Origin: Flexivirga endophytica
GTDB taxonomy: Bacteria > Actinomycetota > Actinomycetes > Actinomycetales > Dermatophilaceae
Direction of reading: 5' to 3'
Length of the DNA: 64,000 nucleotides
Assembly (NCBI RefSeq): GCF_014640635.1
Contig: NZ_BMHI01000003.1
Location: 186,001 to 250,000, forward strand
Both the position numbers and the translations under genes were made by a program. Numbering within the stretch: the stretch's first letter is position 1; every line of letters starts with the position of its first letter. Positions 1 to 64,000 of the stretch are shown here, piece after piece. The notes beneath the pieces are model-generated. The model did not search any database, was not told the origin of the DNA, and saw only the letters and a program-made list of their open reading frames with translations.

Positions 1-1045
1 ACAGTCCCATCACCGTGTGCATCCGGTTGGCGAACTCATGCCGTTGCGCGCGTAGCGCGCTCGTCATACTGCGCACTCCCGCGAGTTCGCTGGTCAGCTC
101 CTCGAGCTCTGTCCTGTCCTGCACGGTCAGGACTCCACCGAGGTCGGTGCCGTCCTCCAACGCGACCGGGCGATGTTTGGCGACCAGGACGCGCCGCCCG
201 GACACCGCCGTCACCGCGCGTCCGTGCTCATCCGGGTGCCGCATCAACCGCTGCAGGTCCGGCGCGAGCGCCAGCTCGTCGAGATCGGCCCCGAGCCGAA
301 CCTCCTTGCCCAGCAGTCGAATTGCCTCGGCATTGCACATGGTCACCCGTCGCTCCGTGTCGACCGCGAGCACCCCTTCGCTGATGCCGTGCAACACCGC
401 CTCGCGCTCGCGCACGAGGTCCGCGACCTCCGACGGCTCCAGGCCGAGAGTGAGCCGCTTGAGACGTCGACCGAGCAGTGCCGTCAACAGAACGGCGACC
501 AGGACGGCCGCGAGCGCCCACGGCAGCACGATGAACAGCACCCGCCGCAGTGCGTCATGTATGTCGGTCGCGGCGAAACCGACACTGACCTCGCCGACGA
601 TCCCGCCCGACGAGTCGCGCAGCGGCACCTTGCCTCGCGCCGACAACCCGAGCGTGCCGCGCTCGATCGAGACGTTCTCCTTGCCCGCGAGCGCCTCGTC
701 CGGATCGGTGCTGACCATCTTGCCGATCTCGTCCGGATTCGGATGCGCGAGACGGACCCCGCGATCGTTGGTGATGACGACGAAGAGCGCATGCGTGGAG
801 CGTTCCTGTGCCGCAGCGACTTTCTGCACCTGCGGCTGACGGTCGTCCGCGACCAGGTCACCGAGCCCCTGATCGGCAGCGATGGTCCGCGCCACGGACA
901 GCGCCCGCTGCTCGTACTGATGCTGCAACGTCGACCGCAGGAAGAAGCCGGCCACGAGAAGCGTCACCACTCCGAGAGCCGCCACGACGGCGACCTGCAA
1001 CATCATCATCTGGCGGGTGAAGGGCATCCGCCGGGGTCGGCTCAT
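1..1045 (-). CDS. CitA/DcuS-type sensor histidine kinase, N-terminal part (gene runs off the left edge)
   Basis: About 348 N-terminal residues are visible; the kinase ATPase domain lies outside the window. I start at the ATG at 1045 (MSRPRRMPFTRQ). A hydrophobic segment near residues 14-33, an extracytoplasmic single-Cache-like domain, a second membrane segment near 170-190 and a PAS-like region follow. The visible end carries RAQRHEFANRMHTV, the histidine phospho-acceptor motif typical of the DcuS/CitA/SpoOB class. Family members sense citrate or C4-dicarboxylates outside the cell; the ligand here is unknown. The gene is divergent from an ABC importer across a 188-bp gap, so it may control that importer. 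Its response regulator is presumably just outside the window. Confidence 0.85.
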   Translation of the reverse strand, partial: MSRPRRMPFTRQMMMLQVAVVAALGVVTLLVAGFFLRSTLQHQYEQRALSVARTIAADQGLGDLVADDRQPQVQKVAAAQERSTHALFVVITNDRGVRLAHPNPDEIGKMVSTDPDEALAGKENVSIERGTLGLSARGKVPLRDSSGGIVGEVSVGFAATDIHDALRRVLFIVLPWALAAVLVAVLLTALLGRRLKRLTLGLEPSEVADLVREREAVLHGISEGVLAVDTERRVTMCNAEAIRLLGKEVRLGADLDELALAPDLQRLMRHPDEHGRAVTAVSGRRVLVAKHRPVALEDGTDLGGVLTVQDRTELEELTSELAGVRSMTSALRAQRHEFANRMHTVMGL

Positions 1046-1233
1046 GGCCGACAACGATAGGGCGTTCGCCTGCATGAATGGCCCGGATGCGAAATGCGCA
1101 GAACGCGCTCAGCGTGCGAAATCCGGGCAACGCTCGCAACGCAGACAGCGGCGACCACCAGCCCATAGCGTCCTGCGCCGTGCCCTCATCGATGTGAGTG
1201 GGGTCACAATCTCCCCGCACAGAAAGGACGCGT

Positions 1234-2037
1234 ATGTCGCACCTCGTCGAGTTGTCACACGCGACCAAGCGTTTCGTGAAGGCCGGTGGCGGCATCCACA
1301 CCGCGGCCGCCGACATCACCATGACCGTCGATGCCGGCGAATTCGTCGCCGTGGTCGGCCCCACCGGTTGTGGCAAGTCCACCACCCTGTCCCTCGTCTC
1401 CGGACTCGAACCGCCGTCGGACGGCGTCGTACGAGTGAACGACCTTCCCGTCCAAGGGATCCCGGACGGCGTCGGCTACATGTTCCAGGCGGACGCGATG
1501 CTGCCCTGGCGCAATGTGCTCGCCAATGTCGCCGCCGGACCGATGTGGCGGGGTATGTCGAAGTCCGACGCACACGCCAAGGCCATGGACTGGATCACCC
1601 GCGTCGGCCTGGCCGGCTTCGAGAAGTCCTACATGCACCAACTCTCCGGAGGCATGCGCAAGCGTGTCGCCCTGGCCCAGACCCTGGTGAACGAGCCGAA
1701 GATCCTGCTGATGGACGAGCCGTTCTCCGCGCTCGACGTGCAGACCCGGGCGCTCATGCAGAACGAGCTGCTGGAGCTGTGGTCCGGCACCGGCACCGCC
1801 GTCATCTTCGTCACCCACGACCTCGAAGAGGCGATCGTCCTCGCCGACCGGGTGGTCGTGATGACCGCGAGCCCGGCACGCATCAAGGATGACTTCCGGA
1901 TCAACCTGCCGCGGCCGCGCAACGTCGAGGAGCTGCGGATGACGCCGGAGTTCATCGAAACCTATTCCAAGATCTGGCAGTCGCTGTCCTCCGAGGTCGC
2001 GACCGCCCGAGCCGAAGGAGCGTCCCGTGTCGCATGA
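1234..2037 (+). CDS. ABC transporter ATP-binding protein, NitT/TauT (SsuB-like) family
   Basis: 267 aa. It powers import through the permease that follows. Walker A (GPTGCGKST), the signature LSGGMRKR, Walker B (ILLMDEP) and the H-loop VTHD are intact. I chose the ATG at 1234 because GAAAGGA sits just upstream; a longer frame from 1198 has no ribosome binding site and would add residues foreign to the family. The gene overlaps the permease by 11 bp and is first of a three-gene operon. The subfamily handles nitrate, sulfonates, aromatics or pyrimidine precursors; the sequence does not decide between them. Confidence 0.93.
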   Translation: MSHLVELSHATKRFVKAGGGIHTAAADITMTVDAGEFVAVVGPTGCGKSTTLSLVSGLEPPSDGVVRVNDLPVQGIPDGVGYMFQADAMLPWRNVLANVAAGPMWRGMSKSDAHAKAMDWITRVGLAGFEKSYMHQLSGGMRKRVALAQTLVNEPKILLMDEPFSALDVQTRALMQNELLELWSGTGTAVIFVTHDLEEAIVLADRVVVMTASPARIKDDFRINLPRPRNVEELRMTPEFIETYSKIWQSLSSEVATARAEGASRVA

Positions 2038-2911
2038 CACCCTCACCGCCGACGCCGGCGCGATGAACGGCGCGATACCGACGCCGGCAGAGCGCAAGCA
2101 TGACCCCCGCGCACAGCTGCGCAAGCACAAGGCCCTCGTCTACAGCCTGCGGGCCTTCGTCCTGGTCGGTGTCCTGGCCATCTGGGAGATCTCGGTCAAC
2201 CTGTGGTTCGACCCGTTCTTCTACTCCAAACCGAGCCTGATCTGGAAGCAGCTCAGCACCTGGTTCACCGACGGCACCGCGCAGGGATCGATCTGGGCCC
2301 AGATCTCGATCACCTTGCAGGAAGCGGTCATCGGCTTCGCCATCGGCGCGATCGCCGGCGTGCTGCTCGGCATCCTGTTGGGCCGGGCACGCCTGTTGGC
2401 CGAGGTGTTGTCGCCATACATCCAGGCGGCGAACGCCGTCCCCCGGATCGTGCTCGCGGCGCTGTTCATCATCTGGTTCGGCCTCGGCATGTCGTCCAAG
2501 ATCGCGACGGCCACGGTCCTCGTCTTCTTCCCGGTCTTCTTCAATGCGTTCCAGGGAGCGCGAGAGGTGGATCGCAACCTGATCAACAACGCACGCATCC
2601 TCGGCGCCAGCCGGCTGCAGGTGCTGCGGTCGATTGTCGTCCCGAGCGCGACGTCGTGGATCCTCGCCTCGCTGCACACCGCCTTCGGCTTCGCATTGAT
2701 CGGCGCGATCGTCGGTGAATACACCGGCGCCACGCAGGGCATCGGCCTGCTGATCAGCACTGCTCAGGCGTCCTTCAACTCCGCGGGGATCTACGCCGGA
2801 ATGCTCATCAGCACCGTGCTCGCCCTCATCGCCGAGTTGGTGCTCGGTTACCTCGAGCGGCGGCTCCTCAAATGGCGACCGCCATCGCAGAGCGAATCCG
2901 TCGCCGTCTGA
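2027..2911 (+). CDS. ABC transporter permease, NitT/TauT (SsuC-like) family
   Basis: 294 aa with about six membrane segments. It begins inside the end of the ATPase gene, which implies translational coupling. The conserved cytoplasmic EAA-type loop is visible around NARILGASRLQVLRSIVVP, the contact site for the ATPase. It is the membrane channel of the importer, with the ATPase upstream and the binding lipoprotein downstream. The cytoplasmic N-terminal ~45 residues are hydrophilic and not family-specific. Substrate unknown. Confidence 0.93.
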   Translation: MSHDTLTADAGAMNGAIPTPAERKHDPRAQLRKHKALVYSLRAFVLVGVLAIWEISVNLWFDPFFYSKPSLIWKQLSTWFTDGTAQGSIWAQISITLQEAVIGFAIGAIAGVLLGILLGRARLLAEVLSPYIQAANAVPRIVLAALFIIWFGLGMSSKIATATVLVFFPVFFNAFQGAREVDRNLINNARILGASRLQVLRSIVVPSATSWILASLHTAFGFALIGAIVGEYTGATQGIGLLISTAQASFNSAGIYAGMLISTVLALIAELVLGYLERRLLKWRPPSQSESVAV

Positions 2912-2954
2912 CCCCCTCCTCCACCCCATCCCACCCACAGTCAGGAAATCAGCC

Positions 2955-4016
2955 ATGCACAAGAAACTCGCCGGACTCGCCGCCATCGGTATGGCGGGAG
3001 CGCTCGCCCTCAGCGGCTGCGCCACCAAGAACGACCACGGCTCCTCCGCCGGCGCGGGCGGCGGTGGCGGCGCATCGTCGGACACCGTGAAGATCATGGT
3101 CGGCGGTATGAGCAAGGTCATCTACATGCCGGCCGCGCTCACCCAGCAGCTCGGCTACTTCAAGGACCAGGGCGTCAAGGTCCAGCTGATCGATACCCCC
3201 GCGGGCGTCACTGCTGAGACTTCGCTGATCGCCGGGAAGGCGCAGGGCGTCGTCGGGTTCTACGACCACACGATCGACATGCAGGCCAAGGGCAAGTGCC
3301 TGGAGAGCGTCGTGCAGTTCGCGAATGTGCCGGGCGAGGTCGAGATGGTGTCCTCGAAGCAGGCCGGCACGATCAAGTCCGCCAAGGACATGAAGGGCAA
3401 GAAGCTCGGAGTCACCAGCCAGGGCAGCTCGACCGACTTCCTGACGCAGTACTTCACCGGCAAGGCCGGGATCTCCACCAAGCAGTACACAACGGTCAAG
3501 GCCGGCGCGGACGCGACGTTCATCGCGTCGATGAAGTCCGGCGGTATCGACGCGGGTATGACGACCGATCCGACCGTCGCCCGGCTGACCAAGACCGGCG
3601 AGGGCAAGGTGCTGTTCGACATGCGCACCGAGGCCGGCACCAAGAAGGCGCTCGGTGGGCTCTACCCGGCCAGCTCGCTCTACATGTCGTGTGACTACGT
3701 CAAGAAGAACCCGCAGCAGGTGCAGAAGGTCGCCAACGCGTTCGTCAAGACCCTGAAGTGGATCAACAGCCACAGTGCGCAGCAGATCTCCGACAAGATG
3801 CCCAGCGACTACAAGGGCAGCGACCCCGCGCTCTACGTGCAGGCGCTCAAGGGCTCGAAGGGCATCTTCAACACCACGGGCCTGATGGACGCGGCGGGCG
3901 CCAAGAACGCGCTCAATGTGCTCGGCTCCTTCTCCCCCGCGGTCAAGCCGAAGAAGGACCAGATCGACATCAGCAAGACCTACACCACGGAGTTCGCGAA
4001 AAAGGCGACTTCCTGA
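2955..4016 (+). CDS. Substrate-binding lipoprotein, SsuA/THI5/NMT1 family
   Basis: 353 aa. A lipoprotein signal peptide ends in LALSGC (lipidated Cys22), followed by a Gly/Ser-rich tether and an NMT1/SsuA-like binding domain. It would capture the solute outside the membrane and deliver it to the adjacent permease. Family members bind sulfonates, nitrate, thiamine pyrimidine precursors or aromatic acids, and no residue I can see fixes the ligand. No TPP-type riboswitch is evident upstream of the operon. The gene is followed by a long perfect inverted repeat, likely the operon terminator. Confidence 0.92.
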   Translation: MHKKLAGLAAIGMAGALALSGCATKNDHGSSAGAGGGGGASSDTVKIMVGGMSKVIYMPAALTQQLGYFKDQGVKVQLIDTPAGVTAETSLIAGKAQGVVGFYDHTIDMQAKGKCLESVVQFANVPGEVEMVSSKQAGTIKSAKDMKGKKLGVTSQGSSTDFLTQYFTGKAGISTKQYTTVKAGADATFIASMKSGGIDAGMTTDPTVARLTKTGEGKVLFDMRTEAGTKKALGGLYPASSLYMSCDYVKKNPQQVQKVANAFVKTLKWINSHSAQQISDKMPSDYKGSDPALYVQALKGSKGIFNTTGLMDAAGAKNALNVLGSFSPAVKPKKDQIDISKTYTTEFAKKATS

Positions 4017-4031
4017 TTGACCGGCATACCC

Positions 4032-4083
4032 ACGCATTGAGCGGCATACGAAATCCACCGATTCCGTATGCCGCTCAATGCGT
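4032..4083. terminator. Perfect 19-bp inverted repeat, putative terminator
   Basis: The arms at 4032-4050 and 4065-4083 are perfect reverse complements (ACGCATTGAGCGGCATACG and its complement), with a 14-nt loop that can partly pair. No T-run follows, so if it stops transcription it is a non-canonical terminator. A related CCGCTC-GATG half unit follows at 4091. It separates the importer operon from panD. Confidence 0.6.
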
Positions 4084-4134
4084 ATCCCTGCCGCTCGATG
4101 AGACGTGGTCAGCCACACCGGTACCCTCGTCCCC

Positions 4135-4548
4135 ATGCTCCGGACGATGATGAAGTCCAAGATCCACCGCGCCACCGTGACCCAGGCCGACCTCGACTAC
4201 GTCGGATCCATCACGATCGACGCTGACCTCATGCACGCCGCGGACCTCCTCGAGGGCGAGAAGGTCGACGTCGTGGATGTCACCAATGGCAGCCGCCTGT
4301 CGACATACGTCATTACCGGCGAAGCGGGCAGCGGGATCATCGGCATCAACGGCGCCGCCGCCCATCTCGTGAAGCCGGACGACCTGGTGATCATCATCGG
4401 CTACGGCCAGGTCGAGGACGCCGAGGCTCGTGACTTCAAGGGCTCGGTCGTGTTCGTCGACACCGCCAACAAACAGGTGTCCATCGGCGACGACCCCGCC
4501 TTCGCACCGGCCGGCAGCGGCCTGAAGTCGGCTCGCGCCGCGTCCTGA
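4135..4548 (+). CDS. panD: Aspartate 1-decarboxylase precursor
   Basis: 137 aa. It converts L-aspartate to beta-alanine for pantothenate and CoA synthesis. The proenzyme self-cleaves to form a pyruvoyl cofactor: the YVGSIT site places the cleavage at Gly24-Ser25, the usual family position. That supports the ATG at 4135 over the longer frame from 4105. The N-terminus [20 protein letters not shown] is canonical. The next gene starts 3 bp after the stop. No other pan gene is in the window. Confidence 0.96.
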
Positions 4549-4551
4549 CGT

Positions 4552-5388
4552 ATGCCGGAAGGACATGTCACCCATCGCATCAGCGGTGAGCTCAATCGCG
4601 AGTTCGGCGGGCGCGAGGTCCGATCGACCTCTCCGCAGGGAAAATTCACCGGCGCCGAGCTGGTCGACGGTCGCACGTTCGACACCGCGCAGGCATACGG
4701 CAAGCACATGTATCTGGCGTTCGAGGACGTTCCCGAGCAGGTGCACATTCACCTCGGGCTGATCGGCAAATTCTTCTTCTTCCCCGAGGCCGACCCGCCG
4801 ACGGAGAACGCCCGCTGGCGGCTGACCACGTTCGCGCCGGACACCACGATGGAGTTGCGCGGCCCCAACGTCTGCGAGCTCAGCTCCCCGGAGCAGATCG
4901 CCGAGACCATCAGCAAACTCGGTCCCGACCCGCTGCGCGAGGACGCCGATCCGGAGGTCGCCCGAGCGCGAATCCGCAGGTCCAGCAGTCCGATCGGCGT
5001 GCTGATGATGGACCAGAAGATCTTTGCCGGGGTCGGCAACATCTACCGCGCCGAGACGCTCTACCGGCATCACATCGACCCGTTCATGGCCGGCAAGTTC
5101 CTGCGCGGCACCGAGTTCGACCTGCTCTGGGACGACCTGGTCGAGCTGATGCCGCTCGGTGTTCGCGACGGTCGCATCGACACCGTCTACCCCGAGCACA
5201 CGCCTGAGGCGATGGGCCGCGACCCCCGGGTCGACAAGCACGGCGGAGAGGTCTACGTCTATCGCCGTGCCGGTCAGGAGTGCCTCGTCTGCGGCACACC
5301 CGTCAGCACGAAGATCCTCACCGGCCGAAACCTCTTCTGGTGCAAGACCTGTCAACCGCGGTCTCGCCGGCGCACCATCAGGGACTGA
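4552..5388 (+). CDS. Fpg/Nei-family DNA glycosylase / AP lyase
   Basis: 278 aa. The family removes oxidised bases and nicks abasic sites in base excision repair. MPEGH at the N-terminus gives the catalytic Pro2 and Glu3; the H2TH region is around VGNIYRAETLYRHHIDP; the C-terminus has a CxxC...CxxC zinc finger (CLVCG and CKTCQ). MPEGH resembles actinobacterial Nei-type enzymes more than MutM (MPELPE), so I leave the symbol open. It starts 3 bp after panD, and its last 11 bp overlap the convergent S41 peptidase gene. Confidence 0.93.
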   Translation: MPEGHVTHRISGELNREFGGREVRSTSPQGKFTGAELVDGRTFDTAQAYGKHMYLAFEDVPEQVHIHLGLIGKFFFFPEADPPTENARWRLTTFAPDTTMELRGPNVCELSSPEQIAETISKLGPDPLREDADPEVARARIRRSSSPIGVLMMDQKIFAGVGNIYRAETLYRHHIDPFMAGKFLRGTEFDLLWDDLVELMPLGVRDGRIDTVYPEHTPEAMGRDPRVDKHGGEVYVYRRAGQECLVCGTPVSTKILTGRNLFWCKTCQPRSRRRTIRD

Positions 5389-6295
5389 GCGTTCGCGGGT
5401 CTCGATACGGCTCGCCCCAGCGGGCTCGCCAACTCGACCAGCAGGAGAGCGCCTCGTCCGCCGCACACGGCACATCCGGCACGACGCCGGTGCCCTCCCA
5501 GTTCGTGCCGGTGACGGCGTTGACCGAGCGCCCGATCGGCACCGTCACCTCCAGCACGTCGCTGAGCCGGAAGACCTCCACCGGATGCGCGCCACCACCT
5601 GTGGTCTCACCGACGATCGTCGCCCGCTGCTGTGCCTGCAGGTTGTAGGCGAGTTCCTCACAGCCGGAGAACGTCAGCGTGCTCGTCAGCACCGCGACCG
5701 ACACATCATCGGGCAACCTGTCGAAATGCGGCATCGTCCAGAACTGCTGCGCGGTTCCGTCGCGGGTGACGACGTCCTGCAGGTGCACCGGCTCGTCCCC
5801 GAGCAGGAAGCCACACACGCAGGCCACCGTCTCCGGCGTGCCGCCTCGCCCGGCACGCAGGTCGATGACCAGCCGCTCGACACCGCGCAACAGCGCGAAG
5901 GCGGCATCGACATACGGCTGCGCCATCGGCATCGGTGAGAGGTATGGCGCCACGACCATCAAACCGGTCATCTCGTCGAGGCGCGAAACCGACCGAATGC
6001 CACCGGCATTCGCGACTGCCTCGCGGGCGTAGAACTCCCGGTACGCAGCACCGTCGAAGCCGTCCATCGCACCGGTCGACCGGTGCCGCACTCGCAGGTG
6101 GCCGTCGTGACTCAGGTCATGCAGCGCTGTCGTTGCTGCCGCTGCGAATTCGGCCGGCTGCTCGCTGGCCGACGGCAGCTCGTCCACGGCGAGCTTGTCG
6201 GCGATGTCCGTTCCGCGCTCGGGGAGGATGTAGCGGTCGCGCACCTTGCCACGCAGGTCGTCGATCAGTTGCTGGTCCCGTTCGGTGATCTCCAT
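5378..6295 (-). CDS. S41-family serine peptidase (IRBP/tail-specific-protease type)
   Basis: 305 aa from the ATG at 6295, which has GGGAGAAG upstream. The N-terminal helical domain is followed by the S41 core with STLTFSGCEELAY (nucleophile region) and ATIVGETTGGGAHP, both characteristic of IRBP-like S41 proteins. No signal peptide or PDZ domain is visible, so it is probably cytoplasmic; substrate unknown. The last ~20 residues (after ADEALSC) are encoded by a dispersed palindromic repeat at 5397-5442, so the native C-terminus has been replaced or extended. Convergent overlap with the glycosylase gene. Confidence 0.85.
   Translation of the reverse strand: MEITERDQQLIDDLRGKVRDRYILPERGTDIADKLAVDELPSASEQPAEFAAAATTALHDLSHDGHLRVRHRSTGAMDGFDGAAYREFYAREAVANAGGIRSVSRLDEMTGLMVVAPYLSPMPMAQPYVDAAFALLRGVERLVIDLRAGRGGTPETVACVCGFLLGDEPVHLQDVVTRDGTAQQFWTMPHFDRLPDDVSVAVLTSTLTFSGCEELAYNLQAQQRATIVGETTGGGAHPVEVFRLSDVLEVTVPIGRSVNAVTGTNWEGTGVVPDVPCAADEALSCWSSWRARWGEPYRDPRTLSP
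5397..5442. repeat. Dispersed palindromic repeat, family 2, copy 1 (in frame in the S41 gene)
   Basis: GGGTCTCGATACGG ... AACTCGACCAGC forms imperfect terminal inverted repeats (GGTCTCGA / TCGACC). Related copies are at 45164-45213 and 53004-53044. It encodes the C-terminal residues WSSWRARWGEPYRDPR of the S41 peptidase. Confidence 0.7.
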
Positions 6296-6316
6296 GTCTG
6301 CAGCTTCTCCCTGCCA

Positions 6317-6347
6317 TTGACAAAGCGACAAGACTTCTTAACGCTTG
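6317..6347 (+). promoter_or_regulatory. Promoter and possible ArsR-type operator upstream of 6352
   Basis: TTGACA at 6317-6322 is a consensus -35, and about 17 bp later TTAACG is a weak -10. Between and over them, AAGCG (6324) and CGCTT (6343) form an inverted repeat that could be the operator of the ArsR protein encoded just downstream. The ATG at 6352 is so close that the mRNA would be nearly leaderless. Confidence 0.4.
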
Positions 6348-6351
6348 ACGT

Positions 6352-6876
6352 ATGCCGATCGCCCAGGACCTCGTAGCCGACAGCCCGGCACAGTTGCGCG
6401 CACTGTCGCATCCGATGCGGCATCGCCTGCTGCGCGCGCTGCCTGCCGACGGGGCGACGATCAGCCAACTCTCACGCTTGGCGAAGACCAACAAGGGCAA
6501 CGTTTCTCATCACCTACGCGTCCTGCTCGACGCCGGGCTGGTGACTCGTGGCCACACCAGGACCGTCCGCGGTGGGACCGAGCAGTACTGGATACCGGTC
6601 GCGAGACGACTGCGCTTTCCGGCCGGGGACGGCGAGACAACCGATGCGATGCTCCGGGCGATCGGCGAGGAGATCCCGCACGACGACGACCACCTCTTCA
6701 ACAATCGCCGGATCAGCATGACCGCGGAACAGGCGCAACACCTCTCGGAGCACCTGGACCGGCTCGTCAACGAACTGCCCGACGGGGACCCCGGACTACC
6801 CAGCTACAGCGTGATCGTCAGCGTCTACCGAAGCGACCTCAGACCCGCACCCACCAGGACCAAGGAGCACTCATGA
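6352..6876 (+). CDS. ArsR-family winged-helix transcriptional regulator
   Basis: 174 aa. Residues 10-80 form an ArsR-type winged helix (LRALSHPMRHRLLRAL, with recognition segment NKGNVSHHLRVLLDAGLV). The C-terminal half lacks obvious Cys/His metal ligands, so it probably responds to something other than a metal. Its stop overlaps the start of the F420-type oxidoreductase gene by 4 bp (ATGA), so the two are co-translated. It is divergent from the S41 peptidase gene across about 56 bp. Confidence 0.88.
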   Translation: MPIAQDLVADSPAQLRALSHPMRHRLLRALPADGATISQLSRLAKTNKGNVSHHLRVLLDAGLVTRGHTRTVRGGTEQYWIPVARRLRFPAGDGETTDAMLRAIGEEIPHDDDHLFNNRRISMTAEQAQHLSEHLDRLVNELPDGDPGLPSYSVIVSVYRSDLRPAPTRTKEHS

Positions 6877-7295
6877 CCGACGACTTGCTGCGCGACCTCA
6901 TTGCCGACAGCCACCTGGCGACCCTCGCCACGATCCGCCGCGATGGACGGCCGCAGCTGTCCAACGTCAGTTACACCTACGACCGCGACCGCGATCTCAT
7001 CCGCGTCTCGGTCACCGACGGTCGCGCGAAAACCGCCAACCTGCGCCGTGATTCGCGTGCGACGATCCTCGTCAACGCCAAGGACGGATGGTCGTATGCC
7101 GCCGCCGACGTGACCGCCACCGTCCATGCGGTCGCTGCCGCACCCGACGACGACAGCGTCGAGGAACTCATCTCGATCTACCGCGCCATCGGCGGCGAGC
7201 ACGATGACTGGGACGATTACCGGGCCGCGATGGTCGAGGACGGCCGGCTCCCGCTGCACCTGCACGTCGACCGCGTCTACGGGCTCGTGCGCTGA
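6873..7295 (+). CDS. PPOX-class F420-dependent oxidoreductase (split beta-barrel flavin fold)
   Basis: 140 aa. The family fold binds F420 or FMN; LATLATIRRDGRPQLSNVSY is the typical N-terminal PPOX/FDOR segment, and KTANLRRDSRATILV follows as in FDOR-B proteins. It probably reduces a small molecule with F420H2; substrate unknown. Start ATG at 6873 overlaps the upstream regulator, which may control it. It converges on the PucR-type gene, 13 bp apart. Confidence 0.85.
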   Translation: MTDDLLRDLIADSHLATLATIRRDGRPQLSNVSYTYDRDRDLIRVSVTDGRAKTANLRRDSRATILVNAKDGWSYAAADVTATVHAVAAAPDDDSVEELISIYRAIGGEHDDWDDYRAAMVEDGRLPLHLHVDRVYGLVR

Positions 7296-7308
7296 CGACA
7301 GGGGTCGG

Positions 7309-8949
7309 TCAGCGGGTCACCACCGCACGCAGCTGCAGCATCGCGGCGAACCGGGCCTCCGAGTCCTCCAGATCGATCTCGCCGACCTCAGCGAGGCGTC
7401 GCAGGCGGTATCGGAAGGTGTTCGGGTGTACGTAGAGACTTGCGGCGGCGGCGACCGTGTCCCCGAAATGATCGAGCCACGCTCGCAGGGTCTGCACCAG
7501 ATCGGTGTTGTGGACGGCGTCATACCTGATCAGCCGCGCGACCGGCCCGGTCGGTTGGTCGCCGCGCGCGACGACGAGGTCGCGTAGCTCCAGCATCAAG
7601 GACTCCACGTGCACGTCCGCGAGTTGTGCGACCCGGGGACTTCCGCGTTCGCGCAGCACCCGCAGCACTCGATCCACCGCAACACGTGCACTGGCCAGAC
7701 CGGTGATGTCCTCGGCGACCGGACTGACCGCGATCAGCGCGTGATGCCCGCGGTCGCCGATCCGATCGAGGAAGTCGGTCGCGATGCTGACGGCATACCG
7801 CTCCCGCTGATGCGGCACGGGCACCAACCCGTAGACCACGTCGCTCAGCGCGGCCACCGCCGACGAAGGGTGCACCGTGCTCAGATGCATGGCGAACGCA
7901 TCGCTCAGTCTTTGTCGCTCGTTGACGAGTTCCGCCCCACTGACGACGGCCGGTGGCGTGTGCTGTCCGGCGATCGTCAACGCGAGGACGACCATCGGCT
8001 GATCGGCGACTCCGAGCCGGTCGAGCGCACCGCGCGCACCGACGCCGCCTTCGAGTGCGGTGCCGAGCAGGTCGGCTCGAAGCCGCCGCTCGACGTCGGA
8101 CCCCGCCCGCTGCTGGAGAAGGTGCAGGGCGACCAGCTTCGCAGCCTCCGAGAAGGCGCGAGAACGTTCCGGACTCAGCGGTTCGTGGACCGCTGCCCAC
8201 AACGAGCCGAGCAACTCGTCCCCGGCGCGGACGGCGATCGCGGCCCGCGCCATGGTCACCGCGGACGCGGGTAGCGACTCGATGTAGACCGGCTGGTCGG
8301 TGCGGTAGAGCTCGCGGAAGACGCCGCGTTCGGACAACAGGCGGGCATATCGTTCCGGCACCTGCCGGCCGAGAATGGTCTCGACCCGGGACTGGTCCGC
8401 CTCGTCCTGACGTCCGGAGAACGCCAGCACACGGGAGTTGCGGTCCTCGATCGTGATCGGTGCATCCAGCAACGCGGCGACGGCGTTGGCCACCGCGAAC
8501 AGGTCTCCGGCCGGCAGCCCGCCCAGGGTCTCGGTCTCGGACCCGCCGAGCTCTCCTTCGGCCAGGAGGGCACGCAGCAACGCGGTCAACTGGGTCCAGG
8601 AGGCTCCCCGGGTGAAGGCCAGCAACGCGACGCCGGTCTGTTCGACGGTGCGCAGCAACTGCGGATCCGGCGGGACCGGCGCCCGAACCACCAGTGCGGT
8701 CGCGCGTTGCTCGCCCAGCTCACCCAGCAACCGGATGATCCGTTCGCTGCCGGAGACGCCCACGCCCAGCACGAGTGCGTCCGGTCGCACCTCGGCCTCG
8801 TCGACCGGATCATGTATGACGACCGCGGAGATCGGCCCGGCGGCAGCCGCCGGCGACTCGGGGGCATGCACCAGCTCGAGCAGCGTGGCGCCCAGATCAT
8901 CGAGCAGCCGTGTCAGATCGGCTGCTGGTCGTCCGCTCATCGACACCAT
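7309..8949 (-). CDS. PucR-family transcriptional regulator (CdaR/GGDEF-like plus C-terminal HTH)
   Basis: 546 aa, or 543 if the second ATG at 8940 is used; that one has the better spacing from AAGAGATGG. A long N-terminal sensory region is followed by a GGDEF-like middle and a PucR C-terminal HTH (TVAAAASLYVHPNTFRYRLR). PucR-type proteins usually activate purine, amino-acid or peptide catabolic genes. It is the last gene of the minus-strand operon for peptide import and D-amino-acid conversion, 58 bp after the racemase gene, and is the best candidate regulator of the island. Ligand unknown. Confidence 0.9.
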   Translation of the reverse strand: MVSMSGRPAADLTRLLDDLGATLLELVHAPESPAAAAGPISAVVIHDPVDEAEVRPDALVLGVGVSGSERIIRLLGELGEQRATALVVRAPVPPDPQLLRTVEQTGVALLAFTRGASWTQLTALLRALLAEGELGGSETETLGGLPAGDLFAVANAVAALLDAPITIEDRNSRVLAFSGRQDEADQSRVETILGRQVPERYARLLSERGVFRELYRTDQPVYIESLPASAVTMARAAIAVRAGDELLGSLWAAVHEPLSPERSRAFSEAAKLVALHLLQQRAGSDVERRLRADLLGTALEGGVGARGALDRLGVADQPMVVLALTIAGQHTPPAVVSGAELVNERQRLSDAFAMHLSTVHPSSAVAALSDVVYGLVPVPHQRERYAVSIATDFLDRIGDRGHHALIAVSPVAEDITGLASARVAVDRVLRVLRERGSPRVAQLADVHVESLMLELRDLVVARGDQPTGPVARLIRYDAVHNTDLVQTLRAWLDHFGDTVAAAASLYVHPNTFRYRLRRLAEVGEIDLEDSEARFAAMLQLRAVVTR

Positions 8950-9007
8950 CTCTTGACGTTACAAGCTGCGATCGTCCCTCCACGGCGTTCAGGTGAAATT
9001 GCCTGCG

Positions 9008-10114
9008 CTACAGCGAAATCCATTCGGTGGACGTCGTGACCGCATCGAGTTGATCGGATAGCGGGGCGACGCCGAGGCCGGGCCCGGTCGGGACCGTGAG
9101 GTAGCCCGCGTCCAGCACGAACGGCTCGGTGATGTCGGTGCTGAAATAGCGGTCCGACGCCGACGTGTCGCCGGGCAGGGTGAAGCCGGGCAGCGCGGCC
9201 AGCGCGACGTTGGCCGCCCTGCCGATGCCGGTCTCCAGCATCCCGCCGCACCAGACCGCGATGCCGTGCGCCATACACACGTCGTGGATGCGTCGTGCCT
9301 CCAGATAGCCACCGACACGACCCGGCTTGATGTTGACGATCCGGCAGGCGCCCAAACTGATCGCGGCGGCGGCCGTTGCGGCGGAGGTGATCGACTCGTC
9401 CAGGCAGATCGGGGTGGTGACCAGCTTCGCCAACTGCGCGTGCCCGAGCACGTCCTCCTCGTCGAGTGGTTGCTCGATCAGCAGCAGATCGAAGGGATCC
9501 AGCCGGGCCAATTGCCCGGCGTCCGCCAGCGTGTATGCCGTGTTGGCATCGACCTGAAGCAGCAACTCGTCGCCGAAACGCTCACGGACGGCGCGGACCG
9601 GCTCGACGTCCCACCCCGGTTCGATCTTCAGCTTGATGCGCACATAGCCCGCATCGATGTATCCGGACACCGCGTCCAGCAGCTCCGGGACCGAATCCAT
9701 GATCCCGACCGACACACCGCAGGGCACGCTGTCGCGCACCGCACCGAGTTCGCGCGCCAGCGGCCGCCCCTCCGCCCGCAGCTCCGCGTCCAGCACCGCG
9801 GCCTCGAGCGCACACTTGGCCATCCGGTGGCCCTTGAAGCCGTGCAGCACGTGGCCGACCCGGTCGGCGGTCAACCGGTCCGCGTCTCCCAGCGCCGGGA
9901 TCAGGAAACGGCGCAGCACGTCTGCCGCTGCGTCGACATACTCCGGCGAGTAGAGCGGGTCACCCATCGCGACGCACTCACCCCAACCTTCGGCCTGGTC
10001 CGTGACCACGCGCACCAGCAGCACGTCGCGTTCGTGCTGCACCCCGAACGATGTCCGGAACGGCGCCACCAACGGCATACCGACGCGCCTGAGTTCGATC
10101 CCTGTCAGTTTCAT
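9008..10114 (-). CDS. N-acyl/N-succinylamino acid racemase (MenC-like, enolase superfamily)
   Basis: 368 aa from the ATG at 10114, preceded by AGGAGAAGG. Catalytic lysines K161/K163 (KLK) and K263 (NIKPGR) and metal ligands D189, E214 and D239 are present; these match the numbering I recall for the Amycolatopsis N-acylamino acid racemase. The family also contains o-succinylbenzoate synthase of menaquinone synthesis, and sequence alone does not separate them. Context does: no men genes are near, and the two genes upstream, with 4-bp overlaps, are a GNAT and an M20 hydrolase. I infer racemisation of N-succinyl-D-amino acids to the L form. Confidence 0.9.
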   Translation of the reverse strand: MKLTGIELRRVGMPLVAPFRTSFGVQHERDVLLVRVVTDQAEGWGECVAMGDPLYSPEYVDAAADVLRRFLIPALGDADRLTADRVGHVLHGFKGHRMAKCALEAAVLDAELRAEGRPLARELGAVRDSVPCGVSVGIMDSVPELLDAVSGYIDAGYVRIKLKIEPGWDVEPVRAVRERFGDELLLQVDANTAYTLADAGQLARLDPFDLLLIEQPLDEEDVLGHAQLAKLVTTPICLDESITSAATAAAAISLGACRIVNIKPGRVGGYLEARRIHDVCMAHGIAVWCGGMLETGIGRAANVALAALPGFTLPGDTSASDRYFSTDITEPFVLDAGYLTVPTGPGLGVAPLSDQLDAVTTSTEWISL

Positions 10115-11004
10115 GAATGTCCTTCTCCTCGTGACTGATTCGGGTGGACGGCATCGAGCACGTACCAGCCGTCCCGGGTGAAGGCCCGCGCCCGGGCGCC
10201 GCCGTTCAGCAGCTCGCCGAGGACCTTGCGGACCTCGTGCCGCCACACGCTGGCCAGCTCCGGATCGGTGCCCCGCAGGGCCTCCACATCGGGTGGCACG
10301 GCGATCAGGAGGGTTGGGGCATCGGTGGATCCGATGACCGGTTCACCGGCCGGCCCACGTCCCAGCGCGACCGCGACGTCGTCCCGATGCCGGAGTTCTG
10401 CGGCATACGTCGGCTGCCGCTGCATGGAGCACGCCTCGCTCACGCCGGGATCCTCCAGGTCCCAGCACAACAGCAGGCGGTCGGTGTCATCGCCGGTGTT
10501 GATGCGATCCCGCATCCCGCCGTAGAAGTTCGGCAGGTACTCCGTCGGCCGACCGCCGAGCTTGACCAGGTTGAAGTAGGCGTTGCGCGCGATCAGCGGG
10601 TCGAACGTCCACTCGATGACACCGATCCCGCGTTCCAACGCCCACGCCCGCTGGTGCAGCTTCAGTGCGTACCCGACGCCGCGGCGTGCGGCCTGCGGCA
10701 GCACGCCGGCGATGTGGCTGTGCAAGGTCCGGTCCGACGGGGGTGCGAAGAACCCCACGCAGGCTCCGACCATCGTGTCCGCGACGTAGGCGCCGGCCAC
10801 GTAGTTGCCGGCCTTCGACAACGCGCGCAGCATCTCGGTGCCGATCGGCGCGTTGGGTTCGGAGTGCCAGATCCGCTCGTACAGGTCCTCCACACCGGCC
10901 AGCTCATCCAGGTCGGTCACCGTGCGGACATTGACTGCCGCGGCGTTCGCGGCCGCGGCCGCTTGCTCCTGGGCCGAGGTGATCGGCGACTCCAGCCGGG
11001 TCAT
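10111..11004 (-). CDS. COG3375-like GNAT acyltransferase, candidate D-amino acid N-succinyltransferase
   Basis: 297 aa. An N-terminal GNAT fold with the acyl-CoA loop (VLPQAARRGVGYALKLHQR) and WTFDPLIARNAYFNLVKLGG, the hallmark of the COG3375 group, is followed by an ~80-residue extension. In Geobacillus a GNAT beside an N-succinylamino acid racemase makes N-succinyl-D-amino acids from succinyl-CoA. The same arrangement here makes that the leading hypothesis. Overlaps the racemase gene by 4 bp and the M20 gene by 4 bp, so the three should be translated in fixed ratio. Donor and acceptor are inferred. Confidence 0.82.
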   Translation of the reverse strand: MTRLESPITSAQEQAAAAANAAAVNVRTVTDLDELAGVEDLYERIWHSEPNAPIGTEMLRALSKAGNYVAGAYVADTMVGACVGFFAPPSDRTLHSHIAGVLPQAARRGVGYALKLHQRAWALERGIGVIEWTFDPLIARNAYFNLVKLGGRPTEYLPNFYGGMRDRINTGDDTDRLLLCWDLEDPGVSEACSMQRQPTYAAELRHRDDVAVALGRGPAGEPVIGSTDAPTLLIAVPPDVEALRGTDPELASVWRHEVRKVLGELLNGGARARAFTRDGWYVLDAVHPNQSRGEGHS

Positions 11005-12143
11005 GGTCGGCCTGCCGGGGTCCCGGAGCCGGTGAGCAGGTCCTGCAACAGCGCGGCGAGCAACGCGGTGCGTTCGGGGAGTTCCGCGACCAGGACGTGC
11101 TCGTCGTCGGCATGGGCGCCGCCGCCGCTCGCGCCCATGCCGTCGAGCGTGGGTATGCCGATCCCGGCCGTGAAGTTGCCGTCTGAGCCCCCACCCACCG
11201 ACACCTGCCGAGGTTCCGGCAGGCGATGCGCCGCTGCCAGCCGACAGGCACGGTCGAACAGCTGCGCCGAGGAGGCGCGTTCCAACGGCGGCCGGTTCGG
11301 ACCACCGGTGATCGTCAACTGCGCCCCGGGCAGGTACGGCAGCAACGACCGGATGGCGGCATCGACGCGGTCCTGCTCGGCGATCGTGCGGACCCGGACG
11401 TCGACCGCGAACTGCCCGCGCGCGGGGACGGTGTTCGTGGTCGTACCCGCCTCCAGGACGGTGGGTGTCACGGTCGTACCAAGCTCCACTGCGCTCAATG
11501 CGGCCACCGAGGGCAGCTGATGGGCAAGTTCCAAGCTGGCGTTGACGCCCTTCTCCGGCTCCAGTCCCGCGTGCGCCGCCAGACCGGTTGCCGCGACTCG
11601 ATACATGGAGACTCCTTTGCGCTCGGTCTTGAATGCGCCTGCAGCTCCTGCAGATTCGAGGACCAGCGTCGCTTCGCAGCCGCGCGCTTCGTCCTCGATG
11701 AGCTGCCGGGAGCTCGGGGCACCGATCTCCTCGTCACCGGTCACCAGCACGGTGATGCCGTCGGTGTCCGACAACGCAGCGATCGCGTGGAAGGCCATCA
11801 CGGTGCCCGTCTTCATGTCGAAGCAACCCGGCCCGCGCAGGACGGTGTCCGTGGCCTCCCACGGGTGGGAGCGCAGACTTCCGATCGGCCAGACGGTGTC
11901 GTGGTGACACAGGATCAACACCCGCCTCGGGCCGGAGCCGAGCCGCCACCGCAGATGGGTGCGCCCGTCCAGCACGATCCGCTCCGGCTCGCGGCCCAGG
12001 TATCGGGCGCCGAGGCCGGCGGTCAGCTCGGCGCTCGCCGCGACCGCGGCCAGGTCGTCCGACGGTGACTCGCAGATCACCAGGGTCCGGATGTCGTCGA
12101 CGACCTGTGGCAGCGCATCGCGGAATCGCTCCAGCAGGGCCAC
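11001..12143 (-). CDS. M20-family metallohydrolase (CPG2-like), candidate N-succinyl-L-amino acid hydrolase
   Basis: 380 aa. Dinuclear zinc motifs are complete: HHDTVW (His, Asp), GCFDMKTG (bridging Asp), GDEEIGA (catalytic and metal Glu) and GGGAHADDE (His). Start is the GTG at 12143, 1 bp after the stop of the upstream peptidase gene, so translation is probably coupled. It resembles glutamate carboxypeptidase/aminoacylases. Beside the racemase and the GNAT it would free the L-amino acid from its N-succinyl form, completing D-to-L conversion. A dipeptidase or carboxypeptidase role on imported peptides is the alternative. Confidence 0.88.
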   Translation of the reverse strand: MALLERFRDALPQVVDDIRTLVICESPSDDLAAVAASAELTAGLGARYLGREPERIVLDGRTHLRWRLGSGPRRVLILCHHDTVWPIGSLRSHPWEATDTVLRGPGCFDMKTGTVMAFHAIAALSDTDGITVLVTGDEEIGAPSSRQLIEDEARGCEATLVLESAGAAGAFKTERKGVSMYRVAATGLAAHAGLEPEKGVNASLELAHQLPSVAALSAVELGTTVTPTVLEAGTTTNTVPARGQFAVDVRVRTIAEQDRVDAAIRSLLPYLPGAQLTITGGPNRPPLERASSAQLFDRACRLAAAHRLPEPRQVSVGGGSDGNFTAGIGIPTLDGMGASGGGAHADDEHVLVAELPERTALLAALLQDLLTGSGTPAGRP

Positions 12144-12144
12144 G

Positions 12145-15100
12145 TCACGACACCTTCGGGGTGGCGCGCGCCCCGAAGTGGATGTAGCGCCGTTCTCCGT
12201 CGGGCCGATAGAACGTCACCGGGGACCACGTCTCGACGCCCGGCAACCGCATGACGAAAAGGTTCTCCGCGACCGGTATGAGCGCTGCTTCCTCGGTCGG
12301 GTCGTCCATCGTCGCGGCGACCGGTCCGGTCACCGTGACGCGCAGCCTCGGCCCCTCGTCGTCGGCTGACACCTCGACCGTCATGGACTCGCGCCGGTAC
12401 GTGCCCAGCCAGGGTGCGATGTCCACCTCGACCGGCTGGGCCGGCGGCTCCAGCGAATGCTGCATTTCGACCTCCGCCATCTCGGCGAAGATCTCGCGAT
12501 AGAGGTCCTCGTAGAGGTCCCGGGTGTTGCCGCCGTTGGTGAGCAGCGCGACGGCGAGGTTCTGCTCCGGCAGCACCCGCAGGAACGCCGACTGCCCGAT
12601 CGTGTTGCCGTCGTGTCCGAAGAGCCGGTGCCCGGACCAGCCGAAGCGGATCCAGCCCAGGCCCCAGGAGTCACCCAACGAGTGTTTGTCCGGCAGCTCC
12701 GCATGCTGCTCCTGCATCAGTGCGACCGTCTCCGGTCGCAGCACCTGCGTGCCGTCCGGTGCCAGACCGCCGGTCAGGTGCATCCGCGCGAAGGCGAGCA
12801 CGTCGCCGACCGTGGAGGTGACCAGTCCGGCAGGTCCCATCGAACGAGGCAGGAAGGACACCGGCGCCACCTTCGGTGGTTCGTCGCCCTCGCCGACATG
12901 CCCGACCGCAGCGCCATACAACAGGACCTCCTCCGGCAGCGTGACCGTCCGCTGCAGTCCGAGCGGGGTGAACAGTCGCTCGCGGATCGCCGCGTCCCAG
13001 GTCTTGTCGGTGACCCGCTCGATCAGCAGGCCGATCATCGAGAAACCGGCGTTGCAGTAGGACCAGGTCAGTCCGAGCGGGTGGTTCTGGGCCTCCCCGC
13101 TGAGCAGTGCGACGTACTTCTGCAGGCAGTCGTCTCCCCGACCCGTGTCTGTGAAGACGTCGCCGTCGATGCCGCTGGTGTGCGTGAGCAGGTGCCGCAG
13201 GGTGACCTTCTTGGTCACATCCGGATCGGCGAGTTCCAGCTCGGGCAGGATCTCCTGCACCGGAGCGTCCAGCGACAGCTTCCCCTCGTCGACCAGTTGC
13301 ATGGCCACGGTCGCCGTCCACACCTTGGTGATCGAACCGATCTGGAAGAGCGACTCGGGGCGCACTTCGGCTCCGGTGTCCACGTTGAGTACGCCGGTGG
13401 CTGCCTCGACCAACTCATCGTCCGCCTCGCCGAGCCGGAGGATGCCCAGCTGCGCGCCAGGCACCTTGTGCCGGCGGGACAGCTCGGCGACTCGACGCTG
13501 CCAGTGGGCCTGGTCGAGCCTCGGGCGCTTCGATCCCGTTCCGCCATACTGCTCGAGCCAGTCGATGATGCGCTGGTTGAAGTCGAGGCGGTGCGAGGGA
13601 CGACCGTTGACGATGAACAGGTGCGAACCTCCGGGATAGAGCGCCAACCTGGTCGGCACGCCTTGCTCGCGCAGCGCCGAGAACCATTGCTGTGCCTGGC
13701 CGGTCGGGCACCGGACGTCCGCCGCGCCCTGCACCACGAGGGTCGGTGTCGTCACCTCGGTCACCTTGCTGAAGGGCGACATCGCGTCCAGCTGCGCCGA
13801 GGGCTGTCGGGTCGGCGCATCAAGCTCGTATGCCGCCAGGAGGTGCCCGGCGTCCGACGTGCCCGCGAGGCTGTTCAGGTCGGCGCACACGCCACCGGCC
13901 ACCGCCGCTGCGAACCGCTGGTCGCGGCTGGTGAGGTAACAGGTCATGAAGCCGCCGTAGCTGTACCCGCTCACCGCCAGGTGCTCCCGGTCGGCCACGC
14001 CCTCGGCGACGAGCGCGTCCAACGGCTCGAGGAAGTCCGCAGCGTCCCCGGTGCCCCAGGCGCCGATGGTCGCGGTGAGGAAGTCGGCGCCATAGCCGTC
14101 GCTCGCGCGCGGGTTGACCAGGAGCACGGCCCAGCCGCGCGCGACCAGCTCCTGGTGGTAGAGATGCACGTCGTCGGCCGCACCGTTCCAGGCGTTGTGC
14201 GGGCCTCCGTGCACATCCAGCAGTAGCGGCCGTGGGCCGGAGCTCGCGGGGTCACGCATGAGCCAGCCCTGGACGACGGTGCCGTCGGAGATGGTGAAGT
14301 CGCGCGACTCACGGGCGAACCACTCCACGTCAGCCAGCTGCGCGCCGTGCTCGGTGCGGACCGTCTGCTCGCCGGTCCGCAGGTCGACCGTGACGATCTC
14401 GCCGAGCGACGTGCCGGTGCTGAGCACCACCGCCACGGTGTCGCCGGCCGCAGATGCTCCGGAGACCACTTGGTCGTCGCCGCCGAGCACGAGCTGAGGT
14501 TCACCGGAGTCGATCCCGGTCCGGTAGAGGTGGGTGCAGCCTCGGTCGCGCACGCAGAAGAGGACCTCACGGCCGTCGGCGATCAGCTGTGGCGCGGCAC
14601 CCGGGTATGCCGGGCCACCGGCCATCACATTGCGATCCAGCGGTCCGGCCAGATCGATGAGTTCGGTCGCCGGCACACTCTGCGCCCCGGTCGCGGGCAG
14701 CCGGAACAGACCTGCCTGACCCGTCGGCCCGGTGCCGCTGCCGATCACGAGGAGCTCACGGCCGTCGCCGGTCCAGGTGGCGAGTCCGGCCACGCCGTCG
14801 GCGAAGCCGATCAGCTCCGGGCGTGACCAGCTGCCGTTCACGTCGACCTGGTGCACGGGTATGACGAAGTTCAGGTCGGCATCTCCCGCCATACCTGCGA
14901 CGAATGCGAGGTGACTGCCGTCCGGTGACCAATTCGGTTCTGCTGCATGCCAATTGCCTTCCGTGACCTGGCGGCAGGACTTGTCCGAGACGTCCACCAC
15001 GTGGAGGTGGCTGCGCATCGCACGCAGATAGCCGGCGCCGTCGGCCTGGTAGTCGAGGCGGTCGGTGACGATGGGCGTGTTCGAGGTGTCACTGCCGTCC

Positions 15101-15498
15101 GCCGCGGGGGCCGTGTCGACCGGTGCGGCGAAGGCGATGTGACTGCCGTCCGGGCTCCACGCAGGCTCCCCCGCTCCGAGCGGCAGGTCGGTGAGCTGGG
15201 TGGCCTCGCCACCGTTCGCGGGCAGCAGCCAGACCTGTGCCGGGCCGTCCGCTGCGCGCAGGAAGGCCAGCCGTGAACCGTCCGGCGACCAGACCGGTGT
15301 GCTGTCCGCCAGGCCCTGCGTCAGCGGTGCCGGACCGGACCCGTCGGTGCGCACCTGCCACAGGCTCGTCACGGGCTGGTCGGCCTCCACGTCCTGGGTC
15401 CGCAGCACATACGCGATGCGGCTCCCGTCCGGGGACAGCGCGGGTTGCTCCGGAACGGCGATCTTCGCGAGATCGGTCACGCGCAGGCGTCGGGTCAT
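12145..15498 (-). CDS. Two-domain serine hydrolase: S9 prolyl-oligopeptidase-like domain fused to an S12 beta-lactamase-like domain
   Basis: 1117 aa from the ATG at 15498, which overlaps the oppF stop by 4 bp. Residues 1-400 form a WD40-like propeller (repeated WSPDGS); about 400-655 form the S9 alpha/beta hydrolase with GYSYGGF (Ser513), an Asp in AADVRCP and a His in GGSHLF. After a short linker near 656-665, an S12/class C-like domain follows with SITK (Ser722, Lys725), YCN (Tyr814, Asn816) and HDG (His962), then a C-terminal lipocalin-like tail. No signal peptide: it should act on imported peptides. The S12 half is a paralogue of the stand-alone gene at 22802. Known families, but the fusion is unusual. 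Confidence 0.93.
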   Translation of the reverse strand: MTRRLRVTDLAKIAVPEQPALSPDGSRIAYVLRTQDVEADQPVTSLWQVRTDGSGPAPLTQGLADSTPVWSPDGSRLAFLRAADGPAQVWLLPANGGEATQLTDLPLGAGEPAWSPDGSHIAFAAPVDTAPAADGSDTSNTPIVTDRLDYQADGAGYLRAMRSHLHVVDVSDKSCRQVTEGNWHAAEPNWSPDGSHLAFVAGMAGDADLNFVIPVHQVDVNGSWSRPELIGFADGVAGLATWTGDGRELLVIGSGTGPTGQAGLFRLPATGAQSVPATELIDLAGPLDRNVMAGGPAYPGAAPQLIADGREVLFCVRDRGCTHLYRTGIDSGEPQLVLGGDDQVVSGASAAGDTVAVVLSTGTSLGEIVTVDLRTGEQTVRTEHGAQLADVEWFARESRDFTISDGTVVQGWLMRDPASSGPRPLLLDVHGGPHNAWNGAADDVHLYHQELVARGWAVLLVNPRASDGYGADFLTATIGAWGTGDAADFLEPLDALVAEGVADREHLAVSGYSYGGFMTCYLTSRDQRFAAAVAGGVCADLNSLAGTSDAGHLLAAYELDAPTRQPSAQLDAMSPFSKVTEVTTPTLVVQGAADVRCPTGQAQQWFSALREQGVPTRLALYPGGSHLFIVNGRPSHRLDFNQRIIDWLEQYGGTGSKRPRLDQAHWQRRVAELSRRHKVPGAQLGILRLGEADDELVEAATGVLNVDTGAEVRPESLFQIGSITKVWTATVAMQLVDEGKLSLDAPVQEILPELELADPDVTKKVTLRHLLTHTSGIDGDVFTDTGRGDDCLQKYVALLSGEAQNHPLGLTWSYCNAGFSMIGLLIERVTDKTWDAAIRERLFTPLGLQRTVTLPEEVLLYGAAVGHVGEGDEPPKVAPVSFLPRSMGPAGLVTSTVGDVLAFARMHLTGGLAPDGTQVLRPETVALMQEQHAELPDKHSLGDSWGLGWIRFGWSGHRLFGHDGNTIGQSAFLRVLPEQNLAVALLTNGGNTRDLYEDLYREIFAEMAEVEMQHSLEPPAQPVEVDIAPWLGTYRRESMTVEVSADDEGPRLRVTVTGPVAATMDDPTEEAALIPVAENLFVMRLPGVETWSPVTFYRPDGERRYIHFGARATPKVS

Positions 15499-16268
15499 GA
15501 TGCTCTCCTGGTGGGGTCGACGGAGTCGGGTATGGCGGCCAGCAGCTCCTGGGTGTAGGGCTGCTGCGGGTTGGTCAGGATCTCTTCGGCGGGGCCGTAT
15601 TCGACGATGTGGCCGCGATACATCACCGCGATGCTGCTGGCGACATACCGGACGACTGCCAGGTTGTGCGAGATGAACAGCATCGAGATGGACAGCTCGC
15701 GCTGTAGATCGCGAATCAGGTTGAGCACGGTGCCCTGCACCGAGACGTCCAGCGCGGAGGTGATCTCGTCGGCGATCACCACGTCGGGCCGGGCGCCCAG
15801 TGCGCGCGCCAGTCCGATGCGTTGCCGTTGCCCGCCCGACAGTTGGCTCGGGTATGCCGCAGCGAGGTCGGCGTCGAGCTCGACGAGGTCGAGCAGGCGC
15901 GCGACCTCCTTGGCACGGTTGACGGTGGCACCCGTCGTCCGGTCGCGGCGTGGGACGGTCTCGGCCATGCTCGCGCCGACGGTCATGCGCGGGTCCAGGC
16001 ACGACGACGGGTCCTGGAAGACCATCTGTATCGGCCGGTCACGGCCCCGGAGCGGCACCGGCTCGTCGTCGAGCAGGATGCGACCGGCGCTGAGCGGTGC
16101 CAGCCCGACCGCCGCCCGGCCGAGCGTGGATTTGCCGGAGCCCGACTCACCGACCAGCCCGACGATCTCGCCGCTGGGCACGGTGAGGCTGACGTCGTCC
16201 ACGGCCGTCGTCCCACGCCGGCGAGTGCCGTAATGCACTGACACACAGTCGAATCGCAACTCACTCAC
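15495..16268 (-). CDS. oppF: Oligopeptide/dipeptide ABC transporter ATP-binding protein (OppF/DppF type)
   Basis: 257 aa. Walker A (GESGSGKST), signature LSGGQRQR and an Asp-Glu Walker B (VVIADE) are intact. The C-terminal oligopeptide-binding extension is very short compared with full OppF proteins. It overlaps the fused permease/ATPase gene by 8 bp upstream and the S9-S12 peptidase gene by 4 bp downstream. It pairs with the ATPase half of the OppC-OppD fusion to drive peptide import. Confidence 0.92.
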   Translation of the reverse strand: MSELRFDCVSVHYGTRRRGTTAVDDVSLTVPSGEIVGLVGESGSGKSTLGRAAVGLAPLSAGRILLDDEPVPLRGRDRPIQMVFQDPSSCLDPRMTVGASMAETVPRRDRTTGATVNRAKEVARLLDLVELDADLAAAYPSQLSGGQRQRIGLARALGARPDVVIADEITSALDVSVQGTVLNLIRDLQRELSISMLFISHNLAVVRYVASSIAVMYRGHIVEYGPAEEILTNPQQPYTQELLAAIPDSVDPTRRAS

Positions 16269-18216
16269 AGAGCACCTCCGCGCTTTCGGGGATCACTTCG
16301 ATCGGTGCTTCTGCGTTCCAGCACGCGACCCGGCGTCCGGCCGCATCGGTCTCCAGAGGTGGAGCCTCGGTGCGGCACTGCGCGGTCGCCAACGGGCACC
16401 GCGGAGCGAACGCGCAACCGGCCGGGTAGGACGTCGGATCGGGCGCCCGGCCAGGGATCACCGCCAACGGTTGATTGAGGGCGGTGTGCATGTCCGGGAC
16501 GACGGCGATCAGCGCCCGGGTGTACGGATGTCGTGCCGCACTGTGCAGGTCTGCTGCCGGCAGGTCCTCGACGATCTGACCGGCGTACATCACCAGCACT
16601 CGGTCGCACACCTGCCGAACCACCGAGATGTCATGGCTGATGAGCAACAACGCGACGTTCTGTTCGCGCCGGATCTCCTCCAGCAGGTGGAGCACCCGAC
16701 TCTGCACCGTCACGTCGAGCGCCGTGGTCGGTTCGTCGGCGACGATCAGTGCGGGGTCACCCATCAGCCCCATACCGATCATCGCGCGTTGCCGCATCCC
16801 GCCCGAGAACTCGTGCGGATACTGGTGCGCCCGACGCCGCGGGTCCGGGATCTGGACCGCGTCGAGCCGGTCGACGGCGCGGTCGTTCGCGTCCTTGCGC
16901 GACAGGCCACCATGTCGCCTGGCCACCTCGGCCAGCTGACCGCCGACACGGTGCGTCGGATTCATGGAGGTCATCGGGTCCTGGAAGACCATCGAGAAGT
17001 GCACCCCGAGCAGGTCCCGGTGGGCGGTGCCCCCGCCTCGCAGGTCCGTGCCGAGGAACTCCAGCCGGCCGGCCTCGACCGCGGCCGGGCGTTCGATCAA
17101 CTGGGCGATCGCCAGCGCGGTCAGCGATTTGCCGGACCCCGACTCACCGACGACGCCGACGGTCTCTCCTCGCGCCATACCGAAGCTGACGCCGCGTACC
17201 GGGGTCACCACCCCGCCCGCGGCGGGGAAGCTCACCCGCAGGTCAGTGACCTGCAGGACGGTGTCGCCGTCGGGACGATCGGCTTCCGACCGGTCTGGGG
17301 CAACGGCCGGTTTCGGCACCCGGACGCGGATCCGGCCGATCGTGGTGGTCACACCGATCGCCTTGGCGACCGCCTCACCGAAGAAGTTGAACGCCAGGCC
17401 GGCGAGCACCACGGCGATGCCCGGCGCGAGCGCGGCGACCGGGTGCTCGAAGATCCCGGTGAGGCCGTTGCCGAGCAGTTGGCCCCAGTCGTAGTCGGGC
17501 GGTTGCACACCGAGCCCGAGGAAGGACAGTCCGGCGAAGGACAGGAGTGCGGAACCCGCTCCGATCGTCGCATTGACGATCAGCGCCTCGCCGACGTTGG
17601 GCAGGACATGGCGCAGGAGGATGCGGAAGCGGTTCACCCCAGCCACCCGAGCGGCCAGCACGAAGTCGCGTTGCTCGACACCGGAGACCAGGGTCTGCAC
17701 GAGTCGGGCGAAGCTCGGTGCGCCGGCGAGCCCGATCGCCAACACCGCGCCCTTGGTGCCGATGCCGAAGATGACCGCGAAGAACAACGCCAGCAGCAGC
17801 CCGGGGAAGGCCACTGCGACGTTGATGACGGCTGCCGTGACACGGCCGACGCGTCGGCCGAAGAGCACCCCGAGGGTGCCTAGGAGCAGCCCGCTGACGA
17901 CCATGATCAGCGTTGCCAGGAGAGCGAGTTCCACCGACAGTCGGGTGGCGACCAACACCCGGGCGAGGATGTCCCGGCCCAGGTTGTCGGTGCCGGCCCA
18001 GTGGTCGCCGGACGGCCCGTGCAACATCTGCGCGGTGTCGGCTCGGGTGGCCTGACCGGACCAGAGGATCGGCGCGACGACGGCTAGCACGAGTAGCGCG
18101 CCCAGTGCGATCACCGCGGCTGCTCCCACCGGCGTCCGCACGACGGTCACCCATCTGGAGCGATTGCCCCGGCGTCCACTCGTCGACTCGAGTTCGGTCA
18201 CGAGATTGGCTGCCAT
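16261..18216 (-). CDS. oppCD: Fused peptide ABC transporter permease and ATPase (OppC-OppD in one chain)
   Basis: 651 aa. Residues ~1-290 are a DppC/OppC permease: one N-terminal membrane segment, periplasmic HWAGTDNLGRDILAR, five further segments and an EAA loop near VAGVNRFRILLRHVLPN. Residues ~320-651 are an OppD ATPase with GESGSGKS, FSGGMRQR, LIVADEP and a C-terminal oligopeptide domain with three Cys residues (CAFAPRCPLATAQC). Such fusions occur in actinobacteria. It lies 3 bp after oppB and overlaps oppF by 8 bp. The hinge near residues 290-320 is charged and rich in Arg and Pro. Confidence 0.94.
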   Translation of the reverse strand: MAANLVTELESTSGRRGNRSRWVTVVRTPVGAAAVIALGALLVLAVVAPILWSGQATRADTAQMLHGPSGDHWAGTDNLGRDILARVLVATRLSVELALLATLIMVVSGLLLGTLGVLFGRRVGRVTAAVINVAVAFPGLLLALFFAVIFGIGTKGAVLAIGLAGAPSFARLVQTLVSGVEQRDFVLAARVAGVNRFRILLRHVLPNVGEALIVNATIGAGSALLSFAGLSFLGLGVQPPDYDWGQLLGNGLTGIFEHPVAALAPGIAVVLAGLAFNFFGEAVAKAIGVTTTIGRIRVRVPKPAVAPDRSEADRPDGDTVLQVTDLRVSFPAAGGVVTPVRGVSFGMARGETVGVVGESGSGKSLTALAIAQLIERPAAVEAGRLEFLGTDLRGGGTAHRDLLGVHFSMVFQDPMTSMNPTHRVGGQLAEVARRHGGLSRKDANDRAVDRLDAVQIPDPRRRAHQYPHEFSGGMRQRAMIGMGLMGDPALIVADEPTTALDVTVQSRVLHLLEEIRREQNVALLLISHDISVVRQVCDRVLVMYAGQIVEDLPAADLHSAARHPYTRALIAVVPDMHTALNQPLAVIPGRAPDPTSYPAGCAFAPRCPLATAQCRTEAPPLETDAAGRRVACWNAEAPIEVIPESAEVLCE

Positions 18217-18219
18217 TGC

Positions 18220-19221
18220 TCAGTTCTCCCTGATCGTCGAGCGCGGGTCGAGCAGTGCAAGGGCGACGTCGACCGCGAGATTGATGAGCAGGACGAAGAC
18301 GCCATACACCAACACGATCGCCTGGACCACCGGGTAGTCCTTGCCCTGTATGGAGGACACGATGGTGCTGCCGAGGCCGGGCCAGGCGAAGACGTTCTCG
18401 ACCAGCACGGTCCCGGCGATCAGCCCACTGAGCAGGAGCCCGCTCAGGGTGAGCGTCGCGGTCAACGCGTTCGGCAGCGCGTGCTTGAGGTAGATCGCCA
18501 CCGCCGGCAGCCGCTTGGCCCGCGCCGTGCGGATGTAGTCGGCCTGCAGCACCGCGAGCATCTCCACGCGCAGGATCCGGGCGAGGACGAGGCCCGGTCC
18601 GACGGCGAGCGCGACGACCGGCAGGACGTAGGAGTCCAGCCCCGATTTCCCGGCGACCGGGAACATGTGCAGATTCACGCCGAAGATCCAGACCAGGATG
18701 ACGCACACGACGAAGTCGGGTATGGCACCGACGACGACGCTGACGGTCGTGAAGCTCAGCTCGGTGCGCTGTGCCCGCCCGCCACGGGTGACGACACCCA
18801 TCAGCGCACCCAACGGTATGGCGATCAGCAGCGCGAGCACGAATGCCGACACCGCGAGGGCGAGAGTTGCGGGCAGCCGCTGGGAGATGACCTGCGAGAC
18901 CGGCAGCTGAGAGGACATCGAGATGCCGAAATCTCCGGTGGCGAGATCCTGCAGATAGTGCCAATACTGCACGAGCAGAGGGTCATTCAGCCCCAGGGCT
19001 TCGCGCCGAGCGGCAACGAGGGACTGCGGTGCGGTCAGCCCGAGCGAGGCACGGACCGGGTCACCGGGGACCAGGTGGATCATCAGGAACGAGGCGGTCA
19101 CCAGCGCCCAGAGCGAGATGAGCAGTTGTCCGGTACGGCGGACGGCGAAGCGCACCCAGTGGTTGTCCCACACGCCGGCGGCCAGGGACGGCGCCGGTTC
19201 TGCGGATGAGGTCGTTGTCAC
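18220..19221 (-). CDS. oppB: Oligopeptide/dipeptide ABC transporter permease (OppB/DppB type)
   Basis: 333 aa with six membrane segments. The start is a GTG at 19221; the only nearby ribosome-binding-like GAGG overlaps the stop of a 26-codon leader ORF ending at 19231, so translation may depend on that leader. FLMIHLVPGDPVRASLG near the N-terminus and the EAA loop YIRTARAKRLPAVAIYLKHA are typical. First full-length gene of the operon oppB-oppCD-oppF-S9/S12-M20-GNAT-racemase-pucR. Confidence 0.93.
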   Translation of the reverse strand: MTTTSSAEPAPSLAAGVWDNHWVRFAVRRTGQLLISLWALVTASFLMIHLVPGDPVRASLGLTAPQSLVAARREALGLNDPLLVQYWHYLQDLATGDFGISMSSQLPVSQVISQRLPATLALAVSAFVLALLIAIPLGALMGVVTRGGRAQRTELSFTTVSVVVGAIPDFVVCVILVWIFGVNLHMFPVAGKSGLDSYVLPVVALAVGPGLVLARILRVEMLAVLQADYIRTARAKRLPAVAIYLKHALPNALTATLTLSGLLLSGLIAGTVLVENVFAWPGLGSTIVSSIQGKDYPVVQAIVLVYGVFVLLINLAVDVALALLDPRSTIREN

Positions 19222-19230
19222 GCGCCGGCC

Positions 19231-19311
19231 TCAGCTGATCACGGTGCCGGTTGCGCAGCCGGCGGCGAGTAGGCCGGCACATCTGCTGCGACTGGGTACT
19301 GACGTGCGCAT
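19231..19311 (-). CDS. 26-codon leader ORF or truncated lipoprotein signal peptide
   Basis: ATG at 19311 has an excellent ribosome binding site (GAGGAG, 4-5 nt spacing). The product MRTSVPSRSRCAGLLAAGCA..TGTVIS has a basic N-terminus, a short hydrophobic stretch and Cys residues. It resembles the start of the oppA lipoprotein at 22580 (MRRPTAHRRRNLGLLAGGCA). It ends 9 bp before oppB, whose own ribosome binding site is weak. It could be a coupling or regulatory leader, or the remnant of a second binding-protein gene. No homologue is recognised. Confidence 0.45.
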   Translation of the reverse strand: MRTSVPSRSRCAGLLAAGCATGTVIS

Positions 19312-19375
19312 AGCGCTCCTCGTCGTGGATTGAGGCTGGTGATCGAACAGCCTGCCCGCCGCCATGCGCCGCCGG

Positions 19376-19393
19376 TTCGTCGTCCTCGACGAA
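19376..19393. promoter_or_regulatory. Palindromic operator candidate, site 1 (oppB leader / D-aminoacylase divergent region)
   Basis: TTCGTCG-TCCT-CGACGAA, 7-bp perfect arms, lies in the 177-bp gap between the divergent leader/oppB and D-aminoacylase genes. The same palindrome with longer arms is at 22670-22691 in the other divergent region of the island. CAGCCTGCCCGC precedes both sites by a similar distance, and a CTTGT element follows 10-14 bp after both. Candidate target of the PucR protein at 7309. Confidence 0.5.
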
Positions 19394-19488
19394 ATGCACC
19401 CACCCGTCTTGTCCGGGAAGACAGACCGCCGCGGTCGCCGAGTGTCTTGACTGGTGCAGGTGATCACCTCGACGAACGGAACCAAATC

Positions 19489-20961
19489 ATGATCGTGTTG
19501 CGCGGCGGTCGAGTGATCGATCCGGGCTCCGGCACGGACCGCGTCGCCGACGTGCTGGTCAACGGGGTTACCGTGCACGCGGTCGGCACCGATCTCGCCA
19601 TACCCGCTGGTGCAGACGTCGTCGACGTGACGGGACTGATCGTGGGTCCCGGGTTCGTCGATCTGCACAGTCACGTCCACTCGATAGCCGGACAGCGGCT
19701 GCAGGCGATGGACGGCGTGACCACGACGCTCGACCTCGAGGCCGGCCTCATGCCCATCGAGCGCGCCTACGCGGACGCAGCCGCGGACGGCCGGCCGCTG
19801 AACTACGGGTTCAGCGCTTCGTGGGGTTCCGCGCGCGCTCAGGTGTTGCTGGGTCAGCAACCACAGGCGAGTATGGCGGCCGGGCTGGCGAACCTCGGCG
19901 ATCCCGGCTGGCAACGCTCCTCGAGCCCAACGGAACTCGCCGCCTGGCTGCGCCTGTTGGAAGGCGAGCTGGGCGCGGGAGCGCTCGGGATCGGCGTGCT
20001 CATGGGTTATGCGCCGCGCAGCGATCCGGACGAGTTCCTCGCCGTCGCCCGGTTGGCCGCCTCGGTCGGTGTCCCGGTCTATTCGCACGTCCGCGAGCTG
20101 ATCGAGGCCGACCCGACGACGCCGATCGACGGCTCCGAGGAACTTGTCATCGCCGCGGCCGAGACCGGCGCGCGGATGCACCACTGCCACGTGAACAGCA
20201 CCTCGCGCCGGCACATCGACCGGGTGCTGGGACTGCTCGACCGATCTCGAGCAGAGGGTTCGACCGTCACGGTGGAGGCGTATCCGTACGGCGCCGGGTC
20301 GACCGGTGTCGGAGCGTTCTTCCTTGCTCCGGATCGCTTGCCGCACTGGGGAATTCGATCGTCCAACATCGTCATGGTGGAGAGCGGTGAGCGGATCGCT
20401 ACGGCCACCAGGCTCGCCGAGCTCCGCGCCGCCGATCCGGGTGCCGAGTGCATCGTGGAGTTCCTGGACGACAACGACGCCGCGGACCGTGCACTCCTGC
20501 ACCGCGCGATGGCGTTCCCGGACTCGATCGTCGCCAGCGACGCGATGCAGGTGGTGTGGCCGGACGGCTCCCGGGACACCCGTCAGTGGCCGTTGCCACC
20601 CGGTGGTCGGACCCATCCGCGCACCGCAGGCACCTTTGCCCGCTCGGTACGACGCATGGTTCACGACACCGCGCAGTGGACCTGGTCGGAGGCGTTCCGC
20701 CGCTGCTCCTATCTGCCGGCGCGCATCCTCGACGACATTGCGCCGGCTTCCCGTGGCAAGGGTCGCCTCGGTGCCGGCGGCGACGCGGACCTGGTGGTTC
20801 TGGACCCGGAGGGCTTCACCGACCGGGCCACCTACACCGATCCGACCCGCCCGTCGAGCGGCGTGCGCCACCTCATGGTGAACGGCGAGTTCGTCGTCCG
20901 ACACGGTGAGCTGCTCATCGACGCCTACCCCGGCCGTGGCCTGCGGGGTCTGCTCGCCTGA
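19489..20961 (+). CDS. N-acyl-D-amino-acid deacylase (D-aminoacylase family amidohydrolase)
   Basis: 490 aa from the ATG at 19489; the longer open frame from 19330 crosses the promoter region. The N-terminal amidohydrolase barrel entry is GFVDLHSHVH (HxH metal ligands); VEAYPYGAGST and the C-terminal LGAGGDADLVVLD are typical of D-aminoacylases. The family hydrolyses N-acyl-D-amino acids, and a few members act on D-peptides. No signal peptide, so it is cytoplasmic. Divergent from the importer operon and convergent with oppA (9 bp apart). Exact acyl specificity unknown. Confidence 0.87.
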   Translation: MIVLRGGRVIDPGSGTDRVADVLVNGVTVHAVGTDLAIPAGADVVDVTGLIVGPGFVDLHSHVHSIAGQRLQAMDGVTTTLDLEAGLMPIERAYADAAADGRPLNYGFSASWGSARAQVLLGQQPQASMAAGLANLGDPGWQRSSSPTELAAWLRLLEGELGAGALGIGVLMGYAPRSDPDEFLAVARLAASVGVPVYSHVRELIEADPTTPIDGSEELVIAAAETGARMHHCHVNSTSRRHIDRVLGLLDRSRAEGSTVTVEAYPYGAGSTGVGAFFLAPDRLPHWGIRSSNIVMVESGERIATATRLAELRAADPGAECIVEFLDDNDAADRALLHRAMAFPDSIVASDAMQVVWPDGSRDTRQWPLPPGGRTHPRTAGTFARSVRRMVHDTAQWTWSEAFRRCSYLPARILDDIAPASRGKGRLGAGGDADLVVLDPEGFTDRATYTDPTRPSSGVRHLMVNGEFVVRHGELLIDAYPGRGLRGLLA

Positions 20962-20969
20962 GTGAAAAG

Positions 20970-22580
20970 TCAGGACACCATCCGGATGCTGGTGGGCTGC
21001 AGCACTCCGATGAGCTCGAAGGTGGCGCCCTTGCCGAAGGTGAGCCGCTTCTGGTTCGCCCACGGGATGACGTCCGCGGCCTTCACCAGACTGCTCTCGG
21101 CGGAGAGCCAGTGCTTGCACCCGGCGGCACCGGACATGCTCTGTGCCTTGGCCACCTCGGCACGGTAGGTCGCGTTGTCGATACCGGCGAAGTTGTTGCC
21201 TTTGGGCGCGGACGGCCCGGACATGAAGCCGATCAGCTGGTCGGGCGAGTTGACGTTCAGCGGGACCCAACCGATGTCCCAGTTGCCGGTGCTGAAGATG
21301 GTGGACAGCAGGGTCGTGGTCTCCTGTCCCTTCATACTCACCTTCACCCCGAGCTTCTTCCACTGGGCTGCGGTGAGTTCGGCCGCCGAGGACCCTGCCG
21401 TTCCGAACGTGGTGCTGTAGAGGAACCGCACCGACAGCTGCTTGCCGCCCTTGCGGCGATAGCCGTCCGAGCCGGCGACCCATCCGTCGGCTTCGAGGAG
21501 CGACTTCGCCTTCGCCAGGTCGAACTTCGGCAGTGCTGCGCTGACCGAGTTGCCACGGCACGCGACCGGTGGTGCGACCGCGAAGCTGGTCGGGCCGGAA
21601 CCCCGCCCCGAGGTGAGGACCTTCTGCAGTTGCTTGTTGTCGGTTGCCATCGAAAGCGCCTGACGCACTTTGGGATCCGACGTCGGACTGCTTGCGGCGT
21701 GGTTGTACCACGTCTCCCCGATGATGGTCGCGGTCGAGACCGAGTAGAGCTTGGCGGCCTGGAGTCGCGTGATGTCAGGTCCGATGAACGTGCCTGCATT
21801 CAACTGGCCGGACAGCATCAGGTTGGCGGCGGTCGTCTCGTTGGTGATGACCTTCAGGTCGATCTTCGCGGGCATACCCGATGTCGCGGTTTTCGCACCG
21901 GCAGGACCCCAGGTGTATCCGGAACGCTTGCTGAAGACGTAGCTGCTGTTGGGTTGGGCCCGGTCGAGTTGATAGGGCCCGGTGCCGTCGGTGGACTTGG
22001 CGAGCGATTTCCGGTTGGCCATGCCCTTGGCACAGACCATGGGCACCGAGGCCAGACCGTTGAGGATGAACGGCGCCGGTCCCGGCAATGTGATGGTCAC
22101 GGTGCTGCCGGCACTCTTGGCGGTGGCTCCGGCGGGCAGGAACGCGCCGACCAGTGGGCTCTTGTTCTTGGGGTTGCCGACGTAGTTGATGTTGTCGGCG
22201 GCCTGGGCCGCTGTGAAGGCCGATCCGTCGGAGCAGGTGATCCCGGAATTCAGGGTGAGGCTGACGGTTCTACCGCTGACCTTCCACTTGCTGGCGAGCT
22301 GCGGTTGGATCCGCCCCTTCGCGCTGGTGCTCACCAGCGAGTCGTAGGCAAGTGCGGCGATCTGGAGCACGTTGTTCGCCGCCGAGCCCTGCGGATCGAG
22401 ATTCCCCGGATCGGAGTTCAGCGCCATCGAGAAGGTGGCGCCGTCGACGACTTTGCCACTCTTTCCGGCGTTTTCGCCGCTGCCGGAGCTCGAAGAGCAG
22501 CCGGCGATGGCCACGGTGACGGCGCAACCGCCGGCGAGCAGCCCGAGGTTCCTGCGACGGTGAGCGGTGGGACGGCGCAT
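20970..22580 (-). CDS. oppA: Peptide ABC transporter substrate-binding lipoprotein (OppA/DppA family)
   Basis: 536 aa. Signal peptide with lipobox AIAGC (Cys28), a Ser/Gly tether, then an SBP_bac_5 domain (FSMALNSDPGNLDPQGSA, LASKWKVSG). Ribosome binding site CCAGGAG precedes the ATG at 22580. It supplies the peptide-binding partner missing from the oppB-oppCD-oppF operon 1.7 kb away, from which the D-aminoacylase gene separates it. It is divergent from the S12 hydrolase gene at 22802 across a 221-bp region holding the second palindromic site. Confidence 0.93.
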   Translation of the reverse strand: MRRPTAHRRRNLGLLAGGCAVTVAIAGCSSSSGSGENAGKSGKVVDGATFSMALNSDPGNLDPQGSAANNVLQIAALAYDSLVSTSAKGRIQPQLASKWKVSGRTVSLTLNSGITCSDGSAFTAAQAADNINYVGNPKNKSPLVGAFLPAGATAKSAGSTVTITLPGPAPFILNGLASVPMVCAKGMANRKSLAKSTDGTGPYQLDRAQPNSSYVFSKRSGYTWGPAGAKTATSGMPAKIDLKVITNETTAANLMLSGQLNAGTFIGPDITRLQAAKLYSVSTATIIGETWYNHAASSPTSDPKVRQALSMATDNKQLQKVLTSGRGSGPTSFAVAPPVACRGNSVSAALPKFDLAKAKSLLEADGWVAGSDGYRRKGGKQLSVRFLYSTTFGTAGSSAAELTAAQWKKLGVKVSMKGQETTTLLSTIFSTGNWDIGWVPLNVNSPDQLIGFMSGPSAPKGNNFAGIDNATYRAEVAKAQSMSGAAGCKHWLSAESSLVKAADVIPWANQKRLTFGKGATFELIGVLQPTSIRMVS

Positions 22581-22669
22581 GCGGCACTCCTGGATGGTGG
22601 GGACGGTCTGAGATGGACTACGGCGAAGGGTGCATCGGTCGATCAGCCTGCCCGCACGCCGCCGGGCAT

Positions 22670-22691
22670 GGTTCGTCGTCGGCGACGAACC
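22670..22691. promoter_or_regulatory. Palindromic operator candidate, site 2 (oppA / S12 hydrolase divergent region)
   Basis: GGTTCGTCG-TCGG-CGACGAACC, 9-bp perfect arms, sits midway in the 221-bp divergent gap. It shares its core and flanking blocks with 19376-19393. A degenerate second copy (TTGTTGTC-CGCG-GCGACGAG) follows at 22703-22722, and a further inverted repeat ACCGAC/GTCGGT at 22724-22742. Likely a shared regulator site for the island. Confidence 0.55.
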
Positions 22692-22801
22692 AGCGGTCGG
22701 CTTGTTGTCCGCGGCGACGAGACACCGACTGCCGAGGTCGGTTTCACTGAGGAAACCGGCCGGCGCACCGACGCAGCCGATCCCTGTGTGAAAGGAAGAA
22801 C

Positions 22802-24190
22802 ATGTCGACTGTCGAAGAGGTGGGCGCCTGGATCGAGGCGGAGCTGCCCGGCATGCTCGAGGAGGCGCAGATCCCTGCGGCGTCCGTGGCGCTCCTGGCC
22901 GATGGCCACATCGTCAGCCGCTCCGCCGGGCTGCTGAACACAGCCACCGGCGTGGAAGCGACCGATGACTCAGTGTTCCAGATCGGTTCGATCACCAAGG
23001 TCTTCACAGCGACCCTGGTGATGCAGTTGGTGGACGAGGGGCTCGTGGATCTCGACCGCCCGTTGCGGCAGTACGTGCCCGACTTCACGATCGCTGACGA
23101 GGCAGCACGTGACAGCCTCACGGTCCGTCAGTTGCTCAGTCACACAGCGGGTTTCGAGGGTGACTACTTCGACGACACCGGTATGGGCGACGACTGTGTC
23201 GAGAAGTTCGTGCCGGTGCTGGCGAAGGCACCGCAGTTGTTCCAGCCGGGAGAACGCTTCTCCTACAACAACGCCGGTTTCATCATGCTCGGCCGCCTGG
23301 TGGAGGTGCTCCGCGATGCGCCATACAACACAGTGCTGCGGGAGCGCATCGCCGAACCACTCGGTATGCCGCACTTCGCGACCGACGCCTATGAGGCCAT
23401 CCGGTTCCGCGCCGCGATCGGCCACGTGCCAGGTCCCGACGCTGATTTCGTGCCCGCACCGACCTGGAACCTGGCGCGCTCGAACAGTCCTGCGGGTTCG
23501 ATGCTTTCGATGACCGCCGGCGACCTGCTCACGTTCGCCGTGATGCATCTGGACGGCGGTGTGGCCAAGGACGGCACCCGAGTGCTCTCCGAGGAGTCGG
23601 CGACCGCGATGCAGCAACCCCAGGTGCACCTGCCGGACCTCGGGCTGTTGGGCACCGACTGGGGGCTCGGCTGGGAGTACAACTCGTGGGACGGCGGCCC
23701 GGTGATCGGGCACGACGGCAACACCGTCGGCCAGGCTTCCTTCCTGCGCATCGTCCCCGGCAAGAACATCGCCGTGGCGATGCTCACCAACGGCGGCAAC
23801 CCGTTCACGCTGTATGACGCGATCATGCCGCGCGTCCTCCACGAGCTCGCCGATGTCACGGTGCCGCCGAACCCGGCACCCACGGACGCAGCCGGTCCGG
23901 CGCCGGCGGCGCACCGGATCGAGGGCACCTACAGTTCGTCGGTGTCGGACTCCACCGTGACGGTGGACGAGCAGGGCCGCATCTGGCTGGAGCAGGTGAT
24001 GAAGGGCATCTTCGCCGACATGGCGCCCGACCCCGAACCGGTCGAGTTGCTGCCGTGGCGTGCAGACACCTTGGTGCCACGGACGCCCACCATGGGCATG
24101 TACATGCCGCATGCGTTCGTCGGCGACGACGGAGAGGGTCGAGCGCTCTACTTGCACACGGGGCGCGCTGACCGTCGCGTCTCTGCCTGA
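22802..24190 (+). CDS. S12-family serine hydrolase (beta-lactamase / D-aminopeptidase-like)
   Basis: 462 aa, ATG at 22802 with AAAGGAAG upstream. SITK (Ser63, Lys66), YNN (Tyr155, Asn157) and HDG (His304) form the S12 active site, followed by a ~100-residue C-terminal beta domain. There is no signal peptide, unlike secreted beta-lactamases and DD-peptidases, so it should act on imported substrates such as D-residue-containing peptides. It is close in sequence to the C-terminal half of the 12145-15498 fusion (shared IGSITKV, DWGLGW or SWGLGW, GHDGNT). Confidence 0.9.
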   Translation: MSTVEEVGAWIEAELPGMLEEAQIPAASVALLADGHIVSRSAGLLNTATGVEATDDSVFQIGSITKVFTATLVMQLVDEGLVDLDRPLRQYVPDFTIADEAARDSLTVRQLLSHTAGFEGDYFDDTGMGDDCVEKFVPVLAKAPQLFQPGERFSYNNAGFIMLGRLVEVLRDAPYNTVLRERIAEPLGMPHFATDAYEAIRFRAAIGHVPGPDADFVPAPTWNLARSNSPAGSMLSMTAGDLLTFAVMHLDGGVAKDGTRVLSEESATAMQQPQVHLPDLGLLGTDWGLGWEYNSWDGGPVIGHDGNTVGQASFLRIVPGKNIAVAMLTNGGNPFTLYDAIMPRVLHELADVTVPPNPAPTDAAGPAPAAHRIEGTYSSSVSDSTVTVDEQGRIWLEQVMKGIFADMAPDPEPVELLPWRADTLVPRTPTMGMYMPHAFVGDDGEGRALYLHTGRADRRVSA

Positions 24191-24192
24191 GC

Positions 24193-25086
24193 GTGGCGAC
24201 CGCCTTGGAGAGCGATCTGCAGGAGATCTTCGCCCGCGCCGGTGCCACCGGGTTCGTGCACGCCAAACAAGTCGGCGTCGATGACGGCCCAGAGGTCTCA
24301 CTGAACGCAGACTCTCCGGTGGTGCTCGCTTCGGTCTTCAAGATCCTGGTGGCGACCGCCTTCGCCGAGGAGGTCGCGGCCGGGCGGCTGGATCCCGTCG
24401 CGAGGGCAACAGTCACGGCTCGCTATCGCATCGGTGGCATCGGCACCGCCGGTTTCGCCGACGACACCACCGCGACGCTGCGTGACCTTGCGTTGAACAT
24501 GATGAGTTTCAGCGACAACGCAGCCACCGACGTGATCTATCACCGGCTCGGGCATGAGCGGATCGCTGCCGTGGCAACCGAACTCGGCCTCAGCGGTACC
24601 GCACTCATCGGTTGCTGCGAGGACCTTTTCGCGACGGTCTTCGAGGACCTGGGCATCGCCGAGGATGACGACCCCGATGCGACCCTGGCGAATGCCGACG
24701 CCGAGGCCGTGTGGGGTTTGCGTGCCCTGGATCCGGTGCGGACATCGCACTCGACCCCGCAGGAGGTGACCGCGCTGCTTGATGCGATCTGGACGGATCG
24801 GGCCGCGTCGCCCGCTGCCTGCGCGATGGTCCGTGAGCTGATGGGCAAACAGATCTGGCCGCATCGACTCTCGAGCGGCTTCGACGAGGACGGCATCACG
24901 ATCGCTGCGAAGACCGGCACCTTGCCGAGCATCCGCAACGAAGCGGGAGTGGTGACCTATCCGGACGGTGCGTCCTACGCAGTGGCCGTTTTCACCCGTG
25001 TGCACGATCTCGGGCAGCGTCGCCCCCGTGTGGATGCATCCATCGGCAAGGCCGCGCGCGCCGCGGTCGACCATCTGCGGTCCTGA
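24193..25086 (+). CDS. Class A beta-lactamase-like serine hydrolase, cytoplasmic
   Basis: 297 aa, GTG start 2 bp after the upstream stop, so probably co-translated with the S12 gene. SVFK (Ser47, Lys50), SDN (Ser107-Asn109) and KTG (Lys240-Gly242) are the three class A/PBP motifs. No signal peptide is present and the omega-loop glutamate is not obvious, so true beta-lactamase activity is doubtful. I infer a peptidase or amidase role with its neighbours. Third beta-lactamase-fold enzyme of the island. Confidence 0.85.
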   Translation: MATALESDLQEIFARAGATGFVHAKQVGVDDGPEVSLNADSPVVLASVFKILVATAFAEEVAAGRLDPVARATVTARYRIGGIGTAGFADDTTATLRDLALNMMSFSDNAATDVIYHRLGHERIAAVATELGLSGTALIGCCEDLFATVFEDLGIAEDDDPDATLANADAEAVWGLRALDPVRTSHSTPQEVTALLDAIWTDRAASPAACAMVRELMGKQIWPHRLSSGFDEDGITIAAKTGTLPSIRNEAGVVTYPDGASYAVAVFTRVHDLGQRRPRVDASIGKAARAAVDHLRS

Positions 25087-25195
25087 CCCGTTTCCTTCGG
25101 CGGATGACGCCGGACCGTGGGGTAGATTCCTGGGAACGAATTTGCCCTGCCCGGCGTACTCACCGCGATGAGCGCGCCACGGAAAGGATCGCGCC

Positions 25196-25894
25196 ATCAC
25201 CATCGCCATACTCTCGGCGACCGTGATCGTCGCCGGCTTCGTCCAGGGACTCAGCGGCATCGGCTTCGCGCTGATCTTCGCCCCGGTGGCCGGACTCCTG
25301 GACGCAGCGATGCTGCCGCTGGCGCTGTTGGTGTTGATGGTTCCGGTCAATGCCTACGTCGTATGGCGCGAGAGGTCGGCGGTCGACTGGCACGGCTTCC
25401 GGTGGATCGGCATCGCTCGGGTCGCTTCGACACCGCTCGGTCTGGTCGTCCTGACAGCCGTCCCCGAGAGCCGACTCGGACTGCTGATCGGGGCGGCGAC
25501 CGTGCTCGCCGCGATCATCAGCCTCATCGCGCCGGACTTCCATCCGTCTCGCGCCGCATTCCTCGGGGCGGGACTCGCGACCGGGCTGAGCGAAACGGCG
25601 ACCGGAGTCGGCGGCCCTCCACTGGCGCTGGTCTACCAGCACTCGCCGGCGCCACGACTGCGTTCCACTGTCGCCGCATCGTTCCTGCTCGGTGAGCTCG
25701 TCTCGATCGCGTTGTTGCTCGCCCGCGGCGTCGGGGACGTCGGCAGCGTCCTCGACGCGGCCTGGCTGGCGCCGGCCCTGGTGATCGGACTGCTGCTCAG
25801 TTCGCAGGTACACCACCGGATTGACAGCAAGCGGCTCCGGCTGCTCGTGCTGGTCTTCGCCCTGGTGTCGGGTGTTGTGCTGATGCTGTCCTGA
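25196..25894 (+). CDS. TauE/SafE-family membrane transporter
   Basis: The first canonical start in frame is GTG at 25223 (223 aa). The ribosome binding site GGAAAGGA (25181-25188), however, points to an ATC codon at 25196, which would give the extra residues TIAILSATV and complete the first membrane helix. I extend to 25196 on that ground, which needs a rare ATC start. Seven to eight membrane segments; GFVQGLSGIGFALIFAPVAG and SETATGVGGPPLALVYQH are the two family repeats. The family exports sulfite, sulfoacetate and related anions; substrate here unknown. Confidence 0.75.
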   Translation: MTIAILSATVIVAGFVQGLSGIGFALIFAPVAGLLDAAMLPLALLVLMVPVNAYVVWRERSAVDWHGFRWIGIARVASTPLGLVVLTAVPESRLGLLIGAATVLAAIISLIAPDFHPSRAAFLGAGLATGLSETATGVGGPPLALVYQHSPAPRLRSTVAASFLLGELVSIALLLARGVGDVGSVLDAAWLAPALVIGLLLSSQVHHRIDSKRLRLLVLVFALVSGVVLMLS

Positions 25895-25961
25895 GTGCTC
25901 CGACGCCGGTCGATACCCTTGACCCGTCACACTCAGCCTCGCCGAGGAGCCTTCACATCCC

Positions 25962-28900
25962 ATGACGCCGACCCACCGAGGCTCGAGGTCCGTTCTCAAT
26001 AAACTTCACGGCCAGGTGCTGACCACCTTCGACGGAGGAGCGGCACTCTCGCCGTTTCGCGCGGCCGCGCTGCTCTCTCGTCTGCAGGCGATCGCGCCGC
26101 AGATCTCAGCGGTCAGTGCCCGCTTCGTCCACCTGGTCGCCACCGAGGACGTCCTCGACGAGCTGACCGAGCAGCGGCTGCGTGAGTTGCTGACCTACGG
26201 GACGGCCCACGAGCCACTCACCGGGGCGACACGGACGCTCGTCGTCAGCCCGCGGGTCGGCACGGTGTCGCCCTGGGCGTCGAAGGCGACCGACATCGTG
26301 CACAGCTGCGGTCTCGACATCCGACGGGTCGAGCGCGTGACCGAGTTCGCCCTGACGACCGGCGCACTCAGCGACCAGGAACTCACCGCTGTCGCTGACG
26401 CGCTGCACGACCGGATGACCCAGAGTGTGCTTCCGTCGCGCGACGCTGCAGCTGCGCTCTTCGACGAGCCCGACACCGAGCCGATGCAGCGCATCGACGT
26501 GCTCGAGGGCGGCCGGGCCGCGTTGGAGCGGGCCAACAGGCAGCTCGGTCTGGCGTTGTCCGATGACGAGATGGACTACCTGGTGGAGTCCTTCGTCGGG
26601 TTGCAGCGCAATCCCTCCGACGTCGAGCTGATGATGTTCGCGCAGGCCAACTCCGAGCACTGCCGGCACAAGATCTTCAACGCCGACTACGTCCTCGACG
26701 GCGAGGCACAGACCACCTCCCTGTTCGGGATGATCCGGCACACCGAGAAGGTGTCCGGCAACGGCACGGTCGTGGCCTACAAGGACAACGCGTCGGTGAT
26801 GCAGGGCGACCGCGTCACCCGCTGGCTCCCCGAATCCCCTGACACACCCAGCAAATACGTCGAGCGCCCGGACGACGTGCACGTCCTGATGAAGGTCGAG
26901 ACGCACAACCACCCGACCGCCATCTCACCGTTCGCCGGTGCGGCCACCGGCGCAGGCGGCGAGATCCGCGACGAGGGCGCCACCGGCCGCGGTTCGCAGC
27001 CGAAGGCCGGACTCACCGGGTTCGTCGTCTCCAACCTCAACCTGCCGGACACCGACGAGCCCTGGGAGCGGGAGTCGTATGGCGCTCCCGACCACCTGGC
27101 GACGCCGCTGGAGATCATGCTCGACGGGCCCATCGGCGCCGCGGCGTTCAACAACGAGTTCGGCCGGCCGGGGCTCGGCGGGTTCTTCCGGGTCTACGAG
27201 CAGACGGTCGACGGTGTGCGCCGCGGCTATCACAAGCCAATCATGAGCGCCGGCGGTCTCGGCGCGATCAGCGCCGACCAGACCGAAAAGGTCCTGTTCC
27301 CAGCGGGATCCCTGCTGGTGCAGCTCGGCGGGCCGGGCATGCGCATCGGGATGGGCGGCGGCGCCGCGTCCTCGATGGCTTCCGGCGACAACGCAGCCGA
27401 CCTCGACTTCGACTCCGTGCAGCGCGGCAACCCCGAGATGGAGCGCCGCGCCCAGGAGGTCATCAACCACTGCTGGTCGCTCGGTGACGCAAACCCGATC
27501 CTGGCCATCCATGACGTCGGCGCCGGCGGCCTGTCCAACGCGTTCCCCGAGCTGGTCGACGACGCGGGCCTCGGCGCCAGATTCCACCTCGACTCGGTGC
27601 CGCTGGAGGAGTCCGGTCTCTCCCCCAAGGAGATCTGGTGCAACGAGTCGCAGGAGCGCTATGTGCTTGCCCTTGCTCCCGATTCGCTCGATCAGCTGAC
27701 TGAGCTCGCCGCTCGCGAACGCTGCCCCCTCGCCGTGGTCGGCACCGCGTCGGACGACGGACAGTTGGTCGTCGAAGAACCCGGCATCGCTGATGTGCCG
27801 ATCGACATGCCGATGGAGGTGCTGCTCGGCAAACCGCCACGCATGACCCGCGACGCCCGACGGGTCGATTGCGCCACGACCGAGCTCGACCTGTCGTCGG
27901 CCGACCTCCACACCCTCGCGTATGACGTGCTCCGCCACCCCACGGTCGCCAGCAAGCGCTTCCTCGTGACCATCGCCGACCGCACCGTCGGCGGCCTGAC
28001 CCACCGCGACCAGATGGTCGGCCCCTGGCAGGTGCCGGTGGCAGATGTCGCCGTAACCCTTTCGGACCTGGTCGGATTCACCGGTCAGGCGATGTCCTCG
28101 GGTGAGCGCACACCCATCGCGTCGGTCGACGGACCCGCATCGGGCCGGATGGCTGTGGGCGAGGCGATCACCAACCTGCTCGCGGCGCCGATCGCCGCCC
28201 TCGACGGCGTGAAGCTGTCCTGCAACTGGATGGCGGCCTGCGGCCGCGACGGCGAGGACGCCGCGCTCTTCGACACGGTCCACGCCGTCGCGATGGAGTT
28301 GTGCCCCGCCCTGGGCATCGGCGTCCCGGTCGGCAAGGACTCACTCTCGATGAGCACCCGCTGGACCGACGACGACGAGGCTCGCGAGGTCCGGTCGCCG
28401 GTGTCCCTGGTGGTCACTGCGTTCGCCTCCCTCCCCGATGTGCGTGGCACGCTGACGCCGCAGCTGCACGCGCAGGACGACACCGAGCTGCTGCTGATCG
28501 ACCTCGGCGCCGGCAACACACGCCTCGGCGGCTCGATCGCCGCCCAGGTGCAGGCCGAATTCGGTGGTGCCCCAGCGGACCTCGTCGACCACACCCATCT
28601 ACTCGGACTCGTCGACCTGCTCACCATGCTGCGCGACAACGACCTGGTGACGGCCTACCACGACCGCTCCGACGGAGGCCTCTGGGCGACGGTCGTTGAG
28701 ATGGCTCTCGCCGGAGGCTGCGGCGCCACGATCGATGTCGCCTCGGTCGGCGCACTCTTCACCGAAGAACTCGGCGCCGTCCTCGAAGTCCCCGCGGACC
28801 GGCGCAGGGACGTCGAGTCGGCACTGCAGGACACCGGCCTGAGTGGACTCGCGCACTTCATCGGCCGACCGACGGTCGCCACAACACTGGACGTCACCGT

Positions 28901-29870
28901 CGCGGGATCGCCGGCACTGAGCGAGCCGATGCCGGACCTTGCCAAAGCATGGGACGAGGTGTCCTGGCGGATCAGCTCACTGCGTGACAACCCCGCCTGC
29001 GCCGAGGACGAGCACGCCGAGGTCGGCACCGAGCGCGGCGGACTCGTGGTGGAGCCGTCCTTCGATCCTGCGGACGACATCTCCGCGCCATACCTCAACC
29101 GGGGTGCGAAGCCGCGCGTCGCCATCCTGCGCGAGCAGGGCGTCAATTCCCACGTGGAGACCGCTTTCGCCTTCCACCGCGCCGGATTCGACGCCATCGA
29201 CGTGCACATGACCGACCTGCAGACCGGTCGTCACGACCTGACCGACGTCGCCGGGCTGGTCGCCTGCGGTGGCTTCTCCTACGGCGACACGCTCGGCGCC
29301 GGCGAGGGGTGGGCCAGGTCGGTGCTCTTCAACGACGGCCTGCGGGAAACCTTCGCCGCGTTCTTCGGCCGACCGGACACCTTCGGACTGGGCATCTGCA
29401 ACGGTTGCCAGATGTTCGCAGCCCTGGCCGACCTGATCCCGGGTGCACACGACTGGCCGCGCTTCACCCGCAACCTGTCCGAGCAGTACGAAGCCCGGCT
29501 CAGCCAGGTCGAGGTGCTCGAGTCCCCGTCGGTCTTCTTCAGCGGTATGGCGGGCAGCCGCCTCCCGATCGCCGTCGCGCACGGTGAGGGACGCGCAGAC
29601 TTCTCCGAGCGCGGGACGCTCGAAACCGTCGAGCGTGCAATGCGATTCGTCGATGCAGAGGGTGCGCCGGCGACGACATACCCGCTGAACCCCAACGGGT
29701 CACCGGACGGTCTGACCGCGGTGACGACACCGGACGGCCGGTTCACCGCGATGATGCCGCACCCGGAGCGCGTGCAACGCAACGTGCAGCTGTCGTGGAC
29801 CGACGGCCCGCTGGACGAGCCGAGCCCGTGGTTGCGGATGTTCCGCAACGCCCGCGTCCACCTGGGATAG
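25962..29870 (+). CDS. purL: Phosphoribosylformylglycinamidine synthase, single-chain (large PurL)
   Basis: 1302 aa. It converts FGAR, glutamine and ATP to FGAM in purine synthesis. The chain contains the N-terminal PurS-like domain, linker, two AIRS-like halves ([18 protein letters not shown]-like [12 protein letters not shown]) and a C-terminal glutaminase with GICNGCQMF (nucleophile Cys1146). Most actinobacteria use separate purS, purQ and purL, so the Escherichia/Bifidobacterium-type single chain is notable. A palindromic repeat begins directly after its TAG stop and fills the space to purC. Confidence 0.97.
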
Positions 29871-29929
29871 TCACCCGACGAAGTTCTCCGCCGCTTCGCT
29901 CCCCCGATACTTCGCGGGGGACCCCGACC
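29871..29929. repeat. Dispersed palindromic repeat, family 1, copy A (between purL and purC stops)
   Basis: TCACCCGACGAAGTTCTCC ... CGCGGGGGACCCC fills exactly the gap between the convergent purL and purC stop codons. It is in inverted orientation to copy B at 30822 and is more divergent than B, C and D. Its hairpin arms may make it serve as a shared terminator. Confidence 0.75.
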
Positions 29930-30886
29930 TCAGCCGAAGGTTCTACCGGTCAGCGTCTCGTAGGCCTCGACGTACTTCGCGCGGGTGCGTTCGACGACGT
30001 CGTCCGGCAACGCCGGCGGCTCGTCGCCCGAGTTGCGGTCCCAGCCGCTCGCCGGTGACGTCAGCCAGTCACGCACGAACTGCTTGTCGTATGACGCCTG
30101 CCGGCGCCCCGGCTCCCAGTCATCGGCAGGCCAGAAGCGCGACGAGTCCGGGGTGAGCACCTCATCGGCCAGGACCACCGTGCCGTCGGGACGCATCCCG
30201 AACTCCACCTTCGTGTCGGCGATCAGGATGCCGCGCGGTGCGGCGATCTCGTTGCCGCGCTGCAGGATACGCACGGTGAGGTCGCGCAGCTCGGCGGCGC
30301 GATCCGCGCCAACCTCCGCAACCACATCGGCATACGGCATCGGCTGATCGTGTTCGCCGGCCGGCGCTTTCGTCGACGCGGTGAACACCGGGGGCTCGAG
30401 GCGAGAGGCGTCCACCAGCCCACTCGGCAACTCGAGGCCGGACACCGCTCCGCTCGCTTCGTATTCGGACAGCCCGCCCCCGGTGAGGTAGGCGCGTGCG
30501 ACGCACTCGACCGGCACCATGTCGAGCCGTTCGACCAGCACCGCACGGCCGGCGACGGCATCCGGAACCTGCGTGGACACGATCTGGTTGGGCACAAGCG
30601 ACGCCAACTGCTCGAACCACCACAACGACAGTTGCGTGAGCACCGTGCCCTTGTCCGGGATGGGCGTCGACAGGACGTGGTCGTAGGCGGAGATGCGGTC
30701 GGACGCCACCAGCAACACCTGATCGGTGCGGGGCTCACCCGCGTCGTCGACCGGTGCGTAGAGGTCACGGACCTTGCCGGAGTAGATGTGCGTGAATCCG
30801 GGCAGATCGAGGGCGCCGGTCGGGGTCCCCGCGAAGTATTCGGAGGAGCGAAGCGAGGGAGAAACTTCGTGGGGTGACCTGGTCAT
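29930..30886 (-). CDS. purC: Phosphoribosylaminoimidazole-succinocarboxamide synthase
   Basis: 318 aa from the ATG at 30886. It joins CAIR and aspartate to make SAICAR in purine synthesis. YSGKVRDLYAP, LLVASDRISAYDHVL and IPDKGTVLTQLSLWWF are characteristic. Residues 4-22 (SPHEVSPSLRSSEYFAGTP) are encoded by palindromic repeat copy B; the native protein would begin near LDLPGFTHIYSGK. No ATG or GTG lies between the repeat and that point, so the repeat supplies the initiating region. A TTG at 30892 is a weaker alternative start. Repeat copies flank the gene in inverted orientation. Confidence 0.95.
   Translation of the reverse strand: MTRSPHEVSPSLRSSEYFAGTPTGALDLPGFTHIYSGKVRDLYAPVDDAGEPRTDQVLLVASDRISAYDHVLSTPIPDKGTVLTQLSLWWFEQLASLVPNQIVSTQVPDAVAGRAVLVERLDMVPVECVARAYLTGGGLSEYEASGAVSGLELPSGLVDASRLEPPVFTASTKAPAGEHDQPMPYADVVAEVGADRAAELRDLTVRILQRGNEIAAPRGILIADTKVEFGMRPDGTVVLADEVLTPDSSRFWPADDWEPGRRQASYDKQFVRDWLTSPASGWDRNSGDEPPALPDDVVERTRAKYVEAYETLTGRTFG
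30822..30878. repeat. Dispersed palindromic repeat, family 1, copy B (in frame at the purC N-terminus)
   Basis: GGGGTCCCCGCGAAGTATTC ... AACTTCGTGGGGTGA. Outer arms CCCCGCGAAGT / ACTTCGTGGGG can pair. Read on the minus strand it encodes SPHEVSPSLRSSEYFAGTP, in the same frame as copy C in dhaM. Confidence 0.85.
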
Positions 30887-30992
30887 GGCCAACAGTCTTC
30901 CAGTCCGCGGACTTTCCTGGGCTCGGGGGTGACGATCTGCTGCCCGGGTACGTTAGACAGGACGTACTGACCACATCGAACCAGGAGTTGAC

Positions 30993-31199
30993 ATGGGTCT
31001 GAAGGACAATCTGAGCAACATGGCCGAGGAAGCCAAGGGCAAGGCGAAGGAAGCCCTCGGCAACGTGACGGGTGACAAGGACAAGCAGGCCGAAGGCGAA
31101 GCCGACCAGGCATCGGCCAACTTCAAGCAGGCCGGTGAGAACATCAAGGACGGCGACCTGAAGGGCGCTGCGAACGACGCCAAGGACGCGCTCGACTGA
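30993..31199 (+). CDS. CsbD-family stress protein
   Basis: 68 aa, highly charged, with the CsbD signature (KGKAKEALGNVTGDKDKQAEGEADQ). ATG at 30993 is preceded by AGGAG. The family is small, hydrophilic and generally stress-induced, often through SigB-type sigma factors; molecular role unknown. A GGGTAC element about 45 bp upstream resembles a SigB-like -10, though I see no good GTTT -35. A strong hairpin follows. Confidence 0.9.
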   Translation: MGLKDNLSNMAEEAKGKAKEALGNVTGDKDKQAEGEADQASANFKQAGENIKDGDLKGAANDAKDALD

Positions 31200-31215
31200 G
31201 TCGTTCACGAGACAT

Positions 31216-31251
31216 CAAGAGGGCCGGCCGCTCACGCGGCCGGCCCTCTTG
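31216..31251. terminator. Bidirectional terminator between csbD and purD
   Basis: Perfect 15-bp arms (CAAGAGGGCCGGCCG at 31216-31230 and its complement at 31237-31251) with a 6-nt loop, followed by a partly T-rich TCGTCTCTT. It lies in the 67-bp convergent gap and should serve both genes. Confidence 0.9.
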
Positions 31252-31266
31252 TCGTCTCTTCAGCCG

Positions 31267-32547
31267 TCAGGCCGTCGGCACCGTAAGCGTGCCGTCCGCC
31301 GCGGCCTGCGCAATGTCGGTCCGGTGGTGCGAGCCACGCAGCTGCACCCCCGCCACCACCTCGTATGCCGCGGCCCTGGCCGCAGCCAGATCCGTGCCGA
31401 CCCCGACGGCCGACAGCACCCGGCCTCCGGAGGAGACCAACGATCCGGCGTCGTCACGTGCGGTGCCGGCGTGCAACAGATAGGCCGCGTCCGAGCCCTC
31501 GCCGTCGGCTCCGGAGATCACGTCGCCGGTGCGCGGAGCCGCGGGGTATCCCTCACTGGCGATGACCACGGTCACCGCTGCATCGTCCTGCCAGACCAGT
31601 GGCGGCAGGTCTTCGAGCGTGCCGTCCGCGGCGGCACGCAACAATGCACCGAGCGGAGTGCGCAGCCGTGCCAGCACCACCTGTGTCTCAGGATCACCGA
31701 AGCGCGCGTTGAACTCGATCACCCGCGGCCCCGCGGGGGTCAGTGCGAGCCCGACATACAGGACACCGGCGAAGGGCGTCCCGCGTCGTCGCATCTCGTC
31801 GATGGTCGGTTGTGCGATCCGCGCGACGACGTCGTCGACCAAGTCGTCCGGCGCCCACGGGAGCGGTGAATACGCGCCCATGCCACCGGTGTTCGGGCCT
31901 TCATCGCCGTCGCGGGCACGTTTGAAGTCCTGCGCCGGAGCCAACGGTCGCACCGTGGCGCCGTCGGTGATGCAGAAGAGGGAGACCTCCGGGCCGCTGA
32001 GGAACTCCTCGATGACGATCGTGCCGCCGCCGGCGAAGCAGCCCGCAGCGTGCTCCAGTGCGGCGTCCAGGGAGTCGGTGACGACGACGCCCTTGCCCGC
32101 GGCCAGCCCGTCGTCCTTGACGACATACGGCGCTCCGGTGGCCCCCAGCGCGGCCCTGGCCTCGTCGGCGTCGGCGCACACGTAGCTGCGCGCGGTGGGC
32201 ACGTCGGCCGCGGCCATGATCTCTTTGGCGAAGGCCTTGCTGCCCTCGAGTTGTGCCGCCTCGGCGGACGGTCCGAACGCGGCGATACCCGCGTCCCGCA
32301 CCGCGTCGGCGACACCTGCCACCAGCGGTGCCTCCGGCCCGACGACCACCAGGTCGCTGCCCAGCGAGCGGGCGAGATCGGCGACCGCAGCGCCGTCGGT
32401 CAGGTCGGGCAGCGGATGGCATTCGGCGACCGCGGCGATGCCCGGATTGCCGGGTGCCGCGTCGACCTGGGTGACGTCCGGATCGCCCAACAGGCCGCGG
32501 ACGATGGCGTGCTCTCGGGCACCTGAACCGATGACAAGGGCTCTCAC
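31267..32547 (-). CDS. purD: Phosphoribosylamine-glycine ligase (GAR synthetase)
   Basis: 426 aa. It ligates glycine to phosphoribosylamine, the second step of purine synthesis. An ATP-grasp core with [15 protein letters not shown] at the N-terminus, [17 protein letters not shown], and [20 protein letters not shown] with RFGDPETQ is characteristic. Third pur gene within 6.6 kb. It is divergent from the LuxR-type regulator across 388 bp. No PurR-type operator is obvious. Confidence 0.96.
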
Positions 32548-32935
32548 GGGGCACGAGCCTACGCGGGCGCGCGCCTGTTGCCGCAGCGCATCTCTGGCTC
32601 TGGAACGGCCGCGGGAAGTATCGGTGGGTGCTTAGGCGGTGGGCCCTTCCCGAAAGTCAGGGGGGAGGTCTCCCGGGAAGGGGCCCACCAACGAACACAG
32701 GGTCAGCCGGAGGGGGACTCGGCGACGCTTCCGCGCTCGTCACGACACAAGGTCGTTGAACCCACTATGACATGCGCGCGCCGATCTTGTTAAACGCCCG
32801 CTGGCGGACTCTCGTCAATGTCGGCAATCCGCCATAGTCTGTCCAAGACAGTTCGACGGCGGTGCCGCTCTGCGACGCCGCAACGGGACCAGCTGCAGCC
32901 GATTCCCACCCTGAATCCCACCCGAGGAGCCGCTC
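32548..32935. other. 388-bp divergent intergenic region
   Basis: No supported gene. It must hold the promoters of purD (minus) and the regulator at 32936 (plus). The main visible structure is the hairpin at 32638-32689. I do not recognise a riboswitch or tRNA. Confidence 0.6.
32638..32689. terminator. Long hairpin in the purD/regulator intergenic region
   Basis: GGTGGGCCCTTCCCG at 32638-32652 pairs with CGGGAAGGGGCCCACC at 32674-32689 with one bulge; the loop is about 21 nt. No T-run follows on either strand. It could be an attenuator or 5'-UTR structure of purD, the end of a small RNA, or a repeat. Confidence 0.45.
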
Positions 32936-33952
32936 GTGCGCAAACGCCGCCAGCCAAGCACCCCCGCCCTCGCCGACCCGCTCGACCCCGCTGACGAGGA
33001 GGTCGCGCCGCTCTACCTGGCGATGCTCGAAACGCCGCATCCCTCGCGCGATTCGCTTCGCGCCCAAGGCTTTTCGCAGGAGCAGCTCGATCGGCTGCTA
33101 CCGGTCCTGGAGAAGCGGCGGATGATCCAGCGGGTGGACGGCGCCAGCTGGTCCGTCGTCCCTCCCGACGTCGCGATGCCCGCCTTCGCCGCCGAGCTGG
33201 AGGCGCGTGCTCGGATGGTGCGCACGACCGCCCAGGCACTTTCCCGGGTCTATCTGCGCACCCGCGCGGCCGACCGCACGGACGCCACCTCCGGCGCGGT
33301 CATGCTGGAGTCCCTGGTGGACGTCGCTCAGGCACTGCACCAGGTCACCACGACGGCACAGGAATGGGTGCTGTCCAGCAGGGTCGACTCTCCGTTGTCG
33401 CGTTATCTGCTCGACGCACCGCGGCCGGTCTCGACCACTCCGTTCCTCAACAGTCGCGGCGAGCCGTTGAACGTTCGGCTCGACATCGACCCGGCACTGC
33501 TGCCGGAGCCCAACGTGCTGGAGATCATGCAGGCGAGGGTCGACGCGGGCGACGTCATACGCCTCACGACCGGGCTGCCGTTCACCGGCGCGGTCAACGA
33601 TCAGGGCCTGGCGATGATCGACCTGGGCGACGACGGCGGCTCGCCGGTCGGCATCCTGCTCAACCGGTCGGCCGGTGGTGCACGCGTCCAGGCGGCGCTG
33701 GAGTTCGCCTGGCAGCTCGGGACACCGTGGCGGCCGTCCAACGCACCCGCGTCGAAGTTCGATCAGCTGGACCCGCGCGACCGCAGCATCATCCGGCTGA
33801 TGGCGGGTGGTGTTTCGGACGCCGCGATAGCCCGGCAGCTGGGCATCTCCTCACGCACCGTCGAGCGCCGCGTCCGCACCCTGCTCGACCGGCTCAACGC
33901 GACGACCCGCTTCCAGGCCGGCGTGTTGGCTGCCCGGCAGGGTCTCATCTGA
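32936..33952 (+). CDS. LuxR-type HTH regulator with TrmB-like N-terminus
   Basis: 338 aa, GTG start with GAGGAG upstream. The N-terminal ~75 residues look like a winged-helix/TrmB-type domain (LYLAMLETPHPSRDSLRAQG), the middle is of unknown fold, and the C-terminus is a GerE/LuxR HTH (DRSIIRLMAGGVSDAAIARQ, then SSRTVERRVRTLLDRLNATT). It shares architecture with the protein at 48868-49821. No phospho-receiver is present. Targets unknown. Confidence 0.82.
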   Translation: MRKRRQPSTPALADPLDPADEEVAPLYLAMLETPHPSRDSLRAQGFSQEQLDRLLPVLEKRRMIQRVDGASWSVVPPDVAMPAFAAELEARARMVRTTAQALSRVYLRTRAADRTDATSGAVMLESLVDVAQALHQVTTTAQEWVLSSRVDSPLSRYLLDAPRPVSTTPFLNSRGEPLNVRLDIDPALLPEPNVLEIMQARVDAGDVIRLTTGLPFTGAVNDQGLAMIDLGDDGGSPVGILLNRSAGGARVQAALEFAWQLGTPWRPSNAPASKFDQLDPRDRSIIRLMAGGVSDAAIARQLGISSRTVERRVRTLLDRLNATTRFQAGVLAARQGLI

Positions 33953-34018
33953 TGGGCAGATTAGACTCAGGGGTTCGCTGCATTCGCAGTGGTTCGTCAC
34001 TCACCTCCTGGGGGCCTT

Positions 34019-36223
34019 GTGAGCGCTGACCGATCCGGGGTGTCGCCCGCCGTTGCCGCGGAGATCGCCACTGAGCAAGCACACGTCGATCAGGTGTATG
34101 CCGAGCTGACCAAGGCCGGGGAACGCGCGGCCCTCGTCGAGGCCGAGGGGCTGGCCCGTGGCCGCACCGATCGCACCGGCGAGGCGCGTGAGGAAGAGGT
34201 CACCGGCCTCTTCGAGCGCGACGCGCTGGTCTTCAACGCCGGCCGCCGTCGGCAGAGCCTGCAGACCCAGTACGAAGGACTGGTCTTCGGCCGCCTGGAC
34301 CTGGAGCACGACAAGGCCGACGAGCACGGCGAGACGCGAGAGGTCCGCTACATCGGCCGTCTCGGTGTGCGCGACGACACCTACGAGCCGCTCGTCATCG
34401 ACTGGCGCGCACCGGCGGCGTCCGCCTTCTATCGCGCGACCCCCGTCGAGCCGCAGGGTGTGGTCCGGCGCCGGGTGCTGCGCTGCCGCGACTCCCGCGT
34501 GCTCGGTGTCGAGGACGACCTGATGGTGCCGGAGGCACCCGAAGGCATGGTCGTCGTCGGCGACGGCGCACTGATGGCCGCGCTCACCCGCTCGCGCGGT
34601 GCCCGGATGCGCGACATCGTTGCCACCATCCAGCGCCACCAGGACGAAGCGATCCGTGCCGACAGCTCCGGCGTCACCGAGATCACCGGCGGCCCGGGCA
34701 CCGGCAAGACCGTGGTCGCGCTGCACCGGGCGGCATACCTGCTCTACTCCCAGCGCCGGAAGTTCGAGGCCGGCGGCATCCTCGTCGTAGGCCCGTCCGC
34801 GGCATACACCGCCTACATCGAGCGGGTGCTGCCCTCACTCGGTGAGGACAGCGTCACGTTGCGGTCGCTCGGCGACCTCGTCGACGGTATGACGGCAACC
34901 CGCTTCGACTCCCCCGCTGCCGCTGAGGTGAAGGGCTCGACGCGGATCCGTCAGGTCCTCAGCCGGGCCGCTCGTGACACGGCACCCGGGTCGGCGACAC
35001 AGTTCCGCGCCATGGTCGACGGCCATCCGATCCGCATCGACACCCCGGAGCTGCTCCGGATCCGGCGCCAGGTGCTGCGCCACCACCAGCACAACTCGGG
35101 CGCCGAAGCAGCGACCGCGGCGTTGGCCGAGAGTGCCTGGCGACAGGCCACCAACGCGGATGAGAAGTCCGAGTTCCTCGACCACTTCACCGATCACCGC
35201 GATGTCGAGGCGTTCGTGCACGACTGGTGGCGCCCGGTTGATCCGCGAGAGGTGCTGCTGTGGCTGGCCGACGACGAGCGCGTCGAGGCATACACGCGCG
35301 GCATTCTCAGCGCGGAGCAGACCACCTTGTTGCGTGACTCCATGCGCGTGGCTCTGACCGAGGGCAGCTGGTCGGTCGCCGACGTGGGGTTGGTCGACGA
35401 CGTCCTGTCGCGGGTCGGCGTCGTACCCGAGGCACCGCGCGAGGAGCGCGGCTTCTACGAGATCGAGGAGCTCGACGAACGCGGGGTGGCCGAACTCGGT
35501 GCGCAGCAAAGCTTTCGGGCCCACGAGGTGGGCTACGAGGTCACGCCGGCGGACCCACGGGAGCGGCTGCTCGCCGGCAAGGTCAGCCGGTCCGACGACT
35601 ACGCACACGTGCTGGTCGACGAGGCTCAGGACCTGTCGCCGATGCAGTGGCGGATGCTCGGTCGCCGCGGGCGTTACGCCTCGTGGACCGTCGTCGGCGA
35701 CGCGGCACAGAGCTCGTGGCCGCTGGTCGACGAGGCCATCGCCGCTCGTGACGAGGCCTTCGGCAACAAGCAACGCCGGCGCTTCCACATGGCCACCAAC
35801 TACCGCAACGCCCGGGAGATCTTCGACTACGCCGCGCAGCTGATCCTGCCGGTCGTGCCGGACGCCGACATCCCGCAGGCGGTCCGCGAGACCGGCGTGC
35901 GGCCGCTGCAGCTGTCCGCGTCGCAGGACACGCTGCTCGACGAGGTCCGTGGCGCCGTCAAGAGCCTCCTCGACGAGGTCGAGGGCAGCATCGCGGTGAT
36001 CTCACCGGAGCGGCACCGGCAGCGCCTGGCAGGTGTCCCGCACGAGGCCGAACGCATCGTGCTCGTCGACCCGATGTCGACCAAGGGCCTCGAGCACGAC
36101 GCCACCGTCGTGGTCGATCCTGATGAGATCATCGCCGAATCCCCTGGCGGCGCAAGGGTTCTGTATGTCGCCCTGACCCGTGCCGCGCATCGCATGACAG
36201 TTCTGGAGGTGCACGACGTATGA
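34019..36223 (+). CDS. HelD-family ATPase/helicase-like RNA polymerase recycling factor
   Basis: 734 aa from the GTG at 34019, chosen over 33989 because family members begin with the helical arm (VSPAVAAEIATEQAHVDQVYAEL). Walker A is GGPGTGKTVVALHRAAYLLY; VLVDEAQDLSPMQW and VVGDAAQSSWP are superfamily 1 motifs. Actinobacterial HelD proteins pull stalled RNA polymerase off DNA, and HelR members protect against rifamycins. I see no perfect rifamycin-associated element upstream, so resistance is not implied. Overlaps the chorismate mutase gene by 4 bp. Confidence 0.9.
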   Translation: MSADRSGVSPAVAAEIATEQAHVDQVYAELTKAGERAALVEAEGLARGRTDRTGEAREEEVTGLFERDALVFNAGRRRQSLQTQYEGLVFGRLDLEHDKADEHGETREVRYIGRLGVRDDTYEPLVIDWRAPAASAFYRATPVEPQGVVRRRVLRCRDSRVLGVEDDLMVPEAPEGMVVVGDGALMAALTRSRGARMRDIVATIQRHQDEAIRADSSGVTEITGGPGTGKTVVALHRAAYLLYSQRRKFEAGGILVVGPSAAYTAYIERVLPSLGEDSVTLRSLGDLVDGMTATRFDSPAAAEVKGSTRIRQVLSRAARDTAPGSATQFRAMVDGHPIRIDTPELLRIRRQVLRHHQHNSGAEAATAALAESAWRQATNADEKSEFLDHFTDHRDVEAFVHDWWRPVDPREVLLWLADDERVEAYTRGILSAEQTTLLRDSMRVALTEGSWSVADVGLVDDVLSRVGVVPEAPREERGFYEIEELDERGVAELGAQQSFRAHEVGYEVTPADPRERLLAGKVSRSDDYAHVLVDEAQDLSPMQWRMLGRRGRYASWTVVGDAAQSSWPLVDEAIAARDEAFGNKQRRRFHMATNYRNAREIFDYAAQLILPVVPDADIPQAVRETGVRPLQLSASQDTLLDEVRGAVKSLLDEVEGSIAVISPERHRQRLAGVPHEAERIVLVDPMSTKGLEHDATVVVDPDEIIAESPGGARVLYVALTRAAHRMTVLEVHDV

Positions 36224-36573
36224 CGGATGACAGGTCCGGCCGAAGGCCGGCAGACAGCATGGGGTCTGATTCGACGACGAGGAACGAATCGTCCAATCAG
36301 ACCCTCGCGACATACCGCCGCTCCATCGACAACATTGACGCGGCCCTTATCCACATCCTGGCCGAGCGGTTCCGGATCACCAAGGCCGTCGGCGAATACA
36401 AGGCGACCCACGAGCTACCGCCCGCCGACCCGGCACGCGAGGAGACGCAGATCGCCCGATTACGTGCGCTGGCAACCGAATCCGGACTCGACCCGGAGTT
36501 CAGTGAGAAGTTCCTGCGTTTCGTGATCGACGAGGTCATCCATCACCACGAGCGCATCCGCGAGGACCGCTGA
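36220..36573 (+). CDS. Chorismate mutase (AroQ class)
   Basis: 117 aa, ATGA overlap with the HelD gene. It converts chorismate to prephenate. YRRSIDNIDAALIHILAERFRITKAVGEYK carries the expected Arg and Lys active-site residues of the all-helical AroQ fold. The first ~30 residues are not conserved, and part of them (GSDSTTRNESSNQ) is encoded by a palindrome at 36262-36304. No signal peptide, so it is the cytoplasmic form. Confidence 0.92.
   Translation: MTDDRSGRRPADSMGSDSTTRNESSNQTLATYRRSIDNIDAALIHILAERFRITKAVGEYKATHELPPADPAREETQIARLRALATESGLDPEFSEKFLRFVIDEVIHHHERIREDR
36262..36304. repeat. Palindrome inside the chorismate mutase N-terminus
   Basis: GGGTCTGATT at 36262-36271 and AATCAGACCC at 36295-36304 are perfect 10-bp inverted arms; GATTCG/CGAATC gives an alternative inner stem. 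It encodes a non-conserved linker in frame. No second copy was found in the window. Confidence 0.55.
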
Positions 36574-36580
36574 GTCGGAC

Positions 36581-37342
36581 CTACTCGCAGGTGGAGCCGG
36601 ACTGCACGGCGAATTGCTTCCGCTTGCCCGGCGTGGTCTTCGCGAGCAACTGCTGCACGTCCGCAGCGGACTTGCCGAACGTCAGCGCACCGACTGTGTA
36701 TACGGGGGTGTCCTCCGCGGCCGCCCGCGCTTGTGCCAAGCCGCGCGTAGTACCTTCCAGTTCTCCGACGCCGACCGTGTTGTCGTCGTACGGCAGTGTC
36801 GACTGGGTCCCCAACCCACGCCACCCCGCGGGTATCTTGCCGTCTCCTTCGGCGCATCTGGCCGACTCCCACACGTAGGCGCTGATGTAGGTGTGGCCGA
36901 CTTCGAGTCGCGGAGTGCCGCTCGTGCCGATCTTCTGCCGGTCGTTCACGTCACCGTCGCGCAACTTCCAACCGAGCCCTAACTGGGTGAACGTCTTGGG
37001 CAACTCAGCGTCCGCGTGCTCACCGGACCAGAGAACCTTCTCGACCCGCAGCGTGACCCGACGTCCGACGGATGTCGCGTCGCCGATGTCGACGTCCTTC
37101 TGCCCGGTCACGGTAACCACCGCGACGTGATCGGCGTAGGTAACCCAGTCCTTCGGCGTCTCGTTGGGTAGGCGGTCCTCGCCATACCCGAGGAGGACGT
37201 TCGCGGTTGCCGGCGGATCGCTCGTCGAGAAGCTGGGACTCGTGGCGTTGCCACCGGCGGACCCGCAGCCGGTCAGGCACACCATGAGGGAGCCGATCGC
37301 CACAGCCGAGAGCGAGATTCGAACCAATGGGCTGCTGCGCAT
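36581..37342 (-). CDS. Lipoprotein of unknown function
   Basis: 253 aa from the ATG at 37342 (GGGAGGG upstream). Lipoprotein signal with lipobox LTGC (Cys26), a Ser/Pro-rich tether, then a ~200-residue soluble domain with no family I recognise. Segments such as ADHVAVVTVTGQ, VTLRVEKVLWSG and YISAYVWES suggest a beta-rich fold. It ends 7 bp from the convergent chorismate mutase stop. Expected on the outer face of the membrane. Confidence 0.8.
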   Translation of the reverse strand: MRSSPLVRISLSAVAIGSLMVCLTGCGSAGGNATSPSFSTSDPPATANVLLGYGEDRLPNETPKDWVTYADHVAVVTVTGQKDVDIGDATSVGRRVTLRVEKVLWSGEHADAELPKTFTQLGLGWKLRDGDVNDRQKIGTSGTPRLEVGHTYISAYVWESARCAEGDGKIPAGWRGLGTQSTLPYDDNTVGVGELEGTTRGLAQARAAAEDTPVYTVGALTFGKSAADVQQLLAKTTPGKRKQFAVQSGSTCE

Positions 37343-37422
37343 ATTGCCCTCCCACCTGAACGTTTCATCCAAGCTAACGCAGCACTAGCTGCATGTTGCT
37401 TCAAGCGCGAAATCGTTACCAC

Positions 37423-37788
37423 TCAGCCGCTGACCTGGTGGTCGGCGTGGAAGAGCGCCTCGGTCAGCAGGGACCGCAGGTGTGCGCCCTGCAACCGATA
37501 AACGACCCGGCGCCCGTCGCGCTCACCCACGACGAGCCCGGCCAGCCGCAGCTTGGCCAGGTGCTGGCTGGCGACGGTCGGGCGACAGCCGGCCGTCTCC
37601 GCGAGTGTCGCGACGTCCAGCTCTGCGTCGCGCAACGCCCACAGGATGCGCACCCGGGTCGCATCGGCGAGCAGCCCGAACGTCGTGACCGCCGCGTCGA
37701 CCTGCTCCGCGGACAGGTCCTCGGTGTGCCGGTCCGCGGGTTCCCGTGATTTCACCTGTCGGGAGTTCACCCGTTCGGAAGCCGCCAT
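37423..37788 (-). CDS. ArsR/SmtB-family metal-sensing repressor
   Basis: 121 aa from the ATG at 37788; a GTG at 37794 would add two residues. Winged helix with LLADATRVRILWAL and CRPTVASQHLAKLRLAGLV. The C-terminal helix carries HADHQ, plausible alpha5 ligands of the CzrA/NmtR type, suggesting zinc, cobalt or nickel. It is divergent from the CDF exporter across 85 bp holding a TCATAT-N14-ATATGA palindrome, so it probably represses both genes until metal binds. Confidence 0.9.
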   Translation of the reverse strand: MAASERVNSRQVKSREPADRHTEDLSAEQVDAAVTTFGLLADATRVRILWALRDAELDVATLAETAGCRPTVASQHLAKLRLAGLVVGERDGRRVVYRLQGAHLRSLLTEALFHADHQVSG

Positions 37789-37807
37789 GTGCACCGACTA
37801 TAGTTGT

Positions 37808-37833
37808 TCATATATTCGCAGGTGCGCATATGA
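37808..37833. promoter_or_regulatory. ArsR-type operator between the repressor and CDF exporter genes
   Basis: TCATAT-N14-ATATGA fits the long AT-rich palindromes bound by SmtB/CzrA proteins. A GATAAT -10-like element for the exporter begins 2 bp later, so a bound repressor would cover the promoter. Confidence 0.65.
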
Positions 37834-37873
37834 CGATAATGAGATTCACATTCATCTCGGTGAGGCGAACACG

Positions 37874-38854
37874 ATGACCGACCCGACACCACTGTGCGGT
37901 GGCGAGCCCGGGACGCGGCTGACCGGCACCGGCCATGAGCACGGTGGTCACGCCGGCCACTCACACGGCGTGAGCATCAACGCGGACCGGCGCTACCTCA
38001 TCGGCGCGCTCACCCTCCTCGGCCTCTTCATGATCGGCGAGGTCATCGCTGCCTTCGCGTCCGGGTCACTGGCCCTGCTGTCCGATGCGGGCCACATGCT
38101 CAGCGATGTCGGCGCGATCGCTGCCGCGCTCTGGGCGATGCACCTGGCCGCCCAACCCGCCCGCGGCAGTTGGACATTCGGCTGGAAGCGCGCCGAGATC
38201 CTGTCCGCTGCAGGCAACGGCGTCACGCTCCTCGTCGTGTCGGGCATCATCGCGTTCGAGGCCGTCCGGCGGCTGATCCATCCGCCCGAGGTCGAGGGCG
38301 GAGCCGTCGTGATCGTTGCCCTGGTCGGGGTGGCCGTCAACATCGCCGCCGCCTGGTTGCTCGCACGCGCCAACCGCGCGAGCCTCAATGTGGAGGGCGC
38401 CTACCAGCACATCCTCACCGACCTCTATGGCTTCATCGGCACCGTGGTCGCCGGCGTCGTCATACTGCTGACCGGGTGGACGCGCGCCGACCCGATCGCG
38501 TCGCTGATCGTCGTCGCCCTCATGCTGTATGCCGCCTGGGGCCTGCTCCGCGACAGCGGGCGCATCCTGCTCGAGGGCGCTCCACGCAACGTCGACCTGG
38601 ACTCACTGCGCGCGCATCTGTTGGAAACAGAGCACGTTCGCGCCGTGCACGACCTGCACGTGTGGACGGTGACCTCGGACCTGCCGGCCGTCTCGGTGCA
38701 CGTCGTCGTGGAGGACGAGTGCTTCGCCGACGGGCATGCGCCACAGCTGCTGGACCATCTGCAAGCGTGCCTGCACGGGCATTTCGACGTCGAGCACTCC
38801 ACGTTCCAACTCGAGCCGGAGAGTCACTCCGCCCACGAGCCGGGCACCCACTGA
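37874..38854 (+). CDS. Cation diffusion facilitator metal exporter (CzcD/ZitB-like)
   Basis: 326 aa from the ATG at 37874; the longer frame from 37553 runs through the divergent repressor. The N-terminal His-rich segment (HEHGGHAGHSHG) precedes six membrane segments. Metal-site motifs LLSDAGHMLSDVG (TM2) and ILTDLYGFIGTV (TM5, HxxxD with the preceding His) indicate zinc or similar divalent cations exchanged for protons. The C-terminal domain contains VHDLHVWTVTSDLPAVSVHV. Likely induced by the metal sensed by the divergent ArsR protein. Confidence 0.94.
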   Translation: MTDPTPLCGGEPGTRLTGTGHEHGGHAGHSHGVSINADRRYLIGALTLLGLFMIGEVIAAFASGSLALLSDAGHMLSDVGAIAAALWAMHLAAQPARGSWTFGWKRAEILSAAGNGVTLLVVSGIIAFEAVRRLIHPPEVEGGAVVIVALVGVAVNIAAAWLLARANRASLNVEGAYQHILTDLYGFIGTVVAGVVILLTGWTRADPIASLIVVALMLYAAWGLLRDSGRILLEGAPRNVDLDSLRAHLLETEHVRAVHDLHVWTVTSDLPAVSVHVVVEDECFADGHAPQLLDHLQACLHGHFDVEHSTFQLEPESHSAHEPGTH

Positions 38855-38860
38855 GCGACC

Positions 38861-38958
38861 TTGCCGAGAGGACACCCACTGTGTCGAGAGGACACCGGAT
38901 TTCGGCTGAAATCGCCGCTTTTGGGTGTCCTCTCGGTGAACGGGTGTCCTCTCGGCAA
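38861..38958. repeat. Nested four-unit inverted repeat between the exporter and lysS
   Basis: Outer arms TTGCCGAGAGGACACCC (38861-38877) and its complement (38942-38958) are perfect over 17 bp. Inner arms CGAGAGGACACC (38885-38896) and complement (38924-38935), and a central GATTTC-GGCT-GAAATC hairpin nest within. It lies between convergent genes and could be a bidirectional terminator. Confidence 0.8.
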
Positions 38959-38980
38959 TGGGGAGCCACCGGCGGGTTGG

Positions 38981-40720
38981 TCAGCGGCCGAGCAGACTCC
39001 GCGTGCGCTCGGCACCGACGGCCAGCAGCAGCGTCGGCAGGCGCGGACCGGTGTCCTTGTCGACCAGCAGGTTGTAGAGCAGCTTGAAGAACTGCCGCTG
39101 CGCCGCGCCGAGCTCCTTGTCGCCCTTGACGATCTGGTCGGCAGCCAACCCACGCTGCACCTTCGGCACGCCGTAGACCTGGTGGGTCAGCCCGTCGAGC
39201 GACCAGGACTCCTCGAGCGCATGCAGGTCGGCACCGTTGCCGTCCAACAGGATTCGCAGACCCTCGCGCTCGCCATCGGTCAGCGACGCGAGCCGGTCGG
39301 TGTCCGCGGACGCACGCACCACGGTGCGTTCCTCATCGGTCATCTGCGTCTCGACCCAGTGCTCCACGCAGCTCAGCCGGGGCCGCAACTGGTCGAGCGA
39401 TGCCACGGGGTTGTCCGCGTCCAGCGCCGCCACGATGCGCAGCGTCTGGTCGGGGTCACCCGTTGTGATATCGACGATGGACGCGAGCGTCCGGTAGGAC
39501 ACCGGACGCGGGGTCAGCCGCAGCGAGCCGACGGCCGTCGAGGAAGCCCGCGTGTATGACGCAACGTCCCCCGGCTGGCCCTTGTCAGCGGCGACCTTCT
39601 TGACGAGGGAGTCCCATTCGTCATACATCCGCTCGACCTCGGCGTCGAAGGCGACACTGAAGGACTGCGCGGGCTTGCGGCGGGCGTAGAGCCAGCGCAG
39701 CAGTTGCGGCTCCATGATCTGCAGCGCGTCGGCGGGCGTCGGCACACCGCCGCGCGACGACGACATCTTGGCCATGCCCTTGATGCCGACGAACGCATAC
39801 ATCGGGCCGAGCGGCCGCTCCCAGCCGAACATCGGCGCCAGCTCCTTGCCGACGACGTATGACGACCCCGGCGACTGGTGGTCGACACCGGAGGGCTCGA
39901 AGGTAACCTTCTCGTAGGACCAGCGCATCGGCCAGTCGACCTTCCAGACCAACTTGCCGCGGCGGAACTCTCGCAGGTTGACGGTCTCGGTGTGCCCGCA
40001 GCGGCAGGTGTAGGTCATCGCGGTCGTCGCGTCGTCATACGCGGTGACCGTGGTGAAGTCGGTGCCGCACTCGGTGCAGTAGGGCTTGTAGGGGTAGTAG
40101 CCGGTCTCGCCGCGGCCGTCGTCCTCGGCAGCGGCCCCCGAACCCTCCTCGGCCTCGGCCGCGGCCGCAGCCTCTTCCTCGGAGAGCTTCTGCTGCTTCG
40201 CCTTCTTCGGACCCAGCGTGCGGTATTGGTCGAGCACCTTGTCGATCTCCGACCGCTGCGACATCGCGAAGAGGATCTGCTCGGTGTAGGCGCCGGAGAG
40301 GTACTGCCCCGTTTGGCTGATCCCGCGATAGGTGATCCCGAGCTCGGCGAGACTGTCCTCGAGCTGACCCCGGAAGTGCTCCGCCCAACTGGTCGCTGTG
40401 GAGCCCTTCGGAGGCGGCACGTCGGTCAGCGGCTTGCCGATGTGCTGCTCCCACGAGCTGTCGACGCCCGGCACGTTGGGCACCTTGCGGAACCGGTCGA
40501 AGTCGTCCCAGCTGATGATGTGCTCGACCTCGATGCCGCGGCGGCGTACCTCGTCGGCCACCAGATGCGGGGTCATCACTTCGCGCAGGTTGCCCAGGTG
40601 AATGGGTCCGGACGGGGAGATGCCGGACGCGCAGACGACCTTGGTGCCCTTGGCCTTGGCGTCGGCGATCGTCTCGTCGGCGAGTCGGGACACCCAGTCG
40701 TCAAGTTGCTGATCAGTCAC
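38981..40720 (-). CDS. lysS: Lysyl-tRNA synthetase, class I
   Basis: 579 aa from the GTG at 40720. It charges tRNA-Lys. The fold is the archaeal-type class I enzyme, not the class II enzyme of most bacteria: SGPIHLGNLRE (HIGH motif) and KMSSSRGG (KMSKS motif). An internal zinc module (YCTECG and CRCGH) is present. Just before it lies an insert of about 35 residues rich in Ala and Glu that looks disordered. No class II lysS is in the window, so I cannot say whether this is the only one. Confidence 0.95.
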   Translation of the reverse strand: MTDQQLDDWVSRLADETIADAKAKGTKVVCASGISPSGPIHLGNLREVMTPHLVADEVRRRGIEVEHIISWDDFDRFRKVPNVPGVDSSWEQHIGKPLTDVPPPKGSTATSWAEHFRGQLEDSLAELGITYRGISQTGQYLSGAYTEQILFAMSQRSEIDKVLDQYRTLGPKKAKQQKLSEEEAAAAAEAEEGSGAAAEDDGRGETGYYPYKPYCTECGTDFTTVTAYDDATTAMTYTCRCGHTETVNLREFRRGKLVWKVDWPMRWSYEKVTFEPSGVDHQSPGSSYVVGKELAPMFGWERPLGPMYAFVGIKGMAKMSSSRGGVPTPADALQIMEPQLLRWLYARRKPAQSFSVAFDAEVERMYDEWDSLVKKVAADKGQPGDVASYTRASSTAVGSLRLTPRPVSYRTLASIVDITTGDPDQTLRIVAALDADNPVASLDQLRPRLSCVEHWVETQMTDEERTVVRASADTDRLASLTDGEREGLRILLDGNGADLHALEESWSLDGLTHQVYGVPKVQRGLAADQIVKGDKELGAAQRQFFKLLYNLLVDKDTGPRLPTLLLAVGAERTRSLLGR

Positions 40721-40799
40721 GACAGTGAAGTTTACGGGCCGCTCAAGGCTGCCCAGTCCACGCCCGGTGAGTCTCCTGCGTCCAGCAGAGTTCTCCGGG

Positions 40800-41081
40800 T
40801 CAGTCCGGCACGTCGACGTAGTCGGTGAACTGAATGGTCGGCTGGGTCGAGGGATCGTGGACGGCAACCTTGAACAACACCGACACGAAGGCGAGCGCCA
40901 CGAAGGCACCGGCGACGATGAGGGCGATCACGAGGAACGCCGGGCGACGCGGCGTCGGTGACGACGCATAGCGCATCGCGACCACCGCCGCCGTGTCGGG
41001 TGCGTCCGTGCTCTCACCGCACAACGCGCAGCGTCCGGCAACGACGTCGCCATCCGTCTCACAGGCCGCGCACCACGTCAT
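40800..41081 (-). CDS. Small zinc-ribbon membrane protein of unknown function
   Basis: 93 aa. N-terminal CAAC and CALC pairs form a zinc ribbon (residues 4-21), followed by a linker and one membrane helix near 48-70 with a ~20-residue tail. No family recognised. 79 bp downstream of it lies the lysS start on the same strand. A stop codon-bearing duplication remnant lies just upstream at 41108. Confidence 0.75.
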   Translation of the reverse strand: MTWCAACETDGDVVAGRCALCGESTDAPDTAAVVAMRYASSPTPRRPAFLVIALIVAGAFVALAFVSVLFKVAVHDPSTQPTIQFTDYVDVPD

Positions 41082-41107
41082 ACCCGCAGTATGTCGGAGA
41101 CTGCCGC

Positions 41108-41156
41108 TCAGCCGACCTGGATCGCCCGATCGAGCAGGAAGAGCCCCAGGCAGCAG
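41108..41156 (-). pseudogene. Remnant duplicate of the 3' end of the 41445 membrane protein gene
   Basis: Read on the minus strand it encodes CLGLFLLDRAIQVG-stop, nearly identical to the end of the protein at 41445 (LLGLFLLDWAIQVS-stop), with matching DNA over about 45 bp. No start or upstream part is left. A local duplication that was later disrupted, with the 41170 gene between the copies. Confidence 0.6.
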
Positions 41157-41169
41157 TGCGGGTAGGCGG

Positions 41170-41379
41170 TCAGCCGTTCAGCACGGTCCACGCACACACC
41201 AGCACGAACACCGCGATCATCCCGAGGGCGACCCAGGCGATGATCCGATGCGTCAGGTGGTCCGGTCGCAGCGAGCTGGCGAACTGCAGCCCGGGGGCCA
41301 CCACCGGTGTCAGCCCTTTGCGCTGCGCGTCCTGCGCCAGTGGCGGCTCGAGTTCGAGACCGCGGTCGTGCTCATCCAT
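41170..41379 (-). CDS. Small single-span membrane protein
   Basis: 69 aa, ATG at 41379 with GGGGAGGA upstream. A charged N-terminal half (MDEHDRGLELEPPLAQ) and one C-terminal membrane helix (IIAWVALGMIAVFVLVCAWTV). No family recognised. Same strand as purA and its small neighbours. Confidence 0.65.
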   Translation of the reverse strand: MDEHDRGLELEPPLAQDAQRKGLTPVVAPGLQFASSLRPDHLTHRIIAWVALGMIAVFVLVCAWTVLNG

Positions 41380-41444
41380 GAGTCCTCCCCAGAACTCGTC
41401 GATACGCCCGTCAAGCGTCCCACAGGAGGGGAGGTTTTCCCAGG

Positions 41445-41714
41445 TCAGCTGACCTGGATGGCCCAGTCGAGCAGGAAGAGCCCCAGCAACAGCGCCGGTA
41501 TGGCGCCCGCCATCAGGCACCCCGCCTGCCCTGACTTGCCTTGCCGCTCCTGCCCCTCGGGCAGGTCCTGCGCCGTACGGCGCAGCCGCCACCAGGTGAC
41601 GGCACCGGCGACGGCGACACCGATGAAGAACACGACCAGGATCCACAGCGTGATCCGGAACGCCAGCGGCGGCGTCTTCCCACTGACCGTGCGCGCTGCG
41701 AGCTGGGCGAGCAC
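41445..41714 (-). CDS. Two-span small membrane protein coupled to purA
   Basis: 89 aa from the GTG at 41714, 1 bp after the purA stop, with GAGG-like bases inside the purA end. Two membrane helices (ITLWILVVFFIGVAVAGAV and LMAGAIPALLLGLFLLDWAI) joined by a basic, Gln-rich loop. No family recognised. Its 3' end is duplicated at 41108-41156. Confidence 0.7.
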   Translation of the reverse strand: MLAQLAARTVSGKTPPLAFRITLWILVVFFIGVAVAGAVTWWRLRRTAQDLPEGQERQGKSGQAGCLMAGAIPALLLGLFLLDWAIQVS

Positions 41715-41715
41715 C

Positions 41716-45623
<3,908 letters not shown>

Positions 45624-45641
45624 GGTCCGACTCCTGCCGGC

Positions 45642-46268
45642 TCAGGCGAGCGTTGCTGCGGCGGCCTCGAGCAGCAACACCGAGGAGGTGGCGCCCGGGT
45701 CCTGGTGTCCCGCGCTGCGCTCGCCCAGGTAGCTGGCGCGTCCCTTGCGTGCGACGAGTGGCGTCGCAGCATCACGTCCTCCGGCTCCGGCCTCCGCGGC
45801 CGCCCGCAGCGCGGCGTCGAGGCCGTCCGGCGCCGCCGCGTCATACGCCTCGAGTGCCGGCGCCCACGCGTCGATCATCGTCTTGTCGCCGACCTCGGCC
45901 TTGCCGCGCTGGACGATCCCCTCGACACCGGCGCGCAGCGCGACACCGAGCGCCTGCGCATCGACTGGTCCGTCCCCGAGCTTGCCGCCGAACCGCAGGA
46001 AGAACGTGCCGTAGAGCGGTCCGCTCGCTCCGCCGACCGAGCTGACAAGCGTCATCCCGATCTTCTTGAAAAGGTCTGCGCCAGACGCGAACTCGCCCGC
46101 TTCCAGTGCTGCGACCACCGCGCTCATCCCGCGGTCCATGTTGCTGCCGTGGTCGGCGTCCCCGATGGCCGAGTCCAACTCGGTGAGCATCGCGGCGTTC
46201 TCGTGAATGACGCCGGCATACCGACGCATCCAGTCGCTGAACTGGGCAACCTCGATAGTGTCGCCCAT
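45642..46268 (-). CDS. dhaL: Dihydroxyacetone kinase subunit DhaL (ADP-binding)
   Basis: 208 aa from the ATG at 46268 with GGGAG upstream. All-helical DhaL fold; SAIGDADHGSNMDRGM supplies the Asp residues that hold magnesium and the permanently bound ADP. It receives phosphate from DhaM and passes it to dihydroxyacetone on DhaK. It starts 2 bp after dhaK and ends 18 bp before dhaM. Confidence 0.95.
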   Translation of the reverse strand: MGDTIEVAQFSDWMRRYAGVIHENAAMLTELDSAIGDADHGSNMDRGMSAVVAALEAGEFASGADLFKKIGMTLVSSVGGASGPLYGTFFLRFGGKLGDGPVDAQALGVALRAGVEGIVQRGKAEVGDKTMIDAWAPALEAYDAAAPDGLDAALRAAAEAGAGGRDAATPLVARKGRASYLGERSAGHQDPGATSSVLLLEAAAATLA

Positions 46269-46270
46269 TC

Positions 46271-47272
46271 TCAAACTCCCCATCGCAGGCCGGGAGTGTT
46301 CACGGGCGCATCCCACAGACCGACGAGTTCGTCGTCAGCCTTCACCAGCGTGACCGAGCAGCCCGCCATCTCCAGGGAGGTGATGTAGTTGCCGACCAGG
46401 CACCGCGCCACGGTGATGCCGGCCTTCTCGAGAAGCCGCTGCACTTCGCCATACATGATGTAGAGCTCGATCAACGGTGTGCCGCCCATGCCATTGACCA
46501 TCGCGATGACGGAATCACCTGTGCCGTAAGGCAGATCGGTGAGGATCGGGTCGACGAGCAGCTGCGCGGCTTCAGCTGCGGATGTCATGGGTACGCGTTT
46601 ACGGCCCGGCTCTCCATGGATACCGATGCCCAGCTCCATCTCGTCGTCGCCGAGCTCGAAGGTGGGTTTGCCCGCCGCCGGCACGGTGCACGAGGTGAGC
46701 GCGAGGCCCATGCTGCGTCCGACGCCGTTGATCCGTGTCGCCAGCTCGGTGACCTCGTCGAGCGATCGGCCGCTCTCGGCCGCCGCCCCGACAAGTTTCT
46801 CCAGCAGCACAGTCGTGCCGACACCACGGCGCCCGGCGGTGTAGAGGCTGTCCTGCACCGCGACGTCGTCGTCCACGACCACTGAGCGCACCTGCACGTC
46901 GCCGTCCGCGGCCAGCTCCGCCGCCATCTCGAAGTTCATCACGTCGCCGGTGTAGTTCTTCACGATGTGCAGCACGCCTGCACCACCGTCGACACCGGTC
47001 GTCGCCGCGAGCATCTGGTCGGGCACCGGCGAGGTGAAGACCTCACCGCAGCACGCGGCGTCGAGCATGCCGAGACCGACATACCCGCCGTGCATCGGCT
47101 CGTGCCCGGAGCCGCCGCCGGAGACCAGACCGACCTTGCCGCTGCGCGGTGCGTCCTTGCGGAAGACCACTTTGTGCTCGTGATCGACCCGGAGTCGATC
47201 GCCGTGAGCGACCTCCATCCCGAGCAGCGCTTGCGAGACAACATCCGCCGGGTCGTTGATCAACTTTTTCAT
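46271..47272 (-). CDS. dhaK: Dihydroxyacetone kinase subunit DhaK (substrate-binding)
   Basis: 333 aa. [12 protein letters not shown] and GIHGEPG (His219, which binds dihydroxyacetone covalently) identify DhaK. With DhaL and DhaM it makes dihydroxyacetone phosphate, feeding glycolysis near the FbaA step. First gene of the operon. No DhaR-type regulator or glycerol dehydrogenase is adjacent. Confidence 0.96.
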
Positions 47273-47355
47273 GTCCTCATCGGACCACTCTTCGTCGCGC
47301 GCGACAAGCAGTTCCGCAGGACCCGATCACGACCCGGACGCAGGACCGCCCCCGG

Positions 47356-48738
47356 TCACGGAGCCAGCGCGTGCTCCTCGCCGGGCTTGACGAGCTTCTT
47401 GACGGTCTTGCCGTCGTGGAAGTCGCCGATCGCGCGCATCTGCCACGACTGCGGACCGGTGCGGCGCATCGCTGCCATCAGCACGCCGGTCGCCGGCTGC
47501 GAGTCGGACAGGTCGAAACGCACCAGCTCCTGCCCGGTGGCATCGTCGACCAGGCGGCAGAACGCGCGACGGATGTTGGTGAACTTCTGGCCACTGAAGG
47601 AGTTGATGGTGAAGACCAGTGTCGTCACCTGCGGCGGTATGGCGAGCAGGTCGACCTTGATCTGCTCGTCGTCGCCCTCCCCCGCACCCGTCACGTTGTC
47701 ACCGGAGTGCTGGATCGCTCCGCCGAACTCCTTCTTGTGCATGAACCAGACGATCTCCAGCTTCTTGCCGGTGCCGTCATAGGCGATGACCGACGCGTCC
47801 AGGTCGATGCTGCCGCGGCCGGGCGCCGGGTCCCAACCCAGGCCCATGGTGACCTTGGCCAGCGGCGGTGCGCCGGTCTTCGTGAGGTCCACGCGGGCCT
47901 TCTTGGTCAGGTCGACGCGGCCCTTGTCGAGATTGACGACTCCGGCCGACCCCGGCTGCGGCGCCGGAGGTCCCGCCGGCGCGGGCGGCGGCTGCATCGC
48001 CGGCGCAGCTTGAGCGGGCGGCGGCGGCTGGTTCGGTGGCGGCGGCTGGACCGGTGGCGGCATCGGCGGCCCGGTCGTGGGCATCGGAGCCGGGGGTACG
48101 CCCTGCGGGGCAACGTTCGGTATGCCGACCGGCGGCGGACCCTGTGGCGGCACACCAGGCATGGGAGCGGGTGGCGGCGGCGCAGCGGCCTGCTGGTCGA
48201 CGGCGGCCGGCGGCGGCTCGGGGTCGCCTTCTACCGAGATGCCGAAATCCGTTGCCAGTCCTGCCAAGCCGGAGCTGTAGCCCTGCCCGACAGCCCGCAA
48301 CTTCCACTGGCCGTTCCGCTGGTAGAGTTCGCCGCTGACGAACGCAGTCTCGTTCTCCGCATCCATCGCGAAGGTCGCCAACTCAGCGCCACTCGTAGCA
48401 TCGGACGCCACCAGGCGCAGATCCGGCACCTGCCCGAACGCACCACCGTCGGCGGATGCCGCGAGCACAACTTTCGCCACGGTTGATGGCAATTGCGCCA
48501 GATCGACCTCGAGCGCGTCGGCGCCGGGCTGCTTGCCGAGATGCCGCACCGCGCCGCTGGGGTGCCCCGGCTGGTTGTAGAAGATGAAGTCGTCGTCCGA
48601 GGAGACCTTGCCGCTCTCCTGCACCAACAGTGCAGAAGCATCGACGTCCGGCACGCCCGGCCCGGGACTCCAATGCAAGGTGATCCGGACCTGTCCGGCG
48701 TCCAACGGTGTGTTCGAGCCCTTGGTCAGCTGGGTCAT
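47356..48738 (-). CDS. Double TerD-domain protein with long proline-rich linker
   Basis: 460 aa. Two TerD (calcium-binding, tellurium-resistance type) domains: residues ~1-170 (ITLHWSPGPGVPDVDASALL) and ~300-460 (VTMGLGWDPAPGRGSIDLDASVIAYD). The ~110-residue linker between them is nearly all Pro, Ala, Gly and Gln. The first domain has a degenerate start compared with the second. TerD proteins occur in stress and anti-phage related ter gene clusters, but no other ter gene is here. Cytoplasmic; function unknown. Confidence 0.88.
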   Translation of the reverse strand: MTQLTKGSNTPLDAGQVRITLHWSPGPGVPDVDASALLVQESGKVSSDDDFIFYNQPGHPSGAVRHLGKQPGADALEVDLAQLPSTVAKVVLAASADGGAFGQVPDLRLVASDATSGAELATFAMDAENETAFVSGELYQRNGQWKLRAVGQGYSSGLAGLATDFGISVEGDPEPPPAAVDQQAAAPPPPAPMPGVPPQGPPPVGIPNVAPQGVPPAPMPTTGPPMPPPVQPPPPNQPPPPAQAAPAMQPPPAPAGPPAPQPGSAGVVNLDKGRVDLTKKARVDLTKTGAPPLAKVTMGLGWDPAPGRGSIDLDASVIAYDGTGKKLEIVWFMHKKEFGGAIQHSGDNVTGAGEGDDEQIKVDLLAIPPQVTTLVFTINSFSGQKFTNIRRAFCRLVDDATGQELVRFDLSDSQPATGVLMAAMRRTGPQSWQMRAIGDFHDGKTVKKLVKPGEEHALAP

Positions 48739-48867
48739 ATTGCCTCCCTCATCCGACGGGAGCCAGCATTCGACCCGTGTTTGTTCGGTCGCTCGCTTCG
48801 CTCGCTCATGCAGTTCATCCTCACACGCGCAACGCGCGTTTGCCCGACGGTGTTCGATGAAGAGACG
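48739..48867. other. 129-bp spacer with inverted repeats
   Basis: It contains GGTCGCTCGCTTCGCTCGCTC (48789-48809), a low-complexity palindromic run common in actinobacterial genomes, and ACGCGCAACGCGCGT. It should hold the promoter of the TerD gene's downstream neighbour's terminator region; no ORF supported. Confidence 0.4.
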
Positions 48868-49821
48868 TCAGGACTTGTGCCGACGTTCCGCGATCCGCAG
48901 CGCCAGCTGGAAGCGGGTGCTGACGCCGTGCTCGCTCATCATCGCGGCGATCCGCCGGCGCACGGTGCGCAACGAGATGCCCATCGCCCGGGCGATGGCC
49001 TCGTCGGTCAGGCCCTGCTGCATCCAGTCGACCAGCGCACCACCGGACGAGTCGTCGGCCTGCTCGGCAGGAGCCGCCGATGCCCAGAGCCGGTCGAAGA
49101 GCTCGATGAACGCGGCCACCACCATCGGGTCGCGCAGCAGCACGTGGTCACCGCCGCCGCGACCCCACTCGGTCGTCCCGATCGCAACCTCTTCGCCGAA
49201 CACCACGAACTCCGACGGCAGCGAGCCGGCGATACGCTGCTGCTCGCCGAGTTCGGCCCAGGCGGCCAACGCGTCCGCGTGGTCGTGCAGCGTGTCGGGC
49301 AGATAGAGCGTGCGCTGCTCCCGGCCGGCGCCCAACTGCTGACGCACCGTCGGGTGCTCGTCGAGCGACCGAGGCGCACCAGGTGCCGCCTGCCGTATGA
49401 CGCCAACGGTCGACGCCACCAGATGCTCGTAGACGGAGGTCAGGACCGCTTGGTCCACTCGCTCGCGCAACGGTTGGTCCGAGGTCGAAAGCTCCTGTCC
49501 GACACGGTGATCAGTCACGAAGCTGTCGATCGCGTCGCGCACCCGCGCGAGATCCTGCCGCCGGGTCGCGAGCCGAGCCTCCTCCGCGCTGACGACCCGC
49601 TCGAGCGACGCCCGCGGGTGATCGGCGACCACCTCGCCGAGGTCGGTGAGGCGGACCAGCCGCCGGGCGCGCAGCTGCTCGATGGCGTGCTCGGCCTCGT
49701 AGTCGGTCCAGCCCAACTGGGCCACGTGCGCGGCGAGTGTCTGGCCGGGCGTGCGCAACACGTGCCGGTAGAGCTCCTCCCCCTGCGCACCGACGCCGAG
49801 CACTCCGAGACGGCCGTCCAC
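48868..49821 (-). CDS. LuxR-type HTH regulator with TrmB-like N-terminus (paralogue of 32936)
   Basis: 317 aa from the GTG at 49821, chosen because AGGAG lies 8 nt upstream; the longer frame runs into the DUF3151 gene. N-terminal TrmB-like region (LRTPGQTLAAHVAQLGWTDYEAEHA), an unknown middle domain and a C-terminal HTH (LTDEAIARAMGISLRTVRRR). The last residues RFQLALRIAERR mirror RFQAGVLAARQG in the 32936 protein. Starts 10 bp after the DUF3151 stop. Ligand and targets unknown. Confidence 0.82.
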   Translation of the reverse strand: MDGRLGVLGVGAQGEELYRHVLRTPGQTLAAHVAQLGWTDYEAEHAIEQLRARRLVRLTDLGEVVADHPRASLERVVSAEEARLATRRQDLARVRDAIDSFVTDHRVGQELSTSDQPLRERVDQAVLTSVYEHLVASTVGVIRQAAPGAPRSLDEHPTVRQQLGAGREQRTLYLPDTLHDHADALAAWAELGEQQRIAGSLPSEFVVFGEEVAIGTTEWGRGGGDHVLLRDPMVVAAFIELFDRLWASAAPAEQADDSSGGALVDWMQQGLTDEAIARAMGISLRTVRRRIAAMMSEHGVSTRFQLALRIAERRHKS

Positions 49822-49831
49822 CGGTCTGCTC

Positions 49832-50236
49832 CTACAAACCCAATTCGCGCGCCGCCGTGGCCGACGAGTCCCGCAAAAAGTCGGCGCAACGGCGCTGCTC
49901 ATCGGTCTCGCCGATCTCACCGGCAGCCTTGGCCAGCGCACCCAGAGCGCGCAGGAAGCCGCGGTTGGGCTCGTGCTCCCACGGCACCGGCCCTTGGCCG
50001 CGCCAACCCGACTTGCGCAGCGAGTCCAGGCCACGGTGGTAACCGGTGCGGGCGAATGCGTAACCCTCGATCACGTCGCCGTCGGCCAGCGCGTCCTCGG
50101 CGAGCGTCGCCCAGACGAGCGACGAGCTCGGATAGGACCGAGCCACATCCCGCGGGTCGACACCTTGCTCCAGAGGCGAAAACGCAGGATCCACAGGTAG
50201 TTTCGTCTCGGGTATGCCGAGCAGATTCTCAGTCAT
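49832..50236 (-). CDS. DUF3151 domain protein
   Basis: 134 aa, helical. The family is nearly confined to actinobacteria and usually sits beside fbaA and purA, as here. ARSYPSSSLVWATLAEDALADG and YAFARTGYHRGLDSLRKSGW with PNRGFLRALGAL are conserved blocks; TPR-like helices are possible. Function unknown. It is downstream of fbaA, separated by repeat copy D. Confidence 0.9.
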   Translation of the reverse strand: MTENLLGIPETKLPVDPAFSPLEQGVDPRDVARSYPSSSLVWATLAEDALADGDVIEGYAFARTGYHRGLDSLRKSGWRGQGPVPWEHEPNRGFLRALGALAKAAGEIGETDEQRRCADFLRDSSATAARELGL

Positions 50237-50260
50237 TTCGATCTAACCGTTCTTGGGATT

Positions 50261-50314
50261 GGGGTCCCCGCGAGGTATTCGAAGGAGCGAAGCGGGGGAG
50301 AAACTTCGTGGGGT
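50261..50314. repeat. Dispersed palindromic repeat, family 1, copy D (flush with the fbaA stop)
   Basis: GGGGTCCCCGCGAGGTATTC ... AACTTCGTGGGGT. Its edge abuts the fbaA stop codon at 50315-50317; it lies between fbaA and the DUF3151 gene. Confidence 0.85.
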
Positions 50315-51337
50315 TCAGTGCTTCCCGGCCGATCCGAGGTTCTCGCAGGCGACGACGACGCGCTCCGACATACCGGTCTCGCCCGCCTTGCCCCAGGCCC
50401 GCGGGTCGTACTGCTTCTTGTTGCCGACCTCGCCGTCGATCTTCAGCACACCGTCGTAGTTGCCGATCATCCAGCCGGCGATCGGGCGGGTGAAGGCGTA
50501 CTGGGTGTCCGTGTCGACGTTCATTTTCACCACGCCGTAAGAGACCGCCTCGGCGATCTCCTTCGGGTCCGAACCGGAGCCACCGTGGAAGACCAGGTGG
50601 AACGGCTTGCCGTCAGCGGTCTTGAACTCCTCGTGCACGGCGGCCTGTGCCTTCTGCAGGACCTCGGGCCGCAGCTTGACGTTGCCCGGCTTGTAGACGC
50701 CGTGCACGTTGCCGAAGGTCAACGCGGTCATGTAGTAGCCGTGGTCGCCGGTGCCGAGTGCTTTCGCGGTCGCGATGGCATCCTCCGGAGTGGAGTAGAG
50801 CTTGTCGTCGATCTTGCCCTCGACGCCGTCCTCCTCGCCGCCGACGACTCCGACCTCGATCTCCAGGATGATCTTGGCGTCACGGCACTTGGCGAGCAGT
50901 TCCTCTGCGATCTGGAGGTTCTCGTGCAGCTCGACCGCGGAGCCGTCCCACATGTGCGACTGGAAGTAGGGCAGGCCGCCCTGCTTGACGCGCTCGGTCG
51001 AGGCCTCGAGCAGCGGGCGCACGAACGTGTCCAGCTTGTCTTTGGGGCAGTGGTCGGTGTGCAGCGCGATGTTGACGTCATACGCCTTGGCGATCTCGTG
51101 CGCGAAGGCCGAGAACGCGAGCGCACCGGTGATCATGTTCTTGACGCCCTGGCCGGAGAAGTACTCCGCGCCGCCGGTCGAGACCTGGATGATGCCGTCG
51201 CTGCCGGCGTCGGCGAAACCCTTGATCGCGGCGTTGAGGGTCTGACTGCTGGAGACGTTGATCGCCGGGTAGGCGAATCCGCCCTTCTTGGCCCGATCGA
51301 GCATCTCGGCGTACTTCTCGGGGGTCGCGATCGGCAT
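50315..51337 (-). CDS. fbaA: Fructose-bisphosphate aldolase, class II
   Basis: 340 aa from the ATG at 51337 with CAGGAGGG upstream; the longer frame has no support. It splits fructose 1,6-bisphosphate in glycolysis. FAYPAINVSSSQTLNAA, HTDHCPKDKLD (zinc-binding His and catalytic Asp) and VFHGGSGSDPKEI are typical of the zinc enzyme. The repeat directly after its stop may act as a terminator or processing site. Confidence 0.97.
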   Translation of the reverse strand: MPIATPEKYAEMLDRAKKGGFAYPAINVSSSQTLNAAIKGFADAGSDGIIQVSTGGAEYFSGQGVKNMITGALAFSAFAHEIAKAYDVNIALHTDHCPKDKLDTFVRPLLEASTERVKQGGLPYFQSHMWDGSAVELHENLQIAEELLAKCRDAKIILEIEVGVVGGEEDGVEGKIDDKLYSTPEDAIATAKALGTGDHGYYMTALTFGNVHGVYKPGNVKLRPEVLQKAQAAVHEEFKTADGKPFHLVFHGGSGSDPKEIAEAVSYGVVKMNVDTDTQYAFTRPIAGWMIGNYDGVLKIDGEVGNKKQYDPRAWGKAGETGMSERVVVACENLGSAGKH

Positions 51338-51408
51338 GAAGGCCCTCCTGCAGGCGTCGGCGAACGTTACGTCCCACCATCCAACCATCGTCGGCCGATG
51401 GAGCGAAG

Positions 51409-52023
51409 TCACACTCGCGGCACCGCTTGCTCCTCGGCCACGAGCATCGGATCGACGTTCCACATCTTGACGACTCGTTTACCGCGAACGTCCGCGATCA
51501 ACGACACCGTCGCCGTGTCCAACGTGAAGATCTGCCCACACCGTGCAGGCAGCCCGACCGCGCGTGCAGCCAAGATCCGAATGACGTGCCCGTGGGCGAA
51601 TGCGATGACAGTGGGTACGTCCTCGATCATCGCCAGAAAGCGATCGACGCGATCCCCGACCGCCTCGACGGTCTCACCCCCGGGGCAGCCGTCCGCCCAG
51701 ATGTCCCACCCCGCACGACGTGCGCGGATCTCGGACGGCGTGAGACCCTCGTATTCGCCGTAGTCGAGCTCCAACAGTTCGTCGCACAGGCCGATCGGCC
51801 GGTCTGCGCCCATGACCGACTCCGCGGTGACCCTCGCCCGACTCAACGGGCTGGAGAACGCCGATGCGAGCGCGAACTCGTCCCCGAGAACGACCCGCGC
51901 GGCATTCCCTGCACTGGTCGCCTGCTCCAACCCATTGGGCGTGAGCGGGATGTCGGTGAGGCCCGTGTGCTGGCCGGTGACACTCCACCCGGTCTCGCCG
52001 TGACGAACCAACAGCAATTTCAC
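51409..52023 (-). CDS. Histidine phosphatase family protein (phosphoglycerate mutase-like)
   Basis: 204 aa from the GTG at 52023, preceded by AAGGAG; VKLLLVRHGETGWSV begins directly with the RHG motif (phospho-His). LLELDYGEYEGLTPSEI and FAHGHVIRILAAR supply the acid and second His. Broad family: acts on sugar phosphates or other phosphoesters. Substrate unknown. On the same strand as, and 24 bp after, the ECF sigma gene. Confidence 0.9.
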   Translation of the reverse strand: MKLLLVRHGETGWSVTGQHTGLTDIPLTPNGLEQATSAGNAARVVLGDEFALASAFSSPLSRARVTAESVMGADRPIGLCDELLELDYGEYEGLTPSEIRARRAGWDIWADGCPGGETVEAVGDRVDRFLAMIEDVPTVIAFAHGHVIRILAARAVGLPARCGQIFTLDTATVSLIADVRGKRVVKMWNVDPMLVAEEQAVPRV

Positions 52024-52046
52024 TTCGGGCTCCTTCGATAGAATGG

Positions 52047-53321
52047 TCAGGTCGCGACTCGGTTGCGCCGAGCCGCCAATTGTTGCCGCTCTCGCGCGTT
52101 CGCGCATCGCTCGATCGCGAGGTCGAATGCCGCCACAGCTTCGGTATGGCGACCCGCCCGCGCCAGCAGCTCCGCACGGACCGCGGGCAGCCGGTGCGAG
52201 TGCGGCAGCGCCTCCTCCAGCCCGTCCAGCAGACCGAGCGCGCCCGTCAAGTCGCCGGCCTCTGCTACGGCGACCGCGCGGTTCAGCCGGACCACCGGCG
52301 AGCCCGTCAGGTCCTCCAGCTGCCGGTAGTAGTCGGCGATCGTCAGCCAGTCGGTGTCAGCCGCACTGGTGGCCCGCGCATGCTCCGCCGCGATGAGCGC
52401 CTGCAGCACGTACTCCGCCGCTAGCGCGCTCTCCAGAGTCACACCTCGTGTGCCGACCAGCTCTCCGAGCAACGCCATACCTTCGTCGATCTCGTCGCGG
52501 TGCCAGGTGCTGCGGTCCTGCTCCGGCAGCAGCACCAACGACCCGTCAGCACCCACGCGCGCGTCCCGACGTGCGTGCTGCAACAGCATGAGCGCGAGCA
52601 ACGCTTGCAGCGCCGAGTTGTCCGCAGCGGCACGCCCGGTTGCCCGCACGAGGTGCACGAGTCGGATGGCCTCCCCCGACAGTTCGGCACGCAGCACACC
52701 TTCCCCGCTGCCGGGCGCGTATCCGGCGGTGAACGCCAAATACGCAACACGCGCAACGGTTTCCAGTCGCTGTGGCAACACTTCGTCATCGGGTATGGCG
52801 AGCGGGACCCCCGCCGCAACGACCTTCTTGCGAGCGCGGGTGAGCCGGGCAGCCATCGTCGGCTCGGGCACCAGGAAGAGTCGTGCGATGTCCGCGGTGG
52901 AGACGCCGAGCACCAGGCGCAGGGTGAGCGCCGCACCGGCCTCCTGGCTCAGCGCCGGATGCGCGGCGAGCAACACCAGCCGCAACAGATCGTCAGAGCC
53001 CGCGGGTCGAGTGCCGCGAGGGACGAGCGGTGTATCGCGACCGAGGCCCTCCAGCCGCTTCACCTCCTCCACCGCCAACAACGGCTGCTTCTTGGCCGCG
53101 ACGGCCTCCGCACGCAGCCGATCAAGCACTCGCCGCTTGGCGGCGGTCATCAGCCAGGCCGGCGGGTTGTCCGGCATTCCCGCATCCGGCCAACTGCGCG
53201 CGGCACGCTCGAACGCATCCGCGAGCGCGTCCTCGGCCAGGTCCAACCGGCGCGTCTGTGCGACGAGCAGGGCCAGCAACCGGCCCCACTCGTCGCGCCA
53301 TACGACCTCGATCGGCTCCAT
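52047..53321 (-). CDS. ECF42-type RNA polymerase sigma factor with C-terminal TPR-like domain
   Basis: 424 aa. Sigma region 2 covers ~1-75, region 4 ~110-180 (GVSTADIARLFLVPEPTMAARLTRARKK), and the C-terminal ~240 residues form the helical TPR-like domain needed by ECF42 sigmas. Its ATG shares one base with the stop of a DGPF gene, and three DGPF genes precede it, the hallmark ECF42 context. Residues 93-108 of the region 2-4 linker (LGRDTPLVPRGTRPAG) are encoded by a dispersed repeat. Confidence 0.92.
   Translation of the reverse strand: MEPIEVVWRDEWGRLLALLVAQTRRLDLAEDALADAFERAARSWPDAGMPDNPPAWLMTAAKRRVLDRLRAEAVAAKKQPLLAVEEVKRLEGLGRDTPLVPRGTRPAGSDDLLRLVLLAAHPALSQEAGAALTLRLVLGVSTADIARLFLVPEPTMAARLTRARKKVVAAGVPLAIPDDEVLPQRLETVARVAYLAFTAGYAPGSGEGVLRAELSGEAIRLVHLVRATGRAAADNSALQALLALMLLQHARRDARVGADGSLVLLPEQDRSTWHRDEIDEGMALLGELVGTRGVTLESALAAEYVLQALIAAEHARATSAADTDWLTIADYYRQLEDLTGSPVVRLNRAVAVAEAGDLTGALGLLDGLEEALPHSHRLPAVRAELLARAGRHTEAVAAFDLAIERCANARERQQLAARRNRVAT
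53004..53044. repeat. Dispersed palindromic repeat, family 2, copy 3 (in frame in the sigma factor gene)
   Basis: GGGTCGAGTGCCGCG ... GGTGTATCGCGACCGA, a diverged relative of 45164-45213. Encodes GRDTPLVPRGTRPAG, aligned in frame with LDTPPPLRSSDTRPAS of dhaM. Confidence 0.65.
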
Positions 53322-53674
53322 CAATCGGTCATACCCTCGATCTGGATGCACGGGCGGATCTCGATCGAATAGATCTCCGGCAGCAGGGCGCACCATTTCA
53401 CGACCTGATCGAGATCAGCTGCCTCGAGCAGATAGAAGCCGCCGAGGTATTCGGCCGTCTCGGCGTAGGGACCGTCGGTGAGTTCGACGCTGCCGCCGCG
53501 CCGGCGCAGTGTCGTCGCGGTGTCGGTGCCGTCCAGGGCTTCGCCGCCGAGGATCGCGGCGCCGACCTCCCGACCGAATGTCACGTGCGCCCGGTGCCAG
53601 CGCTCCCGGTCGGCCGGATCAGCGTTCTCCCACTCACCTTCCGACCCGGCCAGCAGGACCAGATACTTGGTCAC
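53321..53674 (-). CDS. DGPF/YCII-related protein 1
   Basis: 117 aa from the GTG at 53674, overlapping the preceding DGPF gene by 4 bp. YCII-like alpha/beta fold starting VTKYLVLLAGSEGEWE; the DGPF motif is changed to DGPYAET. Such proteins are the standard partners of ECF42 sigma factors; their biochemical role is unknown. Closest of the three to the sigma gene. Confidence 0.88.
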   Translation of the reverse strand: MTKYLVLLAGSEGEWENADPADRERWHRAHVTFGREVGAAILGGEALDGTDTATTLRRRGGSVELTDGPYAETAEYLGGFYLLEAADLDQVVKWCALLPEIYSIEIRPCIQIEGMTD

Positions 53675-54030
53675 GCCGACTCCTCGTAGCCCTCGATCGT
53701 GATGCACGGTCGGATCTCCAGGCTGTATGACGGGGGCAGCAACTTGCACCACTCGACCACCTGGTCCGGATCGGCTGCCTCGACAAGATAGAAGCCCCCG
53801 ATCATCTCTGCGGTCTCCGCGAACGGGCCGTCGGTCACCACCGGCTCTCCGTCGACGTGCCGCAAAGTCCTTGCCGCGTCGGGTCCGTCGAGCGCCTGGC
53901 CGCCGAGCAGGTTGGCTCCGACCGCCGCGTCGAATGCGTGGTGCTGGTCGTGGAACGCCTGCTGTTCCTCGGCGGACGCACTCTCCCAACCGCCGGGTTC
54001 GTAGGCGATGAGGACCAGATATTTCGTCAT
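53671..54030 (-). CDS. DGPF/YCII-related protein 2
   Basis: 119 aa. MTKYLVLIAYEPGGWE at the N-terminus, intact VTDGPFAET motif at ~66-74, and GGFYLVEAADPDQVVEWCKLLP, almost the same as in protein 1, so the two are recent duplicates. Overlaps protein 3 by 4 bp and protein 1 by 4 bp. Confidence 0.9.
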   Translation of the reverse strand: MTKYLVLIAYEPGGWESASAEEQQAFHDQHHAFDAAVGANLLGGQALDGPDAARTLRHVDGEPVVTDGPFAETAEMIGGFYLVEAADPDQVVEWCKLLPPSYSLEIRPCITIEGYEESA

Positions 54031-54389
54031 GATTCACGCTCCGCGGGGTCCACGCAGCGGCGCAGCTCGACACCGTCGCCGAGGGCGGTGATGATCTTGC
54101 AGCACTCGAGCACGTCCTCGACGTTCTCGGTCTCTACCGTGAAGAAGCCACCGAGTTGTTCGGCCGATTCAGCGAACGGTCCGTCGGTCACCGTCTGGGA
54201 CCCCGGGGAGACGTGCCGCGCCTCGGTAGTCGCGTGCAGCTCCGCACCGCCGGTGATCTTGTGTCCGCGTGCGACCAATTCCTGTGAGAACCGGCCGTAT
54301 TCGGCATACCCACGCTTGCGGTCCTCGGCGGACATCGTCGTCCACCAGCGATCGGCGTCGCCCACGAGGACAATCATGTATTCGGTCAT
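54027..54389 (-). CDS. DGPF/YCII-related protein 3
   Basis: 120 aa, the first gene of the sigma operon and the most divergent of the three. MTEYMIVLVGDADRWW, intact VTDGPFAES, and CC and C residues in VLECCKIITAL and RRCVD not shared by the others. A TGTCGA-N17-CGTC element 50 bp upstream fits the ECF42 promoter pattern as I recall it, so the operon is probably autoregulated. Confidence 0.9.
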   Translation of the reverse strand: MTEYMIVLVGDADRWWTTMSAEDRKRGYAEYGRFSQELVARGHKITGGAELHATTEARHVSPGSQTVTDGPFAESAEQLGGFFTVETENVEDVLECCKIITALGDGVELRRCVDPAERES

Positions 54390-54438
54390 GGTTCGTTCCC
54401 TTCGAACTCGCGTCCTTCACATCCTCTGACAGCACGAT

Positions 54439-54465
54439 GACGGGCGCACGACACCGGAATCGACA
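54439..54465 (-). promoter_or_regulatory. Candidate ECF42-dependent promoter of the DGPF-sigma operon
   Basis: On the minus strand TGTCGA (54465-54460) is followed after 17 bp by CGTC (54442-54439). From memory, the published ECF42 motif is TGTCGA at -35 and CG(A/T)C at -10. It lies 50 bp before the first DGPF gene. Confidence 0.6.
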
Positions 54466-54554
54466 ACTCGGCGCAAACTTTTCCCGAGAGCGCCACGATT
54501 CGGGCTGCCGGGAGGCACCGCGCCGGCCGCATCGCCCGATACCGTCACAGTCCC

Positions 54555-55035
54555 ATGAGACTGCGAGAGAGCGCGCGGGCGTTGATCATCGACCCGGACG
54601 ACCGGGTCCTACTGGTGCACTTCGACTGGCCCGGGCTGGAGCCCGCGGGTGGATTCTGGGCGAGCCCCGGGTGGGGGTGTCGAGCCCGGTGAGTCCCGGC
54701 TGGACGCCATACAGCGTGAGCTCCGGGAGGAGACCGGGTTGCACGTCGATCATCTCGGCCCGGAGCTCTGGACCAAGACGGCGACGTTCGAGATGTCGGA
54801 CTGGGAGGGCCAGATCGACCACATCCACCTGTACCGCGTGGATCGCTTCGAGCCGTCCCCGGAGATGACTTGCGCGCAGCTCGCCGCCGAGCACGTGCAC
54901 GGGGTCCGATGGTGGTCACCGGACGAGATCGCCGCAGAGACAGCGACATTCGCACCCCGCGCTCTCCCTGACCTACTGGCCGACTTGAAGGAGCACGGCA
55001 TACCGGACCCACCCGTTGAGATCAGCGGGTTCTGA
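54555..55035 (+). pseudogene. NUDIX hydrolase gene split by a 1-bp frameshift
   Basis: Frame one from the ATG at 54555 encodes MRLRESARALIIDPDDRVLL to GGFWASPG, then ends at a premature stop near 54692. The rest continues one frame over, with a complete Nudix box (GGVEPGE, then RELREETGL) and a normal C-terminus ending at 55035. Removing one G from the CCCCGGG run near 54665 restores SPGGGVEPGES. It would be a ~160-aa hydrolase of nucleoside diphosphate derivatives. Recent inactivation, sequencing error and programmed frameshifting are all possible. Confidence 0.8.
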
Positions 55036-55160
55036 CGCTTGCCGGCCAACGCGATCCGACGCAGTCCTTCAGCCGGACGAGATCTTCGCCGACGGCCCCC
55101 CGTAGACGCTCGAAACCGCGGATGACGCTTCAGACGGCGATTGACACCGCTGCTGCACCG

Positions 55161-55826
55161 TCAATGACGGTTTCGACCGTCAGCCGCCCCATTGAAGCCG
55201 TGCACGTGCCGCAACACCCACACGTGCATCGCGATCGCAGCCGCCGCGCCGGCGTTGATCGACCGTGTCGAGCCGAACTGCTCGATGTGCAGCACGTCGA
55301 CGCACGCCTGCTGCATCTCCGGCGTGAGCCCCGGGCCCTCCTGGCCGAAGACGAGCACGCACCGCTGCGGCAGCTCATAGGTCTCGATCGCCTTGCTGCC
55401 CGGAATGTTGTCGATGCCGATCAGCGGTAGCCGCTCGCCGGCCGCCCACGACGCCAGGTCTGCAACGTCGGGGTGATGGAACTCGTGCTGGTAACGGTCG
55501 GTCACCATCGCGCCGCGACGGTTCCACCGGCGTTTGCCGACGATGTGAAAAGCCTTGGCACCCATGGCGTTCGCGGTCCGGATCACCGAACCGATGTTGA
55601 AGTCGTGGCCCCAGTTCTCCACCGCGACGTGGAAGTCGTGCCGGTGCTCGTCCAGATCGGCGACGATCGCCTCGTGCGTCCAGTAGCGGTAGCGATCCTC
55701 GACATTGCGCCGGTCGCCCTGCGCCAACAACTCGGGGTCGTACCTCGGATCCGGCCTGCCGTCGGGCAGCGTCGGCCACTCACCGACATACGGCCCGACG
55801 CCGACTTCGTGCTCACTCACGGTCAC
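55161..55826 (-). CDS. SpoU/TrmH-family RNA methyltransferase (SPOUT fold)
   Basis: 221 aa, GTG start at 55826 directly abutting the stop of the WYL gene; a second GTG at 55820 is possible. WGHDFNIGSVIRTANAMGAKAFH, VLVFGQEGPGLTPEM and GSTRSINAGAAAAIAMH are the three SPOUT motifs forming the trefoil-knot SAM site. It 2'-O-methylates a tRNA or rRNA ribose; target not determinable. Probably in an operon with the WYL regulator by position only. Confidence 0.93.
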   Translation of the reverse strand: MTVSEHEVGVGPYVGEWPTLPDGRPDPRYDPELLAQGDRRNVEDRYRYWTHEAIVADLDEHRHDFHVAVENWGHDFNIGSVIRTANAMGAKAFHIVGKRRWNRRGAMVTDRYQHEFHHPDVADLASWAAGERLPLIGIDNIPGSKAIETYELPQRCVLVFGQEGPGLTPEMQQACVDVLHIEQFGSTRSINAGAAAAIAMHVWVLRHVHGFNGAADGRNRH

Positions 55827-56780
55827 TCAGCCAACCGCATTCCCCGCCAACGCCGCCGTCCGGGTCGCCAGCCGCGCGTATGCCGCCACCAGCTCGTCGT
55901 TGTCCAGCACCTCGAAGTCGTGCGGCAGCCGCAGCAACCACCATGCCATCGCGTCCAGGTTCTGCGAGCCGACCTGCAGGTCGCAGTGGGCGTCGTCGAC
56001 CGCGCGCAGAGTGCCCCACCGGGCGACATACTCATCGACCTCCGCGACCGGGCAGTGCAGCCGCACGGTGGCCTCGTACTCCCACCCGGAGTGCATCGAC
56101 CGCCGGATGTAGGCCTCGGCGTCGGGCGCCTCCCGCGGGGTGAAGCCGAACGTCGATCCGCGAACTTCCGTCATCCGGTCGAGCCGGAAGGACCGCCAGT
56201 CGTCCCGGTCCAGGTCGAAAGCCATGAGATACCAACGCCTTCCGGTCGCGATGAGCCGATAGGGCTCCACCCGCCGGTACGACGCAGCGCCGTCACGGGC
56301 GATGTAGTCGAAGCGCGCCTGATGATGCTCACGGACGGCCCGGGCGAGCGCCAGCAGCGCGTCCGAGTCGACGGTAGTGCCCTGGTAATCGATCGCCACC
56401 GTCGCCTCCTGGACGGCGGTCACATGCGCTCGTATGGCGGCCGGCATCACCTGGTCCAGCTTGGCCATCGTGCGCAGCGCGGCCTCCCCCACGCCGGCAA
56501 CCGTCCCGCCGGCAGCAAGCCGCAGACAGACCGCAACAGCGACCGCCTCCTCCTGGTCCAGCAGCAGCGGCGGCAGCGCCCGCCCGGCGCCGAGCTGGTA
56601 ACCGCCACCGGTTCCCCGGCTGGACTGCACCGGATAGCCGAGCTCACGCAACCTGTCGACGTCCCTGCGCACCGAGCGCGTCGTCACCCCGAGCCGATCG
56701 GCCAGGTCCTCGCCGGTCCAGACGGCCTGCGCCTGGAGCAGGCCGAGCAGCTGCAGCAGTCGTGCCGTTGTCGTCGCCAT
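55827..56780 (-). CDS. WYL-domain transcriptional regulator (DeoR/HTH_11 N-terminus)
   Basis: 317 aa from the ATG at 56780; ATGs at 56789 and 56792 are alternatives lying nearer the operator. N-terminal HTH (GEDLADRLGVTTRSVRRDVDRLRELGYPV), a middle WYL domain (RVEPYRLIATGRRWYLMAFDL) and a WCX C-terminal domain. WYL domains bind single-stranded nucleic acid or nucleotides in several defence and stress systems. A GAGGACA-N5-TGTCCTC palindrome 22-41 bp upstream suggests autorepression. No defence genes are adjacent. Confidence 0.92.
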   Translation of the reverse strand: MATTTARLLQLLGLLQAQAVWTGEDLADRLGVTTRSVRRDVDRLRELGYPVQSSRGTGGGYQLGAGRALPPLLLDQEEAVAVAVCLRLAAGGTVAGVGEAALRTMAKLDQVMPAAIRAHVTAVQEATVAIDYQGTTVDSDALLALARAVREHHQARFDYIARDGAASYRRVEPYRLIATGRRWYLMAFDLDRDDWRSFRLDRMTEVRGSTFGFTPREAPDAEAYIRRSMHSGWEYEATVRLHCPVAEVDEYVARWGTLRAVDDAHCDLQVGSQNLDAMAWWLLRLPHDFEVLDNDELVAAYARLATRTAALAGNAVG

Positions 56781-56802
56781 GGGATCCATCATCGGTGATA
56801 CT

Positions 56803-56821
56803 GAGGACAGAAGTTGTCCTC
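56803..56821. promoter_or_regulatory. Palindromic operator upstream of the WYL gene
   Basis: GAGGACA-GAAGT-TGTCCTC, 7-bp perfect arms, just upstream of the WYL start. AGGACA-type palindromes are common autoregulatory sites of this HTH_11-WYL family. Confidence 0.6.
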
Positions 56822-56920
56822 TTACACGGGACGCATTCGGGCCGACGGCATACCGCCCGATGACAGTTGTGGCCCTGCCATCTCATACATGGCAGGGCCT
56901 CGGCTGCAGTCAACAACGAC

Positions 56921-57159
56921 TAGACTGCACACCCGTGGCGACACACCGCGACGCCGATGAATAACCGGCGACAAACTCCCTAACGCCACGCCGGCAAGGC
57001 GACACGCCGTGGCGCAGGAACATTTTCCGCGAAACCCTTGCGCGCCATGCACGGCGCACGGTAGAAATATCGAACTGCACCGCTTCGGCGGAACAGTTTC
57101 CGAATCGCTTCGGCGGCTCGGAACGAAGGCCCCGGAAACTCATACTTTCCGGGGCCTTC
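56921..57159 (+). ncRNA. Candidate structured non-coding RNA in a 454-bp gene-free region
   Basis: The 56793-57246 gap has no convincing ORF and is less GC-rich than its surroundings. TAGACT at 56920 could be a -10. Downstream are several stems, including CCGCTTCGGCGG (UUCG tetraloop) with a near repeat TCGCTTCGGCGG 27 bp later. The stretch ends in a perfect 14-bp hairpin (57125-57159). I do not recognise RNase P, tmRNA, SRP or 6C RNA. Strand and ends are inferred. Confidence 0.4.
57125..57159. terminator. Strong hairpin terminator candidate
   Basis: GAAGGCCCCGGAAA (57125-57138) and its exact complement (57146-57159) with a 7-nt loop. No long T-run follows. It would end a transcript from the gene-free region upstream of the DedA gene. 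Confidence 0.7.
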
Positions 57160-57246
57160 ACCTATGTCGGCGCTGACGTCCGCACAGCCGCGGACCGCCT
57201 CCGGCTCTAAGCGCTCCCTCAGCAGCGCTCACGTACGCTTGCGCCC

Positions 57247-57900
57247 GTGATGCACTCCCTCGGCCCGAGTTTCATGGACCCGACCTATCTGCTCGATCAG
57301 TTCGGGGGCGCCTTCTTCGTCATCGCTCTGTTGATCGTCTTCATCGAGTGCGGTGTGCTCTTCCCGATCCTGCCGGGCGACTCGCTGCTGTTCGCGATCG
57401 GCCTGTTCAGCTCCAGCGCGAAGTACAACTTCCACGTGCCGCTCTACGTGTCGGTGCCGCTGCTGATGATCGTCGCCTTCGCCGGCAACGTCGTCGGCTA
57501 CGAGATCGGCCGCGCGGTCGGAAAGCCGATCTACGAGCGGGACGGCCGAATCCTCAAGAAGGAGTACTTCGAGAAGACCAACGCGTTCTTCGACAAGCAC
57601 GGCAACAAGGCGCTGGTGATCGGCCGGTTCGTGCCGATCGTGCGCACTTTCATCACCCTGGTCGCGGGCGCGGGCCGGATGGATCGCAAGCGTTTCTTCA
57701 CCTGGAGCGCGGTCGGCGCCGTTCTGTGGGTCGGCATCGTCGTGGCCGCCGGCGTCGTGCTAGGCAAGGCATTCCCCGGCCTCGGCGACAAGATCGACAT
57801 CGCGATCATGGTCGTGGTGATCATCTCGGTGATCCCGATGGCCTACGAATACCTCAAGCACCGCCGCGAGAAGGCTGCAGCGGCTCCGGCCGGCGAGTAG
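57247..57900 (+). CDS. DedA-family membrane protein
   Basis: 217 aa, GTG at 57247 or ATG at 57250. VFIECGVLFPILPGDSLLFAIG, the GNVVGYEIGRAVG segment and ALVIGRFVPIVRTFITLVAGAGRM are conserved DedA/SNARE-associated blocks. The family includes flippases for polyprenyl phosphate or phospholipids and supports envelope integrity. Neighbourhood to fbaA is conserved in actinobacteria, here with other genes between. Its 3' end overlaps the convergent MFS gene by 47 bp. No clear ribosome binding site is visible. Confidence 0.93.
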   Translation: MMHSLGPSFMDPTYLLDQFGGAFFVIALLIVFIECGVLFPILPGDSLLFAIGLFSSSAKYNFHVPLYVSVPLLMIVAFAGNVVGYEIGRAVGKPIYERDGRILKKEYFEKTNAFFDKHGNKALVIGRFVPIVRTFITLVAGAGRMDRKRFFTWSAVGAVLWVGIVVAAGVVLGKAFPGLGDKIDIAIMVVVIISVIPMAYEYLKHRREKAAAAPAGE

Positions 57901-59104
57901 TCCCAGGACCGTCGTCACGCACTCGCGCCAGCACCCGGGGTGCGGCGAGCAGCACCACGACGACCGCGACGGCACCGGCGGCCACGAACGTATGCCGGGC
58001 ACCCACCGCCGCGCCGATGCTGCCGACCACCACCAGTGACGTGATGCTGGCTGCCTGCAGCACGCCATTTACCGCCGAACTCACCCGTCCGCGAAACTCC
58101 TCCGGACTGCGCAGAATGAACAACGCGCCGAAACAGGAGTTCATCACCGCCGCCGCAACCCCGATGCCGAACACCACGATGAGGAACAACCAGAACCACG
58201 GTGTCAGGCCACAGATCAGGATGCACACCGCCAGCCCGAGGAAGCCGCCGAGGACCGCCCGCACGCGTCGCCCGTCGGACGCGATCCGCCCGGCCAGCAC
58301 GGCACCCGGTACGGCGCCCGCGACCATCACCAGGTCGGCGAGTCCGTACCACTGCGCCGACATCCCGAGGTCGTCGCGCACCAGGAACACCTCGACCACG
58401 TTGGTGCCCATGAGCATCCCGACGATCGGGATCGAGGCCAGCAACAACGGCCAGACCACCGGGTCCGCGCGCAGCACACGCAACCCGTCCCGCCAGTCCG
58501 AGCGCACGCGATCGGCAGCACTCGCACCGCCCCGCCGCGTCCGTACCCCGTATGCCGCCACCGCCAACGCCGCAAAGGTGGCCACATCGGCCAGGACCGC
58601 GACCCGCATCCCGGCCACGCCGTACGCCAGCCCGCCGAACGCCGCGCCCACCGGCACCAAGGTCTGCGCCAGACCCTGGTTCAGCGCGACGAGGCGCCCG
58701 ACCTCGTCCTGGCCGACGAGTCGCGGCGTCAGCCCGGACCAGGTCGGCGAGACCACCGCCTGCGCCGTCTGCAGGACCGCTACGAGCAGGTAGACCATCG
58801 GCAGGGCCGGGTCGGCGGCCAGCGCGAGGCACGCCAGAGCCTGCGTCGTGAGTGCGACAACGAGAACCCACCGCGAGTCATACGCGTCTGCGATGCGGCC
58901 GGCCAACCCGATCAACGCCACCAGCGGCGCCGCCTCGACCACCATCAGGCCGGTCACCGCGAGCGCGCCATAACCCTCGTCGTGCAGGTGCAGCAGCAGG
59001 ACGACGGTCAGCATGCCGTCACCGACCAGCGAAAGCGCTCGTCCGGGCACCACGATCCGCACGTCGCGGTGCCGCCATACCGATCCCTGAAGGTGTTCTT
59101 TCAT
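57854..59104 (-). CDS. Major facilitator superfamily transporter (EntS/MdtH-like)
   Basis: 416 aa, about 12 membrane segments, with the MFS loop motif GRIADAYDSRWVLV and the repeat GRIASDGRRVRAVLGG. Closest in appearance to the MFS_3/EntS group of drug or siderophore exporters; substrate unknown. The C-terminal ~16 codons overlap the DedA gene antisense. A TATGAA-N8-TTCATA palindrome covers the promoter just upstream of the ATG at 59104, so expression is probably repressor-controlled. Confidence 0.88.
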   Translation of the reverse strand: MKEHLQGSVWRHRDVRIVVPGRALSLVGDGMLTVVLLLHLHDEGYGALAVTGLMVVEAAPLVALIGLAGRIADAYDSRWVLVVALTTQALACLALAADPALPMVYLLVAVLQTAQAVVSPTWSGLTPRLVGQDEVGRLVALNQGLAQTLVPVGAAFGGLAYGVAGMRVAVLADVATFAALAVAAYGVRTRRGGASAADRVRSDWRDGLRVLRADPVVWPLLLASIPIVGMLMGTNVVEVFLVRDDLGMSAQWYGLADLVMVAGAVPGAVLAGRIASDGRRVRAVLGGFLGLAVCILICGLTPWFWLFLIVVFGIGVAAAVMNSCFGALFILRSPEEFRGRVSSAVNGVLQAASITSLVVVGSIGAAVGARHTFVAAGAVAVVVVLLAAPRVLARVRDDGPGTTRRPEPLQPSRGGA

Positions 59105-59107
59105 ATT

Positions 59108-59127
59108 TATGAAACTACTGCTTCATA
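59108..59127. promoter_or_regulatory. AT-rich palindromic operator upstream of the MFS gene
   Basis: TATGAA-ACTACTGC-TTCATA, 6-bp arms with 8-bp spacer, ends 4 bp before the MFS start codon. Its AT-richness stands out. ArsR- or PadR-type repressors use such sites; none is encoded adjacent. Confidence 0.5.
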
Positions 59128-59150
59128 CTTGCCGGTCCAGCAACGCACAC

Positions 59151-59192
59151 GAAGGCGGTCCGACCTTCCCCCTGAAAGGTCGGACCGCCTTC
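59151..59192. terminator. Terminator after the DUF2339 gene
   Basis: GAAGGCGGTCCGACCTT (59151-59167) and its exact complement (59176-59192), 17-bp arms with an 8-nt loop, lie 24 bp beyond the DUF2339 stop on the minus strand. It insulates the MFS gene. Confidence 0.88.
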
Positions 59193-59215
59193 GGTCCTCG
59201 AGGTACTGCTGGTGA

Positions 59216-60955
59216 TCAGTGCTGCGCGACGGGCGCCGCCTTGTCACCTCCGCGCATCCGGGCATACGCCTGCGCGTAACGCGAGCCGGCGAACAGCAGC
59301 ACCAGACCGACCACGATGAAGGTGGCCGCGCGGGTCGCGCCGCTCATCGCCTGCAGGTCGAAGAGGAACAATTTGGCGATGGAACAGCCGGTGAGCAGCA
59401 GACCGGCGCCGAGCGACGCGGCGCCATACCGCGGAAGGCGGATGCCGAGGCCCATCAGGAACATCGCCACCGACACCCACAGGACCGTCACGCCGAGGTG
59501 TGCGGTGTGGAAGCCGGCCGTCCCGGCGACCGATGAACCGAAGGAGACGAACGCAGCGGTCGCGCCATACAGACCGACCACACCGGCACCCACCGCGGCG
59601 ATCGTCGGCCGCACCTGGAGCGCCGAGCCCATCAGCGCCTGAGCCGCGAGCACCGCCCAGGTGGCCAGCAGCACGCCGCCGATCATCGTGGCGTGCGACA
59701 GCTCGACGTCGGCGCGACCGGCGAACGCCAGGGCGGCCGGGTTGGCGAAGTAGATGTATGCCGCGCCGCCAACGACGCCGAAGGCCAGCCCGAAGACGGT
59801 GGTGACGATCGACTTCGAGGAAACCGCGATCGCCGTGACCAGCAGGCCGGGCAGGAGCAACAGGACCGGCAACCACGAGCCGTCCGTGAAGACGAACGCG
59901 GACTCCATCGCGAGGAGGCCGGCGACGCCACCGAGGGCGATGCGACGAACGGTGCCGAGCTGCGGGACGGCGAACGCGACGGCGGCCATCACGGCCGCAA
60001 CGGCACCACCGGTGAGGACCGCGACCGGACGGTCGAGATGGCTGAGTTGAGCGGCGATCGGCAACACGGCGCTCGCGAAACACGCGGCATGCAACTCGTC
60101 GTCCTTACCGATCGAGACGACCAACGACAGCATGCCGAGACCGGCGATGGTCAGCACCGCAGGCAGGGACGAGATCGACCGGAACTCCGAGATGTAGACC
60201 AGCGCGACGCCCACGGCGGGCAGGGTGCGGACGAAGCCGAGGTAACACCAGCCACGCAACCGCTCGGGCCAGACGCCGGCGGCTTGCAGGATCACCAGGA
60301 ACCACACCAGCGACAGCGTCACGCCACCGGTGAGCACCGGCGCCAGCGACGCGACGGCCACGGTGACCGTGATCGCGAGCAACTCGGATCGCCAGTGAAC
60401 GGCCAGCGCACCGGCGGCGCCGGCGATGACACCGGCGAGCGCCAGTCCGGCGAGTGCCGGGAGCCATTCGTAGAAGCTGGTCATCGCGACGGTGACGATG
60501 AACAGGCCGGCGATGCCGGTGCCGGCGAGCGCGGTGCCGCCGATGCTGCCACCGGGTCGTCCGTGCACTCGCAGCGCCGCGGCGATCAGCGCAACCGACA
60601 GGGCCGCGCCACCACCGACACGCACCTGCGGATTCAACAGGCCCGCGCGGGCTGCGATCACCAGCAGCATGACGACGCCGATGAGGGTGATGGCGCCACC
60701 GGCGAGGACCAGCAGCTTGCTGACGACGCCCTCACGTTGCCACCAGGGCGCCTTGTGCGGCTTCATCACCGGCGGTCGCACGGGGTACGGCGGCAGTGCA
60801 GGGCGCGGCATGGCAGGTCCCGCGCCGCCCTGTTGGTAGGGAGACGCGGGACCTGCGAACGGGTTGGTCGGGTGCGGACCCGGCCGACCGGGGAACTGGT
60901 TGGCCGGGGGCACGCCCGGCCCATTGGGACCTGGATTCTGCGGTGTCGTGTTCAT
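59216..60955 (-). CDS. DUF2339-like polytopic membrane protein
   Basis: 579 aa. The first ~70 residues are Pro, Gly and Asn-rich and disordered, followed by PWWQREGVVSKLLVLAGGAITLIGVVMLL, the usual start of DUF2339 membrane proteins, then about 14 more membrane segments rich in Ala, Gly and Val. The C-terminus is cytoplasmic and basic. No catalytic motif is visible; function unknown. Divergent from the MDR oxidoreductase gene across 223 bp. Confidence 0.85.
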   Translation of the reverse strand: MNTTPQNPGPNGPGVPPANQFPGRPGPHPTNPFAGPASPYQQGGAGPAMPRPALPPYPVRPPVMKPHKAPWWQREGVVSKLLVLAGGAITLIGVVMLLVIAARAGLLNPQVRVGGGAALSVALIAAALRVHGRPGGSIGGTALAGTGIAGLFIVTVAMTSFYEWLPALAGLALAGVIAGAAGALAVHWRSELLAITVTVAVASLAPVLTGGVTLSLVWFLVILQAAGVWPERLRGWCYLGFVRTLPAVGVALVYISEFRSISSLPAVLTIAGLGMLSLVVSIGKDDELHAACFASAVLPIAAQLSHLDRPVAVLTGGAVAAVMAAVAFAVPQLGTVRRIALGGVAGLLAMESAFVFTDGSWLPVLLLLPGLLVTAIAVSSKSIVTTVFGLAFGVVGGAAYIYFANPAALAFAGRADVELSHATMIGGVLLATWAVLAAQALMGSALQVRPTIAAVGAGVVGLYGATAAFVSFGSSVAGTAGFHTAHLGVTVLWVSVAMFLMGLGIRLPRYGAASLGAGLLLTGCSIAKLFLFDLQAMSGATRAATFIVVGLVLLFAGSRYAQAYARMRGGDKAAPVAQH

Positions 60956-61178
60956 GTCCCCAAGCCTGGTTCGGCGCGGCCCCGGGAGCCTGCGTACGAC
61001 TACTCAGCAGGCGTGGGGATTGTCGGCAACGGCGACCCGTGCAGAGTCACGCGCGTCGCCCGTGGGCGGACCCGCTCGTGTTCGGGCCGAAACGGCCGCG
61101 GATACAGTCGGCGGCAAGCGGCCCACGGCATCCGGGCACCCACCAGGCGAAGGCAACAGGACAAGGACGGCATACCCA

Positions 61179-62213
61179 GTGACCACTACGACACAGATCC
61201 GGCTGGCCGCACGGCCGGTGGGCGAGCCGCAGGACACCGACTTCGAGTTCGTGACGACCGACCTCCCGGAGCTCGCCGACGGACAGGTGCTCCTGCGGAC
61301 CATCTACCTGTCCCTCGACCCCTACATGCGCGGACGCATGAGCGCCGCCAAGTCGTATGCCGAGCCGGTCGAGGTCGGTGACGTGATGGTCGGCGGCACG
61401 GTGTGCGAGGTGATGGAGTCCCGCTCGCCCGAGCGTGCCGTCGGCGACATCGTCCTCGCCTACACGGGCTGGCAGACGTATGCCGTCGCCGGCGCGCGCC
61501 ATACCCGCAAGCTCGACCCGCAGGCTGCGCCGATCTCGACGGCGCTGGGTGTGCTCGGTATGCCGGGCTTCACGGCATACGCCGGACTGTTGGCGATCGG
61601 CCGGCCGCAACCGGGCGAGACCGTGGCGGTCGCCGCGGCGACGGGGCCGGTCGGTTCGGCGGTCGGACAGATCGCCAAGGTGAAGGGCGCCCGGGCTGTG
61701 GGCATCGCCGGCAGGCCGGACAAGTGCCGTGCGTTGATCGAGGAGTTCGGCTTCGACGCGGCCGTCGACCACCGGTCCGAGTCCTTCCGCGAGGAACTGG
61801 CGGAGACGACACCCGATGGCGTCGACGTCTACTTCGAGAACGTCGCAGGCCCGGTGGGTGCGGCGGTCACGCGCCGGCTCAACAAGTTCGCGCGGGTCCC
61901 GGTCTGCGGCCTGGTCGCCAACTACAACGCGACACAGGCGCCCGAGGGTCCGGACCAACTGCCCGCCTACCTGGGCGCGATCCTCACGCTGAGCCTGACC
62001 GTGCGCGGCTTCATCCAGAGCGAATTCGTCCCGACGCATCACGACGACTTCCTGCGGGACATGGCCGGCTGGATCGCCGACGGCTCGGTGCGCTACCGCG
62101 AGGACGTCGTCGACGGTCTGGACAACACCCTGGAAACCTTCCGCGGGCTGCTCGCCGGCCGGAACTTCGGCAAGTCGCTGGTGCGGGTCGGCACGGATCC
62201 GACGATCGCCTGA
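61179..62213 (+). CDS. NADP-dependent MDR-family oxidoreductase (CurA/leukotriene B4 dehydrogenase-like)
   Basis: 344 aa from the GTG at 61179 with AAGGACGG upstream; the frame from 60864 has no family residues. YLSLDPYMRGRM is the hallmark of this zinc-free MDR group; VAAATGPVGSAVGQIAK is the nucleotide-binding loop; VDVYFENVAGPVG and the C-terminal GRNFGKSLVRVG are typical. It reduces alpha,beta-unsaturated carbonyls with NADPH. Single gene, divergent from the DUF2339 gene. Confidence 0.94.
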   Translation: MTTTTQIRLAARPVGEPQDTDFEFVTTDLPELADGQVLLRTIYLSLDPYMRGRMSAAKSYAEPVEVGDVMVGGTVCEVMESRSPERAVGDIVLAYTGWQTYAVAGARHTRKLDPQAAPISTALGVLGMPGFTAYAGLLAIGRPQPGETVAVAAATGPVGSAVGQIAKVKGARAVGIAGRPDKCRALIEEFGFDAAVDHRSESFREELAETTPDGVDVYFENVAGPVGAAVTRRLNKFARVPVCGLVANYNATQAPEGPDQLPAYLGAILTLSLTVRGFIQSEFVPTHHDDFLRDMAGWIADGSVRYREDVVDGLDNTLETFRGLLAGRNFGKSLVRVGTDPTIA

Positions 62214-62243
62214 CGGATGCTGACCGGCGAATCCTGAGTCCAC

Positions 62244-62900
62244 TCAGTCGAGTTCGTGCTCGATCGCGTAGCGCGTGAGCTCGATGCGGTTGGACAACTG
62301 CAGCTTGCGCAGCGTGGCCTGCACGTGGTTCTCGACGGTGCGGTGGCTGACATCGAGCCGGCGCCCGATCTGCTTGGCGCTCAGGCCCTTCGCGACCAGT
62401 CGCAGCACTTCGAGCTCCCGGGGCGTCAGGCTCGGGGTGGGCTCCGCGCCGACGGGGGTGGGCTCGCTCGCCATACGGCGGTATTCGCCGAGGACGAGCC
62501 CCGCGAGGCCCGGCGTGAAGACCGCCTGCCCCTGCGCCGTGGCGTTGACCGCGTCGAGCAGTTCGGTAGCCGACGCGCTCTTGACGAGGTATCCACAGGC
62601 ACCCGCCTTCACCGCTTGCAACACATCGTCCCGCTCGGAGGAGGCCGACAGCACCAGCACGTTCGCCTGCGGTGCCACCTCGAGCACCCGTGCCGTCGCA
62701 TCCGCACCGTTGCCGTCCGGGAGCTGCATGTCCATCAGCACGACCTGCGGCTGAGTGGCCTGCGCCCGGGTCGCGGCGGCCGCCACGCTGTCGGCGGTCG
62801 CGACGACCTGGAAACCGGCACTCTCGAGGTCGCGACTGACGCCGTCGCGCCACATCGGGTGGTCGTCCACGACCATGATCGTCGTTGCGTCGTCAGTCAC
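62244..62900 (-). CDS. NarL/LuxR-family response regulator
   Basis: 218 aa from the GTG at 62900 (AGGATGG upstream); an ATG at 62909 would add three residues. Receiver domain with VVDDHPMWRDGV (acidic pocket), LMDMQLPDGNG (phospho-Asp) and VKSA (Lys), then a GerE HTH (LTPRELEVLRLVAKGLSAKQ, RTVENHVQATLRKL). It overlaps the partner kinase gene by 8 bp. Looks like MacR of the MacSR family. Targets unknown. Confidence 0.94.
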   Translation of the reverse strand: MTDDATTIMVVDDHPMWRDGVSRDLESAGFQVVATADSVAAAATRAQATQPQVVLMDMQLPDGNGADATARVLEVAPQANVLVLSASSERDDVLQAVKAGACGYLVKSASATELLDAVNATAQGQAVFTPGLAGLVLGEYRRMASEPTPVGAEPTPSLTPRELEVLRLVAKGLSAKQIGRRLDVSHRTVENHVQATLRKLQLSNRIELTRYAIEHELD

Positions 62901-64000
62901 GGGCCCCATCCTGCCCGTCCCCTCGCGGCACGTGCAGCTCCCACTCCGTGCCGATGTCGGGCCCGGTATCCAGCAACGCCTCGCCGCCGATGTCGGCCAT
63001 CCGGCCACGGATCGACTTGCTGACTCCCATCCGCCCCTCGGCCTCGGCCTCGCCCAGCCGGCCGTCCGGTATGCCGACTCCGTCGTCGCGGACGGTCAGC
63101 ACGACCTCGTCGCCCAGGTCCTCCAGCAGCACGAAGGCGCGTGCGCCGTCCCCGGCATGGCGCGCGACGTTGTCCAGGATCGTGACGACCACGGCGACCA
63201 GCTCGGTGACCATGGCGTCCGGGAGGTGGATGGCGTCGGCCGGTCCGGAGAACGCGACGTCTGCGGGCAGCACCGCCTGCAGCCGACTGCGCAGCTCGGT
63301 GGTCTCGTCGATGCCCGGCATGGCAGCCTGCCGGCTGATCAGGGTGCGCAACGCCTGCTCCTGCTCCCCCGCGAGACGGCCGAGCTCAGCGGCGTCACCG
63401 TCGAGGTCCGCGCCCCGGCGACGCATCAGCGCCAGCACCTGCAGAGCGCCGTCGTGCACTTCGCGGGCCAGCCGCTCGCGCTCCTTGGTCGCGGCCTGCA
63501 TGCGCACCGCCGCCGACAACTCCTGCTGTGCGCGCGTCACGATCCGCGCGCCGATCCCGAGCGTCACGCCGACGGTCAGCAGGATCGGGGTGGTGGCGTC
63601 CGTGACGACGTTGTGGAACTGCTCCTCGACGCCGAGGCTCAGCAGCGAGAGGCCGACGCCCGTCACGCCGCCGGCGATCGGACCCCACAGCAGCGCGACC
63701 GACACGACCGCGTTGGTCACCCAGAAGGTCGACGGCAGACTCTGATGATGGTGGTAGTACTCCGGCCGTACCACCCACATGGTGGAGGCGATGAGCAGGA
63801 CGGTGATGACGAGCTCGGTGATCACCATCGGCGGCCGGGGCAGCAACTCGAAGGCGTAGACCAGCCCACTCACGCCGGACCAGATCACCAGCAGTGCGAT
63901 CAGCAGCCAGCTGATCAGCGGATGGCTGTATGCCGGGACCCCCGACCCGACCGGCACTTCGGCGTTGACCGACACGACCTGTGCACCGATCGCGTAGGCG
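62893..64000 (-). CDS. MacS-like sensor histidine kinase, C-terminal part (gene runs off the right edge)
   Basis: A start at 63975 (GTG) would give 360 aa, but the frame stays open to the window end with AYAIGAQVVSVNAEV, which resembles the first membrane helix of DUF5931 kinases, so I treat it as truncated by the edge. About five to six membrane segments are followed by a HisKA_3 domain (ERERLAREVHDGALQVLAL) and an ATPase domain (TILDNVARHAGDG, VRDDGVGIPDG). It phosphorylates the regulator encoded next. Signal unknown. Confidence 0.9.
   Translation of the reverse strand, partial: AYAIGAQVVSVNAEVPVGSGVPAYSHPLISWLLIALLVIWSGVSGLVYAFELLPRPPMVITELVITVLLIASTMWVVRPEYYHHHQSLPSTFWVTNAVVSVALLWGPIAGGVTGVGLSLLSLGVEEQFHNVVTDATTPILLTVGVTLGIGARIVTRAQQELSAAVRMQAATKERERLAREVHDGALQVLALMRRRGADLDGDAAELGRLAGEQEQALRTLISRQAAMPGIDETTELRSRLQAVLPADVAFSGPADAIHLPDAMVTELVAVVVTILDNVARHAGDGARAFVLLEDLGDEVVLTVRDDGVGIPDGRLGEAEAEGRMGVSKSIRGRMADIGGEALLDTGPDIGTEWELHVPRGDGQDGARD

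Follow-up and report, generated by a model that had tools for sequence, protein, structure and literature searches.

What brings a peptide importer, a series of hydrolases and an N-succinylamino acid racemase together in one gene cluster? The question is raised by an island in the genome of Flexivirga endophytica (GCF_014640635.1), situated in the window, that is, the whole stretch of 64,000 nt that was analysed (contig NZ_BMHI01000003.1, positions 186,001-250,000, forward strand) and to which all coordinates refer. With a probability of about three in four, we read the island as an operon that, under regulatory control, serves the breakdown of peptides with D-amino acid residues.

Gene content and boundaries

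An earlier, sequence-only reading had described one minus-strand operon with tight overlaps, plus flanking genes. The ORF list and profile searches over the window confirm this observation: the twelve listed genes are all intact ORFs, at the positions and of the families given below together with two inverted repeats and a transporter gene.

7309..8949, minus strand: pucR, PucR-family regulator, final gene of the operon (PF13556 HTH_30, 72 bits)
9008..10114, minus strand: racemase, N-succinylamino acid racemase of the NSAR/OSBS subfamily (ATG at 10114; TIGR01928 and 1sja alignment)
10111..11004, minus strand: GNAT N-acyltransferase, predicted D-amino acid succinylation (fold model, Foldseek and Pfam near cut-off)
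11001..12143, minus strand: M20, aminoacylase/carboxypeptidase-G2-like, predicted N-succinyl-L-amino acid hydrolase (PF01546, 81 bits)
12145..15498, minus strand: S9 peptidase fused to an S12 (beta-lactamase/D-peptidase fold) hydrolase, 1117 aa (ATG at 15498; PF00326, PF00144)
15495..16268, minus strand: oppF, OppF-type ATPase (PF00005, PF08352)
16261..18216, minus strand: oppCD, OppC permease fused to OppD ATPase (PF00528, PF00005, PF08352)
18220..19221, minus strand: oppB, OppB permease (PF00528, PF19300)
19376..19393, no strand: inverted repeat TTCGTCGTCCTCGACGAA, candidate operator between oppB and the D-aminoacylase gene (exact TTCGTCGN4CGACGAA)
19489..20961, plus strand: D-aminoacylase/N-acyl-D-glutamate deacylase-like amidohydrolase (NF006560, 638 bits against a cut-off of 340)
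20970..22580, minus strand: oppA, OppA substrate-binding lipoprotein (PF00496, 183 bits; AIAGC lipobox by inspection)
22672..22689, no strand: inverted repeat TTCGTCGTCGGCGACGAA, within GGTTCGTCG-N4-CGACGAACC, candidate operator between oppA and the S12 gene (exact TTCGTCGN4CGACGAA)
22802..24190, plus strand: S12 serine hydrolase, predicted D-stereospecific peptidase or amidase (PF00144, 234 bits)
24193..25086, plus strand: class-A-beta-lactamase-fold hydrolase (PF13354, 162 bits)
25223..25894, plus strand: TauE/SafE-family transporter (PF01925, 93.9 bits)

The eight genes of the operon overlap or nearly touch. From oppB through oppCD, oppF, the S9-S12 fusion, M20, GNAT and the racemase to pucR, the successive junctions are a 3-base gap, an 8-base overlap, a 4-base overlap, a 1-base gap, two 4-base overlaps and a 58-base gap. 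The genes for the D-aminoacylase, OppA, the S12 hydrolase and the class-A-like hydrolase lie beside this operon. Pfam matches in the window make up a full Opp/Dpp importer set (PF00496, two each of PF00528, PF00005 and PF08352).

A genome of the same genus cleanly lacks the island, and comparison with its empty site sets the span at approximately 7300-25900. The TauE/SafE-type transporter gene, left off the list of the sequence-only reading, is counted in the island because homology to the empty site restarts only at approximately 25901.

Proposed pathway

Short peptides would be taken up by OppA/B/CD/F and digested in the cytoplasm by the S9 half of the fusion together with the S12 half, which is akin to D-stereospecific peptidases, so that peptide bonds of L- as well as D-residues are covered. 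Three adjacent gene products, the S12 hydrolase, the class-A-like hydrolase and the D-aminoacylase, would broaden the range, the last by freeing D-amino acids from N-acyl forms. The GNAT would acylate the released D-amino acids, most likely with a succinyl group from succinyl-CoA, and the racemase would equilibrate the N-acyl-D and N-acyl-L forms; an L-specific M20 hydrolase would then deacylate the L form only, so that the inversion is drawn one way. The sequence-only reading had likewise proposed import, cleavage and D-to-L conversion, and finds partial support. Gene content, conservation and co-occurrence speak for this scheme; we infer its substrates and, from relatives, its acyl donor, stereospecificity and direction.

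More tentatively, the S9-S12 fusion could be a dual-chirality peptidase: L-residues would be removed at the S9 site, D-residues would be removed or cut at by the S12 site, and non-ribosomal peptides of mixed chirality, including antibiotics, would thereby be wholly eaten. With GNAT, racemase and M20 it might then make up a D-peptide pathway of actinomycetes that is dedicated to this task, co-regulated and spread horizontally. If this is true, textbooks that present the Amycolatopsis racemase as an OSBS in vivo would have it the wrong way round.

Conservation and co-inheritance

Orthologous loci were fetched by the racemase alone and the best 80 of 558 were compared, a set in which close relatives are over-represented. 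Among them GNAT is present in 78 (missing from 2) and M20 in 71 (missing from 9), both accompanying the racemase in 69; at the thresholds used, the D-aminoacylase is found in 8, the separate S12 hydrolase in 12 and the class-A-like hydrolase in 8. The racemase thus has its constant partners in GNAT and M20, whereas the other three genes are optional, which corrects the sequence-only reading. In the same 80 loci, the S9 and S12 halves are fused in 55/55 cases where both occur, and oppC and oppD in 50/52.

The gene set recurs far beyond this genome, in these loci, in a sample of 197 genomes of the class and in plasmid records; the lack of such co-occurrence, which by the sequence-only reading would have refuted it, is not observed. 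The racemase was counted at ≥55% identity, and the candidates scored per genome were limited to 10 for the racemase, 12 for GNAT and 3 for the fusion. On this basis, 48 of the 197 genomes carry racemase and GNAT, 3 GNAT only and 2 the racemase only (Fisher's p for this co-occurrence ignores phylogeny). GNAT lies within 3 kb of 41/54 racemase matches, against 0/15 for weaker (40-48%) racemase-like matches. Full-length S9-S12 fusions, from at most three candidates per genome, have GNAT within 12 kb in 17/17 cases and the racemase in 16/17. Where GNAT does not adjoin a scored racemase, M20 adjoins it in 9 of the 18 regions examined; four racemases distant from GNAT (L155-L158) have no island genes nearby. 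The recurrence of neighbours in racemase-fetched loci, together with the joint presence or absence of GNAT and racemase, indicates that the neighbourhood exceeds chance.

Among 44 plasmid records, the eight examined all have a GNAT homologue adjoining the racemase or less than 1 kb from it, and the pairs include those of Deinococcus, Priestia and Lysinibacillus (Bacillota), and Sulfitobacter. The pair on a Deinococcus ficus plasmid is accompanied by genes for a peptide ABC transporter, S12 hydrolases, an amidohydrolase and a membrane dipeptidase.

The racemase and menC

NSAR/OSBS enzymes are a standard case of catalytic promiscuity and are of industrial use. The window racemase shares 75.2% identity over 367 aa with the Amycolatopsis enzyme (1sja) and scores 306.8 bits with TIGR01928 (cut-off 200.65). 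K161/K163, D189, E214, D239, K263 and R266 are the same in both; we take these to be the two catalytic lysines, the three acidic metal ligands and the arginine of the subfamily.

The Flexivirga genome has a separate menC (C6:41510-42490; 458 bits against a cut-off of 288, where the window racemase scores 64.7) as well as menD. A separate menC over the cut-off was also found in 23 of 24 carriers, which were chosen rather than random and include 8/8 Amycolatopsis (the exception is L034). This argues against a pure OSBS role and favours, without proving, a racemase free of OSBS duty; sole OSBS activity, which the sequence-only reading had named as refuting it, is not indicated as far as sequence can tell. 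A review assigns OSBS as the biological role of the Amycolatopsis racemase (PMC4215206), whereas its setting in the operon and a menC of their own in 8/8 Amycolatopsis indicate a racemase role. Racemases 89-91% identical to the Amycolatopsis enzyme sit in Daa-M20-GNAT-racemase-pucR clusters. With the constant GNAT, these features make the reading as a racemase rather than an OSBS directly testable, and they suggest that the menC label on such genes in public records is often wrong.

As to the acyl group, the review PMC8142540 lists kcat/Km values of 42,000 M-1 s-1 for AmyNSAR on N-succinyl-S-phenylglycine and 1,111 M-1 s-1 for the Amycolatopsis enzyme on N-acetyl-S-methionine, a hint in favour of succinyl.

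Hydrolases and alternative readings

The catalytic sets of the S9 and S12 halves are both invariant in 36 sequences. In fold, the S9 half comes closest to two S9 carboxypeptidases, 8wt1 from Geobacillus and 5yzm from Deinococcus, aligning over their length with a TM of 0.86-0.90 by target; in the island it is fused to a 460-residue S12 hydrolase. Its relatives also include acylaminoacyl peptidases, and the S9 half might accordingly free N-acyl amino acids, with racemase and M20 (and the D-aminoacylase encoded in the window) yielding L-amino acids and GNAT in a side role. Such a salvage route, for N-acylated peptides or for single N-acyl amino acids, would suit the many N-acyl groups that NSARs take (PMC7431475). 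However, the closest S9 folds are carboxypeptidases, the D-aminoacylase is confined to 8 of the best 80 of 558 loci, and the acyl-adding GNAT accompanies the racemase more constantly than any other gene does (78 of those loci; 48/53 genomes carrying either), adjoining it in other phyla too. We regard this salvage as unlikely.

The closest solved structures to M20 are those of carboxypeptidase G2 (1cg2, E 6e-31). PDB relatives of the separate S12 hydrolase include alkaline D-peptidase, D-amino acid amidase and a PBP-type cyclase, besides esterases and beta-lactamases. Several beta-lactamase-fold hydrolases are clustered here, and many carriers come from genera known as antibiotic producers, so that importer and hydrolases could serve defence or self-protection by inactivating D-residue peptide antibiotics or beta-lactams, amino acid recovery being secondary. 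By inspection, no signal peptide was seen on the S9-S12 fusion, the S12 hydrolase or the class-A-like hydrolase, and OppA is the only one of the soluble island proteins to carry an export signal. The class A model gives the class-A-like hydrolase 72.7 bits (cut-off 200), and the class C model gives 72.7 bits for the S12 hydrolase, with 86.7 bits as a further score (cut-off 415). On these export and score grounds, far under the NCBIfam cut-offs, a secreted serine beta-lactamase conferring resistance was rejected. It would also be a strange arrangement to take up a drug for destruction by catabolic enzymes, an inversion route among them, and we find a defensive function improbable.

The D-aminoacylase has N-acyl-D-glutamate deacylase and D-aminoacylase as its best PDB matches and also matches PRK09061. 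Routes of cell-wall peptide recycling include Opp importers and hydrolases of DD-peptidase fold, and an island for L-Ala-D-Glu-mDAP-D-Ala peptides could be imagined. The racemase was nevertheless rejected as a dipeptide epimerase, L-Ala-D/L-Glu epimerase models scoring far under their cut-offs (NF041118, 67 against 500 bits; PRK15129, 58 against 343). NlpC/P60, LD-carboxypeptidase and anhydro-muropeptide families are not among the Pfam matches of the island genes, and the deacylase of D-Glu type, with 8 occurrences in the best 80 of 558 loci, is an optional member. Cell-wall fragments, which the sequence-only reading had named as a possible peptide source, found nothing specific in their favour, and such recycling is very improbable. 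Production of D-amino acids by racemase and D-aminoacylase running from L to D is chemically feasible (cf. the amidohydrolase process, PMC7431475) and scarcely credible here, the constant hydrolase being M20 (71 of the best 80 of 558 loci) and not the D-aminoacylase (8), and the linkage to a peptide importer and peptidases suggesting catabolism.

Regulation

TTCGTCG-N4-CGACGAA has two exact copies in the 4.72-Mb genome, both in divergent promoters of the island. A looser palindrome, defined post hoc after inspection of the data and with some sites possibly within the preceding gene, precedes island genes in 17 relatives among the best 80 of 558 loci and is enriched upstream of such genes. The exact palindrome is found in 19/38 other genomes, outside the fetched locus in 16 of the 19. 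At threshold, pucR is present in 66 of the best 80 of 558 loci, mostly adjoining the racemase. PucR, encoded in the operon itself, is the likeliest candidate for a regulator that would act at the palindromes and so link oppA, the S12 pair and the D-aminoacylase gene with the operon.

Relation to known systems

In Geobacillus, D-amino acids are reportedly converted irreversibly to L-amino acids via N-succinyl intermediates by a racemase, a GNAT succinyltransferase and an M20 desuccinylase. The island triad comprises the same three enzyme classes but, unlike that route, belongs to an operon that also encodes a peptide importer, the S9-S12 fusion and PucR and has promoter palindromes, across many actinomycete families. 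Dpp/Opp systems of the ddp type serve peptide uptake and the use of D,D-dipeptides; like them, the island sets a family 5 binding protein and Opp permease and ATPase genes beside D-type peptidases, and it differs in the fusion of oppC and oppD and in the predicted entry of D-amino acids into N-acyl racemisation. A search of open-access full texts turned up no paper recognised as joining all parts in one PucR-linked unit.

The island would extend a known chemical route and give a well-studied racemase a likely cellular job, in an operon apparently common to soil actinomycetes and a possible means for them to eat D-residue peptides, including the antibiotics of neighbours. Its leads are a possible operator, a peptidase that is a candidate for dual chirality, and a GNAT whose substrate can now be assigned by experiment.

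The acyltransferase

This GNAT consists of a GNAT domain and a C-terminal part of approximately 120 residues. Its Pfam score falls just under the cut-off (21.0 against 22 bits); the fold is backed by a structure model (mean pLDDT 92.4) and Foldseek. R108-x-x-G111-x-A113, presumably the GNAT motif, is kept in 42 sequences, and a sequence search of the PDB gave no informative relative. Matches by tblastn in Priestia (E 1e-23) and Lysinibacillus (2e-20) each adjoin a menC-annotated racemase and have approximately 29% identity; in Lysinibacillus M20 adjoins as well. Near a second GNAT of the Flexivirga genome (C7) lie an opp transporter, pucR and a gene for an S12 hydrolase, without racemase or M20, so that GNAT may have a further use besides.

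Gene content and limits of the island

All the genes named in the sequence-only reading are intact and belong to the families it had given, as judged from the window's open reading frames and their profile matches. Its tight minus-strand operon (oppB, oppCD, oppF, S9-S12 peptidase, M20, GNAT, racemase and pucR) likewise stands, with overlaps of 4–8 bases or gaps of 1–3, and 58 bases ahead of pucR. Both oppCD and S9-S12 are single fused reading frames, the latter of 1117 amino acids with its ATG at 15498. The operon is flanked by genes for a D-aminoacylase (+), OppA (−), an S12 hydrolase (+) and a class-A-like hydrolase (+). Among the soluble island proteins, inspection of the N-termini revealed an export signal in OppA only.

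The host is an actinomycete with a genome of 4.72 Mb, in which the window occupies C3:186001-250000. A same-genus genome (G027) has no GNAT match, and in it the DNA matching window positions 4133–7297 and 26007–29861 forms two blocks lying about 95 bases apart. In a finer alignment against this genome, the island begins just past the stop codon of a PNPOx-type gene (7295) and ends at about 25901. The island of about 18.6 kb was thus either acquired by the host or lost from the same-genus genome in a single piece, which includes the following gene:

25223–25894, TauE/SafE-family transporter, assigned to the island because the same-genus genome lacks it

Neither end showed a repeat or a mobile gene, and at 0.684 the island has the same G+C content as the right flank. 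A tree of 81 racemases pairs the sequence from the window with that of Kutzneria (Pseudonocardiaceae), to which it is 85% identical (support 100/99, from a bootstrap that had not settled), and GNAT matches at E ≤ 0.001 occur in just 8 of the 59 genomes of the host family, one of them marginal (1e-3). These two observations favour gain of the island here over loss in the same-genus genome. Elsewhere in the window, positions 58001–60000 show an AT skew of 0.324, unusual compared with the rest.

Conservation of the gene set

A racemase scan yielded at least 558 confirmed relatives, the best 80 of which were analysed with bit thresholds for gene content of our own choosing. Since 16 of the 80 span less than 21 kb, mostly because of contig ends, the gene counts are lower bounds. 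These best 80 span Pseudonocardiaceae, Micromonosporaceae, Nocardioidaceae, Kribbellaceae, Thermomonosporaceae, Streptosporangiaceae, Streptomycetaceae, Geodermatophilaceae, Microbacteriaceae and Nocardiaceae. Their commonest gene order, oppA-oppB-oppCD-oppF-S9S12-M20-GNAT-racemase-pucR, is seen in 32. GNAT is held by at least 78 loci, M20 by 71, pucR by 66, S9 and oppF by 62 each, the S12 half by 58, oppD by 57, oppC and oppA by 54 each and oppB by 53; all nine tested domains occur together in at least 34. S9 and S12 are fused in all 55 loci having both, and oppC and oppD in 50 of 52. A separate S12 hydrolase, D-aminoacylase and a class-A-like hydrolase were found in at least 12, 8 and 8 of the 80, respectively, and the first two were therefore rejected as core parts. 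Within this set, M20 was not found in L017, L019, L020, L022, L027, L039, L054, L057 and L088, nor GNAT in L040 and L086. The last two loci carry M20, racemase, pucR, a class-A-like hydrolase, a distantly related opp set and the palindrome described below.

An even sample of the class, 197 genomes, contained 54 racemases at the threshold of ≥55% identity, in 50 genomes, and GNAT in 51. Both were present in 48 genomes, GNAT only in 3, racemase only in 2 and neither in 144 (Fisher p 1e-39, kinship ignored). GNAT lies within 3 kb of 41 of the 54 racemases, on the same strand in 40, compared with none of 15 racemase-like matches at 40–48% identity. Full-length S9-S12 fusions, with at most three candidates scored per genome, lie within 12 kb of GNAT in 17 of 17 cases and of the racemase in 16 of 17. 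This co-inheritance, together with the recurring neighbours in the best 80 loci, led us to reject chance adjacency of the island genes. The co-occurrence in related genomes on which the sequence-only reading turned is thus seen both across the best 80 loci and in the class sample.

We read 18 regions around GNATs not beside a scored racemase, and nine around racemases not beside GNAT. M20 adjoins GNAT in nine of the 18. In L136, an adjacent racemase is present though the class search missed it; L141, L143, L148 and L149 have the racemase within the stretch read around GNAT, while L150–L152 have GNAT alone. One racemase copy (G186:C433) was missed by the class search, so that counts of non-adjacent genes are overstated. 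Among the nine racemase regions, M20 occurs in L159, L160 and L162. No island gene lies near the racemases of L155–L158, which are 74–76% identical to that of the window and whose genomes carry an M20-GNAT pair elsewhere (L137–L140).

The host genome itself has a second cluster on another contig (G000:C7:28000-44000, L130), with pucR, a GNAT 43–44% identical, an S12 hydrolase and an opp set, and without racemase or M20. Its GNAT may share the island racemase in trans, or may mark a different use of such enzymes.

The racemase and its relation to OSBS

The best solved relative of the racemase is the Amycolatopsis enzyme 1sja (E 7e-182; 75.2% identical over 367 residues), and the two are identical at positions 161, 163, 189, 214, 239, 263 and 266, which we take to have functional roles. 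Five Amycolatopsis loci (L060, L068, L069, L077 and L084) encode racemases 89–91% identical to 1sja, in the order D-aminoacylase, M20, GNAT, racemase, pucR. In the class sample, several of the genomes also carry a second group of NSAR-like proteins, mostly 45–48% identical (for example G246:C67, G116:C1:827083 and G209:C4:2261913), for which none of 15 matches has GNAT within 3 kb.

Although the available part of one review (PMC4215206) gives the biological role of the Amycolatopsis racemase as o-succinylbenzoate synthase (OSBS), the genome studied here has a separate menC (458 bits against a cut-off of 288) together with menD, both on contig C6. Among 24 carriers chosen by hand from the best 80 of at least 558 racemase relatives, 23 have menC over the cut-off, including all eight Amycolatopsis, so these genomes are not short of a second OSBS. 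We therefore rejected a role for the racemase as this genome's OSBS in menaquinone synthesis. The sole exception among the 24, in which no menC over the cut-off was found, is L034 from Streptomyces toyocaensis; Streptomyces make menaquinone by the futalosine route. Published kcat/Km values, in the available part of PMC8142540, are 42,000 M-1 s-1 for AmyNSAR on N-succinyl-S-phenylglycine and 1,111 M-1 s-1 for the Amycolatopsis enzyme on N-acetyl-S-methionine; because the substrates differ, they give only a hint that the acyl group in this route is succinyl.

Hydrolases and GNAT

Across 36 fusions there is no variation at S9 residues S513, D594 and H626 or at S12 residues S722, K725, Y814, N816, H962 and G964 (numbering from the ATG); we assign these residues presumed roles in their respective domains. 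By both sequence and fold, the closest matches to the S9 half are the Geobacillus and Deinococcus S9 carboxypeptidases. The model of the peptidase has a mean pLDDT of 83.4, falling below 50 next to the S12 site (778–817 in the model's numbering). For the S12 half, solved relatives include an alkaline D-peptidase, a D-Ala-D-Ala carboxypeptidase and a PBP-type cyclase, and those of the separate S12 hydrolase also include a D-amino acid amidase; the top match of both is IS11. The beta-lactamase-fold proteins were rejected as resistance beta-lactamases, having no signal peptide and scores under the cut-offs. GNAT consists of an ordinary GNAT domain followed by about 120 C-terminal residues; no informative solved relative was found by sequence, and the fold search returned generic acetyltransferases.

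Predicted pathway

These data suggest, with a probability that we put at roughly three in four, a scheme in which Opp would import peptides and the S9-S12 fusion and helper hydrolases would cleave them in the cytoplasm. GNAT would then N-acylate the D-residues, the racemase would racemise the N-acyl forms and M20 would deacylate them L-selectively, the whole set being controlled by the island's regulator. That the operon serves to recycle cell-wall peptides is very improbable. The last three steps of the D-to-L inversion scheme reportedly have the same chemistry as the Geobacillus route; the inversion chemistry is already known. The operon is widespread and probably co-regulated. No description of a peptide-import operon joined to inversion genes and an S9-S12 fusion was found in searches of an open-access library, and the available parts of PMC8142540, PMC7431475, PMC3359211 (a list of mutations in a Saccharopolyspora strain), PMC4215206 and PMC5808125 do not describe it.

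Candidate operator

The palindrome TTCGTCG-N4-CGACGAA is present in both divergent intergenic stretches of the island and, in exact form, nowhere else in the genome:

19376–19393, between oppB and the D-aminoacylase gene
22672–22689, between oppA and the S12 hydrolase gene

If as many as two mismatches are allowed, the window holds six copies against 0.58 expected, the remaining four outside these two promoters. The looser form TTCGT-N8-ACGAA has two more copies in the genome, both within long open reading frames. In the best 80 of at least 558 loci (1,585,247 bases), this form occurs 29 times, compared with 0, 1, 0 and 0 copies at control spacings of 6, 7, 9 and 10. Of these sites, 23, falling in 17 loci, precede the start of an island gene by no more than 200 bases, in intervals that make up 7.7% of the bases. 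Against the proposed operator, most of the 80 loci are without a site, though in many the stretch covered ends before the oppA promoter. The looser pattern was moreover defined post hoc, and only a further 57 loci are partly out of sample; they have four sites, three of them upstream of pucR, against 0, 1, 0 and 0 at the other spacings. Several sites vary symmetrically (TTCGTCG..CGACGAA, TTCGTAG..CTACGAA, TTCGTCC..GGACGAA), as expected for a dimer site. From its linkage, we infer that PucR binds the candidate operator. Also against the operator, the exact form was found in 19 of 38 other genomes, inside the racemase locus in only three (L040, L080 and L086).

Plasmid-borne relatives

A tblastn search of 72,556 plasmid records with GNAT matched 44, of which 19 are from Deinococcus. 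We opened eight regions of our own choosing (L167–L174, from Deinococcus, Priestia, Lysinibacillus, Sulfitobacter, Stenotrophomonas, Arthrobacter and Streptomyces), and in all eight a racemase lies beside GNAT or within 1 kb of it and is annotated as menC or o-succinylbenzoate synthase, a label that is probably a systematic misannotation of GNAT-linked racemases. The Lysinibacillus plasmid has M20-GNAT-racemase adjoining a peptide transporter, an arrangement we take to be that of Geobacillus. Deinococcus ficus combines racemase and GNAT with peptide ABC transporter genes, two serine hydrolases, an amidohydrolase and a membrane dipeptidase; the Arthrobacter plasmid adds S12 hydrolases, a dipeptidase, a PucR-like regulator and M20, and the Streptomyces plasmid carries the entire operon. 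The racemase-GNAT pair has other neighbours in D. radiodurans, Priestia and Sulfitobacter. That the pair recurs alongside peptide-import genes and D-type hydrolases is the strongest argument as to the class of substrate. Record CP031730.1, labelled Stenotrophomonas rhizophila, matches the Lysinibacillus fusiformis plasmid in layout, comX and near-identical coordinates (L169, L171), which could mean a wrong organism label or a mixed sample.
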